Of a stretch of 64,000 nucleotides of DNA, positions 1 through 64,000 are shown piece after piece (position 1 is the first letter of the stretch; each line of letters begins with the position of its first letter). The notes under the pieces are model-generated. The model had not been told where the DNA came from, ran no database searches, and saw nothing but the letters and a program-made list of their open reading frames with translations. Made by a program: the position numbers and the translations under genes. Source of the DNA: Sphingobium yanoikuyae. GTDB taxonomy: Bacteria; Pseudomonadota; Alphaproteobacteria; Sphingomonadales; Sphingomonadaceae. Location: NCBI RefSeq assembly GCF_034424525.1, contig NZ_CP139979.1:930001-994000 (forward strand), given 5' to 3'.

Positions 1-78
1 AAATCCGCACGCCACGTCATAGACTGCATCGGCGTTCCGGTTGCCCCCGCCAATGGCGAGGAAATCGCATCGGAATAG
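1..78 (+). CDS. 3' end of an unidentified upstream gene
   Basis: The frame that starts at base 1 stays open for 25 codons and stops at TAG 76-78. Its translation ends ...GVPVAPANGEEIASE. It could be the C-terminus of a gene that begins before the window. The piece is too short to assign a family, and an open stretch this short can arise by chance. Confidence 0.3.
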   Translation, partial: KSARHVIDCIGVPVAPANGEEIASE

Positions 79-151
79 GGCACCGTTCCGATCCGTCTCC
101 CCGGTCACATCATCCCGCCGCATCCCCACCATATCTTAGATGGAGGACATC

Positions 152-340
152 ATGACCTCATTGTCTGCCCTCAGAAACAAGCTTTGCCGGTTCGAGCATG
201 CGTACGCCTGCGCAGTCCAGCTCCGAAAGGCGACCGGCCGCAACCAGTTCGTCGTTCGGACCGGCAATCCGCTCCAGCCGTTCCGCGTTTCCGAAACCAT
301 GCCGGCTGACGACGAACACCTGCTTGTCCGTGTGGCCTGA
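152..340 (+). CDS. small plasmid-type hypothetical protein (62 aa)
   Basis: ATG at 152 is preceded by a good ribosome binding site, GGAGG at 142-146. The product is 62 residues, basic in its N-terminal half (LRNKLCRFEHAYACAV) and with ATGRNQFVVRTGNPLQPFRV in the middle. It has no membrane segment and no enzyme motif that I recognise. The well-placed RBS and a composition unlike a random frame make it a likely real small gene. It opens the run of short backbone genes that follows on the same strand. Function unknown. Confidence 0.55.
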   Translation: MTSLSALRNKLCRFEHAYACAVQLRKATGRNQFVVRTGNPLQPFRVSETMPADDEHLLVRVA

Positions 341-455
341 CCTTCCAGCAACCAACCCGCCGGCGCCACTCGCCGAGCCGTAAGCGCGCACCTCACTTAG
401 GCCGCCCGCTGAGCGTGGAGACACTCTGCGCATCTCACCAATAAGGAATCCTACC

Positions 456-953
456 ATGTCCAGAAAGACCGACAACGGGCAGACTCTGCCCGACCCGTTG
501 CTGCGCGCGACGCATCGCTACGGCTTCTACAAATCCAGCGAAGACCTCCATGTGAACGTCGAGGTTCTCGAGGCCCATGATGAAACGTGCCTGACCCTGA
601 CGCTTGTAGCCGCTACCGAAGGCTGGGACTCTCTCGGTAAACAATATCTCTACGGGCTTGTGGCTCTTCGCCTGTCTGAAGACTGGACCATCCTGTCGTC
701 GGGCGAACGCTATTATGTGCTCACCCCGCCGCAGCCGAAGGAGAACCCGCCCGACGTCAAGCCTGTCTGCTCTCGATGCGGAAGTGATCGCGTCGTGCGC
801 GATGCCTGCGTCCGATGGAGCCAGATCACCCGCGGATGGGTGCTGATCGACGTACATGAATGCACATTCTGCGAGGCCTGCGAGGCGGAGGGTGATGACC
901 TCCTCCATTGGGCGGCGAACGATGCGTCACAGCCGCCGGAAGCAGAGCAATGA
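456..953 (+). CDS. hypothetical protein with zinc-ribbon-like cysteines
   Basis: A 165-residue soluble protein. Two cysteine pairs lie in the C-terminal half, CSRCGSD near residue 105 and CTFCEAC near 136, spaced as in a zinc-ribbon metal site. The N-terminal half looks like a small alpha/beta domain (LHVNVEVLEAHDETCLTLTL). AATAAGGAATCC upstream offers an AAGGA ribosome binding site. The stop codon overlaps the next start by 4 bp (ATGA at 950-953), so this gene begins a translationally coupled cluster of at least three genes. I do not recognise a named family. Metal binding is inferred from the cysteines only. Confidence 0.7.
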   Translation: MSRKTDNGQTLPDPLLRATHRYGFYKSSEDLHVNVEVLEAHDETCLTLTLVAATEGWDSLGKQYLYGLVALRLSEDWTILSSGERYYVLTPPQPKENPPDVKPVCSRCGSDRVVRDACVRWSQITRGWVLIDVHECTFCEACEAEGDDLLHWAANDASQPPEAEQ

Positions 954-1279
954 CCGGCCCCAATGGAACGCACGTGCCACCTTCGGAGGACGTGCGGCGG
1001 TCGCCGCCAGAGATAGAACTGCGCTGGCGCGACGAGAACTATGGTTCGGTCTACGCGGTTGCCGCCTTTCGCAACTATGCAGGCACCTTCGCGTGGAGCG
1101 AGCGTACGCACCAGCGTTTCCGGGGGTGCCTCAAACGAGCGGGCTTCGAATTCCATCATGGCCGCTGCTCTTACATCGCGAAATCGGGGGACCGGGCGGA
1201 CCGCAAGCGAGCATTGTGCGACGAACTTGCCGCCGCTGGTTTCAAGATCATTCATGGCGATGTGCGGAACCAGACGTGA
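950..1279 (+). CDS. hypothetical protein, coupled to its neighbours
   Basis: A 109-residue protein. I chose ATG 950 over an upstream in-frame ATG at 908 because 950 makes an ATGA overlap with the preceding gene. The product is charged and rich in arginine and aromatic residues (YAGTFAWSERTHQRFRGCLK), with no membrane segment. Its own stop overlaps a GTG start of the following PAPS-reductase-like gene (GTGA at 1276-1279). The three genes therefore form one transcription unit. No family recognised; its placement suggests a partner of the interrupted PP-loop protein. Confidence 0.65.
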   Translation: MTGPNGTHVPPSEDVRRSPPEIELRWRDENYGSVYAVAAFRNYAGTFAWSERTHQRFRGCLKRAGFEFHHGRCSYIAKSGDRADRKRALCDELAAAGFKIIHGDVRNQT

Positions 1280-1784
1280 TTGTCGCTCGCCCGCCCGCAT
1301 GGGCCCATCGTCTGCGCTCCCTTGAAGGGCGTCTGCTCGCCGTCTGTTTCGGTGCCGGCGTGGATTCCACCGCAATGCTCATTGCGCTCTATCTGGCGGG
1401 TATCCGGCCCCAGATTATCACATTTGCCGATGTCGGCGGCGAAAAACCGGAAACCCTCGTTCACCTTGCACGAATGAACGCGGTTCTGGCATCATGGGGT
1501 TGGCCACCGATCGACATCTGCCGGAAAGTCACGCTCGCCTCGACAAGCTACGACGATCTTTATGGAAATTGTATTGCGAATGAGACCTTACCGTCTCTGG
1601 CTTTTGGCAAAAAGACATGTTCCCAAAAATATAAACAGACACCACAGGACCAATTCATCAAGGGTGCGCGCTCGGGGCCGAATGCCCGGTTACCGCACCC
1701 CGTGTGGGAAGAGGCCCAGCGTACAGGGCAACGGATCGTCAAACTGATCGGCTATGATTGTGGGCGCGCCGACATGAGACGATC
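1276..1784 (+). pseudogene. 5' part of an IS-interrupted PAPS-reductase-like (PP-loop) gene
   Basis: Reads from GTG 1276, in a 4-bp overlap with the gene before. Residues 22-32 (AVCFGAGVDST) match the PP-loop of the PAPS reductase/adenine-hydrolase superfamily (canonical SGGxDS), followed by a Rossmann-type strand and FADVGGEKPETL. The family activates or reduces sulfonucleotides, and relatives act in tRNA or DNA sulfur chemistry. The frame runs into an IS66 element after ...CGRADMRRS. Removing the element together with one target duplication joins codon TC|C at 1783-1784/6455 in frame to the piece at 6455-6977. The reconstructed protein is about 343 residues. In its present state the gene is almost certainly inactive. 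Confidence 0.8.
1777..1784. repeat. left 8-bp target-site duplication of IS66
   Basis: AGACGATC directly abuts the IS66 left inverted repeat (GTAAGCG...) and recurs at 6447-6454 directly after the right end. Eight bases is the duplication length usual for IS66-family elements. Confidence 0.9.
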
Positions 1785-1887
1785 GTAAGCGTCCGGTTTC
1801 CACGCGGAGAAAGCTCCAGCGGTGACAGAGCCTTTGAAGGCATCGAAGAAATACCATAGGGTAGCTCACCATCGCGAGTGCAGCCCA

Positions 1888-2418
1888 ATGAAGATCGACA
1901 GCCTTTTAGTGAGTGTTCCCGAGCGACCGGTGCTTGGCCATGCTAGAGGTTCGATTAGCTTCCTGCCATCGAACCTCTCAATCTGGAGGTTGGAACACGA
2001 AAGCCGAATCTCGAACCAAGGCGCGCACTTGCAGCTTATTTTACCTGCGGCCATATTACTGGATTGCTTTGGCCGGCGTATGTCGGCGTTCAACTTCGAG
2101 GGTCCCTACCTCGGCGAGTTAACGGAGCGCCACGGCCTAGCCGATTATGAATACGGCGGATTTATGCAGCATGCGGTCACTGGCATCCAATTGCGCTCTA
2201 ACGTTGATATTGATGAGGGGATTTTTCAGCTCGTACTGGCAGGAGCGTTATCCCCAATGCAGCAAAGCATCGATAATTGGGGAATCCCGAAACCGCTGAC
2301 GGAATTTGCGGTGGAAGTCGCTTTTCCTATTGCAGAAGCCGGACTGGTTTTTCACGGTAAAGATAGTGAGATGCAAAGCGCCGTACAAAAGCGCCTCGAT
2401 CGCTTGGTTACTGTATAA
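1888..2418 (+). CDS. passenger gene of unknown function inside the IS66 element
   Basis: Starts at ATG 1888; an upstream ATG at 1822 in the same frame is possible. It gives 176 residues with a largely beta-strand character (GSISFLPSNLSIWRLEHESR, AHLQLILPAAILLDCFG) and ends QKRLDRLVTV. No transposase motif, membrane segment or known domain is recognised. It is convergent with tnpC and has visibly lower GC than the flanking backbone. It lies between the IS66 left end and the nested IS110, so it belongs to the transposed segment, not to the host locus. Cargo genes in IS66 elements are known, but this one I cannot name. Confidence 0.55.
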   Translation: MKIDSLLVSVPERPVLGHARGSISFLPSNLSIWRLEHESRISNQGAHLQLILPAAILLDCFGRRMSAFNFEGPYLGELTERHGLADYEYGGFMQHAVTGIQLRSNVDIDEGIFQLVLAGALSPMQQSIDNWGIPKPLTEFAVEVAFPIAEAGLVFHGKDSEMQSAVQKRLDRLVTV

Positions 2419-2600
2419 TTCGTATTCTATGTTTGTTGCTCAAGCGAAACCCAATTCCATATGTGGACGGCTCCCTCTTGCAAGGGCTGAACGGAAAATT
2501 TGATCGGATCGCTTGCTTCCATATGTCCGGCCTTTCGGTGCGGTCGCACGTGACCGCTGGCCAAGATGGTTTCCGCGGTGTGTGTTCCCAACAAGGCAGC

Positions 2601-2740
2601 GGCCTGTGATGGCCATTGGAACTGACGGAGTGTCACACGCCTCGGATCGATCGATCGCACCATCTGCTCTCTTCATGCAAGATCACGGATCAGCTCAGTA
2701 CGATAGCATTGATATTTTGCTCATCGTCCCTGGCTAATTC
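2601..2740 (-). ncRNA. candidate bridge-RNA region of the IS110/IS1111 element
   Basis: This non-coding stretch lies directly downstream of the transposase stop (minus-strand sense) and inside the likely element end. In the IS1111 subgroup the structured bridge RNA is encoded in the 3' non-coding end. Position and length fit, but I did not fold it or identify guide loops. The RNA call is an inference from family knowledge. Confidence 0.3.
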
Positions 2741-3784
2741 TTATGCTGCTACCGCAGTTAGCGCGGGCGGCGCGACGCACTGGTATCGCTCGCCGCTCAC
2801 CATGAGTTTCCACGCGACACGTGCGGCTTTGTTAGCAACGGCAACCGCAACGAGCTTAGGCGATTTTCGTGCAATCAAGCCGATAAGCCACGGTGTTAGA
2901 TTCCTGCCTCGCCCATTGCGGGCGTGCTGAACGACTGCGGTGGCTCCGACCACGAGCGTGCTTCTGAGAAGCTCATCACCAGCGCGAGTGATAACGCCGT
3001 GTCTTGTCTTGCCGGCGGTCGAGTGATCTTTGGGGGTCAGGCCCATCCATGCCGCAAAATCCCGACCGGATTTGAATAGATGCGGATCGGGCGTTTTCAT
3101 CATGAGCAAGGTCGCGCCGATAGGCCCAACGCCGGGAATTTTGGCCAGTCGCTGACTACATTCGTCGTTGCGATGCCATTCCATCAGCTTCGCGTCGATC
3201 CGTTCGATCTCGCACTGGAGCTGCGCATATTCCTTTCCCTGCAGCGCAAAAAGTTCGCGCGCCAATTCGGGTATCGTTTCATCTTCCGCGATGCACTCGA
3301 GAAGCGGTACGACGCGACATGCACCCGTCGCCGCGGTGATGCCGAACTCCGCGCCATACCCTCGTATAGCGTTGACGAGCTGGGTGCGCTTCTGAATAAG
3401 CCTTTCGCGCACCCCGACCAACATGAGCGCGGCCTGTTGTTCTGCAGTCTTTACCGGAACGAAGCGCATTGTTGGGCGGCTCACCGCTTCGCAGAGAGCT
3501 TCGGCATCCGCAGCGTCGTTCTTGCCGCGCTTGACGTAGGGCTTCGCTAATTGCGGCGCGATCAACCTTACATCATGCCCGAGCGATCCGAGAAGACGAG
3601 CCCAATGATGTGAACTGCCGCATGCCTCGATAGCGACGAGGGTGGGTGGCAGCTTTTCGAAAAACCGAATCATCTCTCGGCGCGTCAACTTCTTGCGCAG
3701 CACTGGCTTCTCCGCTGCATCGACGCCATGCAGTTGAAAAACGTTCTTTGACGTATCCATGCCTATGCGGGTAATTTGCTCCAC
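2741..3784 (-). CDS. IS110/IS1111-family DEDD transposase
   Basis: 347 residues from GTG 3784; the open frame extends to 3817, but VEQITRIGMDTSK is the natural family start. The RuvC-like N-terminal domain shows D10 (GMDTSKNVFQLHG), E53 (AIEACGSSHHW), D90 and D93 (KNDAADAEAL). The C-terminal Tnp_20-type region carries IPGVGPIGATLL and a serine motif (HSTAGKTRHG) where IS110 enzymes have their catalytic serine. Length is normal and no frame damage is visible, so the element may be active. Family members recombine DNA using an element-encoded bridge RNA. Confidence 0.92.
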   Translation of the reverse strand: MEQITRIGMDTSKNVFQLHGVDAAEKPVLRKKLTRREMIRFFEKLPPTLVAIEACGSSHHWARLLGSLGHDVRLIAPQLAKPYVKRGKNDAADAEALCEAVSRPTMRFVPVKTAEQQAALMLVGVRERLIQKRTQLVNAIRGYGAEFGITAATGACRVVPLLECIAEDETIPELARELFALQGKEYAQLQCEIERIDAKLMEWHRNDECSQRLAKIPGVGPIGATLLMMKTPDPHLFKSGRDFAAWMGLTPKDHSTAGKTRHGVITRAGDELLRSTLVVGATAVVQHARNGRGRNLTPWLIGLIARKSPKLVAVAVANKAARVAWKLMVSGERYQCVAPPALTAVAA

Positions 3785-3857
3785 GGGCGGCTCCCTTGAT
3801 TGAGTCTTGCAACGCACTCACTCTGGCACATTGCGATGCCGTTGGGAGCCGTCCACC

Positions 3858-5474
3858 CCAACAAGGCAGCAATTCTTCGATCCGGTTGATCGGATGCCCT
3901 TTACCGATGCGATCGAGCACGTCGGCTAGCCATCTCTGCGGATTGACGCCGTTAAGTTTGGCCGTTTCAAGCAATGAATACATGGCAGCAGCACGCTCCC
4001 CACCGCAGTCGGCACCTGCGAAAAGCCAATTTTTGCGGCCAAGGCAGATTCCCCGCAGGGCATTCTCCGCCGGATTGTTGTCGATCTCCAGCCTGCCGTC
4101 GTCGGTGTAGGTGAGCAGCTGCGGCTTAAGCTTCGCGGCAGAGCGCAAGGCCTCAGCCAGCGGCGACCGGGCCGATGCCTTGGACAACACATCGTCAGCC
4201 CAGGCAAAGAAATCCAGCGCCTTGAGCTTTGAGAGCTTGCGAGCCTTGCGACGGAAATCCGCGGGTTCGCGCCCGATCTGCCGCTCGACATCGTAAAGCT
4301 CGCCGATCATCTGCAGCCCTTGGAGCGCGACCGAGTTCGGGTCCGCCTTGTAGACATCGTTCAGCTTGCGCCGGGCATGGGCCCAACACGCAACAGGCGT
4401 AATTGGCGCGGGCTGGCGGTCACTCGCGTAGAGGCGCTCGAAACCGGCATAGGCATCGGCCTGCAGGAAGCCTGCAAAGGTCTTGAGATGCTCGCGTGGT
4501 CGCTCACCCTTACGATCGGGGCTGTAGCGGAACAGCGCAGCCGGCTTATCCAAGTGGCTCCATCGTCGGTTATCGCGAAGGTAAACCCATAGTCGCCCGG
4601 TTGCCGTCTTGCCGGTCCCCGGCGCCAGCACCGGGACGGGTGTGTCATCGGCGTGGAGCTTCACGCTTGCCATGACGTGATCGGCGATCCGATCGACCAG
4701 CGGTTGCAGCAACCAGCTTGCCTGCCCCAGCCAGTCCGCCATTGTCGAGCGACTGATCTCCACACCCTCGCGAGCGTAGATCTGCGACTGACGGTATAAC
4801 GGCAGGTGATCGGCGAACTTGGAGACGATGACGTGGGCCAGCAAGCCAGGCCCCGCACGGCCCCGCGGCACGGGCAGCGCCGGGGCTGGTGCCTGGCTGA
4901 TCGCATCGCAGCGGTTGCAGGACAGCTTGGGCCGGACATGACGGACGACGCGGAACCGGCCGGGGACATATTCCAGCACTTCGGTCACGTCCTCGCCGAG
5001 CTTGCCCATCGTGCCCCCACAGGCGGAGCAGCCGTCGGCATCCGGTGCTGCATGCATAACCTCATCGCGAGGAAGGTGGTCGGGCAGTGGTGCACGGCGA
5101 GGCTTGCGAGGGGCAGTCCTGGCCGGGGCTTCTTCGGGCACATGGCCGTCGACCACACACTCGGCATAGGCATGCTCGGCCTCGAGATCCTCCAGCGTCA
5201 ACTCGAGCTGATCGGCTTGAAGAGCAAGGCGCTCCGACGACTGACCGAACTTCATGCGCCGGAGGCGGGCCAGTTGGACCTTGAACTTCTCGATCTGAAG
5301 CGCCGTCAGCAAAATCGAGTTCTGGGCGGTCTCAAGCTTCTCGCGGGTCGCGTCATGGGCCGTCCGTTCGGCCTCCAGCGCCTGCTCCGAAGCCGCCAGA
5401 CGTGCGCGCATCGCCTCCGCAAAAGCGCGCAGTTCTGCGGGATCAACAGGGAGTTCGAGATCGTCGGGAGACAC
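3858..5474 (-). pseudogene. tnpC: IS66 transposase TnpC, 3' end disrupted
   Basis: The first ~539 codons are standard TnpC. They comprise an N-terminal coiled-coil/leucine-zipper region (residues 15-90), a zinc-finger CxxC (GCSACGG near 152, CNRCDA near 187), and the DDE nuclease with D in KLHADDTPVPV and E in LEIDNNPAENALRG. The family tail (RIEELLP) is reached at 3864. Beyond that the frame reads through nested IS110 sequence to a chance stop at 3573, adding about 95 foreign residues. The catalytic core is present, but the native C-terminus is lost, so function is doubtful. Confidence 0.88.
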
Positions 5475-5540
5475 GCTTCCCGATAGCAGAATCCGGCCTT
5501 GCGCCCAAGCAGAAAGCCCGGAAATGCGGCGATTATCGCG

Positions 5541-5894
5541 TCAAATCTGCTCCGGCAGGCGGGGTGGATCGGGGGCTACTGTGCGCCGCCAATCCATCGC
5601 TTCGATCAGCAGCGCAAACTGCGCCGGGGTCAGCACGACACCGCCTTCGATGAGCGGCGGCCAGACGAAACGGCTCCGTTCCAAACGCTTGGCGAACAGG
5701 CAAAGCCCGGTGCCATCCCAGTGCAGCGCCTTCAGGTAATTGCCGCTCTTGCTGCGAAACAGGAAGACATGCCCGCCGTAGGGCTCGACTGCGAATAGCG
5801 GGCGGACCAGCGCCGCCAGCCCATCGAAACCGAGCCGCATGCTGACCGGCTTGCTCGCCAGATAGACCTTCGTTCCGGGCGCAAGCGAGATCAC
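5541..5894 (-). CDS. tnpB: IS66 accessory protein TnpB
   Basis: 117 residues from ATG 5894. It carries the family signature VYLASKPVSMRLGFDGLAAL, followed by VFLFRSKSGNYLKALHWDGTG and LCLFAKRLERSRF. It overlaps the tnpA stop by 4 bp (ATGA type at 5891-5894), the usual IS66 layout for translational coupling. Length is normal for TnpB (IS66 Orf2). Its biochemical role is not established; it is required with TnpA and TnpC for transposition. Confidence 0.95.
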   Translation of the reverse strand: MISLAPGTKVYLASKPVSMRLGFDGLAALVRPLFAVEPYGGHVFLFRSKSGNYLKALHWDGTGLCLFAKRLERSRFVWPPLIEGGVVLTPAQFALLIEAMDWRRTVAPDPPRLPEQI

Positions 5895-6349
5895 GAGACA
5901 TCCCGGAATGCCCGCAGCACTCGGGCCAGCGCCTTCTCGTTGACGTAACTGTCCACCGACAGGCGAACGCCGCTGGGCAGGTCTATGTCTATCGCACCGG
6001 GGCGGGCGCCGGGATGAGGGCGGACCAGTTCCTCCGGCGCTGACGGCATCGGCGACGAAACAGGTCGCGGCGCCTTCTGGGGCTCGGGCATCGCCGGCAC
6101 GGCCACAGGCTCCGTCGTTATGATTGCCCCGTAGGGAATGAACTCGAGCGCCTCACTGGCGATCGCCGCTGCCTGGCGGCGCGCCGATCGCCAATTATAG
6201 ATCAAGCTCTCGGCAATCTCATGGCGCTCGGCAACCTGGCGGACCGATACGCCGTCTGCATCCGCCTCGGCGAGGATCGCTGCCTTCTCGACATCCGAAA
6301 ACTTCCTGCGCCGTTCGGTGCGCGCGATGATCTCCACCCGATCCTTCAC
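5891..6349 (-). CDS. tnpA: IS66 accessory protein TnpA (helix-turn-helix)
   Basis: 152 residues. The N-terminal third (RRKFSDVEKAAILAEADADG ... VRQVAERHEIAESLIYNWR) is a helix-turn-helix of the Tnp_8/IS3-IS66 OrfA type. It is followed by a proline-rich linker and a short C-terminal domain (IDIDLPSGVRLSVDS ... LARVLRAFRDV). It is the first gene read from the right inverted repeat and overlaps tnpB. It probably binds the element ends. Confidence 0.93.
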   Translation of the reverse strand: MKDRVEIIARTERRRKFSDVEKAAILAEADADGVSVRQVAERHEIAESLIYNWRSARRQAAAIASEALEFIPYGAIITTEPVAVPAMPEPQKAPRPVSSPMPSAPEELVRPHPGARPGAIDIDLPSGVRLSVDSYVNEKALARVLRAFRDVS

Positions 6350-6446
6350 TTGGCCTCCTTCTGGAGTCCAGAAAGAGACTCCTTAGCAGAGAGGTCCATC
6401 AGCGCCGGGCCTCAATGCCGCAACACGCCGGAGGCCGTACGCTTAC

Positions 6447-6454
6447 AGACGATC
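6447..6454. repeat. right 8-bp target-site duplication of IS66
   Basis: Second copy of AGACGATC, following ...CGCTTAC of the right inverted repeat. It is identical to 1777-1784, so the insertion is recent enough to have kept a perfect duplication. Confidence 0.9.
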
Positions 6455-6977
6455 CCAGAAGTTGCTCAATGCGGATGCTGATTTTGATTTCTCCTATCCG
6501 CTGCAACTTCTTGGCTGGATACGCGAGGATTGCATTGATATCATCAAGCAGGTTCTAGGTTCTTCTTATGTTCCTATTAAATCTGCGTGTTTTTTCTGTC
6601 CTGCCTCGAAAATTTGGGAGCTATACTGGCTGGCCGCACATCACCCGGATCTTCTCGACCGAGCCCTCCTGCTTGAGCGCAATGCCCTCACGGGACGCCA
6701 TAGCCGTTTTGACGAGATCGAATTCGGAGCCACCTGGGAAGAGCTTGTGAGCAATGCAGACCGCTTTCCAAGTTCGAACACGACGGTCGGCCTGGGGCGG
6801 AACTTTGCATGGAACCAATGGGCAAGGGTCAATGACGTCGTTGACGAAGCGTTTCGCGTTCGACGCAGCGAGGCCGCTCGATCACGCTTTCGTATCCGCG
6901 CCGCCCAGCTTCGCAAATCCGACAATGCGAATGATGCCCGGGCCATATCAGGCGTGCCCTTGGCGGCCGCAGCCTGA
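6447..6977 (+). pseudogene. 3' part of the interrupted PAPS-reductase-like gene
   Basis: After the IS66 right end the frame continues, with the target duplication repeated first: R-R-S-Q-K-L-L-N-A-D, then FDFSYPLQLLGWIREDC. A CxxC pair (SACFFCPASKIWELYWLA) lies about 45 codons in. Such a cysteine pair is common in the C-terminal region of PAPS-reductase-like proteins and suits a metal or Fe-S site. The piece has no credible start of its own; a TTG at 6462 has no RBS. It is the C-terminal half of the gene that begins at 1276 and would be about 175 codons of it. Confidence 0.8.
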
Positions 6978-7116
6978 GTGTCGGTAACGGTCGGCTTCCG
7001 TTGGAACGGCGTCGGCGTATCGAGAAAGCGGACGCCTGCCTGCATGCCAACAGGCTTCTCTCGAAATGGAGGAAGGAGGGAAGGGGAGTGGTGGTTCACT
7101 TCGGAGTTCTCTTGTC

Positions 7117-7632
7117 ATGCTCAAGGCCAACAACCCACCGCCCGATGCGCCGCGAACGTCTCCGGTCTTCGTCTCTGGCTCGCTTTCCATCCAACAGCTT
7201 CCCGATAGCGTAAAGCAGCGACTTCAAATCATCGTAGAGCGTGAACTCCCGGTTCTGATCGGCGATGCCCATGGTGCGGACGCGGCCATCCAGCGGTGCA
7301 TTTTCGACTATGGCGCGCGCGATGTGACGGTCTTTTGCGGGGGAACGAAGCCCCGGCACAATATCGGGGGATGGCCGGTGAAGCGAGTGCGAGCCGATGC
7401 TCCTACGTGGACGCGCGCGTTCCACAGCGCCAAGGACAAGGAGATGGCCAGCCTTGCCGGGGCAGGCTTCGTTATCTGGGATGGAACCAGCCAGGGCAGT
7501 CGCGCCAACATCCGGCGGCTGTGCGAACGCCGGCGCTATGTTGTCGTCTATCTCCACGCCCAAGGACGCTTCATCACTCTGGCGACCGATACCGAGCGGA
7601 CAGACTTCCTGAAATCCCGCCTCGCCAGCTGA
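7117..7632 (+). CDS. SLOG-superfamily-like (YspA-type) protein
   Basis: 171 residues from ATG 7117; an upstream in-frame ATG at 7066 would add a low-complexity head. It shows a Rossmann-like pattern: VFVSGSLSIQQLP at the N-terminus, a glycine motif PVLIGDAHGADAAIQRC, and WDGTSQGSRANIRRL near the C-terminus. This matches the SLOG (SMF/DprA/LOG-related) fold, which binds nucleotides or nucleotide-derived ligands. Related domains occur in plasmid and phage conflict systems. The substrate cannot be read from the sequence. It lies between the interrupted PP-loop gene and the antitoxin-like gene on the same strand. Confidence 0.6.
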   Translation: MLKANNPPPDAPRTSPVFVSGSLSIQQLPDSVKQRLQIIVERELPVLIGDAHGADAAIQRCIFDYGARDVTVFCGGTKPRHNIGGWPVKRVRADAPTWTRAFHSAKDKEMASLAGAGFVIWDGTSQGSRANIRRLCERRRYVVVYLHAQGRFITLATDTERTDFLKSRLAS

Positions 7633-7740
7633 CGTTTCGCCTACCAGCTGAATTGGCTGAAGCCCCCAACGGAGCCTCGCGCTGTGCGGCCCTGCCGCAC
7701 GGGCGTCTGCGCCATCGCATGCATTGCAAGGATCAAGGCC

Positions 7741-8391
7741 ATGCCCGAAATCATGGAAATCGCCACGTATCGCCTCGCGGAACTGGACGAAAGCGCGAAG
7801 GAAACTGCCCGGAATTGGTATCGCGAAAACGGTCTTTGCTATGAATGGCATGATGCTGCGTTCGACGATTTTGAACAGGTCTGCGACATCCTTGGGATCA
7901 GCCTCAAGACCAATATAGTGCGCCTCTACGGGGGCAGGACACGCAGCGAACCGCGCATCTACTTCACAGGCTTCTGGAACCAGGGCGATGGCGCCTCCTA
8001 CGAGGCGGTATATTCCTATGCGAAGGGCGCACACCGTCGCATTCGCGAACACGCGCCCCTTAGCACCGAGCTTCACCGTATCGCCGATGTGCTGCGGGAT
8101 GTGCAGCGGCGCAATTTTTATCAGCTCAGCGCCAATGTCTCTCATCGCGGCCGCTACTATCACGAATACAGCATGACGATTTCCGTTGAACGGGATGGGC
8201 CCTGCCAGGACGTGTCGGCAGATTCCGAAGAAACAATCGCACAAGCGCTGCGGGATCTTGCCTGCTGGCTCTATGACCGCCTTCGCTGCGAATATGAGTA
8301 TCTCAGTTCAGACGAAGCGGTCGATAGCGACATTTGCGCCAACGATTACAAGTTTACCGCTACCGGGCGTCGCTCGGTCTCTCTCGAATAG
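7741..8391 (+). CDS. plasmid protein of the type annotated as 'antitoxin of TA stability system'
   Basis: 216 residues from ATG 7741; an internal ATG at 7753 is an alternative. Hallmarks are the N-terminal LAELDESAKETARNWYRENG, FTGFWNQGDGASYEAVYSY in the middle and SANVSHRGRYYHEYSMTISV further on, ending in a tyrosine-rich EYEYLSSDEAV. Proteins with this layout are widespread on proteobacterial plasmids and phages and are often labelled as stability-system antitoxins. I know of no direct evidence for that role and see no toxin beside it. Treat it as a conserved accessory protein of uncertain function. Confidence 0.6.
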   Translation: MPEIMEIATYRLAELDESAKETARNWYRENGLCYEWHDAAFDDFEQVCDILGISLKTNIVRLYGGRTRSEPRIYFTGFWNQGDGASYEAVYSYAKGAHRRIREHAPLSTELHRIADVLRDVQRRNFYQLSANVSHRGRYYHEYSMTISVERDGPCQDVSADSEETIAQALRDLACWLYDRLRCEYEYLSSDEAVDSDICANDYKFTATGRRSVSLE

Positions 8392-8432
8392 CCCGTTCCG
8401 TGGTGCGATCAGCCATGAAAGGAGGAGGGACA

Positions 8433-8864
8433 ATGACCGGGACCATCCGATTGTCCGCCAGCGATATCCGGCAAATACGCGAGGTGGCAGAGCGCATTGC
8501 CCGCCGTGATAGTTCCGCCGCGCGGTTCGCGATCGAGATCGCCGAGCGCGTCAGCCTTGTAACAGGCGATGTTGCCCTCAATGTCCTCGCGATCAGCGAT
8601 GACCCCGATTGGGCAGACACCGACCTCAACACGACATTCCCCTGGTCGCGCATCCGCGAGCGTCACGCGCTGAAGGAAGGGCGGGCCCTGTTCGACCTCT
8701 ACATCTACGAGCGGCCCGGCGTCAGGGAGACCGGCGATCTTGTCTGCTGCGTTCAGGTCGAGCTGGATGCCAATGGGCTTGCCGCCATCCACGCCGACAG
8801 CACGATGCATATCTGGCGCCGGCCGGATCCGCCCAGTGATCTTCCCCTCAACCCGATGCTATGA
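8433..8864 (+). CDS. hypothetical backbone protein
   Basis: 143 residues. ATG 8433 follows a strong AGGAGGA ribosome binding site, which decides the start against longer in-frame options from 8334. The N-terminus is helical and charged (SASDIRQIREVAERIARRDS); the C-terminal part has alternating hydrophobic strands (ALFDLYIYERPG, LVCCVQVELDANG). No membrane segment, no catalytic motif and no recognised family. It follows the 7741 gene by 41 bp and is followed closely by another hypothetical gene, so the three are probably co-transcribed. Confidence 0.65.
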   Translation: MTGTIRLSASDIRQIREVAERIARRDSSAARFAIEIAERVSLVTGDVALNVLAISDDPDWADTDLNTTFPWSRIRERHALKEGRALFDLYIYERPGVRETGDLVCCVQVELDANGLAAIHADSTMHIWRRPDPPSDLPLNPML

Positions 8865-8912
8865 TCGCGATCGACCTTGATTGCGCAGCAGCCCATCATC
8901 AGGATATCCGCC

Positions 8913-9416
8913 ATGCGCCTGTCAGATGAATTGGCCGCCCAACGGCGGTTTTATGCCATGCCATTGATCACTGCCCCCTCGGTGATGGTCATCGACATTC
9001 CGCAAAATCTTGCCGGGGCAGGCCTCGCGCTTGGTCGCTATTATATCGTGATAGTCGAAGCCAATGAGGAACTCGCCGAGTTCGAAGCCTTCCTTGCTGC
9101 GGACCGTGTGGCCATGCGACCACCTGACCTTCTCGATCGAAGGCCCAGCCGGCGCGAAGCGGGCGCAATCGGTTTCTTTGAGTTCGCGCCTCCGGAACCT
9201 GGCTGGCCATGGATCCTGCTTTGCCATTGGCCGCGGAACTTTACCGGGCTGTTCGACACCGATCCGAGTGCTCTGGCACGCGGTGCCTATTCGATGGAAG
9301 CCTTTCAGGACCGGGATGCCCTCCAGTCGATGCTAAAGGCGCATATCGCCGTGTTCGGAGATTTGGCGAGTGTGCGAACCGTCCCCTCGCTGTCCGGGGT
9401 AGTCGGGCGAGCATAG
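8913..9416 (+). CDS. hypothetical backbone protein
   Basis: 167 residues from ATG 8913; a TTG at 8877 in the same frame is possible. Features are RLSDELAAQRRFYAMPLITA at the N-terminus, a strand LGRYYIVIVEANEELAEFEA and an aromatic stretch PEPGWPWILLCHWPRNFTG. It is soluble, with no motif I can assign. It is the last gene of the plus-strand run before a block of minus-strand small genes. Confidence 0.6.
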   Translation: MRLSDELAAQRRFYAMPLITAPSVMVIDIPQNLAGAGLALGRYYIVIVEANEELAEFEAFLAADRVAMRPPDLLDRRPSRREAGAIGFFEFAPPEPGWPWILLCHWPRNFTGLFDTDPSALARGAYSMEAFQDRDALQSMLKAHIAVFGDLASVRTVPSLSGVVGRA

Positions 9417-9457
9417 CAGGGCACGCATTCACGCTGCCAAATTGCACTGGCTGCCGT

Positions 9458-9607
9458 TCAGGATGTTTCCAGCAGCCGCTCTTTTGCCAGATCCAGCGCA
9501 TGCGACAACCGCATCGCTACAACCTGATCTTCCGGGTCAACGAGGATAGCGAGTGCCTCCTCCATCAACTCGATCGCCTTTTCCAGCCCCGACACTTCCT
9601 TTGTCAT
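9458..9607 (-). CDS. small acidic helical protein (49 aa)
   Basis: ATG 9607 has GGAGGG eight bases upstream on the minus strand, which favours this short product over a longer frame from 9754. The protein is almost entirely amphipathic helix (GLEKAIELMEEALAILVDPE, MRLSHALDLAKERLLE). It could be a small regulator or partner protein. No family recognised. Confidence 0.55.
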   Translation of the reverse strand: MTKEVSGLEKAIELMEEALAILVDPEDQVVAMRLSHALDLAKERLLETS

Positions 9608-9921
9608 GACCGTTTCCCTCCGTAAATCCCGGCTCAGTCGGCGGGCATCCTCCATAAGAAGGATGCCGGCCCCTGAGCCGGACGGTCGAAACGCGAGAAT
9701 AGACGCGCGCGCCTGCATCTTTAGCCGAACAGCCTGGACATACACACAGGCCATCCGGCCGCAAAAGCCTTGCAGCCGACTCTATTCCTACGAAGTTTCG
9801 ACGCTCCGGCCCGCCACCGGCGAACGCCAACCCTCTAACCCGATTGGTATCTACTGCCAACCGCTTCATGGGATTGTCACGAGGGGCGACCGGAATTCAG
9901 GTGTTCGCCTGGTGGACCACC
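9608..9921. other. non-coding interval
   Basis: 314 bases between two minus-strand genes. It contains a short hairpin (GCATCCT...AGGATGC, about 9647-9669) and a GC-rich GCCGGC...GCCGG stretch beside it. These could end transcription of the gene at 9922-10317 or lie in the leader of the 49-residue gene. No further gene is supported. Confidence 0.4.
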
Positions 9922-10317
9922 TCAGCGGGTGGACTGGCGCGCACCAACCACTGGCCGATACATATCGGCGCGGCCCTGCATCACGCCCGCCAGCCATACA
10001 AGATGACTTGCGGCATCGGCGAGCGGCAACAGGGACACCGCGTCAAACAGCCGGCGCTGATAAGGAGCATCCCGGTCGAGAACCTCGGCCAGACGCTCGC
10101 GCGCCGGACTGTTCGGATCGCTGATACCCGCATTGGCTTCGCGGGCCGCCTCCAGAAAGGTCTCGGCCAGTTCCTGGGTTTCATAATATCCGCTGTCGAG
10201 ACCTTCCCCCAGGGCCAGCGCCGCAATCTCGCTGCGCACGTCCGGCAGATCGGGATCATTGACGGCATCGATCAGGGGCAAGTTGAAATCGAAACCGGCA
10301 AGAAAATCGTCGATCAT
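9922..10317 (-). CDS. hypothetical protein (131 aa)
   Basis: ATG 10317 (MIDDFLAGFDFNLPLIDAVN) has AAAGGA upstream on the minus strand, preferred over 10398. The protein is acidic and helical (EIAALALGEGLDSGYYETQE, PYQRRLFDAVSLLPLADAA). It is divergent from the DUF5818-like gene, with the promoters of both probably in 10318-10479. Function unknown. Confidence 0.6.
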   Translation of the reverse strand: MIDDFLAGFDFNLPLIDAVNDPDLPDVRSEIAALALGEGLDSGYYETQELAETFLEAAREANAGISDPNSPARERLAEVLDRDAPYQRRLFDAVSLLPLADAASHLVWLAGVMQGRADMYRPVVGARQSTR

Positions 10318-10479
10318 GGGGAATATCCTTTCTGATCGTATTGAAACATATAGAGAACAGAATTGCAACTCTGAAATCCATCGTCCATGATAAGGCATGA
10401 CTACGAATCTCTGTTTCCAGCTCTTTCCTCTATCGTCCGCAAGGGCGCCTTATTGCTCCAGCAGGACCGCAGTGTGACC

Positions 10480-10680
10480 ATGACGGTCGTTCCCCTGCGT
10501 CTGCGCGGCGTGTTGCACACCAATGAGCGTGGCTTTCTTCTCGAAGCGGAGGACGGTCATGTCTGGCGGATTGAGGGTGCCGAGGCCTATGCCGCCCTGG
10601 TGGACCAAGCCGTGATCGTCGAGGCCTATAAGCGCGGTGTGAACCTTCTCGAATTGCTTTGGGCGGGGCCGGCCAACTGA
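10480..10680 (+). CDS. DUF5818-like small protein
   Basis: 66 residues from ATG 10480; ATG 10387 would add 31 residues. The pattern LRLRGVLHTNERGFLLEAED, HVWRIEG and AVIVEAYKRGVNLLEL is a small beta-barrel-like fold resembling DUF5818 proteins common in sphingomonads, which bear the same G-x-L...W-R-(L/I)...V-x-V spacing. The family has no known biochemical role. The start is uncertain because neither ATG has a strong RBS. Confidence 0.5.
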   Translation: MTVVPLRLRGVLHTNERGFLLEAEDGHVWRIEGAEAYAALVDQAVIVEAYKRGVNLLELLWAGPAN

Positions 10681-10917
10681 GCGACTGCTCCCTTGCGACA
10701 GAAGCCAGAGCAACCGGGTAGGGCGAATGCCCGCCAGGGGCGGGCACCGGGCTCTATCTCCGCTTCGCTCCGACCAAGCCCCCTTCGGGGTCTTGGCTGC
10801 TGACGCAGTAACGATCCCTTTCGCGAGCAAGCGTCAAAGCCCTGCATATCCGTAAGCGTCCGGCTTGGGGCAGCGTTGCTGCGGCCCTCGGCGGGGCGCC
10901 TCGGTCCGCAATCACCG
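10681..10917. other. non-coding interval upstream of the large inverted repeat
   Basis: GC-rich sequence with no convincing gene on either strand; the open frames here lack RBS and family features. Together with the inverted repeat and 11200-11395 it forms a 715-bp intergenic region. Confidence 0.4.
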
Positions 10918-11199
10918 TCGGGTGAGGTCTTTCATCGCATCCAAAGCCACCTCCGCAGTGTCTCGGCGTGCCACGGGTGGTCCGGGGATACAAGGGCTGC
11001 CTCCGGTCAAGAAGTTCTAGGAGATAAGGGGCCTGCCGACGAAACTGCCTGTTTCAAAGGTGTCGGCAGGCCCCTTATCTCCAAGAACTTCTAAAGACCG
11101 CAGCGCGACGTCCCTTGCATCCCCGGACCACCCGCGGCCCTTGAGCCCCGGCGAAGGCGGCTCCGGATGCGATGAAAGACAGGCACCGTCTCACCCTCC
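10918..11199. repeat. large imperfect inverted repeat (~120-bp arms)
   Basis: The inner arms 11010-11040 and 11062-11092 are complementary at 30 of 31 positions around a 21-base loop. The similarity continues outward with gaps. GGGTGGTCCGGGGAT.CAAGGG occurs on the left at about 10975-10996 and as its complement at about 11112-11133, and TCTTTCATCGCATCC on the left at 10928-10942 matches 11165-11179 in complement. The outer arms carry small insertions and deletions. The structure would form a very stable hairpin in RNA or cruciform DNA. No gene is visible inside it. Confidence 0.85.
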
Positions 11200-11395
11200 G
11201 TCGATCAATAAGGAATGGCTTCGCCATGCTTTTCTTTGATTGGCCGCTACCGCGTCCGAATTTTTGGCTCAGGCTCACCAGACACGATGAAAATCTGTCA
11301 AGAAAACAATGATGTATCGGAAAAAAGGGGGAGGGGGTAAAGTAATTGTGCGGATGGGGATTGTCCCCGGAAGCGTTTTTCTTGGAGTATAGGCA
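11200..11395. other. leader of the DUF736 gene
   Basis: AT-richer sequence than its surroundings, including GGAAAAAAGGGGGAGGGGG (about 11318-11336) and a short GGGGATTGTCCCC hairpin near 11354-11366. TTGGAG at 11383-11388 serves as RBS for the ATG at 11396. A promoter is likely here, but I cannot place its boxes with confidence. Confidence 0.35.
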
Positions 11396-11866
11396 ATGAA
11401 TATCGGTGAATTTGGTTTGAAGAATGGCCGCATCATCGGCTGGATTGCAACCCGCACAATCGACATGGCGAAACTTGGATTGCGTGAAGTCGAGAGCCAG
11501 AACGAACTCGCGCCCAATTATGAAGTTGTCGCTTTCAACGGCAATCGCTGGGTGCAGGTCGGCGCACTTTGGGAAGCCGTCGCCAAGAAGACCGGCGAAA
11601 TCTTCCTGCAAGGCAATATCGACGATCCGAGCATGGCCGAACCCTTGCCCATCGCGCTTTTTGGGTCGGTCGAGGAAGGCTATCGCGTCGCATGGCGCAG
11701 GCCCGAACGCCGCGATGACTTCGGCCCCGCCGTCCGCACCTCCCGCGATAATGGCAATCCCGGAAACGGCGGCGAATATGGTTTCGGAGGCAGCACCGCC
11801 GACGAGAACGGCGGACTGACGCGCGAAAGCAACGCCGCCGAACTGGACGATGAAGTCGCGTTCTAG
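11396..11866 (+). CDS. DUF736-family protein
   Basis: 156 residues. The N-terminal ~100 residues follow the DUF736 pattern: MNIGEFGLKNGRIIGWIATR, then VGALWEAVAKKTGEIFLQGN, DDPSMAEPLPIALFG and GYRVAWRRPERR. The C-terminal third is a low-complexity Gly/Asn-rich tail (GNPGNGGEYGFGG). DUF736 proteins are a standard component of alphaproteobacterial conjugative plasmids. Their role is not established, though they sit near partition and transfer genes. TTGGAG gives the RBS. The DUF2493 gene follows 82 bp downstream. Confidence 0.88.
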   Translation: MNIGEFGLKNGRIIGWIATRTIDMAKLGLREVESQNELAPNYEVVAFNGNRWVQVGALWEAVAKKTGEIFLQGNIDDPSMAEPLPIALFGSVEEGYRVAWRRPERRDDFGPAVRTSRDNGNPGNGGEYGFGGSTADENGGLTRESNAAELDDEVAF

Positions 11867-11948
11867 GCGCTAGGCCAAGACGGGCCGGGGGAGCGCTGGA
11901 ACGCTTCCCCGGACCCTGACCGATCTTCGAGCATCAGGAGTCACACCC

Positions 11949-13007
11949 ATGAGCAAGCAATCAGCTAAGAAAGTCGTTAACACATTCGCGGACCTTTCGG
12001 AACTTTACGCCGAGGAAACCGCAACCCCCGAATTTGAAGCGTCGTTTGGCGATCCTATCCCGCTTTCCATCATCGAATATGGAGACCAGCCGGGCGAACA
12101 TGATATGCCCGAACCCTTCGCTGCGCAGAAGGTTTGCGGCGAACTCATTACGTCCCTTTTCCTGCTACTGGACGACACCCGGCTTAGCCCGCTGGCCCCC
12201 GATATTGCTTGGGGGATCGTGAACAGCTTTCATTTCGTCGCCGGAACACAGGAACGGCGGGAGGACCGTCTAGCCGATAAAATCCGCGAAATGACGCGCA
12301 ACATGGAGTCGGGCGAAGTCTTCAACAAGGAACTGGAAGACGCCCAGTTGCAATGCCAGTCGCTTGCCGAACAGCGCGCCGCCATTGAGGCAATGCGCGA
12401 CTATGCCGCCGCCATGTATCGCGCTTGCTGGCGTCGTGCATGGGGGCCGACCAAAGGCAGCAAGGCGTCATCCGTCACGACCGCAAGCTATATCAACGCG
12501 CTGGACTTCCTGCGAGAGCGCGCCCTTGCCAAGCGCGAGAAGCACCAGCCGCAAGGCCCCGTTGTCATCTTCTCCGGTCCCGCCATCTGGGATGAATGGG
12601 AACCGCTTTGGGCCAAGTTAAGCGAAATCAAAGCCCGCATCCCGCATATGACGCTTGTCACCACCGGACAGCGCAAGGGGGCGGACGCCATCGCAGCAGC
12701 ATGGGCCGCACGGGAAGGCGTCCCCGTGGTCGCCTACGGCCTTTATGGGGGCGGCAAGAAACCGGCCTTCACCCGTAACAAGAAGCTGGCCGAGCTTGAG
12801 CCGGTGGAAGCCGTCTTGTGTGAAGGTTCAGGCATCCAAGCCAATCTATATCAGACCATGCGGAAACAGGGCGTTCCCATTCACGCCTTCGCATGGCCGA
12901 AGGATAAGCCCAAGCCCCAACGCTCGAACAGCATCGACACGTATCGGGCGGAGGATAGTTTCGGGCAACCGCAAGACACATTCAGGCGAGCGCGCCGCGC
13001 CGCCTGA
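11949..13007 (+). CDS. DUF2493 (YspA-type SLOG) domain protein
   Basis: 352 residues. The N-terminal 190 are mostly helical, with a predicted coiled stretch (REMTRNMESGEVFNKELEDA). The C-terminal domain from about residue 205 holds PVVIFSGPAIWDEWEPLW, HMTLVTTGQRKGADAIAAAW and GLYGGGKKPAFTRNKKLAEL. This is the DUF2493/YspA nucleotide-binding SLOG layout with its G-x-x-x-G-A-D motif. These proteins are common on sphingomonad and rhizobial plasmids next to DUF736. Ligand and role are unknown. AGGAGT precedes the ATG. A hairpin and a T-tract terminator follow. Confidence 0.85.
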   Translation: MSKQSAKKVVNTFADLSELYAEETATPEFEASFGDPIPLSIIEYGDQPGEHDMPEPFAAQKVCGELITSLFLLLDDTRLSPLAPDIAWGIVNSFHFVAGTQERREDRLADKIREMTRNMESGEVFNKELEDAQLQCQSLAEQRAAIEAMRDYAAAMYRACWRRAWGPTKGSKASSVTTASYINALDFLRERALAKREKHQPQGPVVIFSGPAIWDEWEPLWAKLSEIKARIPHMTLVTTGQRKGADAIAAAWAAREGVPVVAYGLYGGGKKPAFTRNKKLAELEPVEAVLCEGSGIQANLYQTMRKQGVPIHAFAWPKDKPKPQRSNSIDTYRAEDSFGQPQDTFRRARRAA

Positions 13008-13012
13008 TACCA

Positions 13013-13048
13013 GATAGCGCGGCGCTTCCCCCAAAACGCCGCGCTATC
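13013..13048 (+). terminator. perfect 12-bp hairpin after the DUF2493 gene
   Basis: GATAGCGCGGCG (13013-13024) pairs with CGCCGCGCTATC (13037-13048) around a 12-base loop, six bases after the stop codon. There is no T-tract, so it may stabilise the transcript end and not terminate on its own. Confidence 0.6.
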
Positions 13049-13076
13049 CATCACCACAGTAAACCCGCCAACCCCC

Positions 13077-13110
13077 AAGGCTGGCGCGCTTTCGCGCGTC
13101 GGCCTTTTTT
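13077..13110 (+). terminator. Rho-independent terminator
   Basis: AAGGC..GCGCGC TTTC GCGCG..GGCCTT is followed directly by six T residues (13105-13110). It ends the DUF736-DUF2493 unit. Next to it, 13123-13134 and 13139-13150 form another perfect 12-bp GC stem, which faces the end of the minus-strand gene at 13184. Confidence 0.75.
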
Positions 13111-13183
13111 CGTGCCGCCGGACGCCGCCGCGCCTGACGGCGCGGCGGCGAGGGGAAGAAAAAAAGGGAGCAAGCCGACAGGC

Positions 13184-13507
13184 TCATGCCCCCACGGACG
13201 GACCAGGCGTTGCGCTGCCATCCCCCTTTGCGGACAGTGGCGCGGCTGGCGCTTTCCCCGGACGGGCAGCATCAGACGGTAACGTCGCCCCCTTCAACAC
13301 ACCCAATGCAGCAGCACCACCCAGCCGCAGCACATGGCCCAGCACGTCCCTAAATTCGCGCTCGCTCAGTTGCTCGACCGGCAGCGCCGTCACTATGCCC
13401 GCATAGCGATCGCGCAGCTTCTGGCGCGCTGCGACAATCTCTCCTGCTATCTTCTTTTCCCGCTCGACCAGATCGGCGAGCCTATCGCGTTCCGACATCT
13501 TCGGCAT
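13184..13507 (-). CDS. small coiled-coil transfer protein, TraD/TraC-like
   Basis: 107 residues from ATG 13507 ([20 protein letters not shown]). A long charged helix opens the protein. It is followed by [20 protein letters not shown] and an Ala/Gly/Pro-rich tail. Size, helix and tail resemble the small TraD or TraC proteins encoded beside relaxase genes of alphaproteobacterial conjugative plasmids (not the TraD ATPase). It is divergent from the ribbon-helix-helix gene across a 470-bp region with palindromes. It is probably an accessory transfer protein; the exact family is uncertain. Confidence 0.5.
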
Positions 13508-13976
13508 GACCAGTTTCCTTCTCTCAAGGCTGGCCCGCTCGTCACGCGATCCTTGTCGCACAGGCGCACCGACGCCACAAGCGACCCCGCCGCCATGCGC
13601 GGCAAAATCCCCCCACATCGACCCAGCCGCCAAGGGTGCGCCCGGCAGCGGAGGAGCAGACGCAGCGACGCCGTCGCTGCGGGCAAGCGACGCACGCGCT
13701 TCGCGGTTTGTAATGCACCGTACGCACGGGTGCTGAGGCCGGAAACCCCAGTAAAAACAATTGGTTATTCTGTCTGACGTGTCGGACAAAATCGACATTA
13801 TGTGTCGGACACCTGTGACGCCGCAATATCGGACCGCCAAAAATCCCAGCATTACCGCGCCCTTGCACTGTCTGACGCGTCAGACAGGCTGATTTTCTTG
13901 AGCTTTCCTTCAAGGCCGGCTATACTGCCAGGCGCTTCAAGACCGCCCTGGCGAAGCTCCATCAGGAGCTACCGCC
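13508..13976. other. divergent intergenic region of the transfer module (oriT candidate)
   Basis: 469 bases between the minus-strand small transfer gene and the plus-strand ribbon-helix-helix gene. The half near 13508-13740 is GC-rich and featureless to my eye. From 13741 onward it is AT-richer and holds three related palindromes (listed separately). Plasmid oriT and relaxosome-protein sites usually lie in such a position, but I cannot identify a nick site. Confidence 0.4.
13771..13887. promoter_or_regulatory. cluster of TGTC-GACA palindromes, operator or oriT candidate
   Basis: A perfect 20-bp palindrome CTGTCTGACGCGTCAGACAG lies at 13868-13887. A near copy TGTCTGACGTGTCGGACA is at 13771-13788, and a shorter GTGTCGGACAC at 13802-13812. 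The shared half-site suggests repeated binding by one dimeric protein. The ribbon-helix-helix gene begins 90 bp downstream, so autoregulation or relaxosome assembly is plausible. A related TGTCAGACA occurs at 21285-21293. Confidence 0.6.
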
Positions 13977-14276
13977 TTGGCGCGTATCACCATCCGTATC
14001 GAGGACGAGCTGCTCGACCGTCTAAGCCGCCGTGCGCGGCGCGTCGGCGTCACTGTCTCCGAACTCGTCAGACCCGCACTCGAGCATGCCGCCGATAGCC
14101 GTGCGGGCTATGTCTTCACCTCGCAGGACGAGATCCTCGCCGGTGTCCTGCAGACGATGTCGATCGTCGCGGCGGCGGTGCGGAAGCGCTCACCCGAGAC
14201 GCTTGAGCAAGGCATGGCCGATGCCCGTGCGCTGCTCCACGAAAAGGGCCTGCTGGCACCGGGGGAACTGCCATGA
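13977..14276 (+). CDS. ribbon-helix-helix (CopG/Arc-type) DNA-binding protein
   Basis: 99 residues starting at TTG 13977, decided by AGGAG at 13964-13968. The N-terminus ARITIRIEDELLDRLSRRAR followed by GVTVSELVRPALEHA is a classic ribbon-helix-helix: one beta strand, then two helices. The remainder is helical and charged. It lies directly upstream of the coupling ATPase and relaxase, where MobF plasmids encode their relaxosome accessory protein (TrwA-like). Expected to bind the palindromes upstream, as oriT-binding protein and/or repressor of the transfer operon. Confidence 0.8.
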   Translation: MARITIRIEDELLDRLSRRARRVGVTVSELVRPALEHAADSRAGYVFTSQDEILAGVLQTMSIVAAAVRKRSPETLEQGMADARALLHEKGLLAPGELP

Positions 14277-14382
14277 TCGCGGGTGCGCAATCCCCCGCCG
14301 TCATGGTCCGGGCGCTCCGCTATTCCCCCCACCACGGCACATCGCGATCCGCGGTCAGTCCCCGTTGGGGGAGGGCCGTTCG

Positions 14383-16530
14383 ATGAGCATCTTCCGCAAT
14401 GACACGCTGGGAAGCTGGACCCGCGGCGGCCAGGCCATCGTCCACAATGTCCGGATGACCACCCAGGTCTTCTTCCAGACCTTTCTTGCCGGGCTGGCTC
14501 TTTGGGTGATCGGCACCGGCTGGTATGCCTTCGAGAAGTCGAACGAGTATCAGCGCTTCGTCCTGGTCAAACTGGTCGAGGCAACTTTCAAAGTTGATGC
14601 CGCTCCGGGCACGAACGACCCCGTGCTGTTTCGCACTCCGGAAGGGCGCCAATACTGGACCTCGGCCGATGCGCTGCTGGAGTCCGGCGTGGTCAAGCAG
14701 GCGCTCCTCAAGCTCGAAACCGATCTCATCCACGGGGCGCTGCTTGCGGGCTTGTTCGCCCTCGCGGCCCTGGCCTGGGCCTGGTTCTATTTCACCCGAA
14801 CCGGGAAAGGCCTCGGGTCCAACGAGTATCTGCGCGGCGCCCGCTTCGGAACCGTGGCGCAGGTCCGCCGGGCACTCTGGCGTCAGAAAAAGGGATGCCT
14901 CGCCATCGGCGGCGTCGCCGTGCCGGATGCTTTCGAACCCGAACATATCCTGCTGGTCGGTGCGCCGGGAACGGGCAAGACCAACGCCATCATCACCATG
15001 CTCGCGGGGATCCGCAAACAGGGCAAGCGTGCCATCGTCTATGACACAGCCGGGTCCTTCGTGGAGAAATTCTATCGACCGGGACGCGACATATTGTTGA
15101 ACCCGCTCGATGAGCGCACCGCCATTTGGAGTCCCTGGGTCGATGTCCCCAAGGAATATCATTACGACCAGATCGCGGAATCCACGATCCCCGACAAGCA
15201 TGGTGATCCGTTCTGGAGCAAAGCGGCGAGGGGTACGCTGGTCGCGGTTCTGCGGAAGCTCGCGCGGCAGCAGCACACCCTGATCTCGGTCCTGCTCGAT
15301 CGGGTGCTTCGTTCTCCGCTCACCGACCTCGCCGCCTTTGTGAAGGGGACCGATGCGGCCGCTTTCATTTCCACGGAAGGGGAGCGCACGTCGGCGGGCA
15401 TCCAGGCTGAGCTTGCCTCGGTCATGCGCAGCTTCTCCTATCTTGACGATACCGAAGATGGCTTCTCGATCCGGCGTTGGGTGGAGAATGAGGAAGACGA
15501 CAGCTGGCTCTTCATCACCGTAAAGGCCGACCAGCTTCCCTCGCTCCGTCCCCTCATCACGGTCTGGCTCGACATCGCGATCAGCGCGATCATGAGCCTC
15601 ACCCCCGATCGCGACCGGCGTCTTTACTGCGTCATCGACGAGCTGCCGACCCTCCAGAAACTTCCCAGCCTTTCCGACTTTCTGGCTCGTGCGCGCAAAT
15701 ATGGGGGCTGCGGCGTTCTCGGATTTCAGTCCTATCCGCAACTCGAAGCCACCTACGGAATTCAGGATGCGGCCGCTATCACCGGCTATTGCTCCACCTG
15801 GGTGGCACTCCGGGCAAACGACACCACCACCGCTAAACATGTCTCGGAAAATCTCGGCCAGGTCGAACAGGTCGAGGCCAACGAAGGCATGTCCTATGGC
15901 GTGAATGATATGCGCGACGGGGTGAACCTCTCGCGGATGCAGGTGACTCGCCCCCTGGTGATGCATACGGAGGTCACCAACCTTCCCAACTTTTCCGGCT
16001 ACCTCCGGTTCGGCCGGAACCTGCCGGTGGTGCGGTTCACCGATCGCTATAACGCGCTGCCCACGGTAGCTCAGGCTTTCATCGAACGCACCGAAGCCCC
16101 GAAACGCCTTCCCCAGGGCAAGACCATCATCACCCAGGCGCGCGCCGCCCGTCACGCGGCACAGGCGGCCGCAGAGCAGGCACGGGCAGGGGGCAACGCG
16201 CCGCCGCCATCCTCCTCCCCGTCCTCGGCTCCTCCCAGCCAGGGCGACTTGTTCGGCAAGGAGAAAACCCCACCCACCACTGAGCCTATCGAACCTATCC
16301 AACCGCAGACGCCCGACGGTGAAGCGGAAGGAGTGGAAGCTCTTGGTCCGGCTGTGCCCGATGTCCCGGATAGCAATGGTGACTTCGCAACTGGCGACAT
16401 GGACCCTGACAGCGAGCCGATGACCGCGACGCCGGTCACTTTGCTCGGCGCGTCTCGGGGCAGCGTTCGGGTTGCGCTCGCCAGCCATGACCGCGCCGAC
16501 GGCGCTCGCGAGCAGGCGAAACCGGCATGA
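14383..16530 (+). CDS. traD: TraD/VirD4-like type IV coupling protein
   Basis: 715 residues from ATG 14383. Two N-terminal membrane segments (about residues 29-48 and 117-136) are followed by the hexameric motor domain. Walker A is LLVGAPGTGKTNAI near residue 193 and Walker B is YCVIDELPTLQ near 415. The later FARARKYGG-like region (FLARARKYGGCGVLGFQSYP) is typical of TrwB/TraD. A proline-rich acidic tail follows from about 590. It brings the relaxase-DNA complex to the transfer channel at the inner membrane. The stop overlaps the relaxase start (ATGA). No mating-pore (VirB) genes are in the window, so they lie elsewhere or are supplied in trans. Confidence 0.9.
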   Translation: MSIFRNDTLGSWTRGGQAIVHNVRMTTQVFFQTFLAGLALWVIGTGWYAFEKSNEYQRFVLVKLVEATFKVDAAPGTNDPVLFRTPEGRQYWTSADALLESGVVKQALLKLETDLIHGALLAGLFALAALAWAWFYFTRTGKGLGSNEYLRGARFGTVAQVRRALWRQKKGCLAIGGVAVPDAFEPEHILLVGAPGTGKTNAIITMLAGIRKQGKRAIVYDTAGSFVEKFYRPGRDILLNPLDERTAIWSPWVDVPKEYHYDQIAESTIPDKHGDPFWSKAARGTLVAVLRKLARQQHTLISVLLDRVLRSPLTDLAAFVKGTDAAAFISTEGERTSAGIQAELASVMRSFSYLDDTEDGFSIRRWVENEEDDSWLFITVKADQLPSLRPLITVWLDIAISAIMSLTPDRDRRLYCVIDELPTLQKLPSLSDFLARARKYGGCGVLGFQSYPQLEATYGIQDAAAITGYCSTWVALRANDTTTAKHVSENLGQVEQVEANEGMSYGVNDMRDGVNLSRMQVTRPLVMHTEVTNLPNFSGYLRFGRNLPVVRFTDRYNALPTVAQAFIERTEAPKRLPQGKTIITQARAARHAAQAAAEQARAGGNAPPPSSSPSSAPPSQGDLFGKEKTPPTTEPIEPIQPQTPDGEAEGVEALGPAVPDVPDSNGDFATGDMDPDSEPMTATPVTLLGASRGSVRVALASHDRADGAREQAKPA

Positions 16531-19520
16531 TCCATCCCCGCCGTCTCAAAGGGACCGCCGCCAACATCAGCCGATATTACACGATCGGGGATTACTATAC
16601 CAAGGGCGGGGACGAACCATCCGAATGGGGCGGGCGCATCGCCGCCGACCTGGGTCTGTCGGGTCGGGTCGATCCCAAGCAGTTCGAAGAGCTTCTCGCT
16701 GGCAAGGTGGGTGACCAGCAGCTGGGGCGTCGTCGTAAGGAGGGCATCCAGCATCACCCCGGCTGGGACTTTAACGTCAGCGCCCCCAAATCGGTATCGA
16801 TCCTTGCGCTGGTGACAGGTGATGACCGGATCATCGCCGCACACGAGAAAGCCGTCACCTCGGCGCTCTCCTATCTTGAGGAGCATGCTGAGCTGCGCCG
16901 GCGGGTCGAGGGCGAAGTCGTTCACGAGACCACCGGGCGGCTGCTGTTCGCCCGCTTCACCGAGCACGCAAGCCGTGAGCTCGATCCGCATCTGCACACC
17001 CATGTCGTCACGCTCAACATGACCAACCATGCGAACGGCGATCACATGTCGAGCCTCGAGACGCGCTCGATGTTTGCTGAGCAAATCGTCGCGGGCCAGA
17101 TCTATCGAAACGACCTTGCCCATAGCCTGCGCGAGATCGGTCATGAAATCCGCTTCGATCCGCGCCGGGGACTGTTCGAAATTGAAGGCGTCCCCGGCCA
17201 GCTCATTCGCGACTTTTCGCAGCGCGCCGAGCAGATCAATGAGCATGCGCAAGAGCATGGCCATACAGGACAGGCCGCACGGCGCATCTCCTTCTTCGAG
17301 ACTCGAAAAGCGAAGGAGAAGATCGGGCTCGAAGAGCTTCGTGCGCGATGGCGCACACGCGCCGAACCTTATCGTGAACCTCTCGACCAGGTTCTCGCGG
17401 ATGCCGAAGCGCGCGGCGAAAGAACGATCGCGATCAACCCTAATGTCGCCCGCCGCGCGACCCTGTTCGGGATAAGGCAAAGCGAGACGCGCGAGGCGGT
17501 CAACAATGTCGGCCGCCTCTATCGGACTGCACTCGCGTCCCATGTCGGCGAAGTCCGGTTCGGAGATATACGTCCGCTGTTCGAAGCGCAGGAAGAGAGT
17601 CACAAGCTCCTCAAGACGGTGCGCCAGACCGGTGATCAGCCGCTCCCACGAGGACGTTCCTCGCGGCGCACGGCAAAGCTCGAATTGGCTCTATCCGAGC
17701 ATCTCTCGCTCGCGATGGGTGACGTGTCGCCTGCTGCCACTCGGGAGCGTTTGGCCGAGGCGGCGAGCGCGATCGGCTTGACCCGGGCGCAAACCGAGGC
17801 GCTGGAAGCCATCGGCACCGGGAGGAATCGGCTTGTCGCAGTCCACGGCGTGGGAGGCGCGGGTAAGTCGACCCTGGTGCGCGGCCTTGTCGAGGCAACA
17901 CGTTCCGATCATATCACCATCGCGCTGGCGCCAACCTCCTCTGCAGCAGCCGACCTGGGGGGAAAGGCCGGCATCGAATCCCGGACCGTGGCCTCGCTTT
18001 TGGCAAGCGGCGGATATGGCATTACCGACAAGCACATACTGGCCCTTGACGAGGCAGGCCAGCTTTCCAACCGGCAGGCTCTGCGCATGCTGGAGATCAG
18101 CAGGGCGACCGGCGCCCGCCTGATCTTTCTCGGTGACAATAAGCAAACAGGGGCGATCGAGCAGGGCAAGGCGTTCTGGCTGATGCAACGTCTGGGTCTC
18201 CCGACCAGTCACCTGACCGAGTCCATCCGGCAAAAAACCGACGAGATGAAGGAGGCGGTCACTCTCGCGCGGAAAGGGGACTACGCCGCATCGCTCGCCA
18301 GCCTTGACCGCGTAACGACGGCGGAGAGCGCAGAGAAGCTCGCCAAGGACATGGTGGCCGAGTGGACGCATCTCAAGCCATCAACCCGCGCCGGCACCAA
18401 CATCCTGGTTCTCGACAATGCCACGAGGCTGATCGTCAACAGCCACATCCGCGAGGTGTTGAAGCGCGAGGGGGCGGTTGCGGCTCAGGATCACCGGCTC
18501 GAAGTGCTGACCCCTGCGGGTATGTCCGATCAGGAGAAGCAAGTCGCGCGCTTCTATAGTGCCGGCCAGGTTCTGAAGTTCGCAAGGGACAATGCCGGGC
18601 TGGGGATTGCGCGTGACACCGAATATCGCGTTGTTTCAATCGGCCGCAACGGACAAGGTCGTCAGGTCGTACGCATCGTCGATGAGAATGGGCGACAGAT
18701 CGACTGGAATCCGCGACTTGGTAAGGCCGCGCACGTCAACGTCTTCTTAAACGAGGAACGCAAGCTCGCACAGGGCGACCGTATCCAGTGGCGTCTCGTC
18801 AACAAGGACATCGAGGTCAAGAACGCCGAACGTGGCACCGTCCTGGCACTCGACGGAACCATGGCGACGATCCAGTGGGATCGCGGCGCACGAGTCCAGA
18901 AGGTCGAGTTATCGGAGCATCGGACCTGGGACCATGGCTATGCCGAAACGGTATATTCCGCCCAATCGAAAACCTACGACCGCGTCTACGTCCTCGCACC
19001 CGTTGAATCCGGCCTGGTCAATGGGCAGAATTACTACACCGCGATCACGCGAGCCGAATTTGGCGTCAAGCTCTGGACGGAAAACGTCGCCCGTCTCGCG
19101 AGTAAGCTCGCCGCGCATTCAGGCGAAAAAACCTCGTCACTTGAAGCGCTCAATCGGCTGAAACTCGATAGTCATCGACAGCGCGGCGCCCGTCATAAGG
19201 ACAGGCATGATCGCTCCCGCGAGGAGAATGCTCGCGATCGCGACGCCCGCAAAGCCGAACGTGAACAACGAGAGCGCGAACGCCAGCAACCAGAGCGTGC
19301 TGACCGAGGACCGCGCAGCATCGGCGGTATTCTTGCGGGCCGCGCTCAAGAGAGTGCCGCGCTGGTCGATCGCTTCCTGCGCGGTACGATCGAGCACGAT
19401 CGTGCCCGCACATCGACAGAGCAAGAGCACAGCGTCGCTCCTGAGCCTGTCCCCCAATCCCAGCCACAGCCTCAACCCGATCATGACCATGGCGGCCATG
19501 GGGGCGGGCACGACCGATAG
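16527..19520 (+). CDS. traI: MobF-family conjugative relaxase-helicase
   Basis: 997 residues. The N-terminal TrwC-type relaxase domain has the tyrosine pairs Y17-Y18 and Y23-Y24 (ISRYYTIGDYYTKGG) for DNA cleavage and a metal-binding histidine triad at H155/H157/H159 (LDPHLHTHVVTLNM). A RecD-like helicase follows, with Walker A GVGGAGKSTLV near residue 440 and ALDEAGQLSNRQ near 505; VYSAQSKTYDRVYV near 815 is its C-terminal motif. The tail is Arg/Glu-rich and low in complexity. It nicks oriT and unwinds the transferred strand. Start overlaps the coupling-protein stop by 4 bp; AGGAG at 19518-19522 near its stop serves the next gene. Confidence 0.95.
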   Translation: MIHPRRLKGTAANISRYYTIGDYYTKGGDEPSEWGGRIAADLGLSGRVDPKQFEELLAGKVGDQQLGRRRKEGIQHHPGWDFNVSAPKSVSILALVTGDDRIIAAHEKAVTSALSYLEEHAELRRRVEGEVVHETTGRLLFARFTEHASRELDPHLHTHVVTLNMTNHANGDHMSSLETRSMFAEQIVAGQIYRNDLAHSLREIGHEIRFDPRRGLFEIEGVPGQLIRDFSQRAEQINEHAQEHGHTGQAARRISFFETRKAKEKIGLEELRARWRTRAEPYREPLDQVLADAEARGERTIAINPNVARRATLFGIRQSETREAVNNVGRLYRTALASHVGEVRFGDIRPLFEAQEESHKLLKTVRQTGDQPLPRGRSSRRTAKLELALSEHLSLAMGDVSPAATRERLAEAASAIGLTRAQTEALEAIGTGRNRLVAVHGVGGAGKSTLVRGLVEATRSDHITIALAPTSSAAADLGGKAGIESRTVASLLASGGYGITDKHILALDEAGQLSNRQALRMLEISRATGARLIFLGDNKQTGAIEQGKAFWLMQRLGLPTSHLTESIRQKTDEMKEAVTLARKGDYAASLASLDRVTTAESAEKLAKDMVAEWTHLKPSTRAGTNILVLDNATRLIVNSHIREVLKREGAVAAQDHRLEVLTPAGMSDQEKQVARFYSAGQVLKFARDNAGLGIARDTEYRVVSIGRNGQGRQVVRIVDENGRQIDWNPRLGKAAHVNVFLNEERKLAQGDRIQWRLVNKDIEVKNAERGTVLALDGTMATIQWDRGARVQKVELSEHRTWDHGYAETVYSAQSKTYDRVYVLAPVESGLVNGQNYYTAITRAEFGVKLWTENVARLASKLAAHSGEKTSSLEALNRLKLDSHRQRGARHKDRHDRSREENARDRDARKAEREQRERERQQPERADRGPRSIGGILAGRAQESAALVDRFLRGTIEHDRARTSTEQEHSVAPEPVPQSQPQPQPDHDHGGHGGGHDR

Positions 19521-19529
19521 GAGAAACCC

Positions 19530-20120
19530 ATGGAATTTATCCTGCTCGCGATGCTTTTCGCTCTGTTACTGGCATTTCTGCTCAGGCGCTACCGTATCCC
19601 CATTCGCCATCGCTGGCGCCGGCGTCAGGCGCGAACCATGTGCGAGCAGTTGCGTGGTCCCGATCGTGACCAGCCAGCCGGGCTGCATTATGCTCGGCTT
19701 CGGGCGATGGACCCGCTGGCGTTCGAGGAATTGTTGCTCGAAGCCTTCGAGCAACGTGGACATCGCGTGATCCGCAATCACCGCTACACCGGCGATGGCG
19801 GCGTCGATGGTGAAGTTGTCATTGATGGTGAGCGCTGGCTGATCCAGGCGAAACGCTATCGCGAAACCATCCGTCCAGAGCATGTCCGTGACTTCGCCAT
19901 GCTCTGCGCCACCAGAAGGCGACGGGGTATGTTCATCCACACTGGCCGCACCGGTGGGGTCAGCCGGACGGTTGCCCTTGGTGCCGACGGGATTGAGATC
20001 GTGTCGGGGCAGCGATTGCTCGCCCTGCTGACGGGAGCGCCTTTCCAGCCCGGCGGTTTCCCACCGCTTCACAGCGTTGGAAATGACCGTTCCGGATTGC
20101 GCGATCGGGCACCACTATGA
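19530..20120 (+). CDS. membrane-anchored Mrr-like endonuclease-fold protein
   Basis: 196 residues. An N-terminal membrane helix (residues 3-20, LLAMLFALLLAFLL) is followed by a basic stretch. A restriction-endonuclease-like domain has MDPLAFEELLLEAFEQRGH, then GDGGVDGEVVIDGERW and the metal-site pattern LIQAKRY (D...QxK). It ends with helical RPEHVRDFAML. This is the Mrr_cat architecture. Whether it cuts DNA during transfer, defends against incoming DNA or has another role cannot be read from sequence. The gene sits between relaxase and lytic transglycosylase and overlaps the latter by 4 bp, so it belongs to the transfer operon. Confidence 0.8.
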   Translation: MEFILLAMLFALLLAFLLRRYRIPIRHRWRRRQARTMCEQLRGPDRDQPAGLHYARLRAMDPLAFEELLLEAFEQRGHRVIRNHRYTGDGGVDGEVVIDGERWLIQAKRYRETIRPEHVRDFAMLCATRRRRGMFIHTGRTGGVSRTVALGADGIEIVSGQRLLALLTGAPFQPGGFPPLHSVGNDRSGLRDRAPL

Positions 20121-20674
20121 GGATGCTTAACTTCTGCGTCGGCCGCCCACCGCGTCCCAAACTGGCGATTGCGATATTGGCGATGGTCTGCGGAGCGCTC
20201 ATCTCCGCTCCCGCATCGGCAAAGCGGGGTTCTTCCGGTGAGGCACTGGAGATTGCCCGCTGCATCCGTATCGCCTCACGCGGCCATGGGTGGCTTGAGA
20301 AGACGCTCTGGGGCCTGCGCGAGCAAGAAGCCGGCTGGTTGGGGGCTGAGGTTGCCAATACCAATGGCACCCATGATCTGGGGCCGTTGCAAATCAACAG
20401 TTGGTGGGTGCCGCGCATTGCCCGGCTGGTCGGCAAGCCCGAATATCATGTCCGGCATTGGTTGCGATACGATGCGTGCTTCAATGCCGAAGCGGCGCGC
20501 TGGATCTTCCTGTCCGGGCTGAGATCGACCGGCAATTATTGGAAAGCGGTCGGCGTCTACCATAGTCCTACAGCCTGGAGGCAACTGGCCTATGCAGAAA
20601 AGGTGGCCGGTCACATGCGCGCCAGGTTTGGCCCAAACGTGTTTGAGCCCGAAAGCGCGGGGGGAAGGAGGTAG
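20117..20674 (+). CDS. VirB1-like lytic transglycosylase
   Basis: 185 residues with a signal peptide (AIAILAMVCGALISAPASA, cleavage near 36). The SLT domain shows the catalytic glutamate in WGLREQEAGWLG, then THDLGPLQINSWW and the YDACFNAEAARWIF helix. It locally opens the peptidoglycan so that the conjugation channel can be built. Translationally coupled to the nuclease gene (ATGA at 20117-20120). The last codons (EPESAGGRR, stop 20672-20674) are duplicated at 24055-24083, which marks the gene end as an insertion or recombination point. Confidence 0.88.
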   Translation: MRMLNFCVGRPPRPKLAIAILAMVCGALISAPASAKRGSSGEALEIARCIRIASRGHGWLEKTLWGLREQEAGWLGAEVANTNGTHDLGPLQINSWWVPRIARLVGKPEYHVRHWLRYDACFNAEAARWIFLSGLRSTGNYWKAVGVYHSPTAWRQLAYAEKVAGHMRARFGPNVFEPESAGGRR

Positions 20675-20675
20675 G
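20644..20675 (+). repeat. 32-bp direct repeat, left copy (3' end of transglycosylase gene)
   Basis: TGAGCCCGAAAGCGCGG... through GGAGGTAGG matches 24053-24084 at 30 of 32 positions in the same orientation. The two copies bracket a 3.4-kb segment with three minus-strand genes. Confidence 0.85.
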
Positions 20676-20741
20676 GTGGACGGCGATGGGCGGCGTCTGG
20701 TTGCGATGAAATCTACATTCGGTTGGGAGCAGGACCGCCAA

Positions 20742-21245
20742 TCAGACGCGGCCTTGAGCTATATCCTCTTCGCGCATTTCGGGTAACGGCCCGACTTCGG
20801 CTGTGGAACAGCCAAGCAAGAATGCCGGATCTCCTAGGGAGCTTTCGTTCGTTTCCAGGTCCCGACCAAGCACACCCTGCAGCAGGATACGTGTCGAACG
20901 AAGCGCGATCTGAAGCAGCTTCGTCAGGCTTGGTTGCGAGACATGCGGGGAAGGGGGTGGGCTAGCAGTCTCCAAAAGTTCAAGAAGCACGTGCTCGTCG
21001 TCGGTAAGAGCTGCAGCGCTTTCGTGCGCAGCCCGAAAACGGCGGCCAGACCAAACTTCGAGAAGCGACAGCAAGGCTGCAATAGCGGGAGCCAGAATGC
21101 CGGCGTCGCTCACTTCGAGTCTTGCGAACAGCGTTGGCAGGATTGGGCGATGCCGGTCGACCGCTTCTCGCCAACAGCGCGCGGCATCAACAATTATGGA
21201 CTCGGGAGTGAGAGGAGCGGGGAAGGCAGGCGTAACGCAGGACAA
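20742..21245 (-). CDS. unknown helical protein, possible third member of the minus-strand set
   Basis: 167 residues from TTG 21245, with AAAGGGA about 10 bp upstream. Predominantly helical: ILAPAIAALLSLLEVWSGRR, DDEHVLLELLETA and a C-terminal SLTKLLQIALRSTRILLQGV. There is no signal peptide and no catalytic motif. It lies 264 bp downstream of the protease-like gene on the same strand and within the same pair of direct repeats. It may be part of that unit or have its own promoter; a TGTCAGACA site at 21285-21293 lies upstream. Family not recognised. Confidence 0.6.
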   Translation of the reverse strand: MSCVTPAFPAPLTPESIIVDAARCWREAVDRHRPILPTLFARLEVSDAGILAPAIAALLSLLEVWSGRRFRAAHESAAALTDDEHVLLELLETASPPPSPHVSQPSLTKLLQIALRSTRILLQGVLGRDLETNESSLGDPAFLLGCSTAEVGPLPEMREEDIAQGRV

Positions 21246-21509
21246 GGTGGTTTCCCTTTATACAACCCCCTGTCTCTGGTCGACTGTCAGACAATTAGGG
21301 GAGCGATGTTGCACGGGCAAGACGGTTGGGAGTTCTCAGGATCTTCGCGCCGGATGGGCCGGCTCGAGACCTGACGCTGATTGCATCGATGGGGTGGCTT
21401 GATCTGAGGGACGTTGAGCTGTGCTGAAGCAAGAGCAGATGCGTTCCTCAATGGTCGCCTATTTGCAGACGCAAGCGTCAGCGCATGAAAGGCGGGGTGA
21501 AAAGCGCCT

Positions 21510-22355
21510 TCAGCTAGAATTGTTCACAGAACGGGTTGAACTGGCGATTTTAACCTTTGGCCAATCCTCTCCAAGCGTTACGAACTCGATCGGCCGGCCT
21601 CTACGCAGCTCCTCCACCGGGAAGACGAGCGTTTCCTGATCGGCCGCGCCAACGATGATCGCGGACAGCGCGCCGGATTCGGAAATGACTGGCGCGCCCA
21701 GCGCCTGAGGTTCTGCGAGCGGGCGATTGCGGCCGCGGGTGACGAGGCCGCAGTAGGAATAGGAGAGCGTCGTGCCGAGATCGGGGATGCGAACCTCGTC
21801 CAGGTCACCAGCGACCCGCCCCTTACGATTGATTACCGGCCTCGACAGTTGGCGGTTCGTTCGACTTGAGCCTCCGCCGACGTCATCCCTGAAATCGGGA
21901 TCCGTCCAGGTGGGATCGTTCAATCGTCGAACATGAAACAGGCCATCGCTCCAGATCCCCTCACGGAAGTTGCGGACTGTCGCGAGGGGTTTGGCGGTCT
22001 CTCTGGGTTTCTCGAATAGCGGGGTCGCATCGAGGCGAAGGACGTGGAAGCCGAGCTTGGAACTCTCTGGACCCAGGACTCTATCAGGTGGGACCATCGC
22101 ACCCAGCGCGAGCCGCTGTTTCCCAGGGCCCCGGATCAATGTGCAAGAGACTTCCTCGGCGCTCGGCAGCAGATGCGAGTGCGCCGTCAGAAGAAGATAG
22201 AGACTATCATCCTCACAGTCTTCGCGTGTGAAAATGGCGGAAATCATCATGCGAGCATCGCCGTCTCCGACGATGCCGATCTTGATGATGGTGCCAAGCC
22301 GGAGAGCGTTGTTGGCGACCCGGCTAGGTTCTGAAAGACCGCTACGCTTCGTCAT
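21510..22355 (-). CDS. trypsin-fold (S1-like) protein with a degenerate active site
   Basis: 281 residues. LYLLLTAHSHLLPSAEEV near residue 57 resembles the histidine motif of S1 proteases (LTAAHC). FHVLRLDATP near 105 fits the aspartate segment. QALGAPVISESGALSAIIVG near 235 aligns with GDSGGPV...G.vvGi. In that last motif the nucleophile serine position is occupied by leucine, so ordinary protease activity is unlikely. There is no signal peptide, so it is probably cytoplasmic. Its start overlaps the end of the FAD-protein gene by 14 bp, which indicates a two-component unit. The fold assignment rests on motif resemblance only. Confidence 0.5.
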   Translation of the reverse strand: MTKRSGLSEPSRVANNALRLGTIIKIGIVGDGDARMMISAIFTREDCEDDSLYLLLTAHSHLLPSAEEVSCTLIRGPGKQRLALGAMVPPDRVLGPESSKLGFHVLRLDATPLFEKPRETAKPLATVRNFREGIWSDGLFHVRRLNDPTWTDPDFRDDVGGGSSRTNRQLSRPVINRKGRVAGDLDEVRIPDLGTTLSYSYCGLVTRGRNRPLAEPQALGAPVISESGALSAIIVGAADQETLVFPVEELRRGRPIEFVTLGEDWPKVKIASSTRSVNNSS

Positions 22356-23901
22356 TGGGAGGCCTGTTGCGATGGATGTTGACGGGAGCGACCTGGACAG
22401 ACGCCGGGCCTACACGGAGCGGGAACAGGCGCAACTGTTCAGCTTTGCGTCTATCCTCGGCATCAAGGACAACCTTGATCGGACGGCCGTTGGTAAAGCA
22501 GTCGTCCACAATGATAGTGGTCTGGAAATCCAGCCCATAGGCCCGGCCGATATGGAGTAACGTCTTTCGTACCATTCGCGGCAGAGTTTCAAGAGAAACG
22601 CCCGACTTTCCCATGCCGTCGTTCGTCCAGCGAAACACGTCCCTGTCGTAGTCGCTCACATCGGCTGCGGCGGAATGCTCGATCGCCTTATCCCGAAGCC
22701 CGGCGAGCTCCGTGGCGGTCAACAGGTCGGCCGCCGCCGGCTCTGCGCCATGGCGAACGATGACGCGATCGAATTCAGATGGAGGATCAACGGGCGCGCA
22801 GATGTCGTTGTCGGGTATCATCTTGCATTGATCCTCCTCGACTTCGAGCTTCCCTTTGACGGCTGTCACATATCGCCTTGTTCCGTTGCTGAAGTAGGCG
22901 AGCAGCAGCTTGTTTATAGGGGCAGCGGTGAATGAATAGGGGCTGGTCGACCGGTACAGGAGCGTGATCTTACGATTGGAGGGACGGTCTTGCGCTCCGG
23001 CAAACGATGACAACTTCCCCTGTGTCTCGTGGCTGAAAACCACCTTGCGATAGAACTCGCATGGGTCAGTGCTGTCGCCCGTTCCCGCGATCCGATGCAG
23101 CGCGCGTTCGGCCTCGACTTCCAGGATATCGTGTCTGACTTCGCTATCCGTCAATGCGACAGCCAGCATATGGGCGGCGCGCGTGACCTTGGTGCCCAAT
23201 ATGGGGGAGAGCACGTCGATGAGACCACCATCACCCGTGCCGCTGACAAGAACGGCCTGCCCATCATCGGCAATGGCGTTGGGCGACCAGTAGCTCGGCG
23301 ATTTCAGCGGGCCCAAACTGCGCTCTGTCTTGAAGCCCGTGGCGAGGACGGCGATATCCGCCTCGACATTTGCACCACTCTGCAGTTCGAGCAAAACGCC
23401 ACTGGCAGTTTGATGCAGCCGGATGACTTTGTCGTGGACCAGATCGACCTTTGGGCCAAAGCCGCGTTGCCATTCATCGAGGATGTCCTCGACTACCATA
23501 TCAGCCTGAGACTGCGCCCAGTTCAGAAAGGGCAGGGCGGTCGCCGGCGTTGGTTGCTGTTTCGGCCAGAATATGATGTTCGGATGAAGCTCCCGATGGG
23601 TAGCGTCCCGATATTGCTCGAACGGCGTCGTTCGGGCTTCAATCAGCCTGACGCTTGCCCCGACACTCGTAAAGCCGGCTGCGAGCGTTCTGCCTCCAAC
23701 ACCGGCGCCCACGATGCAAACGTTTCGCCGGCCGGGCAGAAGTCGCTTCCCGGCGATAACGGACACGAGCGCAAGGGCGCGTAGCTGCTGGGAGTAGAAA
23801 TTTTGCTGTGTGAGGAAGGGATTCATCGCGTAGAGCGTGTCGGAAATCCGGCAAGCGCAATAAACCGCCCACGCCCGCTTATCGTGCTCGTTGTCCCCCA
23901 T
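22342..23901 (-). CDS. FAD/NAD(P)-binding oxidoreductase-like protein
   Basis: 519 residues from ATG 23901, with AAGGA upstream. A Rossmann dinucleotide motif NVCIVGAGVGGRTLAAGF is near residue 60, followed by RLIEAR at the strand-2 end. VLATGFKTERSLGPLK near 212 is the ATG motif of flavoproteins, and VLVSGTGDGGLIDVL near 245 is a second glycine motif. The C-terminal ~130 residues are not typical of monooxygenases. Redox substrate unknown. Paired by overlap with the trypsin-fold gene. A plain metabolic enzyme would not normally be coupled to such a partner, so a signalling or defence role is possible but unproven. Confidence 0.65.
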   Translation of the reverse strand: MGDNEHDKRAWAVYCACRISDTLYAMNPFLTQQNFYSQQLRALALVSVIAGKRLLPGRRNVCIVGAGVGGRTLAAGFTSVGASVRLIEARTTPFEQYRDATHRELHPNIIFWPKQQPTPATALPFLNWAQSQADMVVEDILDEWQRGFGPKVDLVHDKVIRLHQTASGVLLELQSGANVEADIAVLATGFKTERSLGPLKSPSYWSPNAIADDGQAVLVSGTGDGGLIDVLSPILGTKVTRAAHMLAVALTDSEVRHDILEVEAERALHRIAGTGDSTDPCEFYRKVVFSHETQGKLSSFAGAQDRPSNRKITLLYRSTSPYSFTAAPINKLLLAYFSNGTRRYVTAVKGKLEVEEDQCKMIPDNDICAPVDPPSEFDRVIVRHGAEPAAADLLTATELAGLRDKAIEHSAAADVSDYDRDVFRWTNDGMGKSGVSLETLPRMVRKTLLHIGRAYGLDFQTTIIVDDCFTNGRPIKVVLDAEDRRKAEQLRLFPLRVGPASVQVAPVNIHRNRPPNDEA

Positions 23902-23950
23902 GAATGTCCTTGCATTTGAAGAGCGTGGTGCCCGCAGACGTCAGGCCTTC

Positions 23951-24054
23951 AGCAAAGAACTTTCAGGCCTCATTAAGTGGGACACGCGCCGGAGCAATCT
24001 TGGCAAAGAATTATCATCCAGATTGCTCGCCGACGGTCGAAAATTCCGAGACTG
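23951..24054 (+). repeat. ~104-bp direct repeat, left copy (heme island boundary)
   Basis: AGCAAAGAACTTTCAGGCCT ... CCGAGACTG aligns with 34275-34378 at roughly 80% identity with two one-base gaps, same orientation. Conserved blocks include GACACGCGCCGGAGC and TTGGCAAAGAA. One frame of this copy reads ELSGLIKWDTRRSNLGKEL, so it may be a fragment of a former coding region. It runs directly into the 32-bp repeat that matches the transglycosylase gene end. Confidence 0.75.
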
Positions 24055-24084
24055 AGCCTGAAAGCGCGGGAGGAAGGAGGTAGG
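24053..24084 (+). repeat. 32-bp direct repeat, right copy
   Basis: Matches 20644-20675 at 30 of 32 bases and again encodes EPESAGGRR-stop. It provides the AGGAAGGAGG ribosome binding site for the next gene. Confidence 0.85.
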
Positions 24085-24480
24085 TTGAAGGAGAGGTGGG
24101 GGCTATCCTTCAAGTTCACCATGGCCATGCTGATGGCATTGTCGGGCATCGTTTGGCTTCTGATGTATCCGGAGAAGGCCTGCGGGTCGGCTGGTCAAAT
24201 CATATGCAATGGTCGCTTTCATTATAGGGAGCATGATAGCTGGCTGGGGTATCGGAACCATCACTATGCTGACTACCATACCGCTTTCGACGCTATTGGT
24301 TTCGCAAACTCCCTCCGGATGCGACACAATTTTGCGACCACAGGAATATGTGGTGTCATTGACATAGCATCGATGCAATTCAATCTCATGAATGGCATTG
24401 GAAAAAAAGTGTCAAAACTTGGATGTCGTGTTTCGCAAGGTCAATGTATGTCCTGGAATAATGAATCCATAATATTATAG
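24085..24480 (+). CDS. hypothetical secreted or membrane-anchored protein (131 aa)
   Basis: TTG 24085 lies directly after AGGAAGGAGG, which decides the start. One N-terminal hydrophobic helix (FTMAMLMALSGIVWLLMY, residues ~11-28) suggests a signal anchor. The exported part is rich in His, Asn and aromatic residues with five cysteines (CGSAGQIICNG, GICGVID, CRVSQGQCMSW). GC is lower than in neighbouring genes, suggesting separate acquisition. No family recognised. It stands alone between the repeats and the ECF sigma gene. Confidence 0.5.
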   Translation: MKERWGLSFKFTMAMLMALSGIVWLLMYPEKACGSAGQIICNGRFHYREHDSWLGYRNHHYADYHTAFDAIGFANSLRMRHNFATTGICGVIDIASMQFNLMNGIGKKVSKLGCRVSQGQCMSWNNESIIL

Positions 24481-24616
24481 ATGTTCGGAGAGATACTAGG
24501 AATGGTTTCGATTGATTCTGTCATATCACGGATTTTGCAAGGACGGACTCTACCCGAAATCGCCGTTTAAGTTGCGCTTCATGGCGTTGGATGGTGTTTT
24601 ATGGACTGCTGCTACT

Positions 24617-24637
24617 TGCGATTTATTCTCAATAAGT
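24617..24637. promoter_or_regulatory. possible Fur-type iron box upstream of the ECF sigma gene
   Basis: TTGCGATTTATTCTCAATAA (24617-24636) is AT-rich and partly dyad symmetric, with the ATTCTCA core often seen in Fur sites. It lies about 45 bp before the sigma gene of a heme uptake locus, where iron control is expected. The match is by eye and weak. Confidence 0.3.
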
Positions 24638-24681
24638 GTAATGCGATGAGCGAGGTCATGGTCTAGCGGTGAGAAAGGAAA

Positions 24682-25203
24682 ATGGGAGTGCCGGATGGCC
24701 AAGCCGCTCTAAAGCTCTTCCTCTCACACCGTGCATCGCTGATACGCTACGCAAAGAGGATTACAGGCGACGAAGCAGATGCGGAAGACGTGGTGCAGGA
24801 AGCCTGGCTTAGAAGCAACACGGGGACGGCGAGGCTGCCTGCCGACGAGGCGATGGCCTATCTGCGCATGACGGTGCGCAATCTTGCGCTGAACGGCTCC
24901 CGACGCAAACGGATCGAGGCGCGGATATTCGAAGCGGGTGGCGATACAGAGATAGTCAGCATTTTGTCCGACCAGCCGGACCCTGAAGTCGCAGCGATAT
25001 CGCGGGACGAATATGCGAGAATAACTTCCGCGCTCCGGAGCCTCCCGGAAAACATGCGGATCGCGGTCGAGATGCACCGGATCGGCGGGGAGAAACTGAA
25101 GGACATTGCCGCGTTTCTGGGGGTTTCGACATCTACCGCACATGCTCTCGTGCTTGAGGGTATCGAGCGATGCCGGGAGATTGCGGATCGTTCTCCCGGA
25201 TGA
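24682..25203 (+). CDS. ECF (FecI-type) RNA polymerase sigma factor of the heme locus
   Basis: 173 residues; AAAGGAAA precedes ATG 24682. Sigma-70 region 2 is RYAKRITGDEADAEDVVQEA with the EDVVQE core. Region 4 (LPENMRIAVEMHRIGGEKLK ... IAAFLGVSTSTAHALVLEGI) is a helix-turn-helix. It directs RNA polymerase to the iron or heme uptake genes when released by FecR. The next gene is fecR, and the same promoter-like motif lies before fecR and before the receptor gene, which are the expected targets. Confidence 0.92.
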   Translation: MGVPDGQAALKLFLSHRASLIRYAKRITGDEADAEDVVQEAWLRSNTGTARLPADEAMAYLRMTVRNLALNGSRRKRIEARIFEAGGDTEIVSILSDQPDPEVAAISRDEYARITSALRSLPENMRIAVEMHRIGGEKLKDIAAFLGVSTSTAHALVLEGIERCREIADRSPG

Positions 25204-25217
25204 TTTTTGCGTCGCTT

Positions 25218-25256
25218 CCGGAAAAATGCGCCACTCGATTGTTTAGTTAAGTAGGG
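25218..25256 (+). promoter_or_regulatory. candidate ECF-sigma promoter before fecR
   Basis: GGAAAA at 25220-25225, eight bases, then CTCGATTGTT at 25234-25243, followed by a TAGTTAAGTAGGGG-like run. The same 16 fixed positions with identical spacing occur before the receptor gene at 26337. A GGAAA-type -35 box is usual for FecI-like sigma factors. Confidence 0.65.
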
Positions 25257-25295
25257 GAGGGCCGATACGATGCTCTTCCGTCAAGAAGGGACAGC

Positions 25296-26291
25296 ATGAG
25301 CGCCGGGCGCAATACAGATTCGATGGAAGCCGATCGTCGCCGTGCCAATCGCGCGGCTTCAGAATGGGCTATCCTGCTTCAGGAAGATCCTGATGATCAG
25401 GCTTTGCGCGCTCAATTTGCCGCGTGGCTCGACGAAGCTTCCCTTAACAAGGACGCCTGGGCGGAGACGCAGCGCATAACCCATGTGATCCGCACCTCGC
25501 CACCGGTCCATGCGAGCCGGTGGCGTAAGAAGAATTTCTCCATCCTCCCGTTCGCTAGATCAACGAAGCGGCAGCGCGCGGGGATCGCAGCAATTGCTGC
25601 GGCCGCGTGCCTCGCGATCGTCGTGGCTCCCGGCATGTTCGTGAATCTGCGCGCCGATGCGACCTCCGGAACAGCGGAGCTACGATCGATCTCGCTTGCT
25701 GACGGCAGCACGATGATCCTGGCCCCTCAGAGCGCTGTCGCTTTCGATGTGAACAAAGGTGGCGAGCGAAAGGTTCAGCTCCTGAAGGGCAGAGCATGGT
25801 TTGAGGTGGCGCCGGATCGTGATCACCCGTTCCGGGTTGTCGCGGCGGACACGACCACCACGGTTCTTGGTACGGCCTTCGAAGTGACATCAGGCCATCG
25901 GCAAGTCTCTGTCGCGGTGCGCAATGGCACGGTTCGCGTTGCCTGTTCCGACCAGCCCGAACGGGCGGAGAAGCTTACCGTCGGCGATGCGCTCGACCTC
26001 ACATGTGAGGAGAGCAGTGCGCTGCGAAAAAAGGTCGATCCTCTTCGGATTGCGGCATGGACCGACCATCAGGTCATTGCCAGCGATAGACCCGTTCGCG
26101 AAGTGATCGAGGCGCTGAAGCCTTGGCACAGCGGGCTGATCCTCACCTATGGCGATGGCTTGGATACACGGCGCGTCACCGGTGCATATGACGTGCGCCA
26201 GGCTGACAAGGTGCTGCAGGCGCTGGCGCAATCTCATGATATTTCGGTGCGCAATTTGACGCCCTGGATCACGGTGATTTCAGCCGAATAA
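25296..26291 (+). CDS. FecR-type anti-sigma/signal transducer
   Basis: 331 residues. The N-terminal cytoplasmic DUF4880 part (ANRAASEWAILLQEDPDDQA) binds the sigma factor. A single membrane segment near residues 90-110 (AGIAAIAAAACLAIVVAPGM) is followed by the periplasmic FecR domain (ISLADGSTMILAPQSAVAFD, LKGRAWFEVAPDRDHPFRVV). A C-terminal STN-interacting region (PVREVIEALKPWHSGLILTY) would touch the receptor's signalling domain. It passes the occupied-receptor signal to the ECF sigma factor. It lies between the sigma and receptor genes in the standard order. Confidence 0.93.
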   Translation: MSAGRNTDSMEADRRRANRAASEWAILLQEDPDDQALRAQFAAWLDEASLNKDAWAETQRITHVIRTSPPVHASRWRKKNFSILPFARSTKRQRAGIAAIAAAACLAIVVAPGMFVNLRADATSGTAELRSISLADGSTMILAPQSAVAFDVNKGGERKVQLLKGRAWFEVAPDRDHPFRVVAADTTTTVLGTAFEVTSGHRQVSVAVRNGTVRVACSDQPERAEKLTVGDALDLTCEESSALRKKVDPLRIAAWTDHQVIASDRPVREVIEALKPWHSGLILTYGDGLDTRRVTGAYDVRQADKVLQALAQSHDISVRNLTPWITVISAE

Positions 26292-26336
26292 TCAAAGGCC
26301 TGCGAAATTTTTTCGCCGCCCATTGCACATTTTTTC

Positions 26337-26375
26337 GGAAAATCCCTCGCCTCGATTGTTCTTACTAGTAGGGGC
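26337..26375 (+). promoter_or_regulatory. candidate ECF-sigma promoter before the receptor gene
   Basis: GGAAAA (26337-26342), 8-base spacer, CTCGATTGTT (26351-26360), then TAGTAGGGG. It is identical at all fixed positions to the motif upstream of fecR. It starts about 97 bp before the chosen GTG start. Confidence 0.65.
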
Positions 26376-26433
26376 TTCATGCAACTGCTTCTCAATTGCA
26401 GATGGCCCGCCAAACGAGGAAGGGTGTATCATA

Positions 26434-29400
26434 GTGCTTTCGGGGGTTTCGAATTTCAGGAATAAAAAGGGCCGGGTTGTCGCCATTTCGCTGATGGCAT
26501 CCGCTGCGATAATGGGGCTTGCTGCGCCGCATGCGGTGATGGCCCAGACAAGCGGCGAAGCCACAGCCAGCGATTTCAATATCCCCGCTCGCACGCTCAG
26601 CGAAGCGCTGGCCGATTTCGGGCGGCAATCGGGCATGCAGGTCAACGTCGACGCTGACAGCATTCGCGACCTTTCCTCACCGGGCGTGTCGGGCCGCATG
26701 TCCAATGCCTCCGCCCTCAGCCGCCTTCTCACCGGTACAGGCCTGACCTGGCGGCTCGAGAATGGATTTGTCACCCTCACGCCCTCACCTCAGGTGGCGC
26801 AGGCCAGTCAGGACGCGCAAGGCACGGTCAATCTCGGCCCGCTTCGTGTTGAGGGGTCGCAGTCCGGCGCTTCCACCATCGCCGGAGAAACCGGCGCGGA
26901 GCGCGATGAACGCCGCAAGGACGCCATTTACGATCAGGACATTTCCACAACCTTCGCGAGCCGTGAGGAAGTCGAGCGCTATCGTGGCACCAACACAGCC
27001 GATGTGCTGAAGGGCATGGTCAATGTGTTCAGCGGCGACGCCCGTAACGGCGGCGCGATCGATCCTAGCATCCGCGGTGTCCAAGGGCCGGGGCGTGTGC
27101 CCGTCATCATCGACGGCACGGAGCAGGCGTTGACCGTCTGGAAGGGTTATAATGGCGCTGGCAATCGCAGCTACATCGATCCAAGCCTGATTTCCGGCGT
27201 CCAGGTGCTCAAGGGGCCGGTGTCTACACGCGGCGTCAACGGATCGACGGGCGGCGCGGTAGTCGTCAACACGCTTGATGCTGCCGACATTCTCGAACCC
27301 GGCAGGAATTTCGGGATCGAATTGAAGCTTGAAGGCGGAAATAATTCGACCAATCCACGCTGGCCGACGCTGCTGACAAGCCTGGACCATCGCGACATCC
27401 CGGGTTTTCCATCTGGTTACTTAGCCAGTGCTCCCTATGGCGACCCTTCGCTCCGGGTGACGTTGCGGACCGCAGACGACAATGAAGCCTTTTCCTTCGG
27501 CGATCGTGCGATCCGGATTGCGGCGGCGGGCCGTGTCGGGGATTTAGAGCTGTTCGGGGCCTATGCCTTCCGCGAACGCGGCAACTATTTTGCCGGCAAG
27601 CATGAGGCTGACTATTATCAGCAGGAAAATCTCACGCTTAATGCGGCCACTTATGTTCGTCTGCTGGGCCGTCATTACGAGCCCGGCAACGAGGTTCCGA
27701 ATACGTCAAGCGAGCTGGAATCCATCATGCTCAAGGCGAAGTGGAACATCGCCGATGACCATGCGCTGCAAATCGGCTTTCGCGATACGCGCTCGAGGTT
27801 CGGCGAGATCATGCCCTCGCGGATCATGACAACAGGCAATGGCTACACGTTCGGTAATATCCAGTGGCCCGAGAGCAAGGTTCACGCTCAGGCATGGAAC
27901 GCGGAGTATAGGTGGCAACCGGAAAGCCGCTTTATCGACTTCAAGGCGACGGCGTGGCTGACGGATACTGTGAGTAATACCTACAGTGCAGGCGGCTTTC
28001 CCAATGTTGCCTCGCCCGCTGACCCGATCATCATGAACAGCGCGCTCGCCAATTCGCATAATGATCGTTTCGGTTTCAGCGCAAGCAACCAATTCAACCT
28101 ATCATCCAACCTCAGCATCCTTCTGGACGCAAACTGGCAGCATGAGAAATTACGCTCGGACGATGATTACCTGCTTTACAGGCAGGCGGTAGGGCGGGCC
28201 TATCCACGCGAAGGGCGGCGTGAGGATTATCGCATCAATCTGAGCGGGGAGTGGAAGCCGGTCAGTTTCCTCAAGCTCAATGCCGGCCTCGCCTATACGG
28301 GCTATTGGGCGCAGGACGATTTCCTGCCCAAGCTGATAGAAGCGAGCGGCGGCTCCGTCCCTGTCTATACCTCCAGAATGAACCAAACCCAATACGGGAC
28401 TACAGAATCCACCGTCGAAGCTTATGAAGCATTTCAAAGAGAATATTGGAGCAGCCGAGGCCGTACAGGGGCGCTGTTGGAATCGACGGTAGCGCAAACG
28501 GTTGCAGTCTTTCGGGCCAACCCCCGGACCTTCACTTGGACTCATGCAGGCGCGGACTGGGTGCCTAACGCCGATGGAAAATACCGCCGTGCAGACAATA
28601 TCTGCATCAATGGGTTTCTCGACAGCATCCCGAATTATATCGAGGGGACCTGCATTGCTCGCGGCAGAAACATACTCATAAATGTCACCGAAGCCGAGCG
28701 CAAATCGGGTCATGGGTGGGTGCCCAGCGCATCGGCGACACTCTATCTGAGCGACAACAGCCGCGCCTATGTCCGCTATGCCGAAGCTCTGCGGTGGCCG
28801 AGCATGTTTGAAAGCACGATCGGTTTCTCCGCTTCGATCGATCCACTGCGGGAACTAAAACCCGAACGCATGAAATCATGGGAAGCCGCGTTCATCCAGG
28901 ATTTGCGCCCGCTGTTCGGTTTGCGAGGCGAGGGCCAGCATGCCGACATCAAACTGACCTGGTATCACAACACCACGCATGACGTGATCGAACGCAGCAG
29001 CGGCCTGTTTTTCAGCAATATCGACAGGCAGACGATCGCCGGGTTCGAGTTGCAGGCGCGCTTCGACAATGGCCGTTTCTTCACTGATATCAATGCCGGT
29101 CACATGACCAAGAATCAGGTCTGCGATGAAAGCACGGCCGCAACGATAGACACCGCCAGAGGCTATCGGGTGCCGGATTGCGTTAAATATGGCTTTGTCA
29201 GCAGCTTCCTCCTGACGCAGGCCACGCCGGAAACGAGCGTGAATTGGAATATTGGCGGCCGCTTCTTTGATCGTCGCCTTGAGGTGGGAGGCCGGCTGAT
29301 CTGGTACAGCGCCTACGACAATCCGGACCCGATCGGGGAATGGACCACCGGCACAACCTGCGTCGCAGAATGTTCGCTCAACATCCCCTACACCTGGGGC

Positions 29401-29568
29401 GAGATCATCACGTTCGACGCTTATGCACGCTTCCGGATCAATGAGCGGTTCAGCGCCGAACTGGCGGGCACGAACCTCAACGACCGCTATTATATGGACC
29501 CTCTCTCACGCTCGATGATGCCTGCTCCGGGACGGACGGTGCGCCTGAGCCTGACGGGGAGGTTCTGA
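26434..29568 (+). CDS. TonB-dependent outer-membrane receptor with STN signalling domain (heme or hemophore type)
   Basis: 1044 residues from GTG 26434, chosen for GAGGAAGGG upstream; an in-frame ATG at 26323 is less likely. Signal peptide ends near AVMAQ. The STN domain (FNIPARTLSEALADFGRQSG ... GLTWRLENGFVTL) contacts FecR. The plug follows (TTFASREEVERYRGTNTADV, VLKGPVSTRGVNGSTGG). The 22-strand barrel carries YAEALRWPSMFE and LRELKPE, similar to the FRAP and NPNL motifs of heme receptors, and ends in an aromatic residue (LSLTGRF). The neighbouring hemophilin-like gene and heme oxygenase make heme-hemophore the likely ligand. Confidence 0.85.
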   Translation: MLSGVSNFRNKKGRVVAISLMASAAIMGLAAPHAVMAQTSGEATASDFNIPARTLSEALADFGRQSGMQVNVDADSIRDLSSPGVSGRMSNASALSRLLTGTGLTWRLENGFVTLTPSPQVAQASQDAQGTVNLGPLRVEGSQSGASTIAGETGAERDERRKDAIYDQDISTTFASREEVERYRGTNTADVLKGMVNVFSGDARNGGAIDPSIRGVQGPGRVPVIIDGTEQALTVWKGYNGAGNRSYIDPSLISGVQVLKGPVSTRGVNGSTGGAVVVNTLDAADILEPGRNFGIELKLEGGNNSTNPRWPTLLTSLDHRDIPGFPSGYLASAPYGDPSLRVTLRTADDNEAFSFGDRAIRIAAAGRVGDLELFGAYAFRERGNYFAGKHEADYYQQENLTLNAATYVRLLGRHYEPGNEVPNTSSELESIMLKAKWNIADDHALQIGFRDTRSRFGEIMPSRIMTTGNGYTFGNIQWPESKVHAQAWNAEYRWQPESRFIDFKATAWLTDTVSNTYSAGGFPNVASPADPIIMNSALANSHNDRFGFSASNQFNLSSNLSILLDANWQHEKLRSDDDYLLYRQAVGRAYPREGRREDYRINLSGEWKPVSFLKLNAGLAYTGYWAQDDFLPKLIEASGGSVPVYTSRMNQTQYGTTESTVEAYEAFQREYWSSRGRTGALLESTVAQTVAVFRANPRTFTWTHAGADWVPNADGKYRRADNICINGFLDSIPNYIEGTCIARGRNILINVTEAERKSGHGWVPSASATLYLSDNSRAYVRYAEALRWPSMFESTIGFSASIDPLRELKPERMKSWEAAFIQDLRPLFGLRGEGQHADIKLTWYHNTTHDVIERSSGLFFSNIDRQTIAGFELQARFDNGRFFTDINAGHMTKNQVCDESTAATIDTARGYRVPDCVKYGFVSSFLLTQATPETSVNWNIGGRFFDRRLEVGGRLIWYSAYDNPDPIGEWTTGTTCVAECSLNIPYTWGEIITFDAYARFRINERFSAELAGTNLNDRYYMDPLSRSMMPAPGRTVRLSLTGRF

Positions 29569-29641
29569 CAAGGGATTCAGGGCCGCCACCGCATCCACCA
29601 ATTTGAGCAAAGCGGGATGACAGCGGCGACCCTGGATGAAG

Positions 29642-29660
29642 GCACCTGATCGTCAGGTGC
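29642..29660 (+). promoter_or_regulatory. hairpin in the leader of the hemophore gene
   Basis: GCACCTGA TCG TCAGGTGC is a perfect 8-bp stem with a 3-base loop. It ends 9 bp before the AGGAGAAG ribosome binding site of the 29682 gene. It could separate receptor and hemophore expression or protect the hemophore message. Confidence 0.5.
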
Positions 29661-29681
29661 TTCGATCGCAGGAGAAGTATA

Positions 29682-30494
29682 ATGAAGTTCGTACATCTCA
29701 AAGCAGTAGTTGGGGCGATGGCGCTCTCCGCCTCTCTGGCGGGGGTCGCGCAAGCGCAGGTCGTCAACGGTTCCGGAACAAGCGACCCAGCCAACGTCGA
29801 ACTCGGCGACAGCACCGTAAATGGCGGACCGCACGTGTCTGGCCGGGTCGGAATCTGGGTGCCAAATCTCGGCACCTCTACACCTCAACGGTTTGTCGAC
29901 TTCCAGGGCCTTCAGGGGTTCGTTCCCCCTTCGGCTTATACCGTGACCACCGTCAACAACCCCACCGGAACGATTACCGATCATTCGAGATACGGCCGCT
30001 TCGACTTCGCACGAGCGAACCATGCCAACCTCTATTTCGGTGAATGGTCGCAGACCGGTGTTGCGACCGCCGGCGATCACACCGTCTATTATGCCGGTGC
30101 CGACAAGACCGACGTGACCACGCCGATCGCTGCTGCGACGGCCACCTATAGCGTGGTGGGTATCAACAACTATGCCGCCAACCCGGCTGTCCTCAATACC
30201 ACGGGCACCGGGGGAGCCACGTTTACCGCTACGTTCAACGGCAGCAATGGCGGCAGCCTCAGCGGAACGCTGGTTGGTCACCAGACGGTCGTCCTGACGA
30301 ACGTGGGGATCAGCGGTGCCGATTTCGGCACTGCATTCGGTGGTTCGGCCTCGATCACACCGAACGGAAGCACGTTGCGTTCCGCCGCCGTCAGCGGCGA
30401 ATTCTTCGGCTCCAATGCGGCCGCTCTCGCTGGGATCGCGACCGTCAGTGGCGAGCGCAACCTCGACACCGCGTTCGCAGGACACAAGTTCTAA
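29682..30494 (+). CDS. hemophilin-like secreted hemophore (Slam substrate)
   Basis: 270 residues; AGGAGAAG precedes ATG 29682. Signal peptide of about 25 residues (ends GVAQAQ), no lipobox cysteine and no cysteine at all, so the product should be soluble. The N-terminal half (HVSGRVGIWVPNLGTSTPQR, FANLY-like segments) would be the ligand domain. The C-terminal half is a TbpB-type small barrel: YSVVGINNYA, FTATFNGSNGGSLSGTLVGH, AAVSGEFFGSNAAALAGIAT, ending AFAGHKF. This is the layout of HphA/hemophilin-family proteins exported by Slam. The Slam gene follows directly. It would capture heme outside the cell and hand it to the receptor upstream. Confidence 0.75.
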   Translation: MKFVHLKAVVGAMALSASLAGVAQAQVVNGSGTSDPANVELGDSTVNGGPHVSGRVGIWVPNLGTSTPQRFVDFQGLQGFVPPSAYTVTTVNNPTGTITDHSRYGRFDFARANHANLYFGEWSQTGVATAGDHTVYYAGADKTDVTTPIAAATATYSVVGINNYAANPAVLNTTGTGGATFTATFNGSNGGSLSGTLVGHQTVVLTNVGISGADFGTAFGGSASITPNGSTLRSAAVSGEFFGSNAAALAGIATVSGERNLDTAFAGHKF

Positions 30495-30514
30495 ATCTGT
30501 CCGAGCAACATTGG

Positions 30515-30552
30515 CCGGAACCCGCCCACGCGGCGGGTTCCGGTTTCTCCTT
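30515..30552 (+). terminator. terminator or attenuator between hemophore and Slam genes
   Basis: CCGGAACCCGCC (30515-30526) pairs perfectly with GGCGGGTTCCGG (30532-30543) around five bases, followed by TTTCTCCTT. It would cut much of the transcript after the hemophore gene and so give more hemophore than exporter. Confidence 0.75.
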
Positions 30553-30575
30553 CCTGCGCTGGATGTCTGCCAAGC

Positions 30576-32084
30576 ATGATTTTTGGGTCACTCCTGCCCC
30601 GACCAAACGCCCCCCTCGGTTTGCTCCTGCTCATCATGGCAGGTACGCCAGCTACTGCGCTCGCGCAAATTGACAGCGGGCAGGACACGCGGCTGCGCCT
30701 CGATCAACAGCTCGATCGACAGCGAGCGGCACAAGAGGAGCGTTCGCTCAACGAGGTGGACGAAGGGCTCGATGCCCCTTCCTCGCTCGTCATCGACGGA
30801 AAGACCTACGCTGTCGGCAACAATGTCGATGAGATGGGCCAAGCGCTGCACATCGCAGTTTCTCGACGGCAATGGGGAGACGCTCGCCGTTTCCTCAAAG
30901 CTTACGAAAATTTTCCTGATCGTGATCCGATGCTCATGCTCTTTGCAAACGGGGCAGTCGCGCGCCAGGACGGAAAGCTAGACGAGGCTGAAGGCTTCTA
31001 TCGTGAAATGTTGGTGCTGGACCCGGGCTTTGCATCGGGCCAGCTCGAACTGGCGCGCGTTCTGTTCGAGAATCGCAAGGACCGCGAAGCACGCCAGACT
31101 TTTGAAAGCGCGCGTGCGCTGCTCGTGGTCGACGGCGACAAGGCATCAGGCGTGATCGTAACGATCGATGCCTTCTTAAATGCTCTGCGCCACCGGCGAG
31201 GCTGGCAAGGCAATCTGGCGATAGGCCCGATCTACAGCACCAACATCAACCAATCATCGGAAAGCTACACATGTCTGCTGGCGACCGATGATGGGACGTG
31301 TGTGGTCGATCGGAAAGTGCCCGACGCGATAAAGGGTACAGGCATCAACGTTGAAGGGGCGCTCAGCCGATATCTTCCACTGTCCGGTCATCATGGCCTA
31401 CGCGGCCGCGCTATTCTGTTCGGGGAAATCTACCCTGACCATCATGATTTTTCTCAAGGCGTGTTTATAACTCGGTTGGGATATCAATATCAGACTGGCC
31501 GCAACACTCTCGGCCTGTCGCCCTCATTCGACCTCGGCACGCTCGGATCATCTGTTCTGTATGAAGCCTGGGGCGCCAATGCGGAGTGGCAGCATACGGC
31601 CTCACGCAACGTCCTATTGCGCCTTGAAGCGAATTACCGGGATTTTCGCTATCGCCTTCCAGGTTCCAGTTCCCAAACAGGGCCGATGGTGGACGTCAAT
31701 CTGACGGTCTGGTACGCCCCGTCGCAGGATTGGACCTTGTTTGGAGGTCCTGACTTTACCGACAAAGACACACCCAGCCCAACAGACTCCTATCGCCAGT
31801 TCGGTGCGCGTTTCGGCATAAACAAGACTTTTGGAAGCGACGCGAGCATCCTTTTGCTCGGCTCCTATCGCCATCGCGAGCATCGCGGCTTTAGCGCTTT
31901 GTTCGACGCCAAACGCCGCGAAGACCAGTTCAACGCGACGGCCATCGCACGTTTCCCAGCGCTGAGATTCGCGGGGCTGACACCCGAGATCGTGGTCCAG
32001 CACAATCAGGTCAAAAGCAACATCGACTGGCTCTTTTCCTACAAGCGCACCACCGCGAGCGTGAGGCTCGGCTATGCCTTCTAG
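30576..32084 (+). CDS. Slam (surface lipoprotein assembly modulator) family outer-membrane exporter
   Basis: 502 residues with a signal peptide (LGLLLLIMAGTPATALAQ). Periplasmic N-terminal region with TPR-like helices (ANGAVARQDGKLDEAEGFYR, ASGQLELARVLFENRKDREA). From about residue 210 a 14-strand DUF560-type barrel (WQGNLAIGPIYSTNINQSSE, VFITRLGYQYQTGRNTLGLS), ending in aromatic LGYAF. Slam proteins move TbpB-like lipoproteins or hemophilins across the outer membrane. The adjacent hemophilin-like gene supplies the substrate, a typical Slam pairing. The RBS is weak, consistent with low expression. Confidence 0.85.
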   Translation: MIFGSLLPRPNAPLGLLLLIMAGTPATALAQIDSGQDTRLRLDQQLDRQRAAQEERSLNEVDEGLDAPSSLVIDGKTYAVGNNVDEMGQALHIAVSRRQWGDARRFLKAYENFPDRDPMLMLFANGAVARQDGKLDEAEGFYREMLVLDPGFASGQLELARVLFENRKDREARQTFESARALLVVDGDKASGVIVTIDAFLNALRHRRGWQGNLAIGPIYSTNINQSSESYTCLLATDDGTCVVDRKVPDAIKGTGINVEGALSRYLPLSGHHGLRGRAILFGEIYPDHHDFSQGVFITRLGYQYQTGRNTLGLSPSFDLGTLGSSVLYEAWGANAEWQHTASRNVLLRLEANYRDFRYRLPGSSSQTGPMVDVNLTVWYAPSQDWTLFGGPDFTDKDTPSPTDSYRQFGARFGINKTFGSDASILLLGSYRHREHRGFSALFDAKRREDQFNATAIARFPALRFAGLTPEIVVQHNQVKSNIDWLFSYKRTTASVRLGYAF

Positions 32085-32396
32085 TCATTCCAGGGCAATT
32101 TGCCCCAATCGCGCAGAAGGCCGATGCTCCGGTCCTTGCCGTGCCGAAACACTCGCATCTTCGCTTCTGTCGCCGCCAGTCCCCCCACGCGGCGAAGCGG
32201 GTGGAGGGGGCGATGATCGATCCACGACCATTTCCCCTGAAACTCACATAGCCATCCGCGATCCGCGGCAGTTTTCGTCCTCCAGGCAGAGTTTCACTCC
32301 CTCACTGGGGGACGATCCAAAGGGGGTGGCGGCCCAGAGACCACCGTCACCCCCGCATGGCTTTCATGCGACAACAACACAGAAAAGGGATTGCCT
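32085..32396. other. non-coding interval between Slam and heme oxygenase genes
   Basis: 312 bases. On the minus strand 32081-32158 encodes a 25-residue stretch ending LRDWGKLPWND-stop that looks like a protein tail but has no open upstream frame; I treat it as a remnant or chance. GGGCAATTTGCCC near 32092-32104 is a small dyad. A separate promoter for the hemO unit may lie here. Confidence 0.4.
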
Positions 32397-32999
32397 ATGA
32401 CCGTGACCACATCCGAGCGGCCCATTGAGGAGCTAAGTCGCGCGAAGCGGCTGAAGGCACTGACCAGCGCCACACATGAAGGCGTGGATCGATCGATCAT
32501 GTCGGCAGCCTCCTTTGCCGATCTGGAAAAATATGGCCGTTTCCTCGCGGTGCAGTATCTCTTCCACCGCGACGTCGCGGCGCTGTACGAGGATGCCCGG
32601 TTGCAGGCCCTGTTTCCCGATTTGTCCGTACGACGGAGACTCGCCCTCGTGGCTGCTGACCTCGCCGATCTGGGCTTCGATGCTCCGGAGGGAAGCGATC
32701 CTGTCTTCACTGCCGACGCGATAGACCTGCCCATGGCGCTGGGATGGCTATATGTCGCAGAAGGATCGAACATGGGCGCAGCGCTGCTCCGAAAGGAAGC
32801 CGCAAAACTCGGCCTGTCCGATACGCATGGCGCGCGCCATCTCGCGCCCGCTGCTGAAGGGCCGGCACCACACTGGCGCACTTTCACCGCGTCGCTCGAT
32901 GCGCTCGAATTGACTCCCCAAGAGGAAGAACGGGCGGGGCAGGGCGCGCTCGCGGCCTTCGCCCGCGTCCAGTCGCTGGTCGATGCGCGCAGCGCCTGA
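32397..32999 (+). CDS. hemO: bacterial heme oxygenase (HemO/BphO type)
   Basis: 200 residues; AAGGGA precedes ATG 32397. The proximal heme ligand is His27 in LKALTSATHEGVDRSIM. The distal helix with its glycine-rich turn is GWLYVAEGSNMGAALLRKEA near residues 117-136. Length is normal for HemO. It opens the heme ring to biliverdin, CO and Fe2+ in the cytoplasm, which completes the use of heme imported by this locus. The last codons overlap the start of the next gene by 17 bp. Confidence 0.92.
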   Translation: MTVTTSERPIEELSRAKRLKALTSATHEGVDRSIMSAASFADLEKYGRFLAVQYLFHRDVAALYEDARLQALFPDLSVRRRLALVAADLADLGFDAPEGSDPVFTADAIDLPMALGWLYVAEGSNMGAALLRKEAAKLGLSDTHGARHLAPAAEGPAPHWRTFTASLDALELTPQEEERAGQGALAAFARVQSLVDARSA

Positions 33000-33399
33000 C
33001 ATTTTGAAGAAGCGGGGACCGGGGAGCCGGTTCATACGTACGGGCTGGCTGTTTTTGGGCCTGCTGTGCGTTGGGCTGGGCCTCATCGGCGCCTTCGTGC
33101 CGCTGTTGCCGACGACGATCTTCATGATCCTCGCCGCAGGCTGTTTCGCACGGTCGTCACCGCGGCTCGAAACCTGGCTTCTGGATCATCCCCGCTTCGG
33201 CCCGACACTACTCGCGTGGAGGGCCGAAAGGGCAATCCCGCGCGCCGGCAAGCGTGCGGCCTGCATCGGTATCGCTATCGGCTATGCGCTGTTCTGGATC
33301 GGCGCGAAGCCGGCGCTTGGCCTTGGGGTGACCGTCGCAGCCGTGATGGCGGCCTGTGTAGCATGGATCGTTACCCGTCCCGCGCCCGAAAGCCGATAA
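32983..33399 (+). CDS. YbaN/DUF454-family inner-membrane protein
   Basis: 138 residues. Membrane segments at about residues 19-43 (GWLFLGLLCVGLGLIGAFVP) and, as two hairpin-forming helices, 92-129 (AACIGIAIGYALFWIGAKPA, VAAVMAACVAWIV). The signature LLPTTIFMILAAGCFARSSP followed by WLLDHPRFGP is the DUF454 motif. Genes of this family often lie beside heme oxygenase or iron uptake genes, but their function is not known. The start overlaps hemO and the stop overlaps tonB (TAATG), so the three are coupled. Confidence 0.88.
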   Translation: MRAAPDILKKRGPGSRFIRTGWLFLGLLCVGLGLIGAFVPLLPTTIFMILAAGCFARSSPRLETWLLDHPRFGPTLLAWRAERAIPRAGKRAACIGIAIGYALFWIGAKPALGLGVTVAAVMAACVAWIVTRPAPESR

Positions 33400-34265
33400 T
33401 GACACAGGCCACACAACTTAAACTGGACCATAATTCCGACGCTCAGGATGGAACCTATCTGAGCGACCAAATGGTGATGAGGTCCTTCGACTACCGTAAG
33501 ACAGAGGATAACCCTCCGAGGTCCTTTTCGCCCGTAGCCGCTACATGGACGCCAGGCACGCGCTATTGCGATCAGCCGATGAGTTGGCAGTCGCGGATGT
33601 TCGGCGCAGGCGGCACGGCGCTGATCTTCGCCTTGATACTGGGAGCTGCGTTATTTACCTGGAGAACGGTCGCGCATGTCGCCGCGACAAGCACGGAGCG
33701 GCTCGTGGTGGTGAATCTTGCGCCACTCGCCGCACCCCCTGAACCCGTGCAAGAGGTCGCTCCCGGCCCTCAGCAGGTCGAACGACAGGAGCAGCGTCGC
33801 CCCGAGCCGAAGCCCGACATACTGGTTCCGGCGCCGCTGATTCAGCTTCCCTTTCCGTCGGTGATGACAAGTGACAAACGGGAGCCGGTCAAGGAAGTGG
33901 CCGATCCCGGTCCTCCTGTTCCTGAAACGACCGCGCCCAAGAGCATCGCCGCACCAGCTGCAAGCCGCCTATCCAACGATGCGCAGCCCAATTGGGAAGG
34001 GCAGATTCTCGCTCATCTTGAGCGCTTCCGCCGCTATCCTCCTCGAGCGCGCGCGGCGCGTCAGCAGGGAACTGCTTTCCTCCGCTTCACGATGAACCGC
34101 GAAGGACAGGTGCTGACCGGCTCGATCTTCAAGAAATCCGGTTCATTCGATCTCGACCGAGCCGCGCTTGATACGCTCCAGCGCGCCCAGCCTCTTCCCG
34201 CGATTCCGGCAGGAAGGCCCGATATTGTTGAGCTTACAATTCCCGTGGAATTCTATCTACGGTGA
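33399..34265 (+). CDS. tonB: TonB-type energy transducer of the heme locus
   Basis: 288 residues from ATG 33399 (TAATG overlap with the YbaN gene). The N-terminal cytoplasmic tail is unusually long (about 70 residues) for TonB. A membrane anchor follows (residues ~73-92, GTALIFALILGAALFTW), then a proline-rich periplasmic spacer (PPEPVQEVAPGPQQVERQEQ). The C-terminal domain has FRRYPPRARAARQQGTAFLR and GSIFKKSGSFDLDRAALDTL. It would energise the receptor of this island using ExbB/ExbD encoded elsewhere. The last gene of the island, 10 bp before the right boundary repeat. Confidence 0.9.
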   Translation: MTQATQLKLDHNSDAQDGTYLSDQMVMRSFDYRKTEDNPPRSFSPVAATWTPGTRYCDQPMSWQSRMFGAGGTALIFALILGAALFTWRTVAHVAATSTERLVVVNLAPLAAPPEPVQEVAPGPQQVERQEQRRPEPKPDILVPAPLIQLPFPSVMTSDKREPVKEVADPGPPVPETTAPKSIAAPAASRLSNDAQPNWEGQILAHLERFRRYPPRARAARQQGTAFLRFTMNREGQVLTGSIFKKSGSFDLDRAALDTLQRAQPLPAIPAGRPDIVELTIPVEFYLR

Positions 34266-34274
34266 TGGAAGGTC

Positions 34275-34378
34275 GGCAAAGAGCTTTCAGGCTTCATTAA
34301 TTGAGACACGCGCCGGAGCTCCTTGGCAAAGAACTATTATCCAGATGGCTCGCGGACGGCCAAGAGGTTCTGAGACTG
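34275..34378 (+). repeat. ~104-bp direct repeat, right copy (heme island boundary)
   Basis: Counterpart of 23951-24054, about 80% identical, same orientation. It lies exactly between the tonB stop (34265) and the end of the convergent prepilin peptidase gene (34390). Confidence 0.75.
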
Positions 34379-34389
34379 CACGTTTGCAG

Positions 34390-35154
34390 TCAAATTCGGC
34401 CCATTTGGAAGGCGATCCAGACGGTGAAACCGCCAACTGCCAGGCAGGTGCCAAATGGTAACCTTCGGCTTGAAAGCGGCTCCTCTCCATCTCTGAAGAT
34501 GGCCACGGCAGCAATCAGGCCGATCAGGCTGGCTCCTAGCAATATGTGAGGCAGTGTCTGCCAACCCAGCCAACAGCCGATCCCGCCGAATAGCTTGGGG
34601 TCGCCGCCGCCCAGTCCATCTCGGCCACGCAGCCGCCGATAGCCATGTTTTACCAGCCAGAGGGATAGGAAACCGGCAAGGCCACCGACAAGGCTCTCGT
34701 TCGTGCCAACCCCGGCACCGACGAGGCTCGCTGCAAGACCGGTGATGGCAAGGCCCGCCGTCAGGAGATTGGGCAGGATGAAGTGGCGCAGATCGATCGA
34801 ACCGAGCGCAAGGAGTTGCCATCCGAATATGGCGCCTGCGACTGCGGGCGTGCCGGAGGCGACCATTCCTGCGAGAATGCCGACAAGACATGCGGCCGTC
34901 TCTATCTGCCAATGCAACGCGTCGATTGGCGCGTTGCATGTCCGGCATCGAAACCGAGAGATAATCGCGCTGAGCAGCGGAATGAGTTCGGCGGGGGACA
35001 GGACGCGGGCGCAGTGATCGCAACGCGAGCGGTCCACAACGATGGGTTGTCCGGTGCCCCAGCGTATTACCGCCGCGGCGATGAAGCTTCCAACGAGAGC
35101 TCCGACAAGGCCAAGCGCGGCGATCAGTCGGAGATCTGGTGCAAGGTCGATCAT
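34390..35154 (-). CDS. A24-family prepilin peptidase (orphan)
   Basis: 254 residues from ATG 35154; a GTG at 35184 would add ten. The N-terminal zinc region has the two CxxC pairs CDHCARVLSP and CRTCNAPID. Several membrane helices follow. The catalytic aspartates are in LGSIDLRHFILPN and DGLGGGDPKLFGGIG (GxGD-type motif, here GGGD). The C-terminus is complete. It cleaves and N-methylates prepilins at the inner membrane. No pilin or secretion ATPase gene is nearby in the window, so it serves a system encoded elsewhere. Confidence 0.9.
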   Translation of the reverse strand: MIDLAPDLRLIAALGLVGALVGSFIAAAVIRWGTGQPIVVDRSRCDHCARVLSPAELIPLLSAIISRFRCRTCNAPIDALHWQIETAACLVGILAGMVASGTPAVAGAIFGWQLLALGSIDLRHFILPNLLTAGLAITGLAASLVGAGVGTNESLVGGLAGFLSLWLVKHGYRRLRGRDGLGGGDPKLFGGIGCWLGWQTLPHILLGASLIGLIAAVAIFRDGEEPLSSRRLPFGTCLAVGGFTVWIAFQMGRI

Positions 35155-35337
35155 CAGGTAGGGCAGCTTCGTTTCTCTGATCACTCGTGTGGTTGATTCT
35201 ATATTACATGCGCGTGACAGAAATGCTTGCGGTGTGGGACTCTCTGTTGATTTTCTTCAGAAGTATTTGACTTCCGTCAATGCATCGGCTGCTCTTACGG
35301 TGAGGGTGAATCGCTCAACTGGGAATGGTGTGTGCGT

Positions 35338-36030
35338 ATGTGCATAAGCGAAACAGGCCTCCTCGTTGTGTCGGCCCCACGCATGGCAGCGCCGCTGGAC
35401 GCTGGCCGAGATACGATGTTGACCATCCACTTATCGGCGGTGGAGGGCGGCGTTTTGCCCTTGGACATCGCGCCAGCTTGTAGTTGTCCGGATGCCCGGA
35501 TTTTTCCGGCGCACGATTCGCTGAACGAGCAGATTTTCGTTTCGGGGAGTTTCGTCGTACCGGAGATAGCACCGGCTTGCGGCCTTGGATCCGTCCCAGT
35601 GGATGGAAATTTGTCTGTCCATACCCTGGACATGCCCGCCGAGAAATCCGACCTGACACGCTCAGATTCTGAAGTCCAAGCGGGCATTGTGAGCGAAATT
35701 CAGTTCATATTGCGTATGCGACGGGCGCGAACCGAGTTTTTCGAAGACAATCTGTTCGCAGAACCCGCCTGGGATATGATGCTTGATCTGATGGAAGCAC
35801 GCCTGCGCGGGACCGAGATTCTGACTTCCAGCCTCTGCATGGCCGCGTCTGTTCCCGCTACAACTGCGCTGCGCTGGATCAAGAACCTGACGGAGAAGGG
35901 GATACTTGTCCGTAGAGCTGACGAGAACGACAAGCGTCGCGTATATGTCGCATTATCTGACGAAGCGGCCTCCGCGATGAAGGACTGGTTTGAACTATTC
36001 AATCGGCAGAAACCCACTGCGGGTTTGTGA
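35338..36030 (+). CDS. winged helix-turn-helix regulator (MarR-like)
   Basis: 230 residues from ATG 35338; a GTG at 35332 is also possible. The N-terminal ~110 residues are variable and have no clear fold. The C-terminal part is a winged helix: FFEDNLFAEPAWDMMLDLME, then VPATTALRWIKNLTEKGILV as recognition region, and ADENDKRRVYVALSDEA as wing. This combination is common in sphingomonads as a MarR-like phosphotransferase-independent regulator. Its targets are unknown. It is divergent from the prepilin peptidase gene. Confidence 0.75.
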   Translation: MCISETGLLVVSAPRMAAPLDAGRDTMLTIHLSAVEGGVLPLDIAPACSCPDARIFPAHDSLNEQIFVSGSFVVPEIAPACGLGSVPVDGNLSVHTLDMPAEKSDLTRSDSEVQAGIVSEIQFILRMRRARTEFFEDNLFAEPAWDMMLDLMEARLRGTEILTSSLCMAASVPATTALRWIKNLTEKGILVRRADENDKRRVYVALSDEAASAMKDWFELFNRQKPTAGL

Positions 36031-36136
36031 AAAGCCGGCTCGCGCCGATCTCCCGGGATTCTCGGGAAGCGCTACCCAAATAATCCATAACTGACTGTGG
36101 ATTCTCCTAGCTTGATGGTCTCGCTGATCGATTAGC

Positions 36137-36409
36137 GTGCCTCATGGCTATGATGCTTGTGTGGTGCTGGCCGAGGAAAAGGAACGTGCGATCATGTCCG
36201 TGACCCGTGCGATAGAGGATGATTCCGCCTCGGTCATGGCAGTGGGCCGTCAGTCGCGCCCCCTTGTATCCGGCGCTCTGGCGCGCGATGCCTTTGGTGC
36301 TATGTCGCAGTCCCGGATCACCTCGTTGCTTGTGCTGGCGGACTTGATCGGCGGGCAAGTGGTCGGGCTTGTTCACATTCACGATGTCTTGCGTCATGGG
36401 GTTGCCTGA
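36137..36409 (+). pseudogene. 3' remnant of arabinose-5-phosphate isomerase gene (kdsD/kpsF)
   Basis: The last ~50 codons (ALARDAFGAMSQSRITSLLV ... VVGLVHIHDVLRHGVA) match the C-terminal CBS repeat of KdsD/KpsF isomerases, including the HIHD tail. The sugar-isomerase domain and first CBS repeat (about 230 residues) are absent. The upstream 40 codons do not resemble the family. It ends exactly where kdsB begins (TGA then ATG), as in kdsD-kdsB operons. I read it as a truncated gene; a free-standing half-CBS protein is the less likely alternative. Confidence 0.6.
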
Positions 36410-37243
36410 ATGTTGCGCGTAGTCGGGGGCAAGGAATTCACGTGTGAGGATCGCGGAGTCGCGATCATCATACCTGCACGTTTCGGGTCGACACGATTTC
36501 CTGGGAAATCCCTTGCAGAACTGCGAGGTGTGTCGGGCGCGCCGAAGAGCTTGCTGCTGCGAAGCTGGGAGGCCGCGAACCGCGTAGATGGCGTCGACGA
36601 GATTTGGATCGCCACCGATGATATTCGCATTCGGGATGCCGCGGAGCAGTTCGGTGCGCGGGTCGTAATGACCTCGTCTGATTGCCGCAACGGAACCGAG
36701 CGGTGTACAGAGGCGGTGTTGGCGGCCGACATCAAATCCGATCTCATTGTGAACTTCCAGGGCGACGCACCACTCACTCCGCCATTGGCGGTTGAGGCAT
36801 TGATTCAAACCATGCATGACGCGCCTTGCGTAGAGGTGGCGACCACAATGGTTCGCTGCTCTCCGGTGGCAGCGGATTGTCTTCGTGTTGATGAGACGGC
36901 GGGACGCTCCCGTGCGACCACAGTCGTCTTCGACAGAAATTTCGACGCGCTCTACTTTTCCCGGAGCATCATTCCGTTCGTACCCGAGCGCATGGCCCGC
37001 CCGCCCGTCTATCTCCATGTTGGCGTTTTCGGATATCGCCGTGATGCTCTCATGCACTATCCGGGCCTCGAGCCGTCCGTCTTCGAGGAAACCGAAGGCC
37101 TGGAGCAACTACGCTTCCTGGACGCAGGAATACCGATCCGTATGATCGAAGTCGGTACACCGCCCGGCGGGGTATGGGAGGTCGACTGCCCATCCGATCT
37201 CGTGTCTGTCGAAGCTGCCTTAGTGGAGCGCCACCTGCACTGA
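36410..37243 (+). CDS. kdsB: CMP-KDO synthetase (3-deoxy-manno-octulosonate cytidylyltransferase)
   Basis: 277 residues. AIIIPARFGSTRFPGKSLAE is the nucleotide-binding N-terminus. ATDDIRIRDAAEQFGARVVM, NGTERCTEAV and LIVNFQGDAPLTPP (family QGDxP) follow. YLHVGVFGYRRDALMHYPGL and PPGGVWEVDCPSDLVSVEAAL complete the fold. It activates KDO with CTP. Sphingomonads often use glycosphingolipids in place of LPS, so a KDO gene in an accessory region suggests a capsule-type (kps) use or transfer from another genus. The isomerase gene that normally precedes it is only a remnant. Confidence 0.88.
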   Translation: MLRVVGGKEFTCEDRGVAIIIPARFGSTRFPGKSLAELRGVSGAPKSLLLRSWEAANRVDGVDEIWIATDDIRIRDAAEQFGARVVMTSSDCRNGTERCTEAVLAADIKSDLIVNFQGDAPLTPPLAVEALIQTMHDAPCVEVATTMVRCSPVAADCLRVDETAGRSRATTVVFDRNFDALYFSRSIIPFVPERMARPPVYLHVGVFGYRRDALMHYPGLEPSVFEETEGLEQLRFLDAGIPIRMIEVGTPPGGVWEVDCPSDLVSVEAALVERHLH

Positions 37244-37286
37244 AGTATCCTGATTTGTTCTCGGGTCGCTTTCCGTTGCCACCGCT

Positions 37287-38099
37287 TCACACTGTCGCAA
37301 GTCCGTGCGCGAAAGCCAGGACAACAGCCCGCAGCTTGGATTGCGCTCCCAGCTTGTCCGACGCATTCCGAAGATGGTAATCGATCGCCTTCTCGGATAG
37401 GCCGAGCGCTTCTCCACTTTGTGCGTAGGTGTATCCCATCGAAGCCAGACGCAGCACCTGTTGCTCTCGGGCAGAGAGGCGAGGGACCCAATCTGCGAGG
37501 GGAACAAACTGCTTTGCCTTCGCGTGGAAATGCGCCGCGGCGAATGCCAGGTCCGGCCCGCAACGTTCGGCCATGTCGCGCGAGCCAGTCTCATCGTTCC
37601 CGAACAGGCTGATGTAGGCAGGTCCCTGGATACTGTCCTGAACGGGAATGATAATGCCGGCAGACACGCCGCGGGCTCGCTCATTTTCCAGCCAGATCCG
37701 TTGGATGGGATCAAGACCAGCCTTGGTACGTGTCGAATAGGCAAAGGGCGCGATAGCGGTGCGTACCTGCGCGGCGCATGGATCACGGACGAGCCAATCG
37801 TCCGCATCATCCGCATCCCGAGGCGAGGTTGTCAGAAAGCGTAGCGGATGATGCGGGCTGGAATCGGGCTCGTTGGTCCAGAAATTTCCAACATGGATGT
37901 AGCGCGCGCCGTAAAAACCAAGCAGACGCGCATAATCCAGCAGCCAGTCTCGAAGACGCGAAAGCGATCGGCTGGCTTTCAAAGTTGCAAGAATATCAGG
38001 ATGGTTGGCGTTCCCTGGGCGCAGGAACAGCGTGCTCGCTTCAACCACGGTCTTTGCATCGTGGCCGCGATTGCTGGCCAGCTTGTTGGTGAACATCAA
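37287..38099 (-). CDS. LuxR-type regulator with autoinducer-binding-like domain (solo 1)
   Basis: 270 residues from 38099. The N-terminal domain has ARYIHVG, HHPLRFLTTSP and the D-P pair of acyl-homoserine-lactone sensors (WLVRDPCAAQV). GVSAGIIIPVQDSIQGPAYI is typical of the LuxR ligand domain. The C-terminal GerE helix-turn-helix (LSAREQQVLRLASMGYTYAQ ... DYHLRNASDKLGA) is intact. Clearly paralogous to the regulator at 43400 (shared GVxAGxxIPVQDxxxGPAYISLF). No luxI is in the window. It lies next to, and probably controls, the signalling and TPS region. Confidence 0.88.
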   Translation of the reverse strand: MMFTNKLASNRGHDAKTVVEASTLFLRPGNANHPDILATLKASRSLSRLRDWLLDYARLLGFYGARYIHVGNFWTNEPDSSPHHPLRFLTTSPRDADDADDWLVRDPCAAQVRTAIAPFAYSTRTKAGLDPIQRIWLENERARGVSAGIIIPVQDSIQGPAYISLFGNDETGSRDMAERCGPDLAFAAAHFHAKAKQFVPLADWVPRLSAREQQVLRLASMGYTYAQSGEALGLSEKAIDYHLRNASDKLGAQSKLRAVVLAFAHGLATV

Positions 38100-38213
38100 A
38101 GACCCCCGGGGAGCTGCTCCTACTTAAAGGACACGCCGGGAGAGAAATCTGGCAAGAAAAATATGTTACATTTCAATGACTCGTCGTCATGAAACAGTAA
38201 TAATGGCCTTACT

Positions 38214-39254
38214 TCAACTCAAAACGACCACGTCTCCCGGTAGGCGCGTCACCTTCGCGCCTACCACCAGTTCCGCCTGGTCGAAGAACTCATCCAGTCG
38301 ATCGATATTGTAGGTCCCATTGAGCCGGCGCCCGCCCAAGGCGCCGCTTGCCAGAATCACCCGACCCTTGCGGTAACGGTTTATCTCCTGGATCACCTCT
38401 CGCATCGGCATCTCCTGGAATATCAGCGTGCCGTTTCGCCAGGCGGTGAGAACCGTCGTATTGGCCTGTGCGGTTACGGCGCCGATGCCACGGTCATCGT
38501 ACCGGACCTCCTGAGAGGCAGCTAATCGGCGAAGCTCACCGTTCCATGCCACCTCAACCTCGCCAGATAAACAGGTGATGCAAATCTCATCTTCGGTGCG
38601 CCGAGCGCTGAACTGCCCGTTTTTGCCGATGCTTGTGCCTCTGCCGGCAACCAGCGCGGCGGTTCCCGATCGACCACTCGTGACAACCGCCTCGCCGCTG
38701 ATCAGTTCAACAGCTGGCATGGCAAGATCGCTGCGGAGATTGATGCTGGTGCGGGTATTGAGTTCGACCGTAGCGCCATCGTCGAGGCGCACCACAAGGC
38801 GTTCGCCGGTGCCGGTTCGGTATTTGGCGTTCAGTTCGGCGAACGATGGCATCATGTCGAACGAGCGTCCGACGAGCAACAGCCCGCCTGCAACGGACGC
38901 GGCCATGGCGCCACCCAGAAAGGCGCGCCTTGAATGCTTCTTTTTTTCTCTTTGAGCGTTGAGGCTGGCGACATTGCTGACAATTCCGATGGTTTCGGGT
39001 GCCTCGACACCTTCGGCAACGCGCACGACCCGGCGCAACCTGACGGCCGATCGAAAAGCCAACTCGTGAGCCGGACTTTGGCCCCGCCACGCAATCAGGT
39101 CAGCTGCGTCCGCCTCCGTAGCATTGCCGGAGAGCAGATGATTGAGATGCTCGAGCCCCTCCAGGCGGAGGAGCGCCAGCTCTTCATCGGTCCATGTCGT
39201 CCTTCCACTCATCCTGAACAGCCAACCAGTTGCGAGATCATGAGCGCTTTGCAT
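38214..39254 (-). CDS. FecR-type anti-sigma/signal transducer (second set)
   Basis: 346 residues. Cytoplasmic DUF4880-like N-terminus (EADAADLIAWRGQSPAHELA), a membrane segment after an RRAFLGG motif (residues ~108-128), the FecR periplasmic domain (GERLVVRLDDGATVELNTRT, FSARRTEDEICITCLSGEVE) and a C-terminal STN-like part (MPMREVIQEINRYRKGRVIL). It would control the sigma factor encoded 20 bp upstream. A VreR-like role is suggested by the barrel-less STN protein at 42240 and the TPS locus beyond. Confidence 0.88.
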   Translation of the reverse strand: MQSAHDLATGWLFRMSGRTTWTDEELALLRLEGLEHLNHLLSGNATEADAADLIAWRGQSPAHELAFRSAVRLRRVVRVAEGVEAPETIGIVSNVASLNAQREKKKHSRRAFLGGAMAASVAGGLLLVGRSFDMMPSFAELNAKYRTGTGERLVVRLDDGATVELNTRTSINLRSDLAMPAVELISGEAVVTSGRSGTAALVAGRGTSIGKNGQFSARRTEDEICITCLSGEVEVAWNGELRRLAASQEVRYDDRGIGAVTAQANTTVLTAWRNGTLIFQEMPMREVIQEINRYRKGRVILASGALGGRRLNGTYNIDRLDEFFDQAELVVGAKVTRLPGDVVVLS

Positions 39255-39274
39255 CGAGACATGCTTGCGCTCCC

Positions 39275-39826
39275 TTATCTAGAGGACACTCTGGCTAGCT
39301 GTTCTTGCAAAGCCGCCACCGAAAAATCTTCTGTCACCTGGTGAAGGTGCCTGCTCGCCAGCAGCAGTTCGTTCCGAATTGAGCGTTCTGACAAGCTGTA
39401 TTCCAAAGCCAGTTCCTTGTAAGTTGCCGATTCCACCCAGAATCGCCTGAAAATGGCCTGGCGACGGGGCGGCAGTTCCTGCAATGCCCGCTCGACGGCC
39501 GCAAGCTCCGACCGGCCTTGAGCCGTACGGTCCTGATCGGGGTTTTCGTCCGGTATATCTATCAGGCGATCGATATCTGCGGTGGAGAGGTGTTTCATCT
39601 CGGCTCGCTGGCTGTTCCTCGCGGTGTTCAGCGCGATGGTCAGCAGATACGAAATCGGATTTCGCACTTCATCCGAGATCTCTGCTCGATGTAGCCGCAA
39701 ATAGGTATCGTGTAGCGCTTCCTGCGCTTTCTCCGTCGAGCCAAGCCGACCGGTCAGTCGGCGCTTCAATTCCGGATATGCCGTCACGAACAGCGACAAG
39801 AGAGCCTCGCGCGGGGACGAGGTCAC
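39275..39826 (-). CDS. ECF (FecI-type) sigma factor (second set)
   Basis: 183 residues from GTG 39826, with GAGGAT upstream on the minus strand. Region 2: RLGSTEKAQEALHDTYLRLH. Region 4: LPPRRQAIFRRFWVESATYK followed by LALEYSLSERSIRNELLLAS. Length and layout are those of FecI-type sigma factors. The downstream gene is its FecR partner. It differs clearly from the sigma factor at 24682, so the two surface-signalling circuits are separate. Likely targets are the TPS genes, by analogy with VreI of Pseudomonas aeruginosa. Confidence 0.9.
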   Translation of the reverse strand: MTSSPREALLSLFVTAYPELKRRLTGRLGSTEKAQEALHDTYLRLHRAEISDEVRNPISYLLTIALNTARNSQRAEMKHLSTADIDRLIDIPDENPDQDRTAQGRSELAAVERALQELPPRRQAIFRRFWVESATYKELALEYSLSERSIRNELLLASRHLHQVTEDFSVAALQEQLARVSSR

Positions 39827-39878
39827 GGAATAGATCCTCGATACAATATCTTAAGCTGATATATAATAGCCGCCCCCT

Positions 39879-40562
39879 TCAATTCGCCGTCCGGAAAGCG
39901 ACTTGCTGTAGAGACGAATCGATCTCGATCACGAAATCCATGCGGGCAGGTAGCGAGGCAGGGATGGGGGGAAGGGGCCTTGATCGCTCAAGTGCGGCCA
40001 GCGCCGCGTTGTCGAGCATCGCGGATCCTGAACTCCGATGTACCCAGCTTTCCAGGACGTTGCCGTTTCTGTCGAGCCGAAATGCCAGAGCGGTGATTCC
40101 GGCTAGACGAAGCTGTTTTGCCTCTCCGGGATAGCGGCTGTGGCGCGCAACGATCTCGTAGAGCAGACGCTGGTATTCATTGAGTTCTGCGGTATCGATG
40201 GCGGACTCGATGCCGCCGCCATCTGCGGGCCTTGATGCGGCTCGATCGCTATTGGAGGGCGCCGATCTGGCGATGGTTCCCAAAGCGGATTCTTTGGGCG
40301 CGGCAGCCGCAATGGGCGTTCGGGCATCATGGCCGGTAGACAATTCGGACGGCGTTGAGGTCGGACGGTTCGCCGAGCGATCCGATTCGCCATTTCCGCT
40401 TAATTCAATGAAATCGACCATCATGGCTGTTTCACGTTGCGGACTTGGTTTCGAGGGCTTAGGCGAGTTGGAGTTAGCCGCGATAAGGCCACCCAGCACG
40501 GCTGCATGTCCCAGGCACGAAACCAGGATACCCAGGACATCGATTCGGGCGGGGCTGGACAT
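39879..40562 (-). CDS. TonB C-terminal domain protein
   Basis: 227 residues from ATG 40562; in-frame ATGs at 40640 and 40715 are less supported. A single N-terminal membrane segment (VLGILVSCLGHAAVLGGLIA), a spacer low in complexity, and a TonB C-terminal domain from about residue 130 (YPGEAKQLRLAGITALAFRL, VHRSSGSAMLDNAALAALER). It is a second TonB-type protein, placed upstream of the sigma and fecR genes on the same strand, 52 bp apart, and probably in one operon. It may couple signalling to the outer membrane. Confidence 0.8.
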   Translation of the reverse strand: MSSPARIDVLGILVSCLGHAAVLGGLIAANSNSPKPSKPSPQRETAMMVDFIELSGNGESDRSANRPTSTPSELSTGHDARTPIAAAAPKESALGTIARSAPSNSDRAASRPADGGGIESAIDTAELNEYQRLLYEIVARHSRYPGEAKQLRLAGITALAFRLDRNGNVLESWVHRSSGSAMLDNAALAALERSRPLPPIPASLPARMDFVIEIDSSLQQVAFRTAN

Positions 40563-40947
40563 GGCGGACTCGCATAAATTGAAAGGCGGGTTGGCGGCTT
40601 CATAGACGTCTTTTTCCGTCTGCAATATGACATGCCTCATGAGTGTCGGAATCCCGCTAGGGATTCCCCTAGCAAATGTGCCGAATGGTTGGGGTAAAGG
40701 GCTGCCTATAGTCATCGGGGCAAAGGCGGCTCATCTATGCTAACGGCAGAAATAGGTCGATATGGAATAGGTTGCGCCAAGAATCTGGCTGAAAATCTTG
40801 TCCGAATTGGCGAATATACTTTCGGTCAGAAAAGAGAAATTCTGCCCGACCTCCGATCGGCGGTTGCTTTTTCAGCAAGCAATTGTGAGCTAGCTCAGCG
40901 AAGCAAGCGTGGTGATTCACGCCTTGGCGTAAGCTGAACGAGCATCG
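40563..40947. promoter_or_regulatory. divergent control region with a perfect palindrome (40648-40667)
   Basis: Interval between the minus-strand TonB-sigma-fecR unit and the plus-strand LuxR gene. GGAATCCCGCTAGGGATTCC at 40648-40667 is a perfect 20-bp dyad, the size of a lux-box-type operator. ACGCCTTGGCGT lies just before the LuxR gene (40919-40930). No convincing gene is present; the 66-codon frame at 40737 has no RBS. Confidence 0.55.
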
Positions 40948-40949
40948 TC

Positions 40950-41675
40950 ATGGCGGATATTCTCCCCTTCGAGCGCCCTGATAGCCCCATCAAGGCGAAG
41001 CCCGGTGTCGAGGCCAAGAAGGCTGGCATCGGAGCGTCGCTCCTCAACCTGGCGGATACCTATGGGCTGTATAGCGGCCTGTATCTGCATTTTGGCCATT
41101 CTCGGGGCAGTGCTGTTCGCGCCATTGCATCGAGCGCCAACGCAGAGCGCCAGTATGTGAACCTCCTTGCGGACAGCAGTCTGGTTATCAAGGCATTGGC
41201 GGCACGCCGTCCCTTCACCTGGTCTAGCAGTGAGATCAGGTTTGCGCACAAGCTAGACACGCCACATGTCGGCATTGCAATTCCGGTCCAGGATCATCCC
41301 AATGGTCCAGGCCTTGTTGCGCTTATCGGGGTTGGGCTCGATGCGGTGCGTAAAACGGTGAAAGACCATGGTCCCGCCCTGTCATGGGCGGCCACAGACA
41401 TTCATGCGGCGGCGCTCACGGTATTGCGTGTCGCGCACATTGAAGCGCCGACCCGTCGGGAAATGGAATGCCTGAGGCTGGCGGCCCTGGGAATGACTGT
41501 GCCGAAGATCGGCAAAACGCTTCATATGTCGACCCGGACGGCTGAAGTTTACTTACACAGGGTCGTGAAGAAACTGGGTGGGGCCAACAAGGTCAATGCG
41601 GTTGCAATTGCCGTAAGCCGAGGTCTCTTGCAGTGCGACCCATCTGGCCTCGAGCACTCTGAGCCGGCGAGCTGA
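40950..41675 (+). CDS. LuxR-type regulator (solo 2)
   Basis: 241 residues. The N-terminal domain has YGLYSGLYLHFGHSRGSAVR, a conserved-type tryptophan in RPFTWSSSEIRFAHK and VGIAIPVQDHPNGPGLVALI. The C-terminal helix-turn-helix (APTRREMECLRLAALGMTVP ... STRTAEVYLHRVVKKLGG) is complete. It is more distant from the other two LuxR proteins and lacks the clear D-P pair, so ligand preference may differ. A short GC hairpin follows at 41714-41735. Confidence 0.85.
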   Translation: MADILPFERPDSPIKAKPGVEAKKAGIGASLLNLADTYGLYSGLYLHFGHSRGSAVRAIASSANAERQYVNLLADSSLVIKALAARRPFTWSSSEIRFAHKLDTPHVGIAIPVQDHPNGPGLVALIGVGLDAVRKTVKDHGPALSWAATDIHAAALTVLRVAHIEAPTRREMECLRLAALGMTVPKIGKTLHMSTRTAEVYLHRVVKKLGGANKVNAVAIAVSRGLLQCDPSGLEHSEPAS

Positions 41676-41713
41676 GGAGGACGACGGGAACGTTACAGGC
41701 GGGCGGTGCGGAA

Positions 41714-41755
41714 ACGCCCGGATCCTGTCGGGCGTATTCAGGCTTTTTGTTTATC
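41714..41755 (+). terminator. possible terminator after the LuxR gene
   Basis: ACGCCCG (41714-41720) pairs with CGGGCGT (41729-41735); a T-rich run GGCTTTTTGTTT follows after a few bases (41741-41752). The distance between stem and T-run makes it a weak example. Confidence 0.4.
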
Positions 41756-41806
41756 GGCCGTCGTCGCCCAACTTCTGATCCTGACCGGCAAGGCGCGATC
41801 CCAGCT

Positions 41807-42118
41807 ATGAATAAAGACGAACTGATCGAGCGCGTTGCCGTGAGAAGCTATCTTACTCGCGCTGAGGCGTTTCGTGCGGTTGAGGCCGTCTTCGCCACGA
41901 TCGGAGACGCTGCTATCCGCGGCGAGGCTGTCTCGATCAACCGCTTCGGCATTTTCTCGGTGAAATCGTGCAGCGCCAGGGAAGGACGCAACCCGCGTAC
42001 TGGCGAGAGGATATTGATTTGCCCAACGCGGAAGCTGGTATTCCGGGCCAGCAGGGCAATGAAGGATTTGCTGCTCGGTGAGGAGAGAAGCGATCCTATT
42101 GAGCTCGACCCCAGGTGA
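41807..42118 (+). CDS. HU/IHF-family DNA-binding protein
   Basis: 103 residues from ATG 41807. MNKDELIERVAVRSYLTRAE is the helical HU N-terminus, INRFGIFSVKSC the beta-ribbon base and REGRNPRTGERILICPTRKL the DNA-inserting arm with its family-typical R-N-P. It is close to HU in length with a short acidic tail. It bends DNA and may assist the LuxR/ECF-controlled promoters nearby or be a plasmid-borne nucleoid protein. Convergent with the STN-TonB_C gene. Confidence 0.9.
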   Translation: MNKDELIERVAVRSYLTRAEAFRAVEAVFATIGDAAIRGEAVSINRFGIFSVKSCSAREGRNPRTGERILICPTRKLVFRASRAMKDLLLGEERSDPIELDPR

Positions 42119-42239
42119 CATGTTTGTGTCGTGCCTCGTTCGACACGTTCGAAAGGGCCTTCAGCCCCCCTTGCGTTTGCACAGACGGCCCGGATGAGTT
42201 GGGGCCTCGGTCGTCATAGAATTTCACCGATAAGTGCTA

Positions 42240-42947
42240 TCACGGTCGCCGCTGGCCATTTCTCATCCCGCGTAGCGCCACTGCAAGGGGTTGCTGAAGG
42301 CCGTCGGGCGGGGGAGACACCGCAACTCGCAGGAGCGCGTCGATCACCAGAAGGTCGGTTTTGGCGCTACCGCTACTGCGGTGAACGACGACATCACTCA
42401 ATGTGCCATCTGCATCAATGCTGAGATGGACAATCAGGCTGAAATTGAGCCGTTCCGTGCCTGCACTTGCATGGAGGTAGGCATACAGCTCTTCCTCCAG
42501 CAGGCCATAATAAGCGAGCCGTTCAGCCGATAGCAGTCGCATGGTCGCGACCTGTTCCCTGACCACGATGCGTCCGAGCGGGACCAGGGAAGATTGGTTG
42601 TTACCGCTCGGTGTCGTGATGATAGCGGCGTCCGTCCCGCTGTAGCGAACGACGAGTCCCGAGCCGGTCAAGAGACGCCGAAGCGCTTCGCGAGGCGTGA
42701 ACCTGCCTTTCACACGGGTCGATCGAAGCCCCGAGGCCAAGGTGCTGTCATATAGCAGTTGAACGCCAGTGATGCTGAAATATTGCGCCAAAGCGGCGTG
42801 AAGGGGCTGTTCGGGTATGTCGAATGATACAACTGTTTCGGAAGCCTCTGGCTGAGCATGAGCACTCGTTCCGAATGAGTACATGAGGATGGCAAGGCAA
42901 ATTGAGAGCGCCGCCGCCAGGCTACGAAGAACATGAGGTAGCGACAT
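42240..42947 (-). CDS. barrel-less STN plus TonB_C periplasmic protein (VreA-like)
   Basis: 235 residues from ATG 42947 (an upstream in-frame ATG at 43046 is possible). Signal peptide (RSLAAALSICLAILMYSFG, ends SAHAQ), STN domain (VSFDIPEQPLHAALAQYFSI ... GLVVRYSGTDAAIITT), then a TonB C-terminal-like domain (NFSLIVHLSIDADGTLSDVV, HRSSGSAKTDLLVIDALLRV). A receptor-type signalling domain without plug or barrel recalls VreA of the Pseudomonas aeruginosa PUMA3 system, which signals to a FecR/FecI pair. Such a pair lies 3 kb away. The role is inferred from this likeness. Confidence 0.75.
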   Translation of the reverse strand: MSLPHVLRSLAAALSICLAILMYSFGTSAHAQPEASETVVSFDIPEQPLHAALAQYFSITGVQLLYDSTLASGLRSTRVKGRFTPREALRRLLTGSGLVVRYSGTDAAIITTPSGNNQSSLVPLGRIVVREQVATMRLLSAERLAYYGLLEEELYAYLHASAGTERLNFSLIVHLSIDADGTLSDVVVHRSSGSAKTDLLVIDALLRVAVSPPPDGLQQPLAVALRGMRNGQRRP

Positions 42948-43399
42948 CAGGGCGATGAATAGGACATGCTGGGCCTGTTGGGGAGCCGATTGTCCTGAGA
43001 AATTGTATTGAGCGGCGCCGCCTGATCGCATCCAACCTTCCTTCACACCGCTCCGATTTTGGTATGACCTTGAAGGTCAGAACCTAGAAATAAATTTAAT
43101 TTCCGTTCTCCTGCGGGAGATTCGTATGACGGCGTTCGTTCGGCGGCATCTATGTGAACAAGATCATGTCATCGACATGACTTTCCCAAATGTAATTTTC
43201 ACTAGCGATTATCGTCAAGATTTTACGGAACAGTGAATCACTTGCCTGCGATACATGATTCATTGTCGAGTAAGTGCGTTATTGTTTCAATTTTATGACG
43301 AAACCGCGTGTAGGCGAAGAAAAAAACTTTGCCGAATTTCTTGCCAGATTCACGTGCTCACCGTGTCCATTTTTCAGGAGCTCTAAGGGGGTCGTTGAG
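42948..43399. promoter_or_regulatory. divergent promoter region with an operator-like dyad
   Basis: 452 bases, AT-rich for this window, between the STN-TonB_C gene (minus) and the third LuxR gene (plus). TCATGTC ATC GACATGA at 43164-43180 is a perfect dyad. Promoters of both genes and of the TPS operon are likely to lie here. No gene is supported. Confidence 0.5.
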
Positions 43400-44200
43400 A
43401 TGTTAGCGGGTGGTGCGCTTCAGCGCCAGTTTGATCATGCGTGCGTTGCCCTCGATGTCTCGTGGGTGCGGCACTTCGTTATGGAGGGCGGTTCGGTCAT
43501 GGCAATTGGCCCGATCGAGGATTGCGCCTCTTCGGTGGACCTCGAGAACTGGTTAGAACAGCTCGCATCGGAGATGGGGTTCGACGGTGCTCGCTACCAT
43601 CATGTCGGGCATCGTCCGCAAGGTGGAAGGACCGCTAAACGCCCGCCGCTCCGTTTCCTCTCCACATTGGAGAACGGGCAGGAGCCGTGGCGTGCCGGAG
43701 ATCCCGCTCTCTCGCAAATCGTCCAATCTTTCCTCCCCTTTGTCTGGTCGACTAAAGACGATCTGTCTCTCCCCGATCTGCAACGTGCCTGGTTGAGCAT
43801 CGAACGCTTGCGCGGTGTAGAAGCAGGTGTCGTCATCCCCGTTCAGGATTATCTGTCGGGACCAGCCTATATCAGCCTATTCAGCGAGAAGCTCTCACAA
43901 GCGATCTCGGCGGTTGAGCAGCGGCGGCACGAGATGGCTACGCTCGCTATCGAATTCCACCTTCGAGCAAAGCAGTTGATCACCATTCGGACGCGGTCAT
44001 CAGTCCTGCTTTCGGATCGCGAGTTTAGTTGTTTGCGCAATGCAGCTGCGGGAGTGGCGCTTGCCGAAAGCGCCGGCAGTCTTGGAATATCGGTACGAAC
44101 AGTTGAAACCCATCTAGCCAAGGCGACGCTCAAGCTTGGCGGGACCAACAGGATCAACGCGGTCGCGATCGCAATTGGGTCTGGCATGATCCATGTTTGA
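43400..44200 (+). CDS. LuxR-type regulator at the head of the TPS operon (solo 3)
   Basis: 266 residues from ATG 43400 (AAGGGGG upstream; in-frame starts from 43274 are possible). ARYHHVGHR, PPLRFLSTLENG, the D-P pair in WRAGDPALSQI and PFVWSTKDDL correspond to the ligand-domain residues of AHL sensors; GVEAGVVIPVQDYLSGPAYI is shared with the 37287 regulator. The helix-turn-helix (LSDREFSCLRNAAAGVALAE ... VETHLAKATLKLGGT) is complete. The stop lies 7 bp before the TpsB start, so it is co-transcribed and probably controls the locus. Confidence 0.87.
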   Translation: MLAGGALQRQFDHACVALDVSWVRHFVMEGGSVMAIGPIEDCASSVDLENWLEQLASEMGFDGARYHHVGHRPQGGRTAKRPPLRFLSTLENGQEPWRAGDPALSQIVQSFLPFVWSTKDDLSLPDLQRAWLSIERLRGVEAGVVIPVQDYLSGPAYISLFSEKLSQAISAVEQRRHEMATLAIEFHLRAKQLITIRTRSSVLLSDREFSCLRNAAAGVALAESAGSLGISVRTVETHLAKATLKLGGTNRINAVAIAIGSGMIHV

Positions 44201-44207
44201 GAAGCGC

Positions 44208-45956
44208 ATGTCATTCTCTTCCCAATTGCACGTTGGCCTGCGTGCTAATCTCACGTCGCGCTTAGCGTTCGTTGCTGCCCTGGCGGCAGTGGTGCAGCCG
44301 TCATTTGCCTATGCGCAAAGTGATCAGGATGCCGAACAGTCCTCTGCTGCAGACACAGAGCCGGTGAGGGCTTCGGGAAGCTTTTTAATCGCCGCGATCG
44401 ACGTCGTGGGCGCCACCAAACTCTCAAACGCCGAGATCGAGAGGATCATCTACCCGTTTCTTGGACCTGATAAAAACGAAGCCGATGTGACCGCTGCGCA
44501 AAAGGCTCTTCAGGCGGCGTATGCCGCGAAAGGCTATGAGGCGGTCGAGGTCGAGATTCCGATCCAGCCCAGCGAACGTTTCGCGCAGGGGATCGTCCAG
44601 CTGGCTATCCATGAAGTGCCGCTCGGCGAGGTTCGTATCGTCGATGCAAAACATCATTCGGACAAGAGCGTCCGCGGTGACGTCCCGTCACTTGTTCCCG
44701 GTCAACCAATCGATATCGCAGCGCTTCAGCGTGATGTCGCCGAAGCCAACCGCTTCCCCGACCGTACCATCACCCCGCGCTTTCGCTCCGGTGGGCAGCC
44801 GGGAACCGTCGATGTCGAGTTGAAGGTCGACGACAAGTCCCCTTTCCACGGGTCGGTCGAATTGAACAACGACAATAGCCCCAATACCAGATCCCTGCGC
44901 GCAAGCGCCACTGCACGCTATTCCAATCTCTGGGGCCAGGGCCATACGCTGTCGGTCACAGGTTCGATCGCGCCGCAGGATACCGACCAGAGTGCGGTCA
45001 TCTCGGCTTCCTACAATGCGCCGCTTATCGGCACGCCCTGGGGTTTCCTGCTCTACGGCTACAGGTCGAACAGCAATGTCGCGGCGCTTGGCGGCACCAA
45101 CGTGTTGGGTAACGGGTATCAGATCGGCCTTCGCGCGACCTATCGCCTGCCGAGCACGAGCAGCTTCCAGCAGATCAGCTTCGGACCAGACTTCAAATCG
45201 TTCAAGGAACGGCTGAGCCTTGAAGGGACCGATCTTCAACCGACCCAAATCCGCTATGTGCCTCTTGTTGCCGAGTACATGCTGAGCGGTGGAAACGACA
45301 AGGAAACCTATGGACTGACGCTGGGCGTCACCGGCGGCCTCCGCGTGGTCAGGCGCAACGTCTGCTTTGAATCGCCTTATGCTGAAGGGTTCATACCGGA
45401 AGGCGTGCCTACCTGTTCTCTGGGCAATGGCGAGACTGGCATTCCGCAGGACCAGTTCACGGGCCGCGCCGTCGACGCCCGAGAGAACTTCGTCCACCTC
45501 AACATGGACCTGAATTACACTCGCCTTTTGCGCCGCGATTGGCAGGTCGCACTCCGGTTTACCGGCCAGCTTGCCGATTCCAGCCTCGTCACCAATGAGC
45601 AATTCTCGCTTGGCGGCATGTCGAACGTCCGGGGCTACTATGTTTCTGAGGCCGTCGGCGACGATGGCTTCATCTCCTCGGTCGAACTGCGCTCGCCCAA
45701 TTTCGGCAGCTCCTTGAGCTCGCTTGTCGATGAGATGCGGCTCTTTGCCTTCAGCGATCTAGGCTATGCTCGCGTGCGGGCGCCGTCGACCGGCCAGACC
45801 GACACATTCCGTCTCGTGAGCGTCGGTGGCGGCGTGCGTTTCGACCTGTTCAACCTGGTGACGGGCGAGGCACTGATTGGCGTTCCGCTCCGCAATGGGC
45901 CCACGAGCGACAAGGGCGATCCACGCTACAGCTTCACTATCAGGGGCGAGTTCTGA
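44208..45956 (+). CDS. TpsB/FhaC-type outer-membrane transporter of a two-partner secretion system
   Basis: 582 residues from ATG 44208 (ATG 44193 also in frame). Signal peptide ending SFAYAQ. POTRA 1 begins IAAIDVVGATKLSNAEIERI; POTRA 2 holds VQLAIHEVPLGEVRIVDAKH. The 16-strand barrel starts near HGSVELNNDNSPNTRSLRAS and carries VRGY (SNVRGYYVSEAVGDDGFISS), the conserved lid-lock motif of FhaC/Omp85 proteins. It ends YSFTIRGEF. It moves the TpsA exoprotein encoded at 51471 across the outer membrane. Confidence 0.93.
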   Translation: MSFSSQLHVGLRANLTSRLAFVAALAAVVQPSFAYAQSDQDAEQSSAADTEPVRASGSFLIAAIDVVGATKLSNAEIERIIYPFLGPDKNEADVTAAQKALQAAYAAKGYEAVEVEIPIQPSERFAQGIVQLAIHEVPLGEVRIVDAKHHSDKSVRGDVPSLVPGQPIDIAALQRDVAEANRFPDRTITPRFRSGGQPGTVDVELKVDDKSPFHGSVELNNDNSPNTRSLRASATARYSNLWGQGHTLSVTGSIAPQDTDQSAVISASYNAPLIGTPWGFLLYGYRSNSNVAALGGTNVLGNGYQIGLRATYRLPSTSSFQQISFGPDFKSFKERLSLEGTDLQPTQIRYVPLVAEYMLSGGNDKETYGLTLGVTGGLRVVRRNVCFESPYAEGFIPEGVPTCSLGNGETGIPQDQFTGRAVDARENFVHLNMDLNYTRLLRRDWQVALRFTGQLADSSLVTNEQFSLGGMSNVRGYYVSEAVGDDGFISSVELRSPNFGSSLSSLVDEMRLFAFSDLGYARVRAPSTGQTDTFRLVSVGGGVRFDLFNLVTGEALIGVPLRNGPTSDKGDPRYSFTIRGEF

Positions 45957-46302
45957 TGCCGGCGCTCCATCATCGGGCGTCGCCGTCTTTTACGTTTGCG
46001 GTGTTGAGCATTGGTCGGAGCCCGTCTGACCGGGTCATCTTCCGGCGATCGTCCTTCTCCGACCAGTCGGGGCGGTCGTGGCCATCGATCGGGCCAGGAA
46101 TTCCCTCAGGGCAGCTTGGCGGCTCCCCCAAACGCCCAGCGCCAGGGATCCCCGGAAGACCGGGCGGGAGAATTGTCCCCGCAGAAACAGAATTTGGGTG
46201 GGATGACCTCCCAGCGACCACCAGCAGCAACAGGCGCCGCGAGTGCGCGAGGATCAACCGCCCAATGCGGGCAGCAAGCGATATGGAAATAGGGGCGGCA
46301 AC
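45957..46302. other. non-coding interval between tpsB and the ExbB fusion gene
   Basis: 346 GC-rich bases. An open frame from ATG 45956 (overlapping the tpsB stop) is rich in Ser/Pro/Arg/Gly, lacks an RBS and resembles no family, so I do not call it. No terminator is obvious. Confidence 0.4.
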
Positions 46303-48024
46303 ATGGGTCGAATGAAACTTAAATGGCTTTTACCGCTGGCTGCGATGACAGCCTTCTCGACACCAGCGATGGCTTGGTGGGAAGCGGACTATAGCTATCG
46401 CACGAAGATCAACCTCAACACCCAGGCCGCCGGGGTCACCGGCGAAGTCGCGCGCGCGCCGGTGTTGATCCGCCTGCACTCGGGCAACTTCAGTTTCAAG
46501 GATGTGAAGGCCGACGGCTCCGACCTGCGCTTTGTCGCGGGGGACGACCGCACGCCGTTGAAGTTCCACATTGAAAAATGGTCACCGGCCGACGAACAGG
46601 CTCTGGTGTGGGTTGATGTTCAGGGTTTGCAGCCCGGCGCGGCCTCGGCCATTTACGCTTATTACGGGAATGAGAAGGCTGCCGCGGCGCAGGATGTTGC
46701 GGGAACCTATGGGCCGGATTACCGTCTGGTCTATCATTTCAATGATGAGGGTGCGGCCAAGGACGCGACCTCGAATGCAAACAATTCCACCGGCACTGCG
46801 GGTCGCAACGCGGCAGGTCTGATCGGTTCGAGCCTTGTCCTCGATGGCGCGACCCCGGTCGCACTGCCGGCAGGGGCTTTCGCAGCCGGTCCGCTATCGA
46901 TCAGCTTTTGGGTGAAGCCTGGTGGTAACGGCACGATCTTCGTGTTGCCGGGTGCCGTGAGCCTGGTAGCCGAGGGCGGCCAACTCTTCATCGATCAGGG
47001 CGGCAATCGCTCGGCAGGCGGCGCGCTGGCTGCCGACGCCTGGGCCAATGTCGCGCTGGTCAACGACGGCACCAAGACCGTGGTGTACATCAACGGTCAG
47101 CCTGCCGGTGAAGTGACCGGCGCGCTTGCTGCGGCGAGCGGCGCCCCGGTTCTGGGGCAGGGTTTCAAGGGCGAGATCGACGAGTTCCGCGTGGCCGGCG
47201 CCGCGCTGCCGCAGGCGGCTTTTCAGCTTGCTGCTGCATCGGAAGGTCAGACCGCGAAACTCGTCACCACGGATACCGCGCAGCAGGTCGAGTCCGGCGG
47301 CGGTCACGGTCACTTCGGGATCCTGTTCGGTGCGCTGACTTTCGACGCCTGGGTCGTCATCCTGATCTGTGCCTTCATGCTGCTGGTCGCGATCGCGATC
47401 ATGATCAGCAAGGGTCTGCTGATCGCCAAGGTGAGGAGCGCAAACGAAGCCTTCCTCGACGCTTATAACAGCCAGGCACGGCGCGCAGGAGACCATGACG
47501 GGCTACCGGCGTTCGATCCAGGCAATGCCGCTGCGGACTCTACTCTGGGCCGTCTCTACAATATCGGCCGTAGAGAACTGACCGAACGCCTCAAGGAAGG
47601 TAAGGCCACCGGAAGCCGCTTCGCGATCCGCGCGCAGTCAATCGCTGCGATCCGTTCGGCGCTTGATGCGGGCCGGGTGCGCGAAGGCCAGAAGCTCAAT
47701 GCCCGTCTGGTGCTGCTGACCATCGCCATCTCGGGTGGCCCTTTCATCGGTCTGCTCGGAACAGTGCTCGGCGTCATGATCACCTTTGCCTCGGTCGCGG
47801 CCGCTGGTGAAGTGAACATCAACGCCATCGCTCCGGGTATCGCCGCGGCTCTCCTTGCCACGGTTGCGGGCCTCGCGGTCGCGATCCCGGCGCTGTTCGG
47901 CTACAACTATCTGCTCAGCCGCATCGAGGAGATCACCGCCGACCACGACATCTTCGTGGACGAGCTGGAGAAGCGCATCGCCGAGACCTGGCAGGATGTC
48001 CCCACAGCGGCCCAAGCGGCCTGA
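46303..48024 (+). CDS. DUF2341-LamG-ExbB (MotA/TolQ) fusion protein
   Basis: 573 residues. Signal peptide ending TPAMAWW. DUF2341 domain near residues 25-135 (DYSYRTKINLNTQAAGVTGE, LVWVDVQGLQPGAASAIYAY). A LamG/concanavalin-like domain spans about 140-320 (SISFWVKPGGNGTIFVLPGA). A membrane helix (WVVILICAFMLLVAIAIMIS) follows, then an ExbB/TolQ proton-channel domain (GPFIGLLGTVLGVMITFASV, AIAPGIAAALLATVAGLAVA). It joins a probably periplasmic glycan- or protein-binding head to an energy-coupling channel. With ExbD and TonB downstream it forms a dedicated energy complex for the TPS locus. Confidence 0.9.
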   Translation: MGRMKLKWLLPLAAMTAFSTPAMAWWEADYSYRTKINLNTQAAGVTGEVARAPVLIRLHSGNFSFKDVKADGSDLRFVAGDDRTPLKFHIEKWSPADEQALVWVDVQGLQPGAASAIYAYYGNEKAAAAQDVAGTYGPDYRLVYHFNDEGAAKDATSNANNSTGTAGRNAAGLIGSSLVLDGATPVALPAGAFAAGPLSISFWVKPGGNGTIFVLPGAVSLVAEGGQLFIDQGGNRSAGGALAADAWANVALVNDGTKTVVYINGQPAGEVTGALAAASGAPVLGQGFKGEIDEFRVAGAALPQAAFQLAAASEGQTAKLVTTDTAQQVESGGGHGHFGILFGALTFDAWVVILICAFMLLVAIAIMISKGLLIAKVRSANEAFLDAYNSQARRAGDHDGLPAFDPGNAAADSTLGRLYNIGRRELTERLKEGKATGSRFAIRAQSIAAIRSALDAGRVREGQKLNARLVLLTIAISGGPFIGLLGTVLGVMITFASVAAAGEVNINAIAPGIAAALLATVAGLAVAIPALFGYNYLLSRIEEITADHDIFVDELEKRIAETWQDVPTAAQAA

Positions 48025-48052
48025 GCCCCTCAGAGGATAAGGAGTTCGGGTC

Positions 48053-48472
48053 ATGGGTATGCAAGTCGGCGGGCCGAAGAAGCCTTACAACGAAATCAAT
48101 ATCACACCGTTTGTCGATGTCGTGCTGGTGCTGCTCATCATCTTTATCTTGATGACGACGGCGGCAGTGCAGGGGATCAAGGTGGACCTGCCGTCCGCTT
48201 CGTCGGCAAAGACGCTGGAGGCGCAGAAGAGCCGGGTCATTGCCGTTTCCAACGACGGCACGGTGTCGATCGACGCGATTCCGGTGTCGATGTCGGAACT
48301 GGAAACGCAGCTTCGTTCCAGCATCGCGACGACTCCGGACCTCGCCGTGATCCTGCGCGGGGACCGGGCTGTCCAGTATGACAAGGTCATGCAGGTTCTG
48401 GATTTATGCTCGAAGGTTGGTGTGCCCAGCCTCGGCATGGCGTCCACGCGTCCGCCCGGCGGCGGGGCCTGA
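48053..48472 (+). CDS. exbD: ExbD-type biopolymer transport protein
   Basis: 139 residues; AAGGAG precedes ATG 48053. One N-terminal membrane segment contains the proton-path aspartate (NITPFVDVVLVLLIIFILMT), followed by a small periplasmic domain (SRVIAVSNDGTVSIDAIPVS, AVILRGDRAVQYDKVMQVLD). Length is normal. It forms the TonB motor with the ExbB part of the preceding fusion protein, 28 bp upstream. Confidence 0.95.
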   Translation: MGMQVGGPKKPYNEINITPFVDVVLVLLIIFILMTTAAVQGIKVDLPSASSAKTLEAQKSRVIAVSNDGTVSIDAIPVSMSELETQLRSSIATTPDLAVILRGDRAVQYDKVMQVLDLCSKVGVPSLGMASTRPPGGGA

Positions 48473-48635
48473 GGGGAGGGCCGATGCTTTATATCGATCC
48501 TTCAATCGCCGTGAGGGCAACGGATCAAGTCGGGATTCTGACCCGATTTGTCGTTGGTCGGTCCGGGTCTCCTAACCAGGAGAAGCTTCCCGGGACGGCT
48601 CTCCGTGCGTGCGCGCCATTGCGAGGGGGCCGGTG

Positions 48636-49367
48636 ATGGCTGCCGCGTCATTGATGCTTCCGGACGGCTCCGATCGTCCGCGCCGGAAAAAGTCCCCGAT
48701 CACTTTCGGTCGGATTCTGGCAGTAGTCGCCATCGGGCTGGTGATCGCGATCGGCTATAATTTCCTGGGTACGCAAACGGTCAGCGACCGGCCCAACGAA
48801 ATGAAAACCACGCAGGTCATTCTCCCTCCGCCTCCACCGCCACCGCCTCCACCGCCAGAAACGAAGCCGATCGAACAGCCGCCTGAGCCGACGATCGCGC
48901 CGCCGATCGAACAACCGGTCGATACACCGCCACCGCCGCAAGCCAACAATGATCCTTCGCCGGGCGACAATGCGCTGACCGCGAGGGAGGGGGCGGGGCC
49001 TGTTTATGGCGGCCTTGCGGTGGGTGATGGCAGCGGCGTCCGCATCGGTGGGAAACCGGGCGGCGGTGGTTCCGGCGGCGGCATGTCGGTCGGCATGTAC
49101 ACCAGCTACCTCAAGTCATCACTGCAGGAGCGCGTTCAGGACGATCCACGGCTTAGTCGCCTCGTCTTCTCCGCAGACTACTCGCTCACCGTTACACGCG
49201 ATGGTCGCATCACAGGCGTAACGTTTCGCAATGCCAGGGGCGGAAGCGACGAAGACATGCAGAAGCTCACGGCTTTGCTGCAGGAGGTCCGCGGGCTCGA
49301 TCCACCGCCGCAGGCCATGGTGTTTCCACAACTTGTCACGGTTCGGGGGCGCAAGAGCTCCCTCTGA
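48636..49367 (+). CDS. tonB: TonB-type energy transducer of the TPS locus
   Basis: 243 residues from ATG 48636. The membrane anchor is FGRILAVVAIGLVIAIGYNF. A polyproline spacer follows (eleven prolines in a row near residue 68, then PPEPTIAPPIEQPVDTPPPP). The C-terminal domain (GMYTSYLKSSLQERVQDDPR, VTRDGRITGVTFRNARGG) is of the shorter, TonB_C-like type. Spacing from exbD is 163 bp. It should link ExbB/ExbD to the porin-like protein or to the TpsB pair in the outer membrane. Confidence 0.88.
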   Translation: MAAASLMLPDGSDRPRRKKSPITFGRILAVVAIGLVIAIGYNFLGTQTVSDRPNEMKTTQVILPPPPPPPPPPPETKPIEQPPEPTIAPPIEQPVDTPPPPQANNDPSPGDNALTAREGAGPVYGGLAVGDGSGVRIGGKPGGGGSGGGMSVGMYTSYLKSSLQERVQDDPRLSRLVFSADYSLTVTRDGRITGVTFRNARGGSDEDMQKLTALLQEVRGLDPPPQAMVFPQLVTVRGRKSSL

Positions 49368-49399
49368 TTATCAGCCCGCGCGGGCAAAGGGGATTTAGA

Positions 49400-51211
49400 A
49401 TGTCACAGCGATTGAAGTTTCTGCAAACTGGACGATTGATGCTCACCACATCGTTGTGCGCAGCGGTGCTGGTTACGGCGCCTGCGTTCGGGCAGGAAGC
49501 TCAAGGCCAGGCCGCCCAGCCTGACAGCGCGGTGGCGACGATGGTCAAGCTGCTCGTTGAGGAAGGCATTGTCAGCCCTGAAAAGGGCCAGGCGTTGATG
49601 CGACGTGCCGAAGCGGAAGCGGCGCAGCGCGCGGCGAGTGCTCCGCCTGCACGCTCGGCTGAACTCGCGCCCCCGCCGGCCGGAGCAGTCCGTGTTCCCT
49701 ATGTCCCCGAAACGGTTCGTGCGCAGATCAAGGATGAGTTGCGCCAGGAAGTATTGGCGCAGGCTCGGACCGAGCGCTGGGCGGCGCCTGACGAAGCGGC
49801 ACCCGATTGGACGCGCAATATCCAAATTCATGGAGATTTCCGTTTCCGCTCGGCGTCGCACTTCTATGGTCGGGACAATGCGGTAGCGCACTACACAGAC
49901 GTGGCGGCGTTCAACAACAATGGCCCCTATGACGTCTCGGGTTTCGGCGGCCAATTGCTCCCCACGCTCAACACAACGCGTGACAAGCGCAACAATATGC
50001 AAGTCCGTGGCCGGATCGGTATTGAAGCCAAGGTTGCAGATCGGTTCACGCTCGGCTTCCAGCTGGCGACGGGTGACGATCCAGGACCGATCTCGACGAA
50101 TTCCAGCCTGACGGGTGGTTTCCGCAAGCGCGATGTCTGGATCCAGAACGCCTATGTGAAAGGGGAGCTCGTCCCCGGCGTGACCGCGATGCTCGGCCGG
50201 TTCGACAACCCACTTCGGTCGACCGATCTCATGTTCGACCCGGATCTCGCCTTTGACGGCGTCTACGGTGAAGCGAACATCACGCGCATTCTGGGCAACG
50301 ACGATTTCCGGTTCGCTGTTCGCGGCGGCGCGTTCCCGCTCCAGTTCGAGCCCGAGAATTTCCCGGAAACCTCGGTCGGCAAGCGCAATTGGCGCGATCG
50401 CTACCTGTTCACCGCCCAGGCCGAACTCGGCAAGACCTTCGGTGGCGGCATCGATGTCAACGTCAGTGCGGCCTATCACAATTTCACATACCTTCGTGGC
50501 CATGTATCGGAGCCGTGCGACGTCTTTTCCGCGAGCAATGTCGAGTGTTCGACCGACCTTCTCCGGCCGCTTTGGCCAAGTAAGGGCAACACGCTGATGT
50601 ACCTGCGGGACATCGACTTTACCTATGCTGATCCCGCCAATCCTCTCGATCCGCAGTATCTCGGCCTAAAATACGCTTACCGCGTGCTCGACCTCAATGC
50701 CTCGGTCAGCGTGCCGATCTCCGAGCGCGTGCAGGCGCGCCTCACTGGCAACTTCCTCCACAACTTCGGGTTCGATCCGAAGAATAACTGCCTTCGCGGG
50801 AACCAGGGCGCACCGATCACGAACGTTGAGATCACCGATCCGACCAATCCGCGGCAGGGGGTGTGCGACGCCACCAATCCCGCGCGCTTCGTGGGTGGCA
50901 ACGAAGGCTATGGGATTTACCTCTCGATCGGCGATCCAGCTTTGTTCAGCGTTAATCCGCGGCGCGCGAAGCGCGGTTCGTGGGCGTTTAACGCTGCCTA
51001 CAAGTATCTCGAAAGCGACGCGGTCCCTGACAGCTTCACCGACTCCGATTTCCGGCTCGGTGGAACCAACGCGAAAGGTTTTGTCATTGGCGGCGCCTGG
51101 GCTCCGTTTAACAATGTGACCATCGGCGGCCGCTGGCTTTCCGCAGGTGAGATCGTTGACGCCCCGCTTCGCATCGACGTGCTCCATCTCGACCTTGGCC
51201 TGGCCTTCTGA
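49400..51211 (+). CDS. putative outer-membrane porin
   Basis: 603 residues; AAGGGG precedes ATG 49400. Signal peptide ends APAFGQ. An N-terminal helical, Ala/Glu-rich region (LLVEEGIVSPEKGQALMRRA ... QIKDELRQEVLAQARTERW) precedes a long barrel (IQIHGDFRFRSASHFYGRDN, VRGRIGIEAKVADRFTLGFQ) that ends in IDVLHLDLGLAF. The layout is that of putative porins found in TPS-ExbBD-TonB loci. It may be the outer-membrane partner energised by the TonB set. Substrate unknown. Confidence 0.82.
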   Translation: MSQRLKFLQTGRLMLTTSLCAAVLVTAPAFGQEAQGQAAQPDSAVATMVKLLVEEGIVSPEKGQALMRRAEAEAAQRAASAPPARSAELAPPPAGAVRVPYVPETVRAQIKDELRQEVLAQARTERWAAPDEAAPDWTRNIQIHGDFRFRSASHFYGRDNAVAHYTDVAAFNNNGPYDVSGFGGQLLPTLNTTRDKRNNMQVRGRIGIEAKVADRFTLGFQLATGDDPGPISTNSSLTGGFRKRDVWIQNAYVKGELVPGVTAMLGRFDNPLRSTDLMFDPDLAFDGVYGEANITRILGNDDFRFAVRGGAFPLQFEPENFPETSVGKRNWRDRYLFTAQAELGKTFGGGIDVNVSAAYHNFTYLRGHVSEPCDVFSASNVECSTDLLRPLWPSKGNTLMYLRDIDFTYADPANPLDPQYLGLKYAYRVLDLNASVSVPISERVQARLTGNFLHNFGFDPKNNCLRGNQGAPITNVEITDPTNPRQGVCDATNPARFVGGNEGYGIYLSIGDPALFSVNPRRAKRGSWAFNAAYKYLESDAVPDSFTDSDFRLGGTNAKGFVIGGAWAPFNNVTIGGRWLSAGEIVDAPLRIDVLHLDLGLAF

Positions 51212-51470
51212 TGGTAAGTGACGCCCTCTCCTTTACCCAAGGTTCAGCCTTGGCCGTGCTCGCCGGCGCCTCTCAACGCGTGGGCACGGCGGCGTCGCCG
51301 GGTCGTTCCGGCGGCGCCATTAAGGGGAGGGGGGATCACCGCTTCAATTTTGCAAGCGTAACAAACGAAAGCCGTCTCTCGCATTCTGAGATCAAGGTGC
51401 GCCGAGGCCTTCGTTTTCGCCGAATTTTTCCTTCTCAGCTGTTCGGCCTCCTGCCGATCGGAGCCTTCTC
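51212..51470. other. leader of the tpsA gene
   Basis: 259 bases with no gene. GGAG at 51460-51463 is the RBS for ATG 51471. A separate tpsA promoter is possible; no terminator after the porin gene is evident. Confidence 0.4.
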
Positions 51471-54400
51471 ATGATGTCTGGTGCTTCCTTCTCCTCGCCC
51501 GCGCGCCGTCGTTTCCTCCTGCTCGGAGCAAGCTTCGTTGCGCTTGCGACCGGGGGACTTCCGACTGTTGCCACCGCTCAGACGTTGGGCGCTGCCATCG
51601 GCGGCCAAGTGCAGCCGCGTCCAGCCCCGAACCAGACAGGCGGCGTGCCGGTCCGTTCGGGCACGATGCAAGGCGCACTGCAGCGTCAGCAAAGTACTCA
51701 AGGCCGCGTCGATCAAATTCGCTCTTACATTGCCTCCATCAAGGCAGCGGTCGACCGCGGCCCGGTGGTGGATGGACTGGATCGAAATGGTCTCGATCCC
51801 ACCGATGCGATCCGGGAAGCGATCGCGGCGACACGTGCGGGCAACACGCGGCGCGCCAGTGAACTGCTTATCAGCGCCGGGGCGCAATATGACATCACCG
51901 GCCTAAAGACGTGGCAGGGTGCTGGGCTGCCATCGCAGACGACTGGCGCCGACGGCCATGTCACGGTGACGATCGACCAGAACCAGGAGCGGGCTCTGCT
52001 GTCCTGGAACCGGTTTGATATCGGCAAAAACACGACGCTGCAGTTCAATCAGAAGTCTAACGGGACCGCGCAGCCCGGCTGGGTTGCGGTCAACCGGGTC
52101 ACCAATAGCACTGATCCCTCGCTGATCCTCGGCAACCTCAAGGCGGACGGCACCGTCGTGGTGCTCAACCACGCCGGCATCATCTTCGGCAAGGGCTCAC
52201 AGGTTAACACACACTCCCTGCTCGCCTCCACGCTCGAGCTGGGCAACGCGGCGAAGTTCGTCCCTGGGGTCGACGGCACCCGGTTGGTCGAGCCTACGAC
52301 GATCGCCGAGCGCAACGCCGCCTATCTGCAACTCGGTCTCTTCACGCCCGCCAATGGCACCACCGGCGGCATCTCGGTCTCGCCCCTCCTTGTGTCGGGC
52401 GTGACGGAGGGAGATGGCACCCGGTTTTCCGCTGAACGCGAAGGCGGCATTACTGTCGATGCCGGTGCACGCATCAGCGGTGGCGCCGGCGGCTTCATCA
52501 TGCTCACCGCGCCCAACATCGAGAATGCCGGAACGCTAAGGGCGATCGATGGGCAGGTCAGTCTGCAGGCGGGACGCGCCGTCAACTACGCACAGTCGAC
52601 CGGCGCCGACAGCGGCCTTGATCCTTATGTGCGCGGTTATATGCTCAACAGCTATGCCTATACAGGGCAAGCCGATGGCACGATCGTCAACAATGGCCTG
52701 ATCGAATCGCAGCGCGGCTACATCTCGCTCGGGGCCGGCGCAGAGGGGGCCATCACCCAGAATGGATTGCTGTCGGCGACCACGAGCGTTGCGCGCAACG
52801 GCAAGATTTCGCTCACCGCCGGTCAGATCGCTTTAGGCGGCAGCGCGAATGCGGCGGCGGCGGGCGCCTTGGTCATCACGCCCGATGACAATGGCGAGAC
52901 GATCCCGCAGGGGACCGCGAATGAGCCTGCCGGGTTCAAGCAATCGCAGATCGAGATCGGCACCCAGGTTCTCACGGCAAGCCAGAAGCTTGGAGCCTTG
53001 CTGGCCACCAACTTCACCATGGGCGAGAACGCGCTGATCCATGCACCTGGAGCCGATGTCGCGATCGGCGTGCTGAAAGTGACCTCACCCGTCGGTGATA
53101 ACGCGCTGCTCCTTGCCAACCCTGGGCGCATTGACATTGCGCGGGGGGCGCTCATCGACGTGTCGGGGCTGAAGGATGTCAAGCTTGATGCGTCGCGCAA
53201 CTCGATTGAGATCGCTCCGGTCAAGCGTGGCGAGCTGCGCGACACCCCTAACTATCGCGAGGTCGAGGTTGACGGCAACTTCTCGCTCAACGGCAAGACG
53301 ATCTTCATCGACCCGCGCCTGTCGGGTGTGCGCGAGGACGGCGTCGCCTGGGTGGGCTCGCCGCTGATCGAAGCCGGGAGCATCGCAGGCCAGATCCCCA
53401 CGACGGCGTCAGAGTTCATGACTAAAGGCGGTTCGGTCACACTGACGACCAGCAGTCCGATCGACTTCACCAATATCACCATTGACAACGCGCCGAGCGT
53501 GCATGTCGCCAACGGCGCGGCGATCGACATGTCGGGCGGATGGGTCAGTTATGCCGCGGGCGCGATCAAGGCCACCAAGCTGGTTACCGCTGACGGCCGC
53601 ATCGTCGATATCGCCCGCGCCAATCCGAACGATATCTATGTCGATGTCATCACCAGCACTACCGAGGTGCGCCAGCCGCGCATTGGCATGCTGCGAAGCT
53701 GGCAGCTCGGCGCCGGCCAACGCCAGCGTAGCGATGTCGCCTATGACGAAGGCCGCGACGCTGGCGCGCTGATAATCAGCGGTGCGGCCGTGACCGTTGA
53801 GGGCACTGTTCACGCCAATGCCTTTGCAGGCGCGCGACAGATCGCTGGTGGCGGCAAGCCGAGCCAGATGCCGGCCTCATTAGGCAGGTCGCTGCAGGCG
53901 AGCCCTTATGAACTGCCTTCAGGCGGTGCGCTGTCGATTTCATCACTCGGCGATGTCCTGGTCTATCATGGCACGCGCGAAACGGTGGAAGCCAACCGTG
54001 CCGAACTTCTGCTGTCCGACGCGATGCTCAACGCCGCGGGGCTATCCGAGCTTTCGCTCACCGCTGCGGGCATGGTGACGTTTGCCGGGCTCAATCCGGT
54101 CACGCTGCAGACGCCCGACGCGCTTCGCATCACCGGGGTATCGGATCTGACGCTCACGCCGGGTGGGATTCTTTCGGTCGAAGCCGGTCGCACCATCCGG
54201 TTCGACGGGAATGTCACTGTGGCATCAGGAACTATTGCGTCCCGAACAGAGCTGTCGGGGCAAATGCTGAACGACCTCTTTGTGGGCTTGAATCCCACTG
54301 TCAGCAACGGCTCGGCCTTCCGCAAAGGCCTATATGGCGACGGCAATGGCGACGATATCAGCAGCAATTATCTCTATGCTGCTGACCCCGGCGCCCTGAA

Positions 54401-57400
54401 TCCGTTCGATGTTGTCGTAACTGGCAAGCTTTCGACGGCGGGCCAGTGGGTCAATGATTATCAGAGTTCCGGCGCGGCGCTCGGCGGCGCATATCGCAAT
54501 GGCGGTAATATCAGCCTGACTGTCGCACCCAACGTCTTCGTCGCGATTGGCGACAGTCTGGCAACGGCAACACAGGCGGCGGATCTGTCGGGCAGCATTC
54601 GTGTTTCTGGCACGCTGGATGTCACCTCCGGAGGCTATGTCACCCCCACCGGCAGCCTGGTGCTCGACGGCAAAGGCGGCAATGTATCGTTGGTCAATCA
54701 AACCACCTACGCATCGCCCCATCTGACCGATAGCGGCATACTTTTCAATGAACCGCGTGGCTTGTCTTTGTGGCCAGTCGGCGGCGCGCCAACCCAGTCG
54801 GTTGAGTTCACCCCTATTCCAGGGGTTGCGAACAGTAGGGCGGCGGTCCTGCCCAGCCTGGTTCCCGACACCCAGCGCTCGACTGTCGACATTGCGAACG
54901 CGTCGATCCTGGGATTCGGGTTCGCTGGCGGTGGGCAGTTCTCGCTGGTAGCGCCTAATATCAGCTTCGGTTCTGACAACCGGGCCGGAAGTACGCATAT
55001 CGGCTTCGACTTCTTCGAGAAGACTGGCTTCGGCACGCTGGATGTCTCCAGCTACCGCTCGCGCATCGTCGACGACCTTTTCGCGAATGACCGGGTGGCG
55101 AAGTCTGCGTTCCTGGAGACGACGCGCTTCGTCGTCCAGAACGGCGAGACCCTCGATCTCACCCAGTGGGTGCTGCCGACGCTGCTGAGTGCCGACCAGA
55201 GCAAGGCACTACGCGGTCTCGGCACCGGCTCCAGCCTGCTCGCACAATCCTTCCTCGGGCCGACCACCAATGTCGCGTTTTGGGATCGCAAGGCGGCGCA
55301 CCTGGTGCTTGGCGGTCTGACCGAACTCGACGTCATGGCGGGCGGCACGGTCACGGGAGCGCCTGAAGCCTCGATCATGATCGGCAAGCTCTACAATGCC
55401 GGCTCCATCACCCTGCACGGCGGCTCGATTGTCCAGCGTAACGATCTGGTCGACAGCCTGATCGTCGGCGGCCTTGGCGTGCGCGATCTATCGGATACCT
55501 TGGGTGGAGCGATCGACAGTCAGGGCAGGTTCCTCGAAAGTGCGGAGAATGCGGCAGGGCTCACCGATCCAACCAATCGTGGTCGACTTTTGACGAATGC
55601 GGAACTGGTTTCGAAGGACGGTGCCGATCGGTTGATCCATTTCCTGGGGCTGGTCGACACGGCTGATGGCATCGTGCTCGCTGCTGGGAGCAAGACTGAC
55701 CTCTCCGGTATCGCGATCACCAATCCCCGCGCCTCGATTATCGGCGGCCGGCAACTCTTGACCGGACGTGTAGTCGACGGTGGTTCCGTTCGACTTGAGG
55801 CTTCCCACGAGGTGGGACGACTGGTTGGTCCGGGTCAACGCGATGTCGCGATGTCGGGTCGAGCGCTGGTGCGGGAAGACGGATCGGCACTCGATATCAG
55901 CGGCGCCAGCGCGACCTTCGAGATGGCCGGCAGTCTCGGCGTGATCACCCCCTGGCTCGGATGGAGCAAGGCGGGAATGATCTCGGTGCTGGCCGGTGGC
56001 ACCCTCGGCACGACCCCGATCAACGCTTATGGCGGGGTGGATCAGGCGGAAGGTGGCACCCTCGAATGGCTGGATCCCACGATCGGGACCGGGAATGCTG
56101 CGAGAGATTATCTTACCACCAGCCTTATTTCCGGGAGCGGCTTCGACACGCTGATCGCACGCAAGGGCCTGACCCTTGACGGTTCCTTCGATCTGGCGTT
56201 GCGCAAGGCGCTCATCGTCACCTCGCAGGATCCGCTTGTAGCAAGCAACCCCTATGTGGCGGACGCGGCGGTGTCGATCGGAGCGACGGCCGGAACGGAT
56301 GCGACCCTGCGCGCCGGCTATGTGCGGCTGGCAAGTCGGTGGGGAAGAACCCCGGACGTTGCGGGCCTCGAAGGTGACGGCAATGTCCGACTGATTGCTG
56401 GCGGCCAGGGCATCGACGTCGCCGGAGCCATTGGCTTCGAGCGATCCATAGCCTCGCTCACCTTCGCGACACCCGGCGATATGCGCCTGACCGGGGTGGA
56501 CTGGGGACAGGCACCGGGACGCCCTACCTATGACGGTGCTCTCGTCGCAGCCGCAGACATACTGATCGACGCCCGCCGAACTTATGCGACGACCGGCACC
56601 GGCAATTTGCAGGGCATGCTTGAAGGCGCGCTGACAAGCGTTTCCGGCGGCTACTCGCAACGACCGTTCGATATCGCAGCGCTTGACGACCATCGGATCA
56701 CCTTCGGGAACAGCTTCCTCGATCCAAAAGCGCCTGCTCCACTTTCCGCAGGCACGCATCTTCGCGTCCTGGCGCACGAGATTGTGCAAAACGGCTATAT
56801 CGCTGCGCCGCTGGGCCTGCTCGAGTTCGGCAGCACCACACCGACCCGGATCGGCGTCGGCGGATCGCTGGTATCGACCCCTACTGAGAAGCTGACTTTC
56901 AGCGCGAGCAGCGTGACCTCGGTGTCGGGCGCGGGATTGACCGTTCCCTACGGCACGACCACGGACGGTGTGGAATATTACTTCCCGACTGTTGGCACGC
57001 CGCTGACGAAACTTCCTGTCGGAGAGTTGGTGCTGTCTGCGGGTTCGATCGTGCAGGCCAAAGGTGCCCTGATTGACGGCCGCGGCGGCGGCGATGTCTA
57101 CGCTTACGAGTTCCAGTCGGGTGTGGGCGGTTCACGCGACGTGCTCGACCGCTTCAACCGCGATGCGTTCAGCGCCAATGGCTATGACGCGGTCACCGGG
57201 ACCGGCTACCAGTTCGCCGATCAGCGCCAGGTCTACGCGCTGGTGCCAGTCGCGGATGCCGGCAAGATCGCGCCCTACGACCCGATCTACTCGGCCGACT
57301 ATGCCGATCTCCATGGGGCGCAGGCGGGCAAGACGGTCACGCTTGATGGGGGCCACGGCATCGCTGGCGGCGAATACCTGCTTGTCCCCGCAAAGTACGC

Positions 57401-60400
57401 GATGGCGATCCCCGGGGCGCTGCGCCTGGTCGAGAATACAGGCTCGGCCGCGCCCTTGCCGGGCACGAGTACCCAACTCCTCGATGGCAGCGTCGTGGTC
57501 GGCGGCACCTACGCCTTTGCCGGAACGGGGATCTCTGAGTCGACCCGCCACAGCTTCACGGTGCAGACGAAGGAAGTCTTCACCAAATATTCGAGCATCA
57601 AGACCACGAGCGGCTCGGACTATCTGACGGGCCGCGATCCCGATGGGCGTCCGCGCCTGCCGCTCGACGCGGCTCGCGTCGTGCTCGCGCCCTTGAGCGA
57701 ACTGAAGCTGGCGGGTGCGTTCGATCTCCGCGCCGGCGAAGGCGGCCAGGCGGGTCAGATCGATATCCTCGGCTCGAACATCCTGATCGCCGCCGAAGGT
57801 GTGGAAGCCGCGGACGGTGTTTTGCTGATCGCGGACACCACGCTGGCGAAGCTCAATGCGCCGAGCCTAGTGGTCGGCGGCCGCCGCAGCGATAATGCCG
57901 ATGGCACCACGACGGTCACGGCTTCGGCCACTAACCTGACGGTCGCCGGCGACGCGCACCTCTCTGCTGGCGAGCTGCTGCTCGCGGTCGGAGGCACCGG
58001 CTCCGTGCTCGCGATCGAAGACGGAGCAAGCCTTGCCGCTACCGGCGATCCCGCGATCAAGACCGGCGCTGATTACAAGGCATCCGGCGCCGGATCAATC
58101 CTGCGGCTCGCCAATGGTGCGGAGCGCCTTGTTGCGCGCACGGGCACCGGCGACAGCGCGATCGCGATCGGGGCTGCGACGTTGAGCGGTGAAGCCCTGG
58201 CTCTCGACACCAGCGGCCGGTTCGTGGTCGCCGACGGCGCCAACTTCAACGCGAAATATGCGGCGATCTCGGGCGCGGACATCCACTTCGCCGGCAGCGC
58301 TGACGCTTCGGGCGAAGCCGGCGTGATCGGCACGGTCCTTGCGGCCAAGCTCGGCGCGGCCGAGCGGCTGACGGTGCGCTCGCCGGGCTCGATCCGGTTC
58401 GCGGCCGGCACGCACAGGTTCAACGACCTGGTGCTCGACACCGCCAGCCTTGCGGCTGACGCACAGGCTGCCGCCGGTTCGGCCGTGCGGATCGAAGCGG
58501 GCAACGTCCGTCTCGCCAACAACGGCAATGCCGCCGACGGCTGCGCGACCAGCGCGCTCTGCGGCAGCGCGGGAAGCCTCAGCCTTGGCGCCAAAACGAT
58601 CAGTCTCGCCAACAATACGGTGCGCGCGTCCGGCTTTGCCGATGGTGTGACATTGGCGGCTTCGGATGGCCTCTATGTCGAGGGCAAGGGCAGCTTCGAT
58701 GTCGGCAGCGCGGCGCTGACGCTCAACACGCCGTTCATCGCTGAACGGACTGCCGCCGCCGATCCGCGCAACCAGACCGTGCGCCCGGATTACACCTTCC
58801 TCACCAGCGGTGCCGTGGCGATCAGCGCGACCGGGGCGAACCCCGAAGCCAAGATCGAGGGCAATGCGGCGCCCGGTGCGCGCATAGCGTTCGGGACAAT
58901 CGACGATCGGGTGCAGACGGTGTGGATCAGCGGCTCCACGATCCGCGCGACCGCCGGCATTATCGATGTGCAGTCGGAAGGCAATATCAGCCTTGTGGGC
59001 GCTACCCTGTCGGTACCGGGCTACGAGAAGACCTTCGGCGACGAGGTCGATCCGGTCACGGTCTCGGCGGGCGGCGGTACGCTCAACCTGTTCAGCGCCA
59101 ACGGCAGCATCGCCACCGATGCAGGCTCGGCGCTGATTACCGACACTGGCAAGGGCAACGCCGGCACCTTGAACCTGCTTGCCGGCAACGGCAGCGTCAC
59201 CCTGCTCGCCGCGCTCAACCCCGGCCTCGCCATCGACCCCGACGCCGAAGCAACGGATGGCGCACCGGCCAAAGCCGCGCTGCGGCAGGGCTCGTTCACC
59301 CTCGACAGCGGCACCGGCAGCTTCGACTTCGGTGGGTTCGTCGAGAGCTATGGCACCCAGTTCGGTGGAGACGTCTGGGTCCGCACCGGCGCGGGTAGCC
59401 TCGACCTCGCTGAGGGCCGGAGCCTCAAGGCGCAGTCGGTCACGCTGACCGCCGATGGCGGATCGATCACTATCGCCGGCACGCTCGACACCTCGGGCGT
59501 CGATGTCACCGGCATGGCGGCCGATGCCGCGCGCAACGCGGCCGTCAACGGCGGCGATATCGCGCTCTGGGGCCAGAACGGCGTGACGCTCGCCTCGACC
59601 GCAAAGCTCGACACGCACACCACCGGCTATGCCGATACCGACAGCCGGCCCGCCAAGGCCGGCGACGTCACGATCGGCATCGGATCGGAAAGCGCTACGC
59701 TCACCATCGCCAGTGGCGCGACCATTGATGTCGGTGCGCGGCGCACCCAGGCTGAGCCGGGTGTCGGCCGGATGATCCCGCAGGTGATCACCGATCCCGC
59801 CACCGGCAGCCCGGTCACCATCTATCGCTACGCCGAGCCCGATCAGGGCGGCACTGTGACGTTCCGCGCTCCGGTGATCGGCAGCAACCGCGACAAGGTG
59901 GCTCTGAGTCAACGCGGGACTATCCTTGGCGCGGATAGCGTGCAGCTGGAAGCGTTCCAGCGCTACGACCTCGAAGCGATGGCCGACAGCGGCCTCTATA
60001 GCGGCATCACCCGCGGGTATGACGGCGCGATCCGGCTCGACTTCGGGGCGACCGGCGCTAACCCGTTCACCACCGACATGGCGCTCGCCGACGGCAGGAG
60101 CTCGCTGGTCCGGTTCATCCAGACGTTCGACGTCTCGACGGTCGATGGTTCGAGCCTTGACGGCATGCGCCTGCGTCCCGGGGTCGAGCTGGCCTCGACC
60201 GGCAGCATCGAGACCGCCAGCCAGTGGAACCTCGCCGCCGCCAGCTTCTCGCCCGCGCAGTTGCAAGCGGCGGTCGATGCCGGCGTCCTCGAATTGATCC
60301 CCGAGATCAGCACCGGCAGCGAACCACGCTACAAGGTCGTGCCCGGTAAGGAAGGCCAGCTCCTCGATCGCTTTGCGACGTTCCTGTACCGCACTGACGG

Positions 60401-63400
60401 TGGCTCGGCTCGCGGTGAAGCGCCGGTGGTCACCCTGCGTGCGGGCAACGACCTCACGATCAACCGCTCGATCTCGGACGGGTTCTTCACGTTCCGTGAC
60501 AAGTCCGATGTCGACTACATCAACTGGCAGCTTGGCGGCGGGGATCGCACCTGGCAGCCGGCGCTCCAGTTCTCCTGCGGTGGCGCGAGCGGCTCCTGTA
60601 GCAATATTGCTTCCTATGGCACCGGTGCCAATCCCGGTGCATCCAGCACGCTGACGATTTCGCTCACCACGGCTGCCACTCAGGGTGATCAATATATCGG
60701 AGCCGCCAATATCAACTCGCCACTGTCGCTGGCCGGCAACGGCGCAGATGCTGGCGGTGAAAGCCGCAACGCGCTTGGTTTCGCTGAGCTCTTTTCGCTG
60801 CTCGACGGCGATGTGGCCATGCACTCGTCGGACATTCGGCTTGTCGCGGGTACAGGCAACACGCTCTCGGCCAATCCGCTGGTCGTCGACCGGGCGCTCA
60901 ATGCCGACGTCACGCTCCAGGGCGAATACAGCTATCGCATCACCGCGACCGGAACGGTCGCCTATGACGGGCCGCTGCAATTCCGCCTGCAACGCGCCGC
61001 CAACGATCCGTCGAAGATCAGCTTCGATATCGGCGATACGCTCGATCTCACCGATACCACGGCTGACCTCAACCTCCTGCGCGACGACGCCTATACCCAG
61101 CTCAATTGGGGAAGCACGGCAGGTCTCGGCGCGGACACACGCGCTGCGGCACGGCTTTTCTTTGAGGGTAAGGGCTATAGCTTTGTCGGCAATGCAACCA
61201 ACCCAACGGGGATCATCGCGCCGCTAAGCGAAGTCATTGCGTTTCTGCAGAGCTTCGAGCCCACCTATCAGGCAGGCCTCGCGAGCGGGCGCACCGGCTA
61301 TAGCGTCAATCGGACCCCGCCGATCATCCGCTACGGCAACGCCAACCAGCAGACCACGCCGAACGCGCCGAACCAGGCCTTCGTTCGTACCGTAGTCCGC
61401 AGCGGCGATGGCAATATTGCGATGGCCGCGTCGCGCGACATCGATCTGCGGGGCGGGGAGCAGGTGGTCTATCGCCGTGCTGACGGCACCCAAGTTTCGG
61501 CGCCAAGCTATTTTGGCGGCTCGACGGATGCGGTGCAGTTCGCTTCCGCGGCGATCTACACGGCCGGCGTTCGGGTCGCGCCGTCGGATGTTCGTGGGCG
61601 TATTGTCGGCACAGATCAGATTGTGTCGCTCACACCTGACAGCACTTACCTGTCGCCTATTGCCGACGCGGTGGATTTCATCCCTTCGCCCAAGGGCATT
61701 TCAGGGAACATGCCGGTGCTGGCCCATGGCGGCGGCGATGTGTCCCTTGATGCCGGGCGTGATGTGCTCGGCCGACGTGACGAATGGACTCAGCTCACCG
61801 GGACGGTGGGGCAAGGCTACTCGGGAGGTGAGCTTGGCGCAACAAGCACGGATGCCTTCGGAACCGCAGGGCTCCAATCCACCCAGCCGTGGAGGACCGG
61901 GACTATTGGTGACGATACCGAAATCGGTCTCGCATACGGCTATTTCCGTTCCGGCGTAGGGGGACTTGCTGGCGGCGATGTCAGCGTGACAGCGGGACGT
62001 GACGTTTCTGAACTGACCGTCGTTCTCGGTTCGACCGCGACAACGACGCTTTCCGACGCCGGCAAGACCATGCTGACCTTCGGCGGTGGCGATCTCTCGC
62101 TGGCGGTCGGGAGGGATATTCTGGCTGGCACGGCGGACATCGCGGCCGGAAGTGCGGAAATCCATGCAGGCCGTGACATTGCGGCCCGAGGACGTGAGCC
62201 CATCGCGGCGGAGACACCACAATATCTACGGGTGCGCCTCGCTGACGCGGTGGTCGACATTTCGGCGGGAGGATCGGCAATTCTCGCCAGCGTTTCCGCG
62301 CTGGGTCTGGATCAGTCCCAGGGATCCGGAGGCTTCTATTCTCCTGCGGCTGCGTTCTCGCTGTCGACCGTCGAAACCGCGCGGATCGCACAGACCGCCG
62401 GCCTCGGCGATCCCAAGGACTTCGGACAATTTCCGTCAGCGAGGTCGGAGTTCGGCCGCGAAATCGACTTCTCGCAAATTCTCCCGCCAAGCATGGCGCT
62501 CACGTCTCTCGCGGCGAGCGTCGAACTACCCCAGAACAGCCCCCAGATCCTTTATCCGTCCGCGGTCGGGCAATTGCGGATATTGAGCGCGGATAGCATC
62601 AAGGGCCTCGTCATCGGCATGGATGATAGCGACCCCGGGCAGGTCGGCGGCGGTTTCTCGAGCGGTCAACGCTTTTTCCAGTTGCCGGGCGTGACCCCTA
62701 TGACCACCGATGTTGAGCTCCGGCTGCAGCATAATCAGCGCATCACTCATGCCGGAGACGCTCAGCCGGTGCGCATCCATACCGACGGTAGCATCGACCG
62801 CGGCGCGATCTTCCTGCCCAAGCAGGCGCGCATCACCGCGGGCGGCGACATCGTTGACCTGTTCTTCCAAGGCCAGAATTTGGCGGCGGGTGACACGACC
62901 CGCATCCGCGCCGAGGGCGATGTTATGGGAACGATCGGCAGTGACGGTAGCTTCAGCTATGTCCAATCCAACAACTTTATCCTCGGTGGGCCTGGCGCCT
63001 TCATCGTCGAGGCGGGCGGCGATATCGGGCCTTTCGTTTCATCGGTCCGGGCGGGCGGTGCGGATAGCGCTGGCGGGATCCGCACGATCGGCAACGACTA
63101 CAACCCTTGGCTTTCGGATGAAGGGGCAAGCGTCAGCGTACGCTTCGGTATCAAGGGCGGTGCCGACTATGCAGCGCTCCGCGAGACCTATCTCAACCCC
63201 GAGAATTTCGCGAAGCTCGACGGTGACCTGTTCGAGCAGGTCACCGACAGTTTTGGCAACCGCAAGCCTGACCGGACGAAGCCGATCTATGCGCCGATGC
63301 TCGCCGACTGGCTGCGCGATAATGACCCGGCGGCGTTCACTGAAATCTTCGGTACGAGCTCGCCGTCGGGCGAGGCGCTTGCTAGCGCGGCCTACGGAAA

Positions 63401-64000
63401 GACGAGAGAGCTCTATGCCGCATTCACCGACATTGATCTTCTGCGCCAGCAGCACTTCCTGATCGACACGCTCTATTTCAACGAACTGTCGCAGCCCGCC
63501 AGGACAGAAAGCCCGTCCTACCTGCAATATGTCCGCGGTTACCGGGCAGTGAACACACTCTTCTCGCCGGAGCGTGGCTATACCGACAATCTCGCGCCCT
63601 ACACGACTGATCCCTCCACAATCAGCGAGGATCGGCCGCTTGGCGTGCCGGTGCGCGCCATCGTTGATGGAAAGCCGCTGAAGGCCAAACGTGTTCTCAC
63701 GGGCAATATGGATTTGCGTCTGTCCACCATCCAGACCGCGCGGGGCGGCACAGTCAGCATCCTTGGCCCAGGCGGCGACCTGATCGCTGGGTCGGTTGTG
63801 CGCACCTCCGAGCAGTCATCGCGGCGCTTGACAGCATTCACGCGTCCGGGATCCGGCGCCTCAGTCCACGAAACATTCGAAGGCGGCAATCTGTCACCGA
63901 TTTCTACCCGCTTTGACGCTATTCCGCTTGGTTACGAAGGGGTGCTTACGCTTCGAGGCGGCCGGATCAACAGCTTCACCGATGGCGATGTCATCTTGAA
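51471..64000 (+). CDS. giant TpsA exoprotein (filamentous hemagglutinin type), 3' end outside the window
   Basis: Open from ATG 51471 to the last base, at least 4176 codons without a stop. Signal peptide: residues 1-36 (RRRFLLLGASFVALATGG, cleavage near TATAQ-type VATAQ). An unusual ~110-residue helical insert precedes the TPS secretion domain (LLSWNRFDIGKNTTLQFNQ, LKADGTVVVLNHAGIIFG, VNTHSLLASTLELGN). The rest is beta-helix repeats with recurring G-x-(I/V)-x-(V/L) strands and 'GRDV/AGRD' turns (near 61740-62170: DAGRDVLGR, TAGRDVSEL, AVGRDILAG, HAGRDIAAR). Probably an adhesin or surface filament exported by the TpsB at 44208. Confidence 0.93.
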   Translation, partial: MMSGASFSSPARRRFLLLGASFVALATGGLPTVATAQTLGAAIGGQVQPRPAPNQTGGVPVRSGTMQGALQRQQSTQGRVDQIRSYIASIKAAVDRGPVVDGLDRNGLDPTDAIREAIAATRAGNTRRASELLISAGAQYDITGLKTWQGAGLPSQTTGADGHVTVTIDQNQERALLSWNRFDIGKNTTLQFNQKSNGTAQPGWVAVNRVTNSTDPSLILGNLKADGTVVVLNHAGIIFGKGSQVNTHSLLASTLELGNAAKFVPGVDGTRLVEPTTIAERNAAYLQLGLFTPANGTTGGISVSPLLVSGVTEGDGTRFSAEREGGITVDAGARISGGAGGFIMLTAPNIENAGTLRAIDGQVSLQAGRAVNYAQSTGADSGLDPYVRGYMLNSYAYTGQADGTIVNNGLIESQRGYISLGAGAEGAITQNGLLSATTSVARNGKISLTAGQIALGGSANAAAAGALVITPDDNGETIPQGTANEPAGFKQSQIEIGTQVLTASQKLGALLATNFTMGENALIHAPGADVAIGVLKVTSPVGDNALLLANPGRIDIARGALIDVSGLKDVKLDASRNSIEIAPVKRGELRDTPNYREVEVDGNFSLNGKTIFIDPRLSGVREDGVAWVGSPLIEAGSIAGQIPTTASEFMTKGGSVTLTTSSPIDFTNITIDNAPSVHVANGAAIDMSGGWVSYAAGAIKATKLVTADGRIVDIARANPNDIYVDVITSTTEVRQPRIGMLRSWQLGAGQRQRSDVAYDEGRDAGALIISGAAVTVEGTVHANAFAGARQIAGGGKPSQMPASLGRSLQASPYELPSGGALSISSLGDVLVYHGTRETVEANRAELLLSDAMLNAAGLSELSLTAAGMVTFAGLNPVTLQTPDALRITGVSDLTLTPGGILSVEAGRTIRFDGNVTVASGTIASRTELSGQMLNDLFVGLNPTVSNGSAFRKGLYGDGNGDDISSNYLYAADPGALNPFDVVVTGKLSTAGQWVNDYQSSGAALGGAYRNGGNISLTVAPNVFVAIGDSLATATQAADLSGSIRVSGTLDVTSGGYVTPTGSLVLDGKGGNVSLVNQTTYASPHLTDSGILFNEPRGLSLWPVGGAPTQSVEFTPIPGVANSRAAVLPSLVPDTQRSTVDIANASILGFGFAGGGQFSLVAPNISFGSDNRAGSTHIGFDFFEKTGFGTLDVSSYRSRIVDDLFANDRVAKSAFLETTRFVVQNGETLDLTQWVLPTLLSADQSKALRGLGTGSSLLAQSFLGPTTNVAFWDRKAAHLVLGGLTELDVMAGGTVTGAPEASIMIGKLYNAGSITLHGGSIVQRNDLVDSLIVGGLGVRDLSDTLGGAIDSQGRFLESAENAAGLTDPTNRGRLLTNAELVSKDGADRLIHFLGLVDTADGIVLAAGSKTDLSGIAITNPRASIIGGRQLLTGRVVDGGSVRLEASHEVGRLVGPGQRDVAMSGRALVREDGSALDISGASATFEMAGSLGVITPWLGWSKAGMISVLAGGTLGTTPINAYGGVDQAEGGTLEWLDPTIGTGNAARDYLTTSLISGSGFDTLIARKGLTLDGSFDLALRKALIVTSQDPLVASNPYVADAAVSIGATAGTDATLRAGYVRLASRWGRTPDVAGLEGDGNVRLIAGGQGIDVAGAIGFERSIASLTFATPGDMRLTGVDWGQAPGRPTYDGALVAAADILIDARRTYATTGTGNLQGMLEGALTSVSGGYSQRPFDIAALDDHRITFGNSFLDPKAPAPLSAGTHLRVLAHEIVQNGYIAAPLGLLEFGSTTPTRIGVGGSLVSTPTEKLTFSASSVTSVSGAGLTVPYGTTTDGVEYYFPTVGTPLTKLPVGELVLSAGSIVQAKGALIDGRGGGDVYAYEFQSGVGGSRDVLDRFNRDAFSANGYDAVTGTGYQFADQRQVYALVPVADAGKIAPYDPIYSADYADLHGAQAGKTVTLDGGHGIAGGEYLLVPAKYAMAIPGALRLVENTGSAAPLPGTSTQLLDGSVVVGGTYAFAGTGISESTRHSFTVQTKEVFTKYSSIKTTSGSDYLTGRDPDGRPRLPLDAARVVLAPLSELKLAGAFDLRAGEGGQAGQIDILGSNILIAAEGVEAADGVLLIADTTLAKLNAPSLVVGGRRSDNADGTTTVTASATNLTVAGDAHLSAGELLLAVGGTGSVLAIEDGASLAATGDPAIKTGADYKASGAGSILRLANGAERLVARTGTGDSAIAIGAATLSGEALALDTSGRFVVADGANFNAKYAAISGADIHFAGSADASGEAGVIGTVLAAKLGAAERLTVRSPGSIRFAAGTHRFNDLVLDTASLAADAQAAAGSAVRIEAGNVRLANNGNAADGCATSALCGSAGSLSLGAKTISLANNTVRASGFADGVTLAASDGLYVEGKGSFDVGSAALTLNTPFIAERTAAADPRNQTVRPDYTFLTSGAVAISATGANPEAKIEGNAAPGARIAFGTIDDRVQTVWISGSTIRATAGIIDVQSEGNISLVGATLSVPGYEKTFGDEVDPVTVSAGGGTLNLFSANGSIATDAGSALITDTGKGNAGTLNLLAGNGSVTLLAALNPGLAIDPDAEATDGAPAKAALRQGSFTLDSGTGSFDFGGFVESYGTQFGGDVWVRTGAGSLDLAEGRSLKAQSVTLTADGGSITIAGTLDTSGVDVTGMAADAARNAAVNGGDIALWGQNGVTLASTAKLDTHTTGYADTDSRPAKAGDVTIGIGSESATLTIASGATIDVGARRTQAEPGVGRMIPQVITDPATGSPVTIYRYAEPDQGGTVTFRAPVIGSNRDKVALSQRGTILGADSVQLEAFQRYDLEAMADSGLYSGITRGYDGAIRLDFGATGANPFTTDMALADGRSSLVRFIQTFDVSTVDGSSLDGMRLRPGVELASTGSIETASQWNLAAASFSPAQLQAAVDAGVLELIPEISTGSEPRYKVVPGKEGQLLDRFATFLYRTDGGSARGEAPVVTLRAGNDLTINRSISDGFFTFRDKSDVDYINWQLGGGDRTWQPALQFSCGGASGSCSNIASYGTGANPGASSTLTISLTTAATQGDQYIGAANINSPLSLAGNGADAGGESRNALGFAELFSLLDGDVAMHSSDIRLVAGTGNTLSANPLVVDRALNADVTLQGEYSYRITATGTVAYDGPLQFRLQRAANDPSKISFDIGDTLDLTDTTADLNLLRDDAYTQLNWGSTAGLGADTRAAARLFFEGKGYSFVGNATNPTGIIAPLSEVIAFLQSFEPTYQAGLASGRTGYSVNRTPPIIRYGNANQQTTPNAPNQAFVRTVVRSGDGNIAMAASRDIDLRGGEQVVYRRADGTQVSAPSYFGGSTDAVQFASAAIYTAGVRVAPSDVRGRIVGTDQIVSLTPDSTYLSPIADAVDFIPSPKGISGNMPVLAHGGGDVSLDAGRDVLGRRDEWTQLTGTVGQGYSGGELGATSTDAFGTAGLQSTQPWRTGTIGDDTEIGLAYGYFRSGVGGLAGGDVSVTAGRDVSELTVVLGSTATTTLSDAGKTMLTFGGGDLSLAVGRDILAGTADIAAGSAEIHAGRDIAARGREPIAAETPQYLRVRLADAVVDISAGGSAILASVSALGLDQSQGSGGFYSPAAAFSLSTVETARIAQTAGLGDPKDFGQFPSARSEFGREIDFSQILPPSMALTSLAASVELPQNSPQILYPSAVGQLRILSADSIKGLVIGMDDSDPGQVGGGFSSGQRFFQLPGVTPMTTDVELRLQHNQRITHAGDAQPVRIHTDGSIDRGAIFLPKQARITAGGDIVDLFFQGQNLAAGDTTRIRAEGDVMGTIGSDGSFSYVQSNNFILGGPGAFIVEAGGDIGPFVSSVRAGGADSAGGIRTIGNDYNPWLSDEGASVSVRFGIKGGADYAALRETYLNPENFAKLDGDLFEQVTDSFGNRKPDRTKPIYAPMLADWLRDNDPAAFTEIFGTSSPSGEALASAAYGKTRELYAAFTDIDLLRQQHFLIDTLYFNELSQPARTESPSYLQYVRGYRAVNTLFSPERGYTDNLAPYTTDPSTISEDRPLGVPVRAIVDGKPLKAKRVLTGNMDLRLSTIQTARGGTVSILGPGGDLIAGSVVRTSEQSSRRLTAFTRPGSGASVHETFEGGNLSPISTRFDAIPLGYEGVLTLRGGRINSFTDGDVIL

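Follow-up and report, generated by a model that had tools for sequence, protein, structure and literature searches.

The closest described counterparts of the locus analyzed here are the PUMA3 signaling system and the Pdt two-partner secretion (TPS) genes of Pseudomonas aeruginosa. VreA is described as having an STN domain and a TolA/TonB-like C-terminal domain (CTD) without a barrel (PMC2729926), and the Pdt genes of strain PAO1 reportedly belong to the targets of the sigma factor VreI (PMC2729926, PMC7035377). The published gene order is pdtB-exbB2-exbD2-tonB4-PA0696 (PMC7035377), PA0696 being a putative outer membrane porin, and the cluster lies near the Hxc type II secretion system (T2SS) (PMC7035377, PMC4971064); the ExbB2-ExbD2-TonB4 unit beside PdtAB is referred to as "still uncharacterized" (PMC7035377). 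The linkage of PUMA3 to TPS outside Pseudomonas is already known, having been noted in 2009, together with ExbBD, for Rhodopseudomonas, Burkholderia, and Janthinobacterium (PMC2729926). A further precedent is the HxuA-HxuB-HxuC system of Haemophilus, in which a TPS protein feeds a TonB-dependent transporter (PMC5422565).

The window (a 64,000-nucleotide stretch of Sphingobium yanoikuyae) contains a PUMA3/Pdt-type locus, as an earlier sequence-only reading had proposed, and Pfam and NCBIfam searches place the FecI, FecR, STN-TonB, TpsB, ExbB-fusion, ExbD, and porin genes where that reading had put them. The genes for the STN/TonB protein, sigma factor, and FecR are divergent to a TpsB-ExbB-ExbD-TonB-porin-TpsA series. 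On the minus strand are a VreR-like, FecR-type anti-sigma factor (38214 to 39254; Pfam FecR and DUF4880, with NCBIfam FecR below cutoff), a FecI-like/VreI-like ECF sigma factor (39275 to 39826; Pfam Sigma70_r2 and r4, NCBIfam sigma70-ECF) and its neighbor, a TonB_C protein (39879 to 40715; Pfam TonB_C), the small open reading frame (ORF) orf127 (41738 to 42121; from the ORF list), and a 268-residue, barrel-less VreA-like protein with an STN domain and a TonB-type CTD (42240 to 43046; Pfam STN and TonB_2). orf127 matches no Pfam family at E below 0.001 (best E = 0.04) and no NCBIfam family below 0.1. In an AlphaFold model of the VreA-like protein (mean pLDDT 71, pTM 0.39), the STN domain resembles those of FpvA and PupB in fold as it does in sequence (Foldseek E down to 1e-6), and the CTD weakly resembles TonB and TolA (Foldseek E 0.01 to 0.05).

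On the plus strand, a TpsB transporter (44193 to 45956; Pfam POTRA_2 and ShlB) is followed by an ExbB fused to DUF2341 and LamG (46243 to 48024; Pfam DUF2341, Laminin_G_3, and MotA_ExbB), ExbD (48053 to 48472; Pfam), a TonB-like protein (48609 to 49367), a Porin_5 putative porin that is the PA0696 counterpart by position (49400 to 51211; Pfam E = 8e-139), and the giant TPS exoprotein TpsA (from 51471). An ORF at 45956 to 46315 has neither a Pfam nor an NCBIfam match and was treated as spurious. TpsB has POTRA domains and a ShlB barrel and TpsA has a TPS domain, as two-partner secretion demands; in profile searches of the 4,357-residue TpsA, the TPS domain lies near the N terminus and DUF3739 near the C terminus. 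The earlier reading had TpsA within the window; the gene is indeed present from 51471, but it continues past the window end at 64000 and finishes at 64544. The TonB claimed for the block is likewise there as a TonB-like gene, but its Pfam match falls under the cutoff (TonB_2, E = 0.76), and named relatives are labeled as TonB in some cases and as "TonB-dependent receptor" in others. Three LuxR genes accompany the block, in line with the suggestion that LuxR regulators had been added: LuxR1 (37287 to 38099, minus strand; Pfam Autoind_bind and GerE), LuxR2 (40950 to 41675, plus strand; Pfam GerE DNA-binding domain), and LuxR3 (43274 to 44200, plus strand; Pfam Autoind_bind and GerE), the last overlapping the TpsB start by 8 bp in ORF coordinates. 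Short inverted repeats are visible by eye in the divergent intergenic region between the VreA-like gene and LuxR3 (43047 to 43273).

Compared through gene kinds and published gene order rather than PAO1 sequences, the locus agrees gene by gene with that of PAO1 (PMC7035377, PMC4971064, PMC2729926). Both have a barrel-less STN protein with a TonB/TolA-like CTD, an ECF sigma factor, a FecR-type anti-sigma factor, and a TPS pair; the TpsB-ExbB-ExbD-TonB-porin order is that of pdtB-exbB2-exbD2-tonB4-PA0696, and T2SS genes are nearby. They differ in that the VreA-like gene is set apart from sigma-FecR by orf127, LuxR2, and TonB; in the three LuxR genes, with no Pho box found above chance; in the position of TpsA directly after the porin, with Hint_2 and TPR-sulfotransferase genes following; and in the mobile-looking island and hybrid TonB described below. 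Because the opposite-strand LuxR2 lies between the VreA-like gene and TonB-sigma-FecR, there is no single vreA-vreI-vreR operon, and we therefore regard the locus as a PUMA3-type variant and not as PUMA3 itself. Contiguous VreA-sigma-FecR order does hold in relatives with an AraC gene (for example, L019 and L023). A Pseudomonadaceae-like genome (G415, so judged partly by its gene order) has the order VreA-Sig-FecR-T2SS-PBP_like_2-TpsA, resembling the PAO1 order vreAIR-hxc-pdtA, and its proteins are 29% (VreA), 37% (FecR), and 33% (TpsA C-terminal region) identical to those of the window. HxuABC resembles the window in genetically joining a TPS protein to TonB-dependent import (PMC5422565), but has a TonB-dependent transporter where the window block has none, having instead its own ExbBD-TonB and Porin_5.

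Most sphingomonad relatives are of a second type (L016, L017, L019, L021, L023, L025, L026, L028, and L063 to L065), which shares the core genes and the divergent layout with the window but has one AraC-family gene beside TpsB rather than LuxR genes, with TonB-VreA-Sig-FecR contiguous. In the nine AraC-type loci compared, ExbB and ExbD are 72 to 90% and 81 to 98% identical to those of the window, whereas TpsB, porin, VreA, sigma factor, and FecR are just 23 to 41% identical. These loci also carry the box cTGTAAcacAACTTACATA, conserved upstream of tpsB; two of them (L019 and L026) have a perfect Pho box in addition. All eight AraC-type genes tested are HTH_18 regulators by Pfam; L063 to L065 and L020 match AraC genes by tblastn, and L015 has no AraC match. 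Conserved ORFs of about 400 residues next to VreA in AraC-type loci were discarded, most of them being antisense shadows of the AraC genes. The LuxR-type variant, with three LuxR genes versus one AraC gene in most relatives, is new. A diverged second copy in Hephaestia caeni keeps all three regulators, with the LuxR1 orthologue (65% identical) adjoining FecR in L096 and the LuxR2 and LuxR3 orthologues (60% each) in L095. In a Sphingomonas sp. S2M10 copy (L097) at least one LuxR gene is next to FecR and TpsB is beside VreA, and in L024 a GerE gene lies between FecR and TpsB.

Linkage of STN homologues to TPS genes, which the earlier reading had made a test of its proposal, was borne out. Two family-wide searches of 249 and 397 partly overlapping genomes gave at least 15 full-length sphingomonad VreA-like loci in at least 12 genomes, the window included, counting matches that cover nearly the whole model; among the matches listed, TpsB adjoins the VreA-like gene in 12 of the 15. 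The other three (L018, L020, and L022) are extra AraC-TonB-VreA-Sig-FecR copies in a single genome, G252, that stop at contig ends on the TpsB side; no TPS match was found on their other side either, in stretches that include L043 and L044. The three copies recall the repeated clusters reported for Rhodopseudomonas (PMC2729926). In other families, 10 loci were chosen from seven genomes of a 398-genome phylum search, and nine of them have TpsA or TpsB nearby, the linkage of L053 being counted through the neighboring stretch L098; the 10 comprise six near-full model matches and four shorter ones in short open frames (three in G483 and one in G533). The exception, L057, has T2SS and PBP_like_2 genes in place of TPS. 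Other STN matches in short frames (for example, in G333, G561:C24, G651:C17, and G048:C2) are outside this set, and L026, L028, L095, and L097 were found by other routes and are outside the linkage counts. Recurrence of the block in such diverged genomes is more than chance. PUMA3-type loci thus recur in sphingomonads (at least 12 genomes), with either AraC or LuxR input. Of 41 relatives, five have DUF2341 (six genes), and five of these six genes are beside TpsB; for the remaining one, on a contig of 4.5 kb, no module match was found. Among the titles and abstracts listed by literature searches, none is on such sphingomonad loci, on DUF2341-ExbB beside TPS, or on the TonB chimera described below.

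Carried on a large island, the locus can evidently pass from one genus to another. The window lies within a segment of about 196 kb (G000:C1:887890-1083838) that, in the pieces compared and apart from about 39 kb in the middle, is 99.9 to 100% identical to Hephaestia caeni NZ_QXDC01000002.1 465755 to 652085, with several insertions relative to that copy. That the two are the same species was rejected as the cause, as a 3-kb piece is 75% identical to Hephaestia and the rpoB region 83 to 88%. Parts of the segment are 93 to 97% identical in Sphingobium arseniciresistens and Sphingomonas sp. S2M10. Its right end is a tRNA-Pro gene, the two ends share just 7 bp (TGGTCGG, the 3' end of the tRNA), and it holds a serine recombinase whose gene overlaps the tRNA, a TrwC relaxase, and a TrwB coupling protein; by these sequence features it is a mobile-looking island. 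The genes for the TrwC relaxase-helicase and the TrwB-type coupling protein adjoin each other at 14032 to 19520, and an IS66 transposase is at 3573 to 5474.

The strongest new point is a natural seam in the TonB-like protein. Against the LuxR-type locus L095, the window TpsB, Porin_5, and VreA are 80%, 82%, and 56% identical, and ExbB and ExbD 40% and 51%; against four AraC-type loci (L019, L021, L028, and L064) the pattern is reversed, with TpsB at 39 to 40% and porin at 33 to 35%, and ExbB at 85 to 90% and ExbD at 95 to 98%. The switch falls within the TonB-like protein, of which residues 1 to 75 are 14% identical to L095 and 61 to 76% identical to the four AraC-type loci, residues 76 to 140 are 47% and 80 to 83% identical, respectively, and residues 141 to 252 are 73% and 27 to 32% identical. 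At the DNA level, long similarity to L095 ends at 46084 and that to the four AraC-type loci starts at 46372, placing the left breakpoint in the interval 46085 to 46371. At the right, AraC-type similarity ends at 49000, 49051, 49066, and 49069 in the four loci and that to L095 starts at 49074, giving an approximate breakpoint at 49066 to 49074, inside the tonB-like gene. Within the exchanged energizer cassette the matches to L095 are confined to one short stretch of 262 bp (71% identical) and another of 327 bp (67%), and within tpsB the AraC-type loci likewise match in short pieces only. By these comparisons the protein is a natural hybrid: ExbB, ExbD, and the TonB N-terminal half with its linker are AraC-type, and the TonB CTD, porin, TpsB, and TpsA are LuxR-type.

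Sorting of the best 120 of 258 matches to the window TonB, together with the window sequence itself, gave 105 that are AraC-type in both halves, 10 LuxR-type in both, five with an AraC-type N-terminal part and LuxR-type CTD, and one ambiguous. To guard against reverse chimeras being overlooked by a query that is itself chimeric, a second sorting used a LuxR-type query (P0119; best 120 of 290 matches, 106 of them new). In both sets together (n = 227), 106 are AraC-type and 38 LuxR-type throughout, five are AraC-N/LuxR-C, and 78 are ambiguous, with one or both halves unclear (68 of the 78 have a LuxR-type CTD); no clear LuxR-N/AraC-C chimera was found among the 227 sequences from the chimeric and LuxR-type queries. 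P0057, which is among the five, differs very little from the window TonB. The metagenomic P0060 is 96% identical to chimera P0059 in its N-terminal part but 100% identical to the nonchimeric P0155 in its CTD, with the join in the same linker; this suggests a second exchange, provided that the 2.2-kb contig of P0060 is not misassembled. Across 12 loci, pairwise identities of the TonB N-terminal part correlate with those of ExbB (r = 0.82), and those of the CTD with TpsB (0.90) and porin (0.86). With the window left out, the values are 0.81 (ExbB) and 0.75 (TpsB) for the N-terminal part and 0.85 (TpsB) and 0.81 (ExbB) for the CTD, which leaves the split unclear, so that it rests mainly on the recombinants. 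The seam, together with the second join in the same linker, suggests that the TonB CTD is matched to the outer membrane partners of its own locus. The chimera predicts a CTD specific for an outer membrane protein of its own locus, and makes the role of TonB-ExbBD beside TPS loci testable.

We consider it probable that this is a PUMA3/Pdt-type signaling and TPS locus, in a LuxR-regulated variant on a mobile-looking island, that works as follows. The periplasmic VreA-like protein would relay the state of the cell envelope, via its STN domain, to the FecR-type anti-sigma factor, which in turn would free the ECF sigma factor. The sigma factor and the local LuxR regulators, standing in for the AraC gene of most relatives, would then switch on TpsB, the ExbB fusion, ExbD, TonB, porin, and TpsA. 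TpsB would export TpsA, and the ExbB-ExbD-TonB unit would act through the TonB CTD on an outer membrane partner from the same locus, either Porin_5 or TpsB. The comparisons above establish the gene identities and order, their conservation, the island, and the TonB/ExbBD chimera; sigma factor control of the TPS genes, the signal, and the TonB target are the parts of this scheme that we infer. In favor of the scheme, pairwise identities of VreA, sigma factor, and FecR covary (r = 0.89 to 0.93; 12 loci). The signaling genes and the TPS-porin-TonB unit could instead be two separate neighbors joined only by island co-transfer. The locus does sit on a transferred island, the three G252 signaling copies lack TpsB in the stretches analyzed, and one genome (G006; L029 and L046) has TpsB-ExbB-ExbD-porin-TpsA with no VreA or sigma factor match in 35 kb, so coupling is not obligatory. 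Moreover, pairwise identities of VreA, sigma factor, and FecR correlate just 0.34 to 0.57 with those of TpsB and porin. However, linked loci turn up in different families and classes with proteins 25 to 40% identical, an association older than a single recent co-transfer could explain; the G252 copies end at contig ends, with a TpsB-promoter-like box there; and in PAO1, control of the Pdt genes by VreI has been reported (PMC2729926, PMC7035377). We find two unconnected systems distinctly unlikely.

The hybrid TonB invites a further alternative, that the join is a neutral scar in low-complexity DNA encoding a Gly/Pro-rich linker and says nothing about partners. The breakpoint is inside the Gly-rich linker, the correlations of the two TonB parts with ExbB and TpsB are not clearly separate without the window, and the clear chimeras number just 5 of 227, two of them near-identical. 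Set against this are the uniform direction (all five are AraC-N with a LuxR-type CTD and none of the 227 is clearly reversed, with 78 ambiguous), the two different LuxR-type CTDs joined to an AraC-type N terminus, and the fact that ExbB, ExbD, and the TonB N-terminal part were exchanged as a single piece; a neutral scar is a serious contender, its chances somewhat short of even. What the motor drives is a related question. Porin_5-TonB-ExbBD could take up a nutrient (phosphate or a sugar, for example), with TpsA as a surface binder feeding it rather than a product of TonB-assisted secretion. The porin gene adjoins tonB, HxuA-HxuB-HxuC offers a precedent (PMC5422565), and PBP_like_2 and T2SS genes lie downstream of TpsA, as they similarly do at L057 and L053/L098; Porin_5, however, has no plug domain in Pfam, and we lean against the uptake reading while regarding it as possible. 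A bolder form of our preferred reading is that the locus encodes a secretion machine (or TpsA-fed uptake machine) powered by a TonB motor of its own. TonB would then be modular, its transmembrane half fitting ExbB-ExbD with the DUF2341-LamG head and its CTD fitting TpsB or porin. The motor would have been swapped at the seam at least twice, and the CTD would serve as an address label for a dedicated outer membrane system, driven by TonB, that has not been described before. We offer this tentatively, as a rather unlikely extension.

An EM search of 10 AraC-TpsB intergenic regions, some from close kin and some with approximate gene starts, recovered cTGTAAcacAACTTACATAg at 18.7 bits (10.1 to 11.0 in six shuffles) and, roughly 100 to 120 bp downstream of it, GCTGCATTGCAG at 12.6 bits (8.3 to 8.9 in shuffles); we read the 7-4-7 layout of cTGTAAcacAACTTACATAg as being like that of a Pho box. 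The TpsB-promoter-like box of the G252 copies, on their AraC side, reaches 31.0 and 20.2 in two of them and is weak in L018, at 12.4. A matrix scan for the AraC-type box in the window gave a best score at the locus of 14.5 to 16.0, versus 15.7 to 32 at the source sites, and a higher score of 17.6 at 1560, far from the locus, so we do not claim one. Exact 5+5 dyads shared among 29 upstream regions occurred in at most three sequences, the same as in each of 10 shuffles. A survey of 27 loci for canonical Pho boxes scoring 12/14 or better, a level reached once (at 12) and never exceeded in 500 kb of random sequence, found a 14/14 box between AraC and TonB-VreA-Sig-FecR in L019 and the near-identical L026, and 12/14 boxes in L065 at the matching place and in L056 between TpsA and FecR; most AraC-type loci have at best 9 to 10/14 at the L019-equivalent place. 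In the window plus 14 kb, three canonical sites reached 11/14 or more, compared with two to six in five shuffles. Because some AraC-type loci have Pho boxes and the window has no excess, phosphate input appears ancient yet patchily distributed; in the window locus LuxR input may have taken its place, the absence of a motif being weak evidence. The phosphate-limitation experiment proposed in the sequence-only reading is doubtful for the LuxR-type variant, since no Pho box stands above chance there. In the same genome, the sole match to PstS (TIGR00975) is below cutoff, to the PBP_like_2 gene of the island.

Several features of the surroundings are worth recording. Directly 3' of TpsA are genes for a Hint_2 protein and a TPR-sulfotransferase (L007:6593-10008), which perhaps act on TpsA; these are followed by PBP_like_2 (minus strand) about 5.4 kb from TpsA and the T2SS genes E, F, D, and K about 7.5 kb from it. 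T2SS genes next to TpsA are seen at L007:11958-19999, L008:1130-4047, and L046:80-7989, and PBP_like_2/T2SS genes also near L057 and L053/L098; in G006, T2SS genes F, D, and K (41 to 52% identical) adjoin TpsA despite the lack of a VreA match. AraC-type loci have a small protein starting MST(S/A/T)(T/A)LLI(V/L) between Porin_5 and TpsA (L026:4763-5554, L025:234-905, and L021:18628-19206), with no Pfam match in the two scanned and no tblastn match in the window. A TonB gene beside VreA-Sig-FecR recurs in AraC-type loci, and at L022:9902-11293 TonB and VreA-like stretches share one open frame and could represent a TonB-VreA fusion; a frame in L016 (10004 to 11398) resembles it, but has a TGA inside the VreA-like match. 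Elsewhere in the window, a SlipAM gene (a Slam-type surface lipoprotein assembly modifier, 30576 to 32084) is in the vicinity of a gene for a TonB-dependent receptor (26323 to 29568; STN matched weakly) and a TonB gene (33066 to 34265). A cytidylyltransferase gene (CTP_transf_3, 36410 to 37243) adjoins LuxR1, and in the second Hephaestia caeni copy a 67% identical homologue is about 5 kb from LuxR1.
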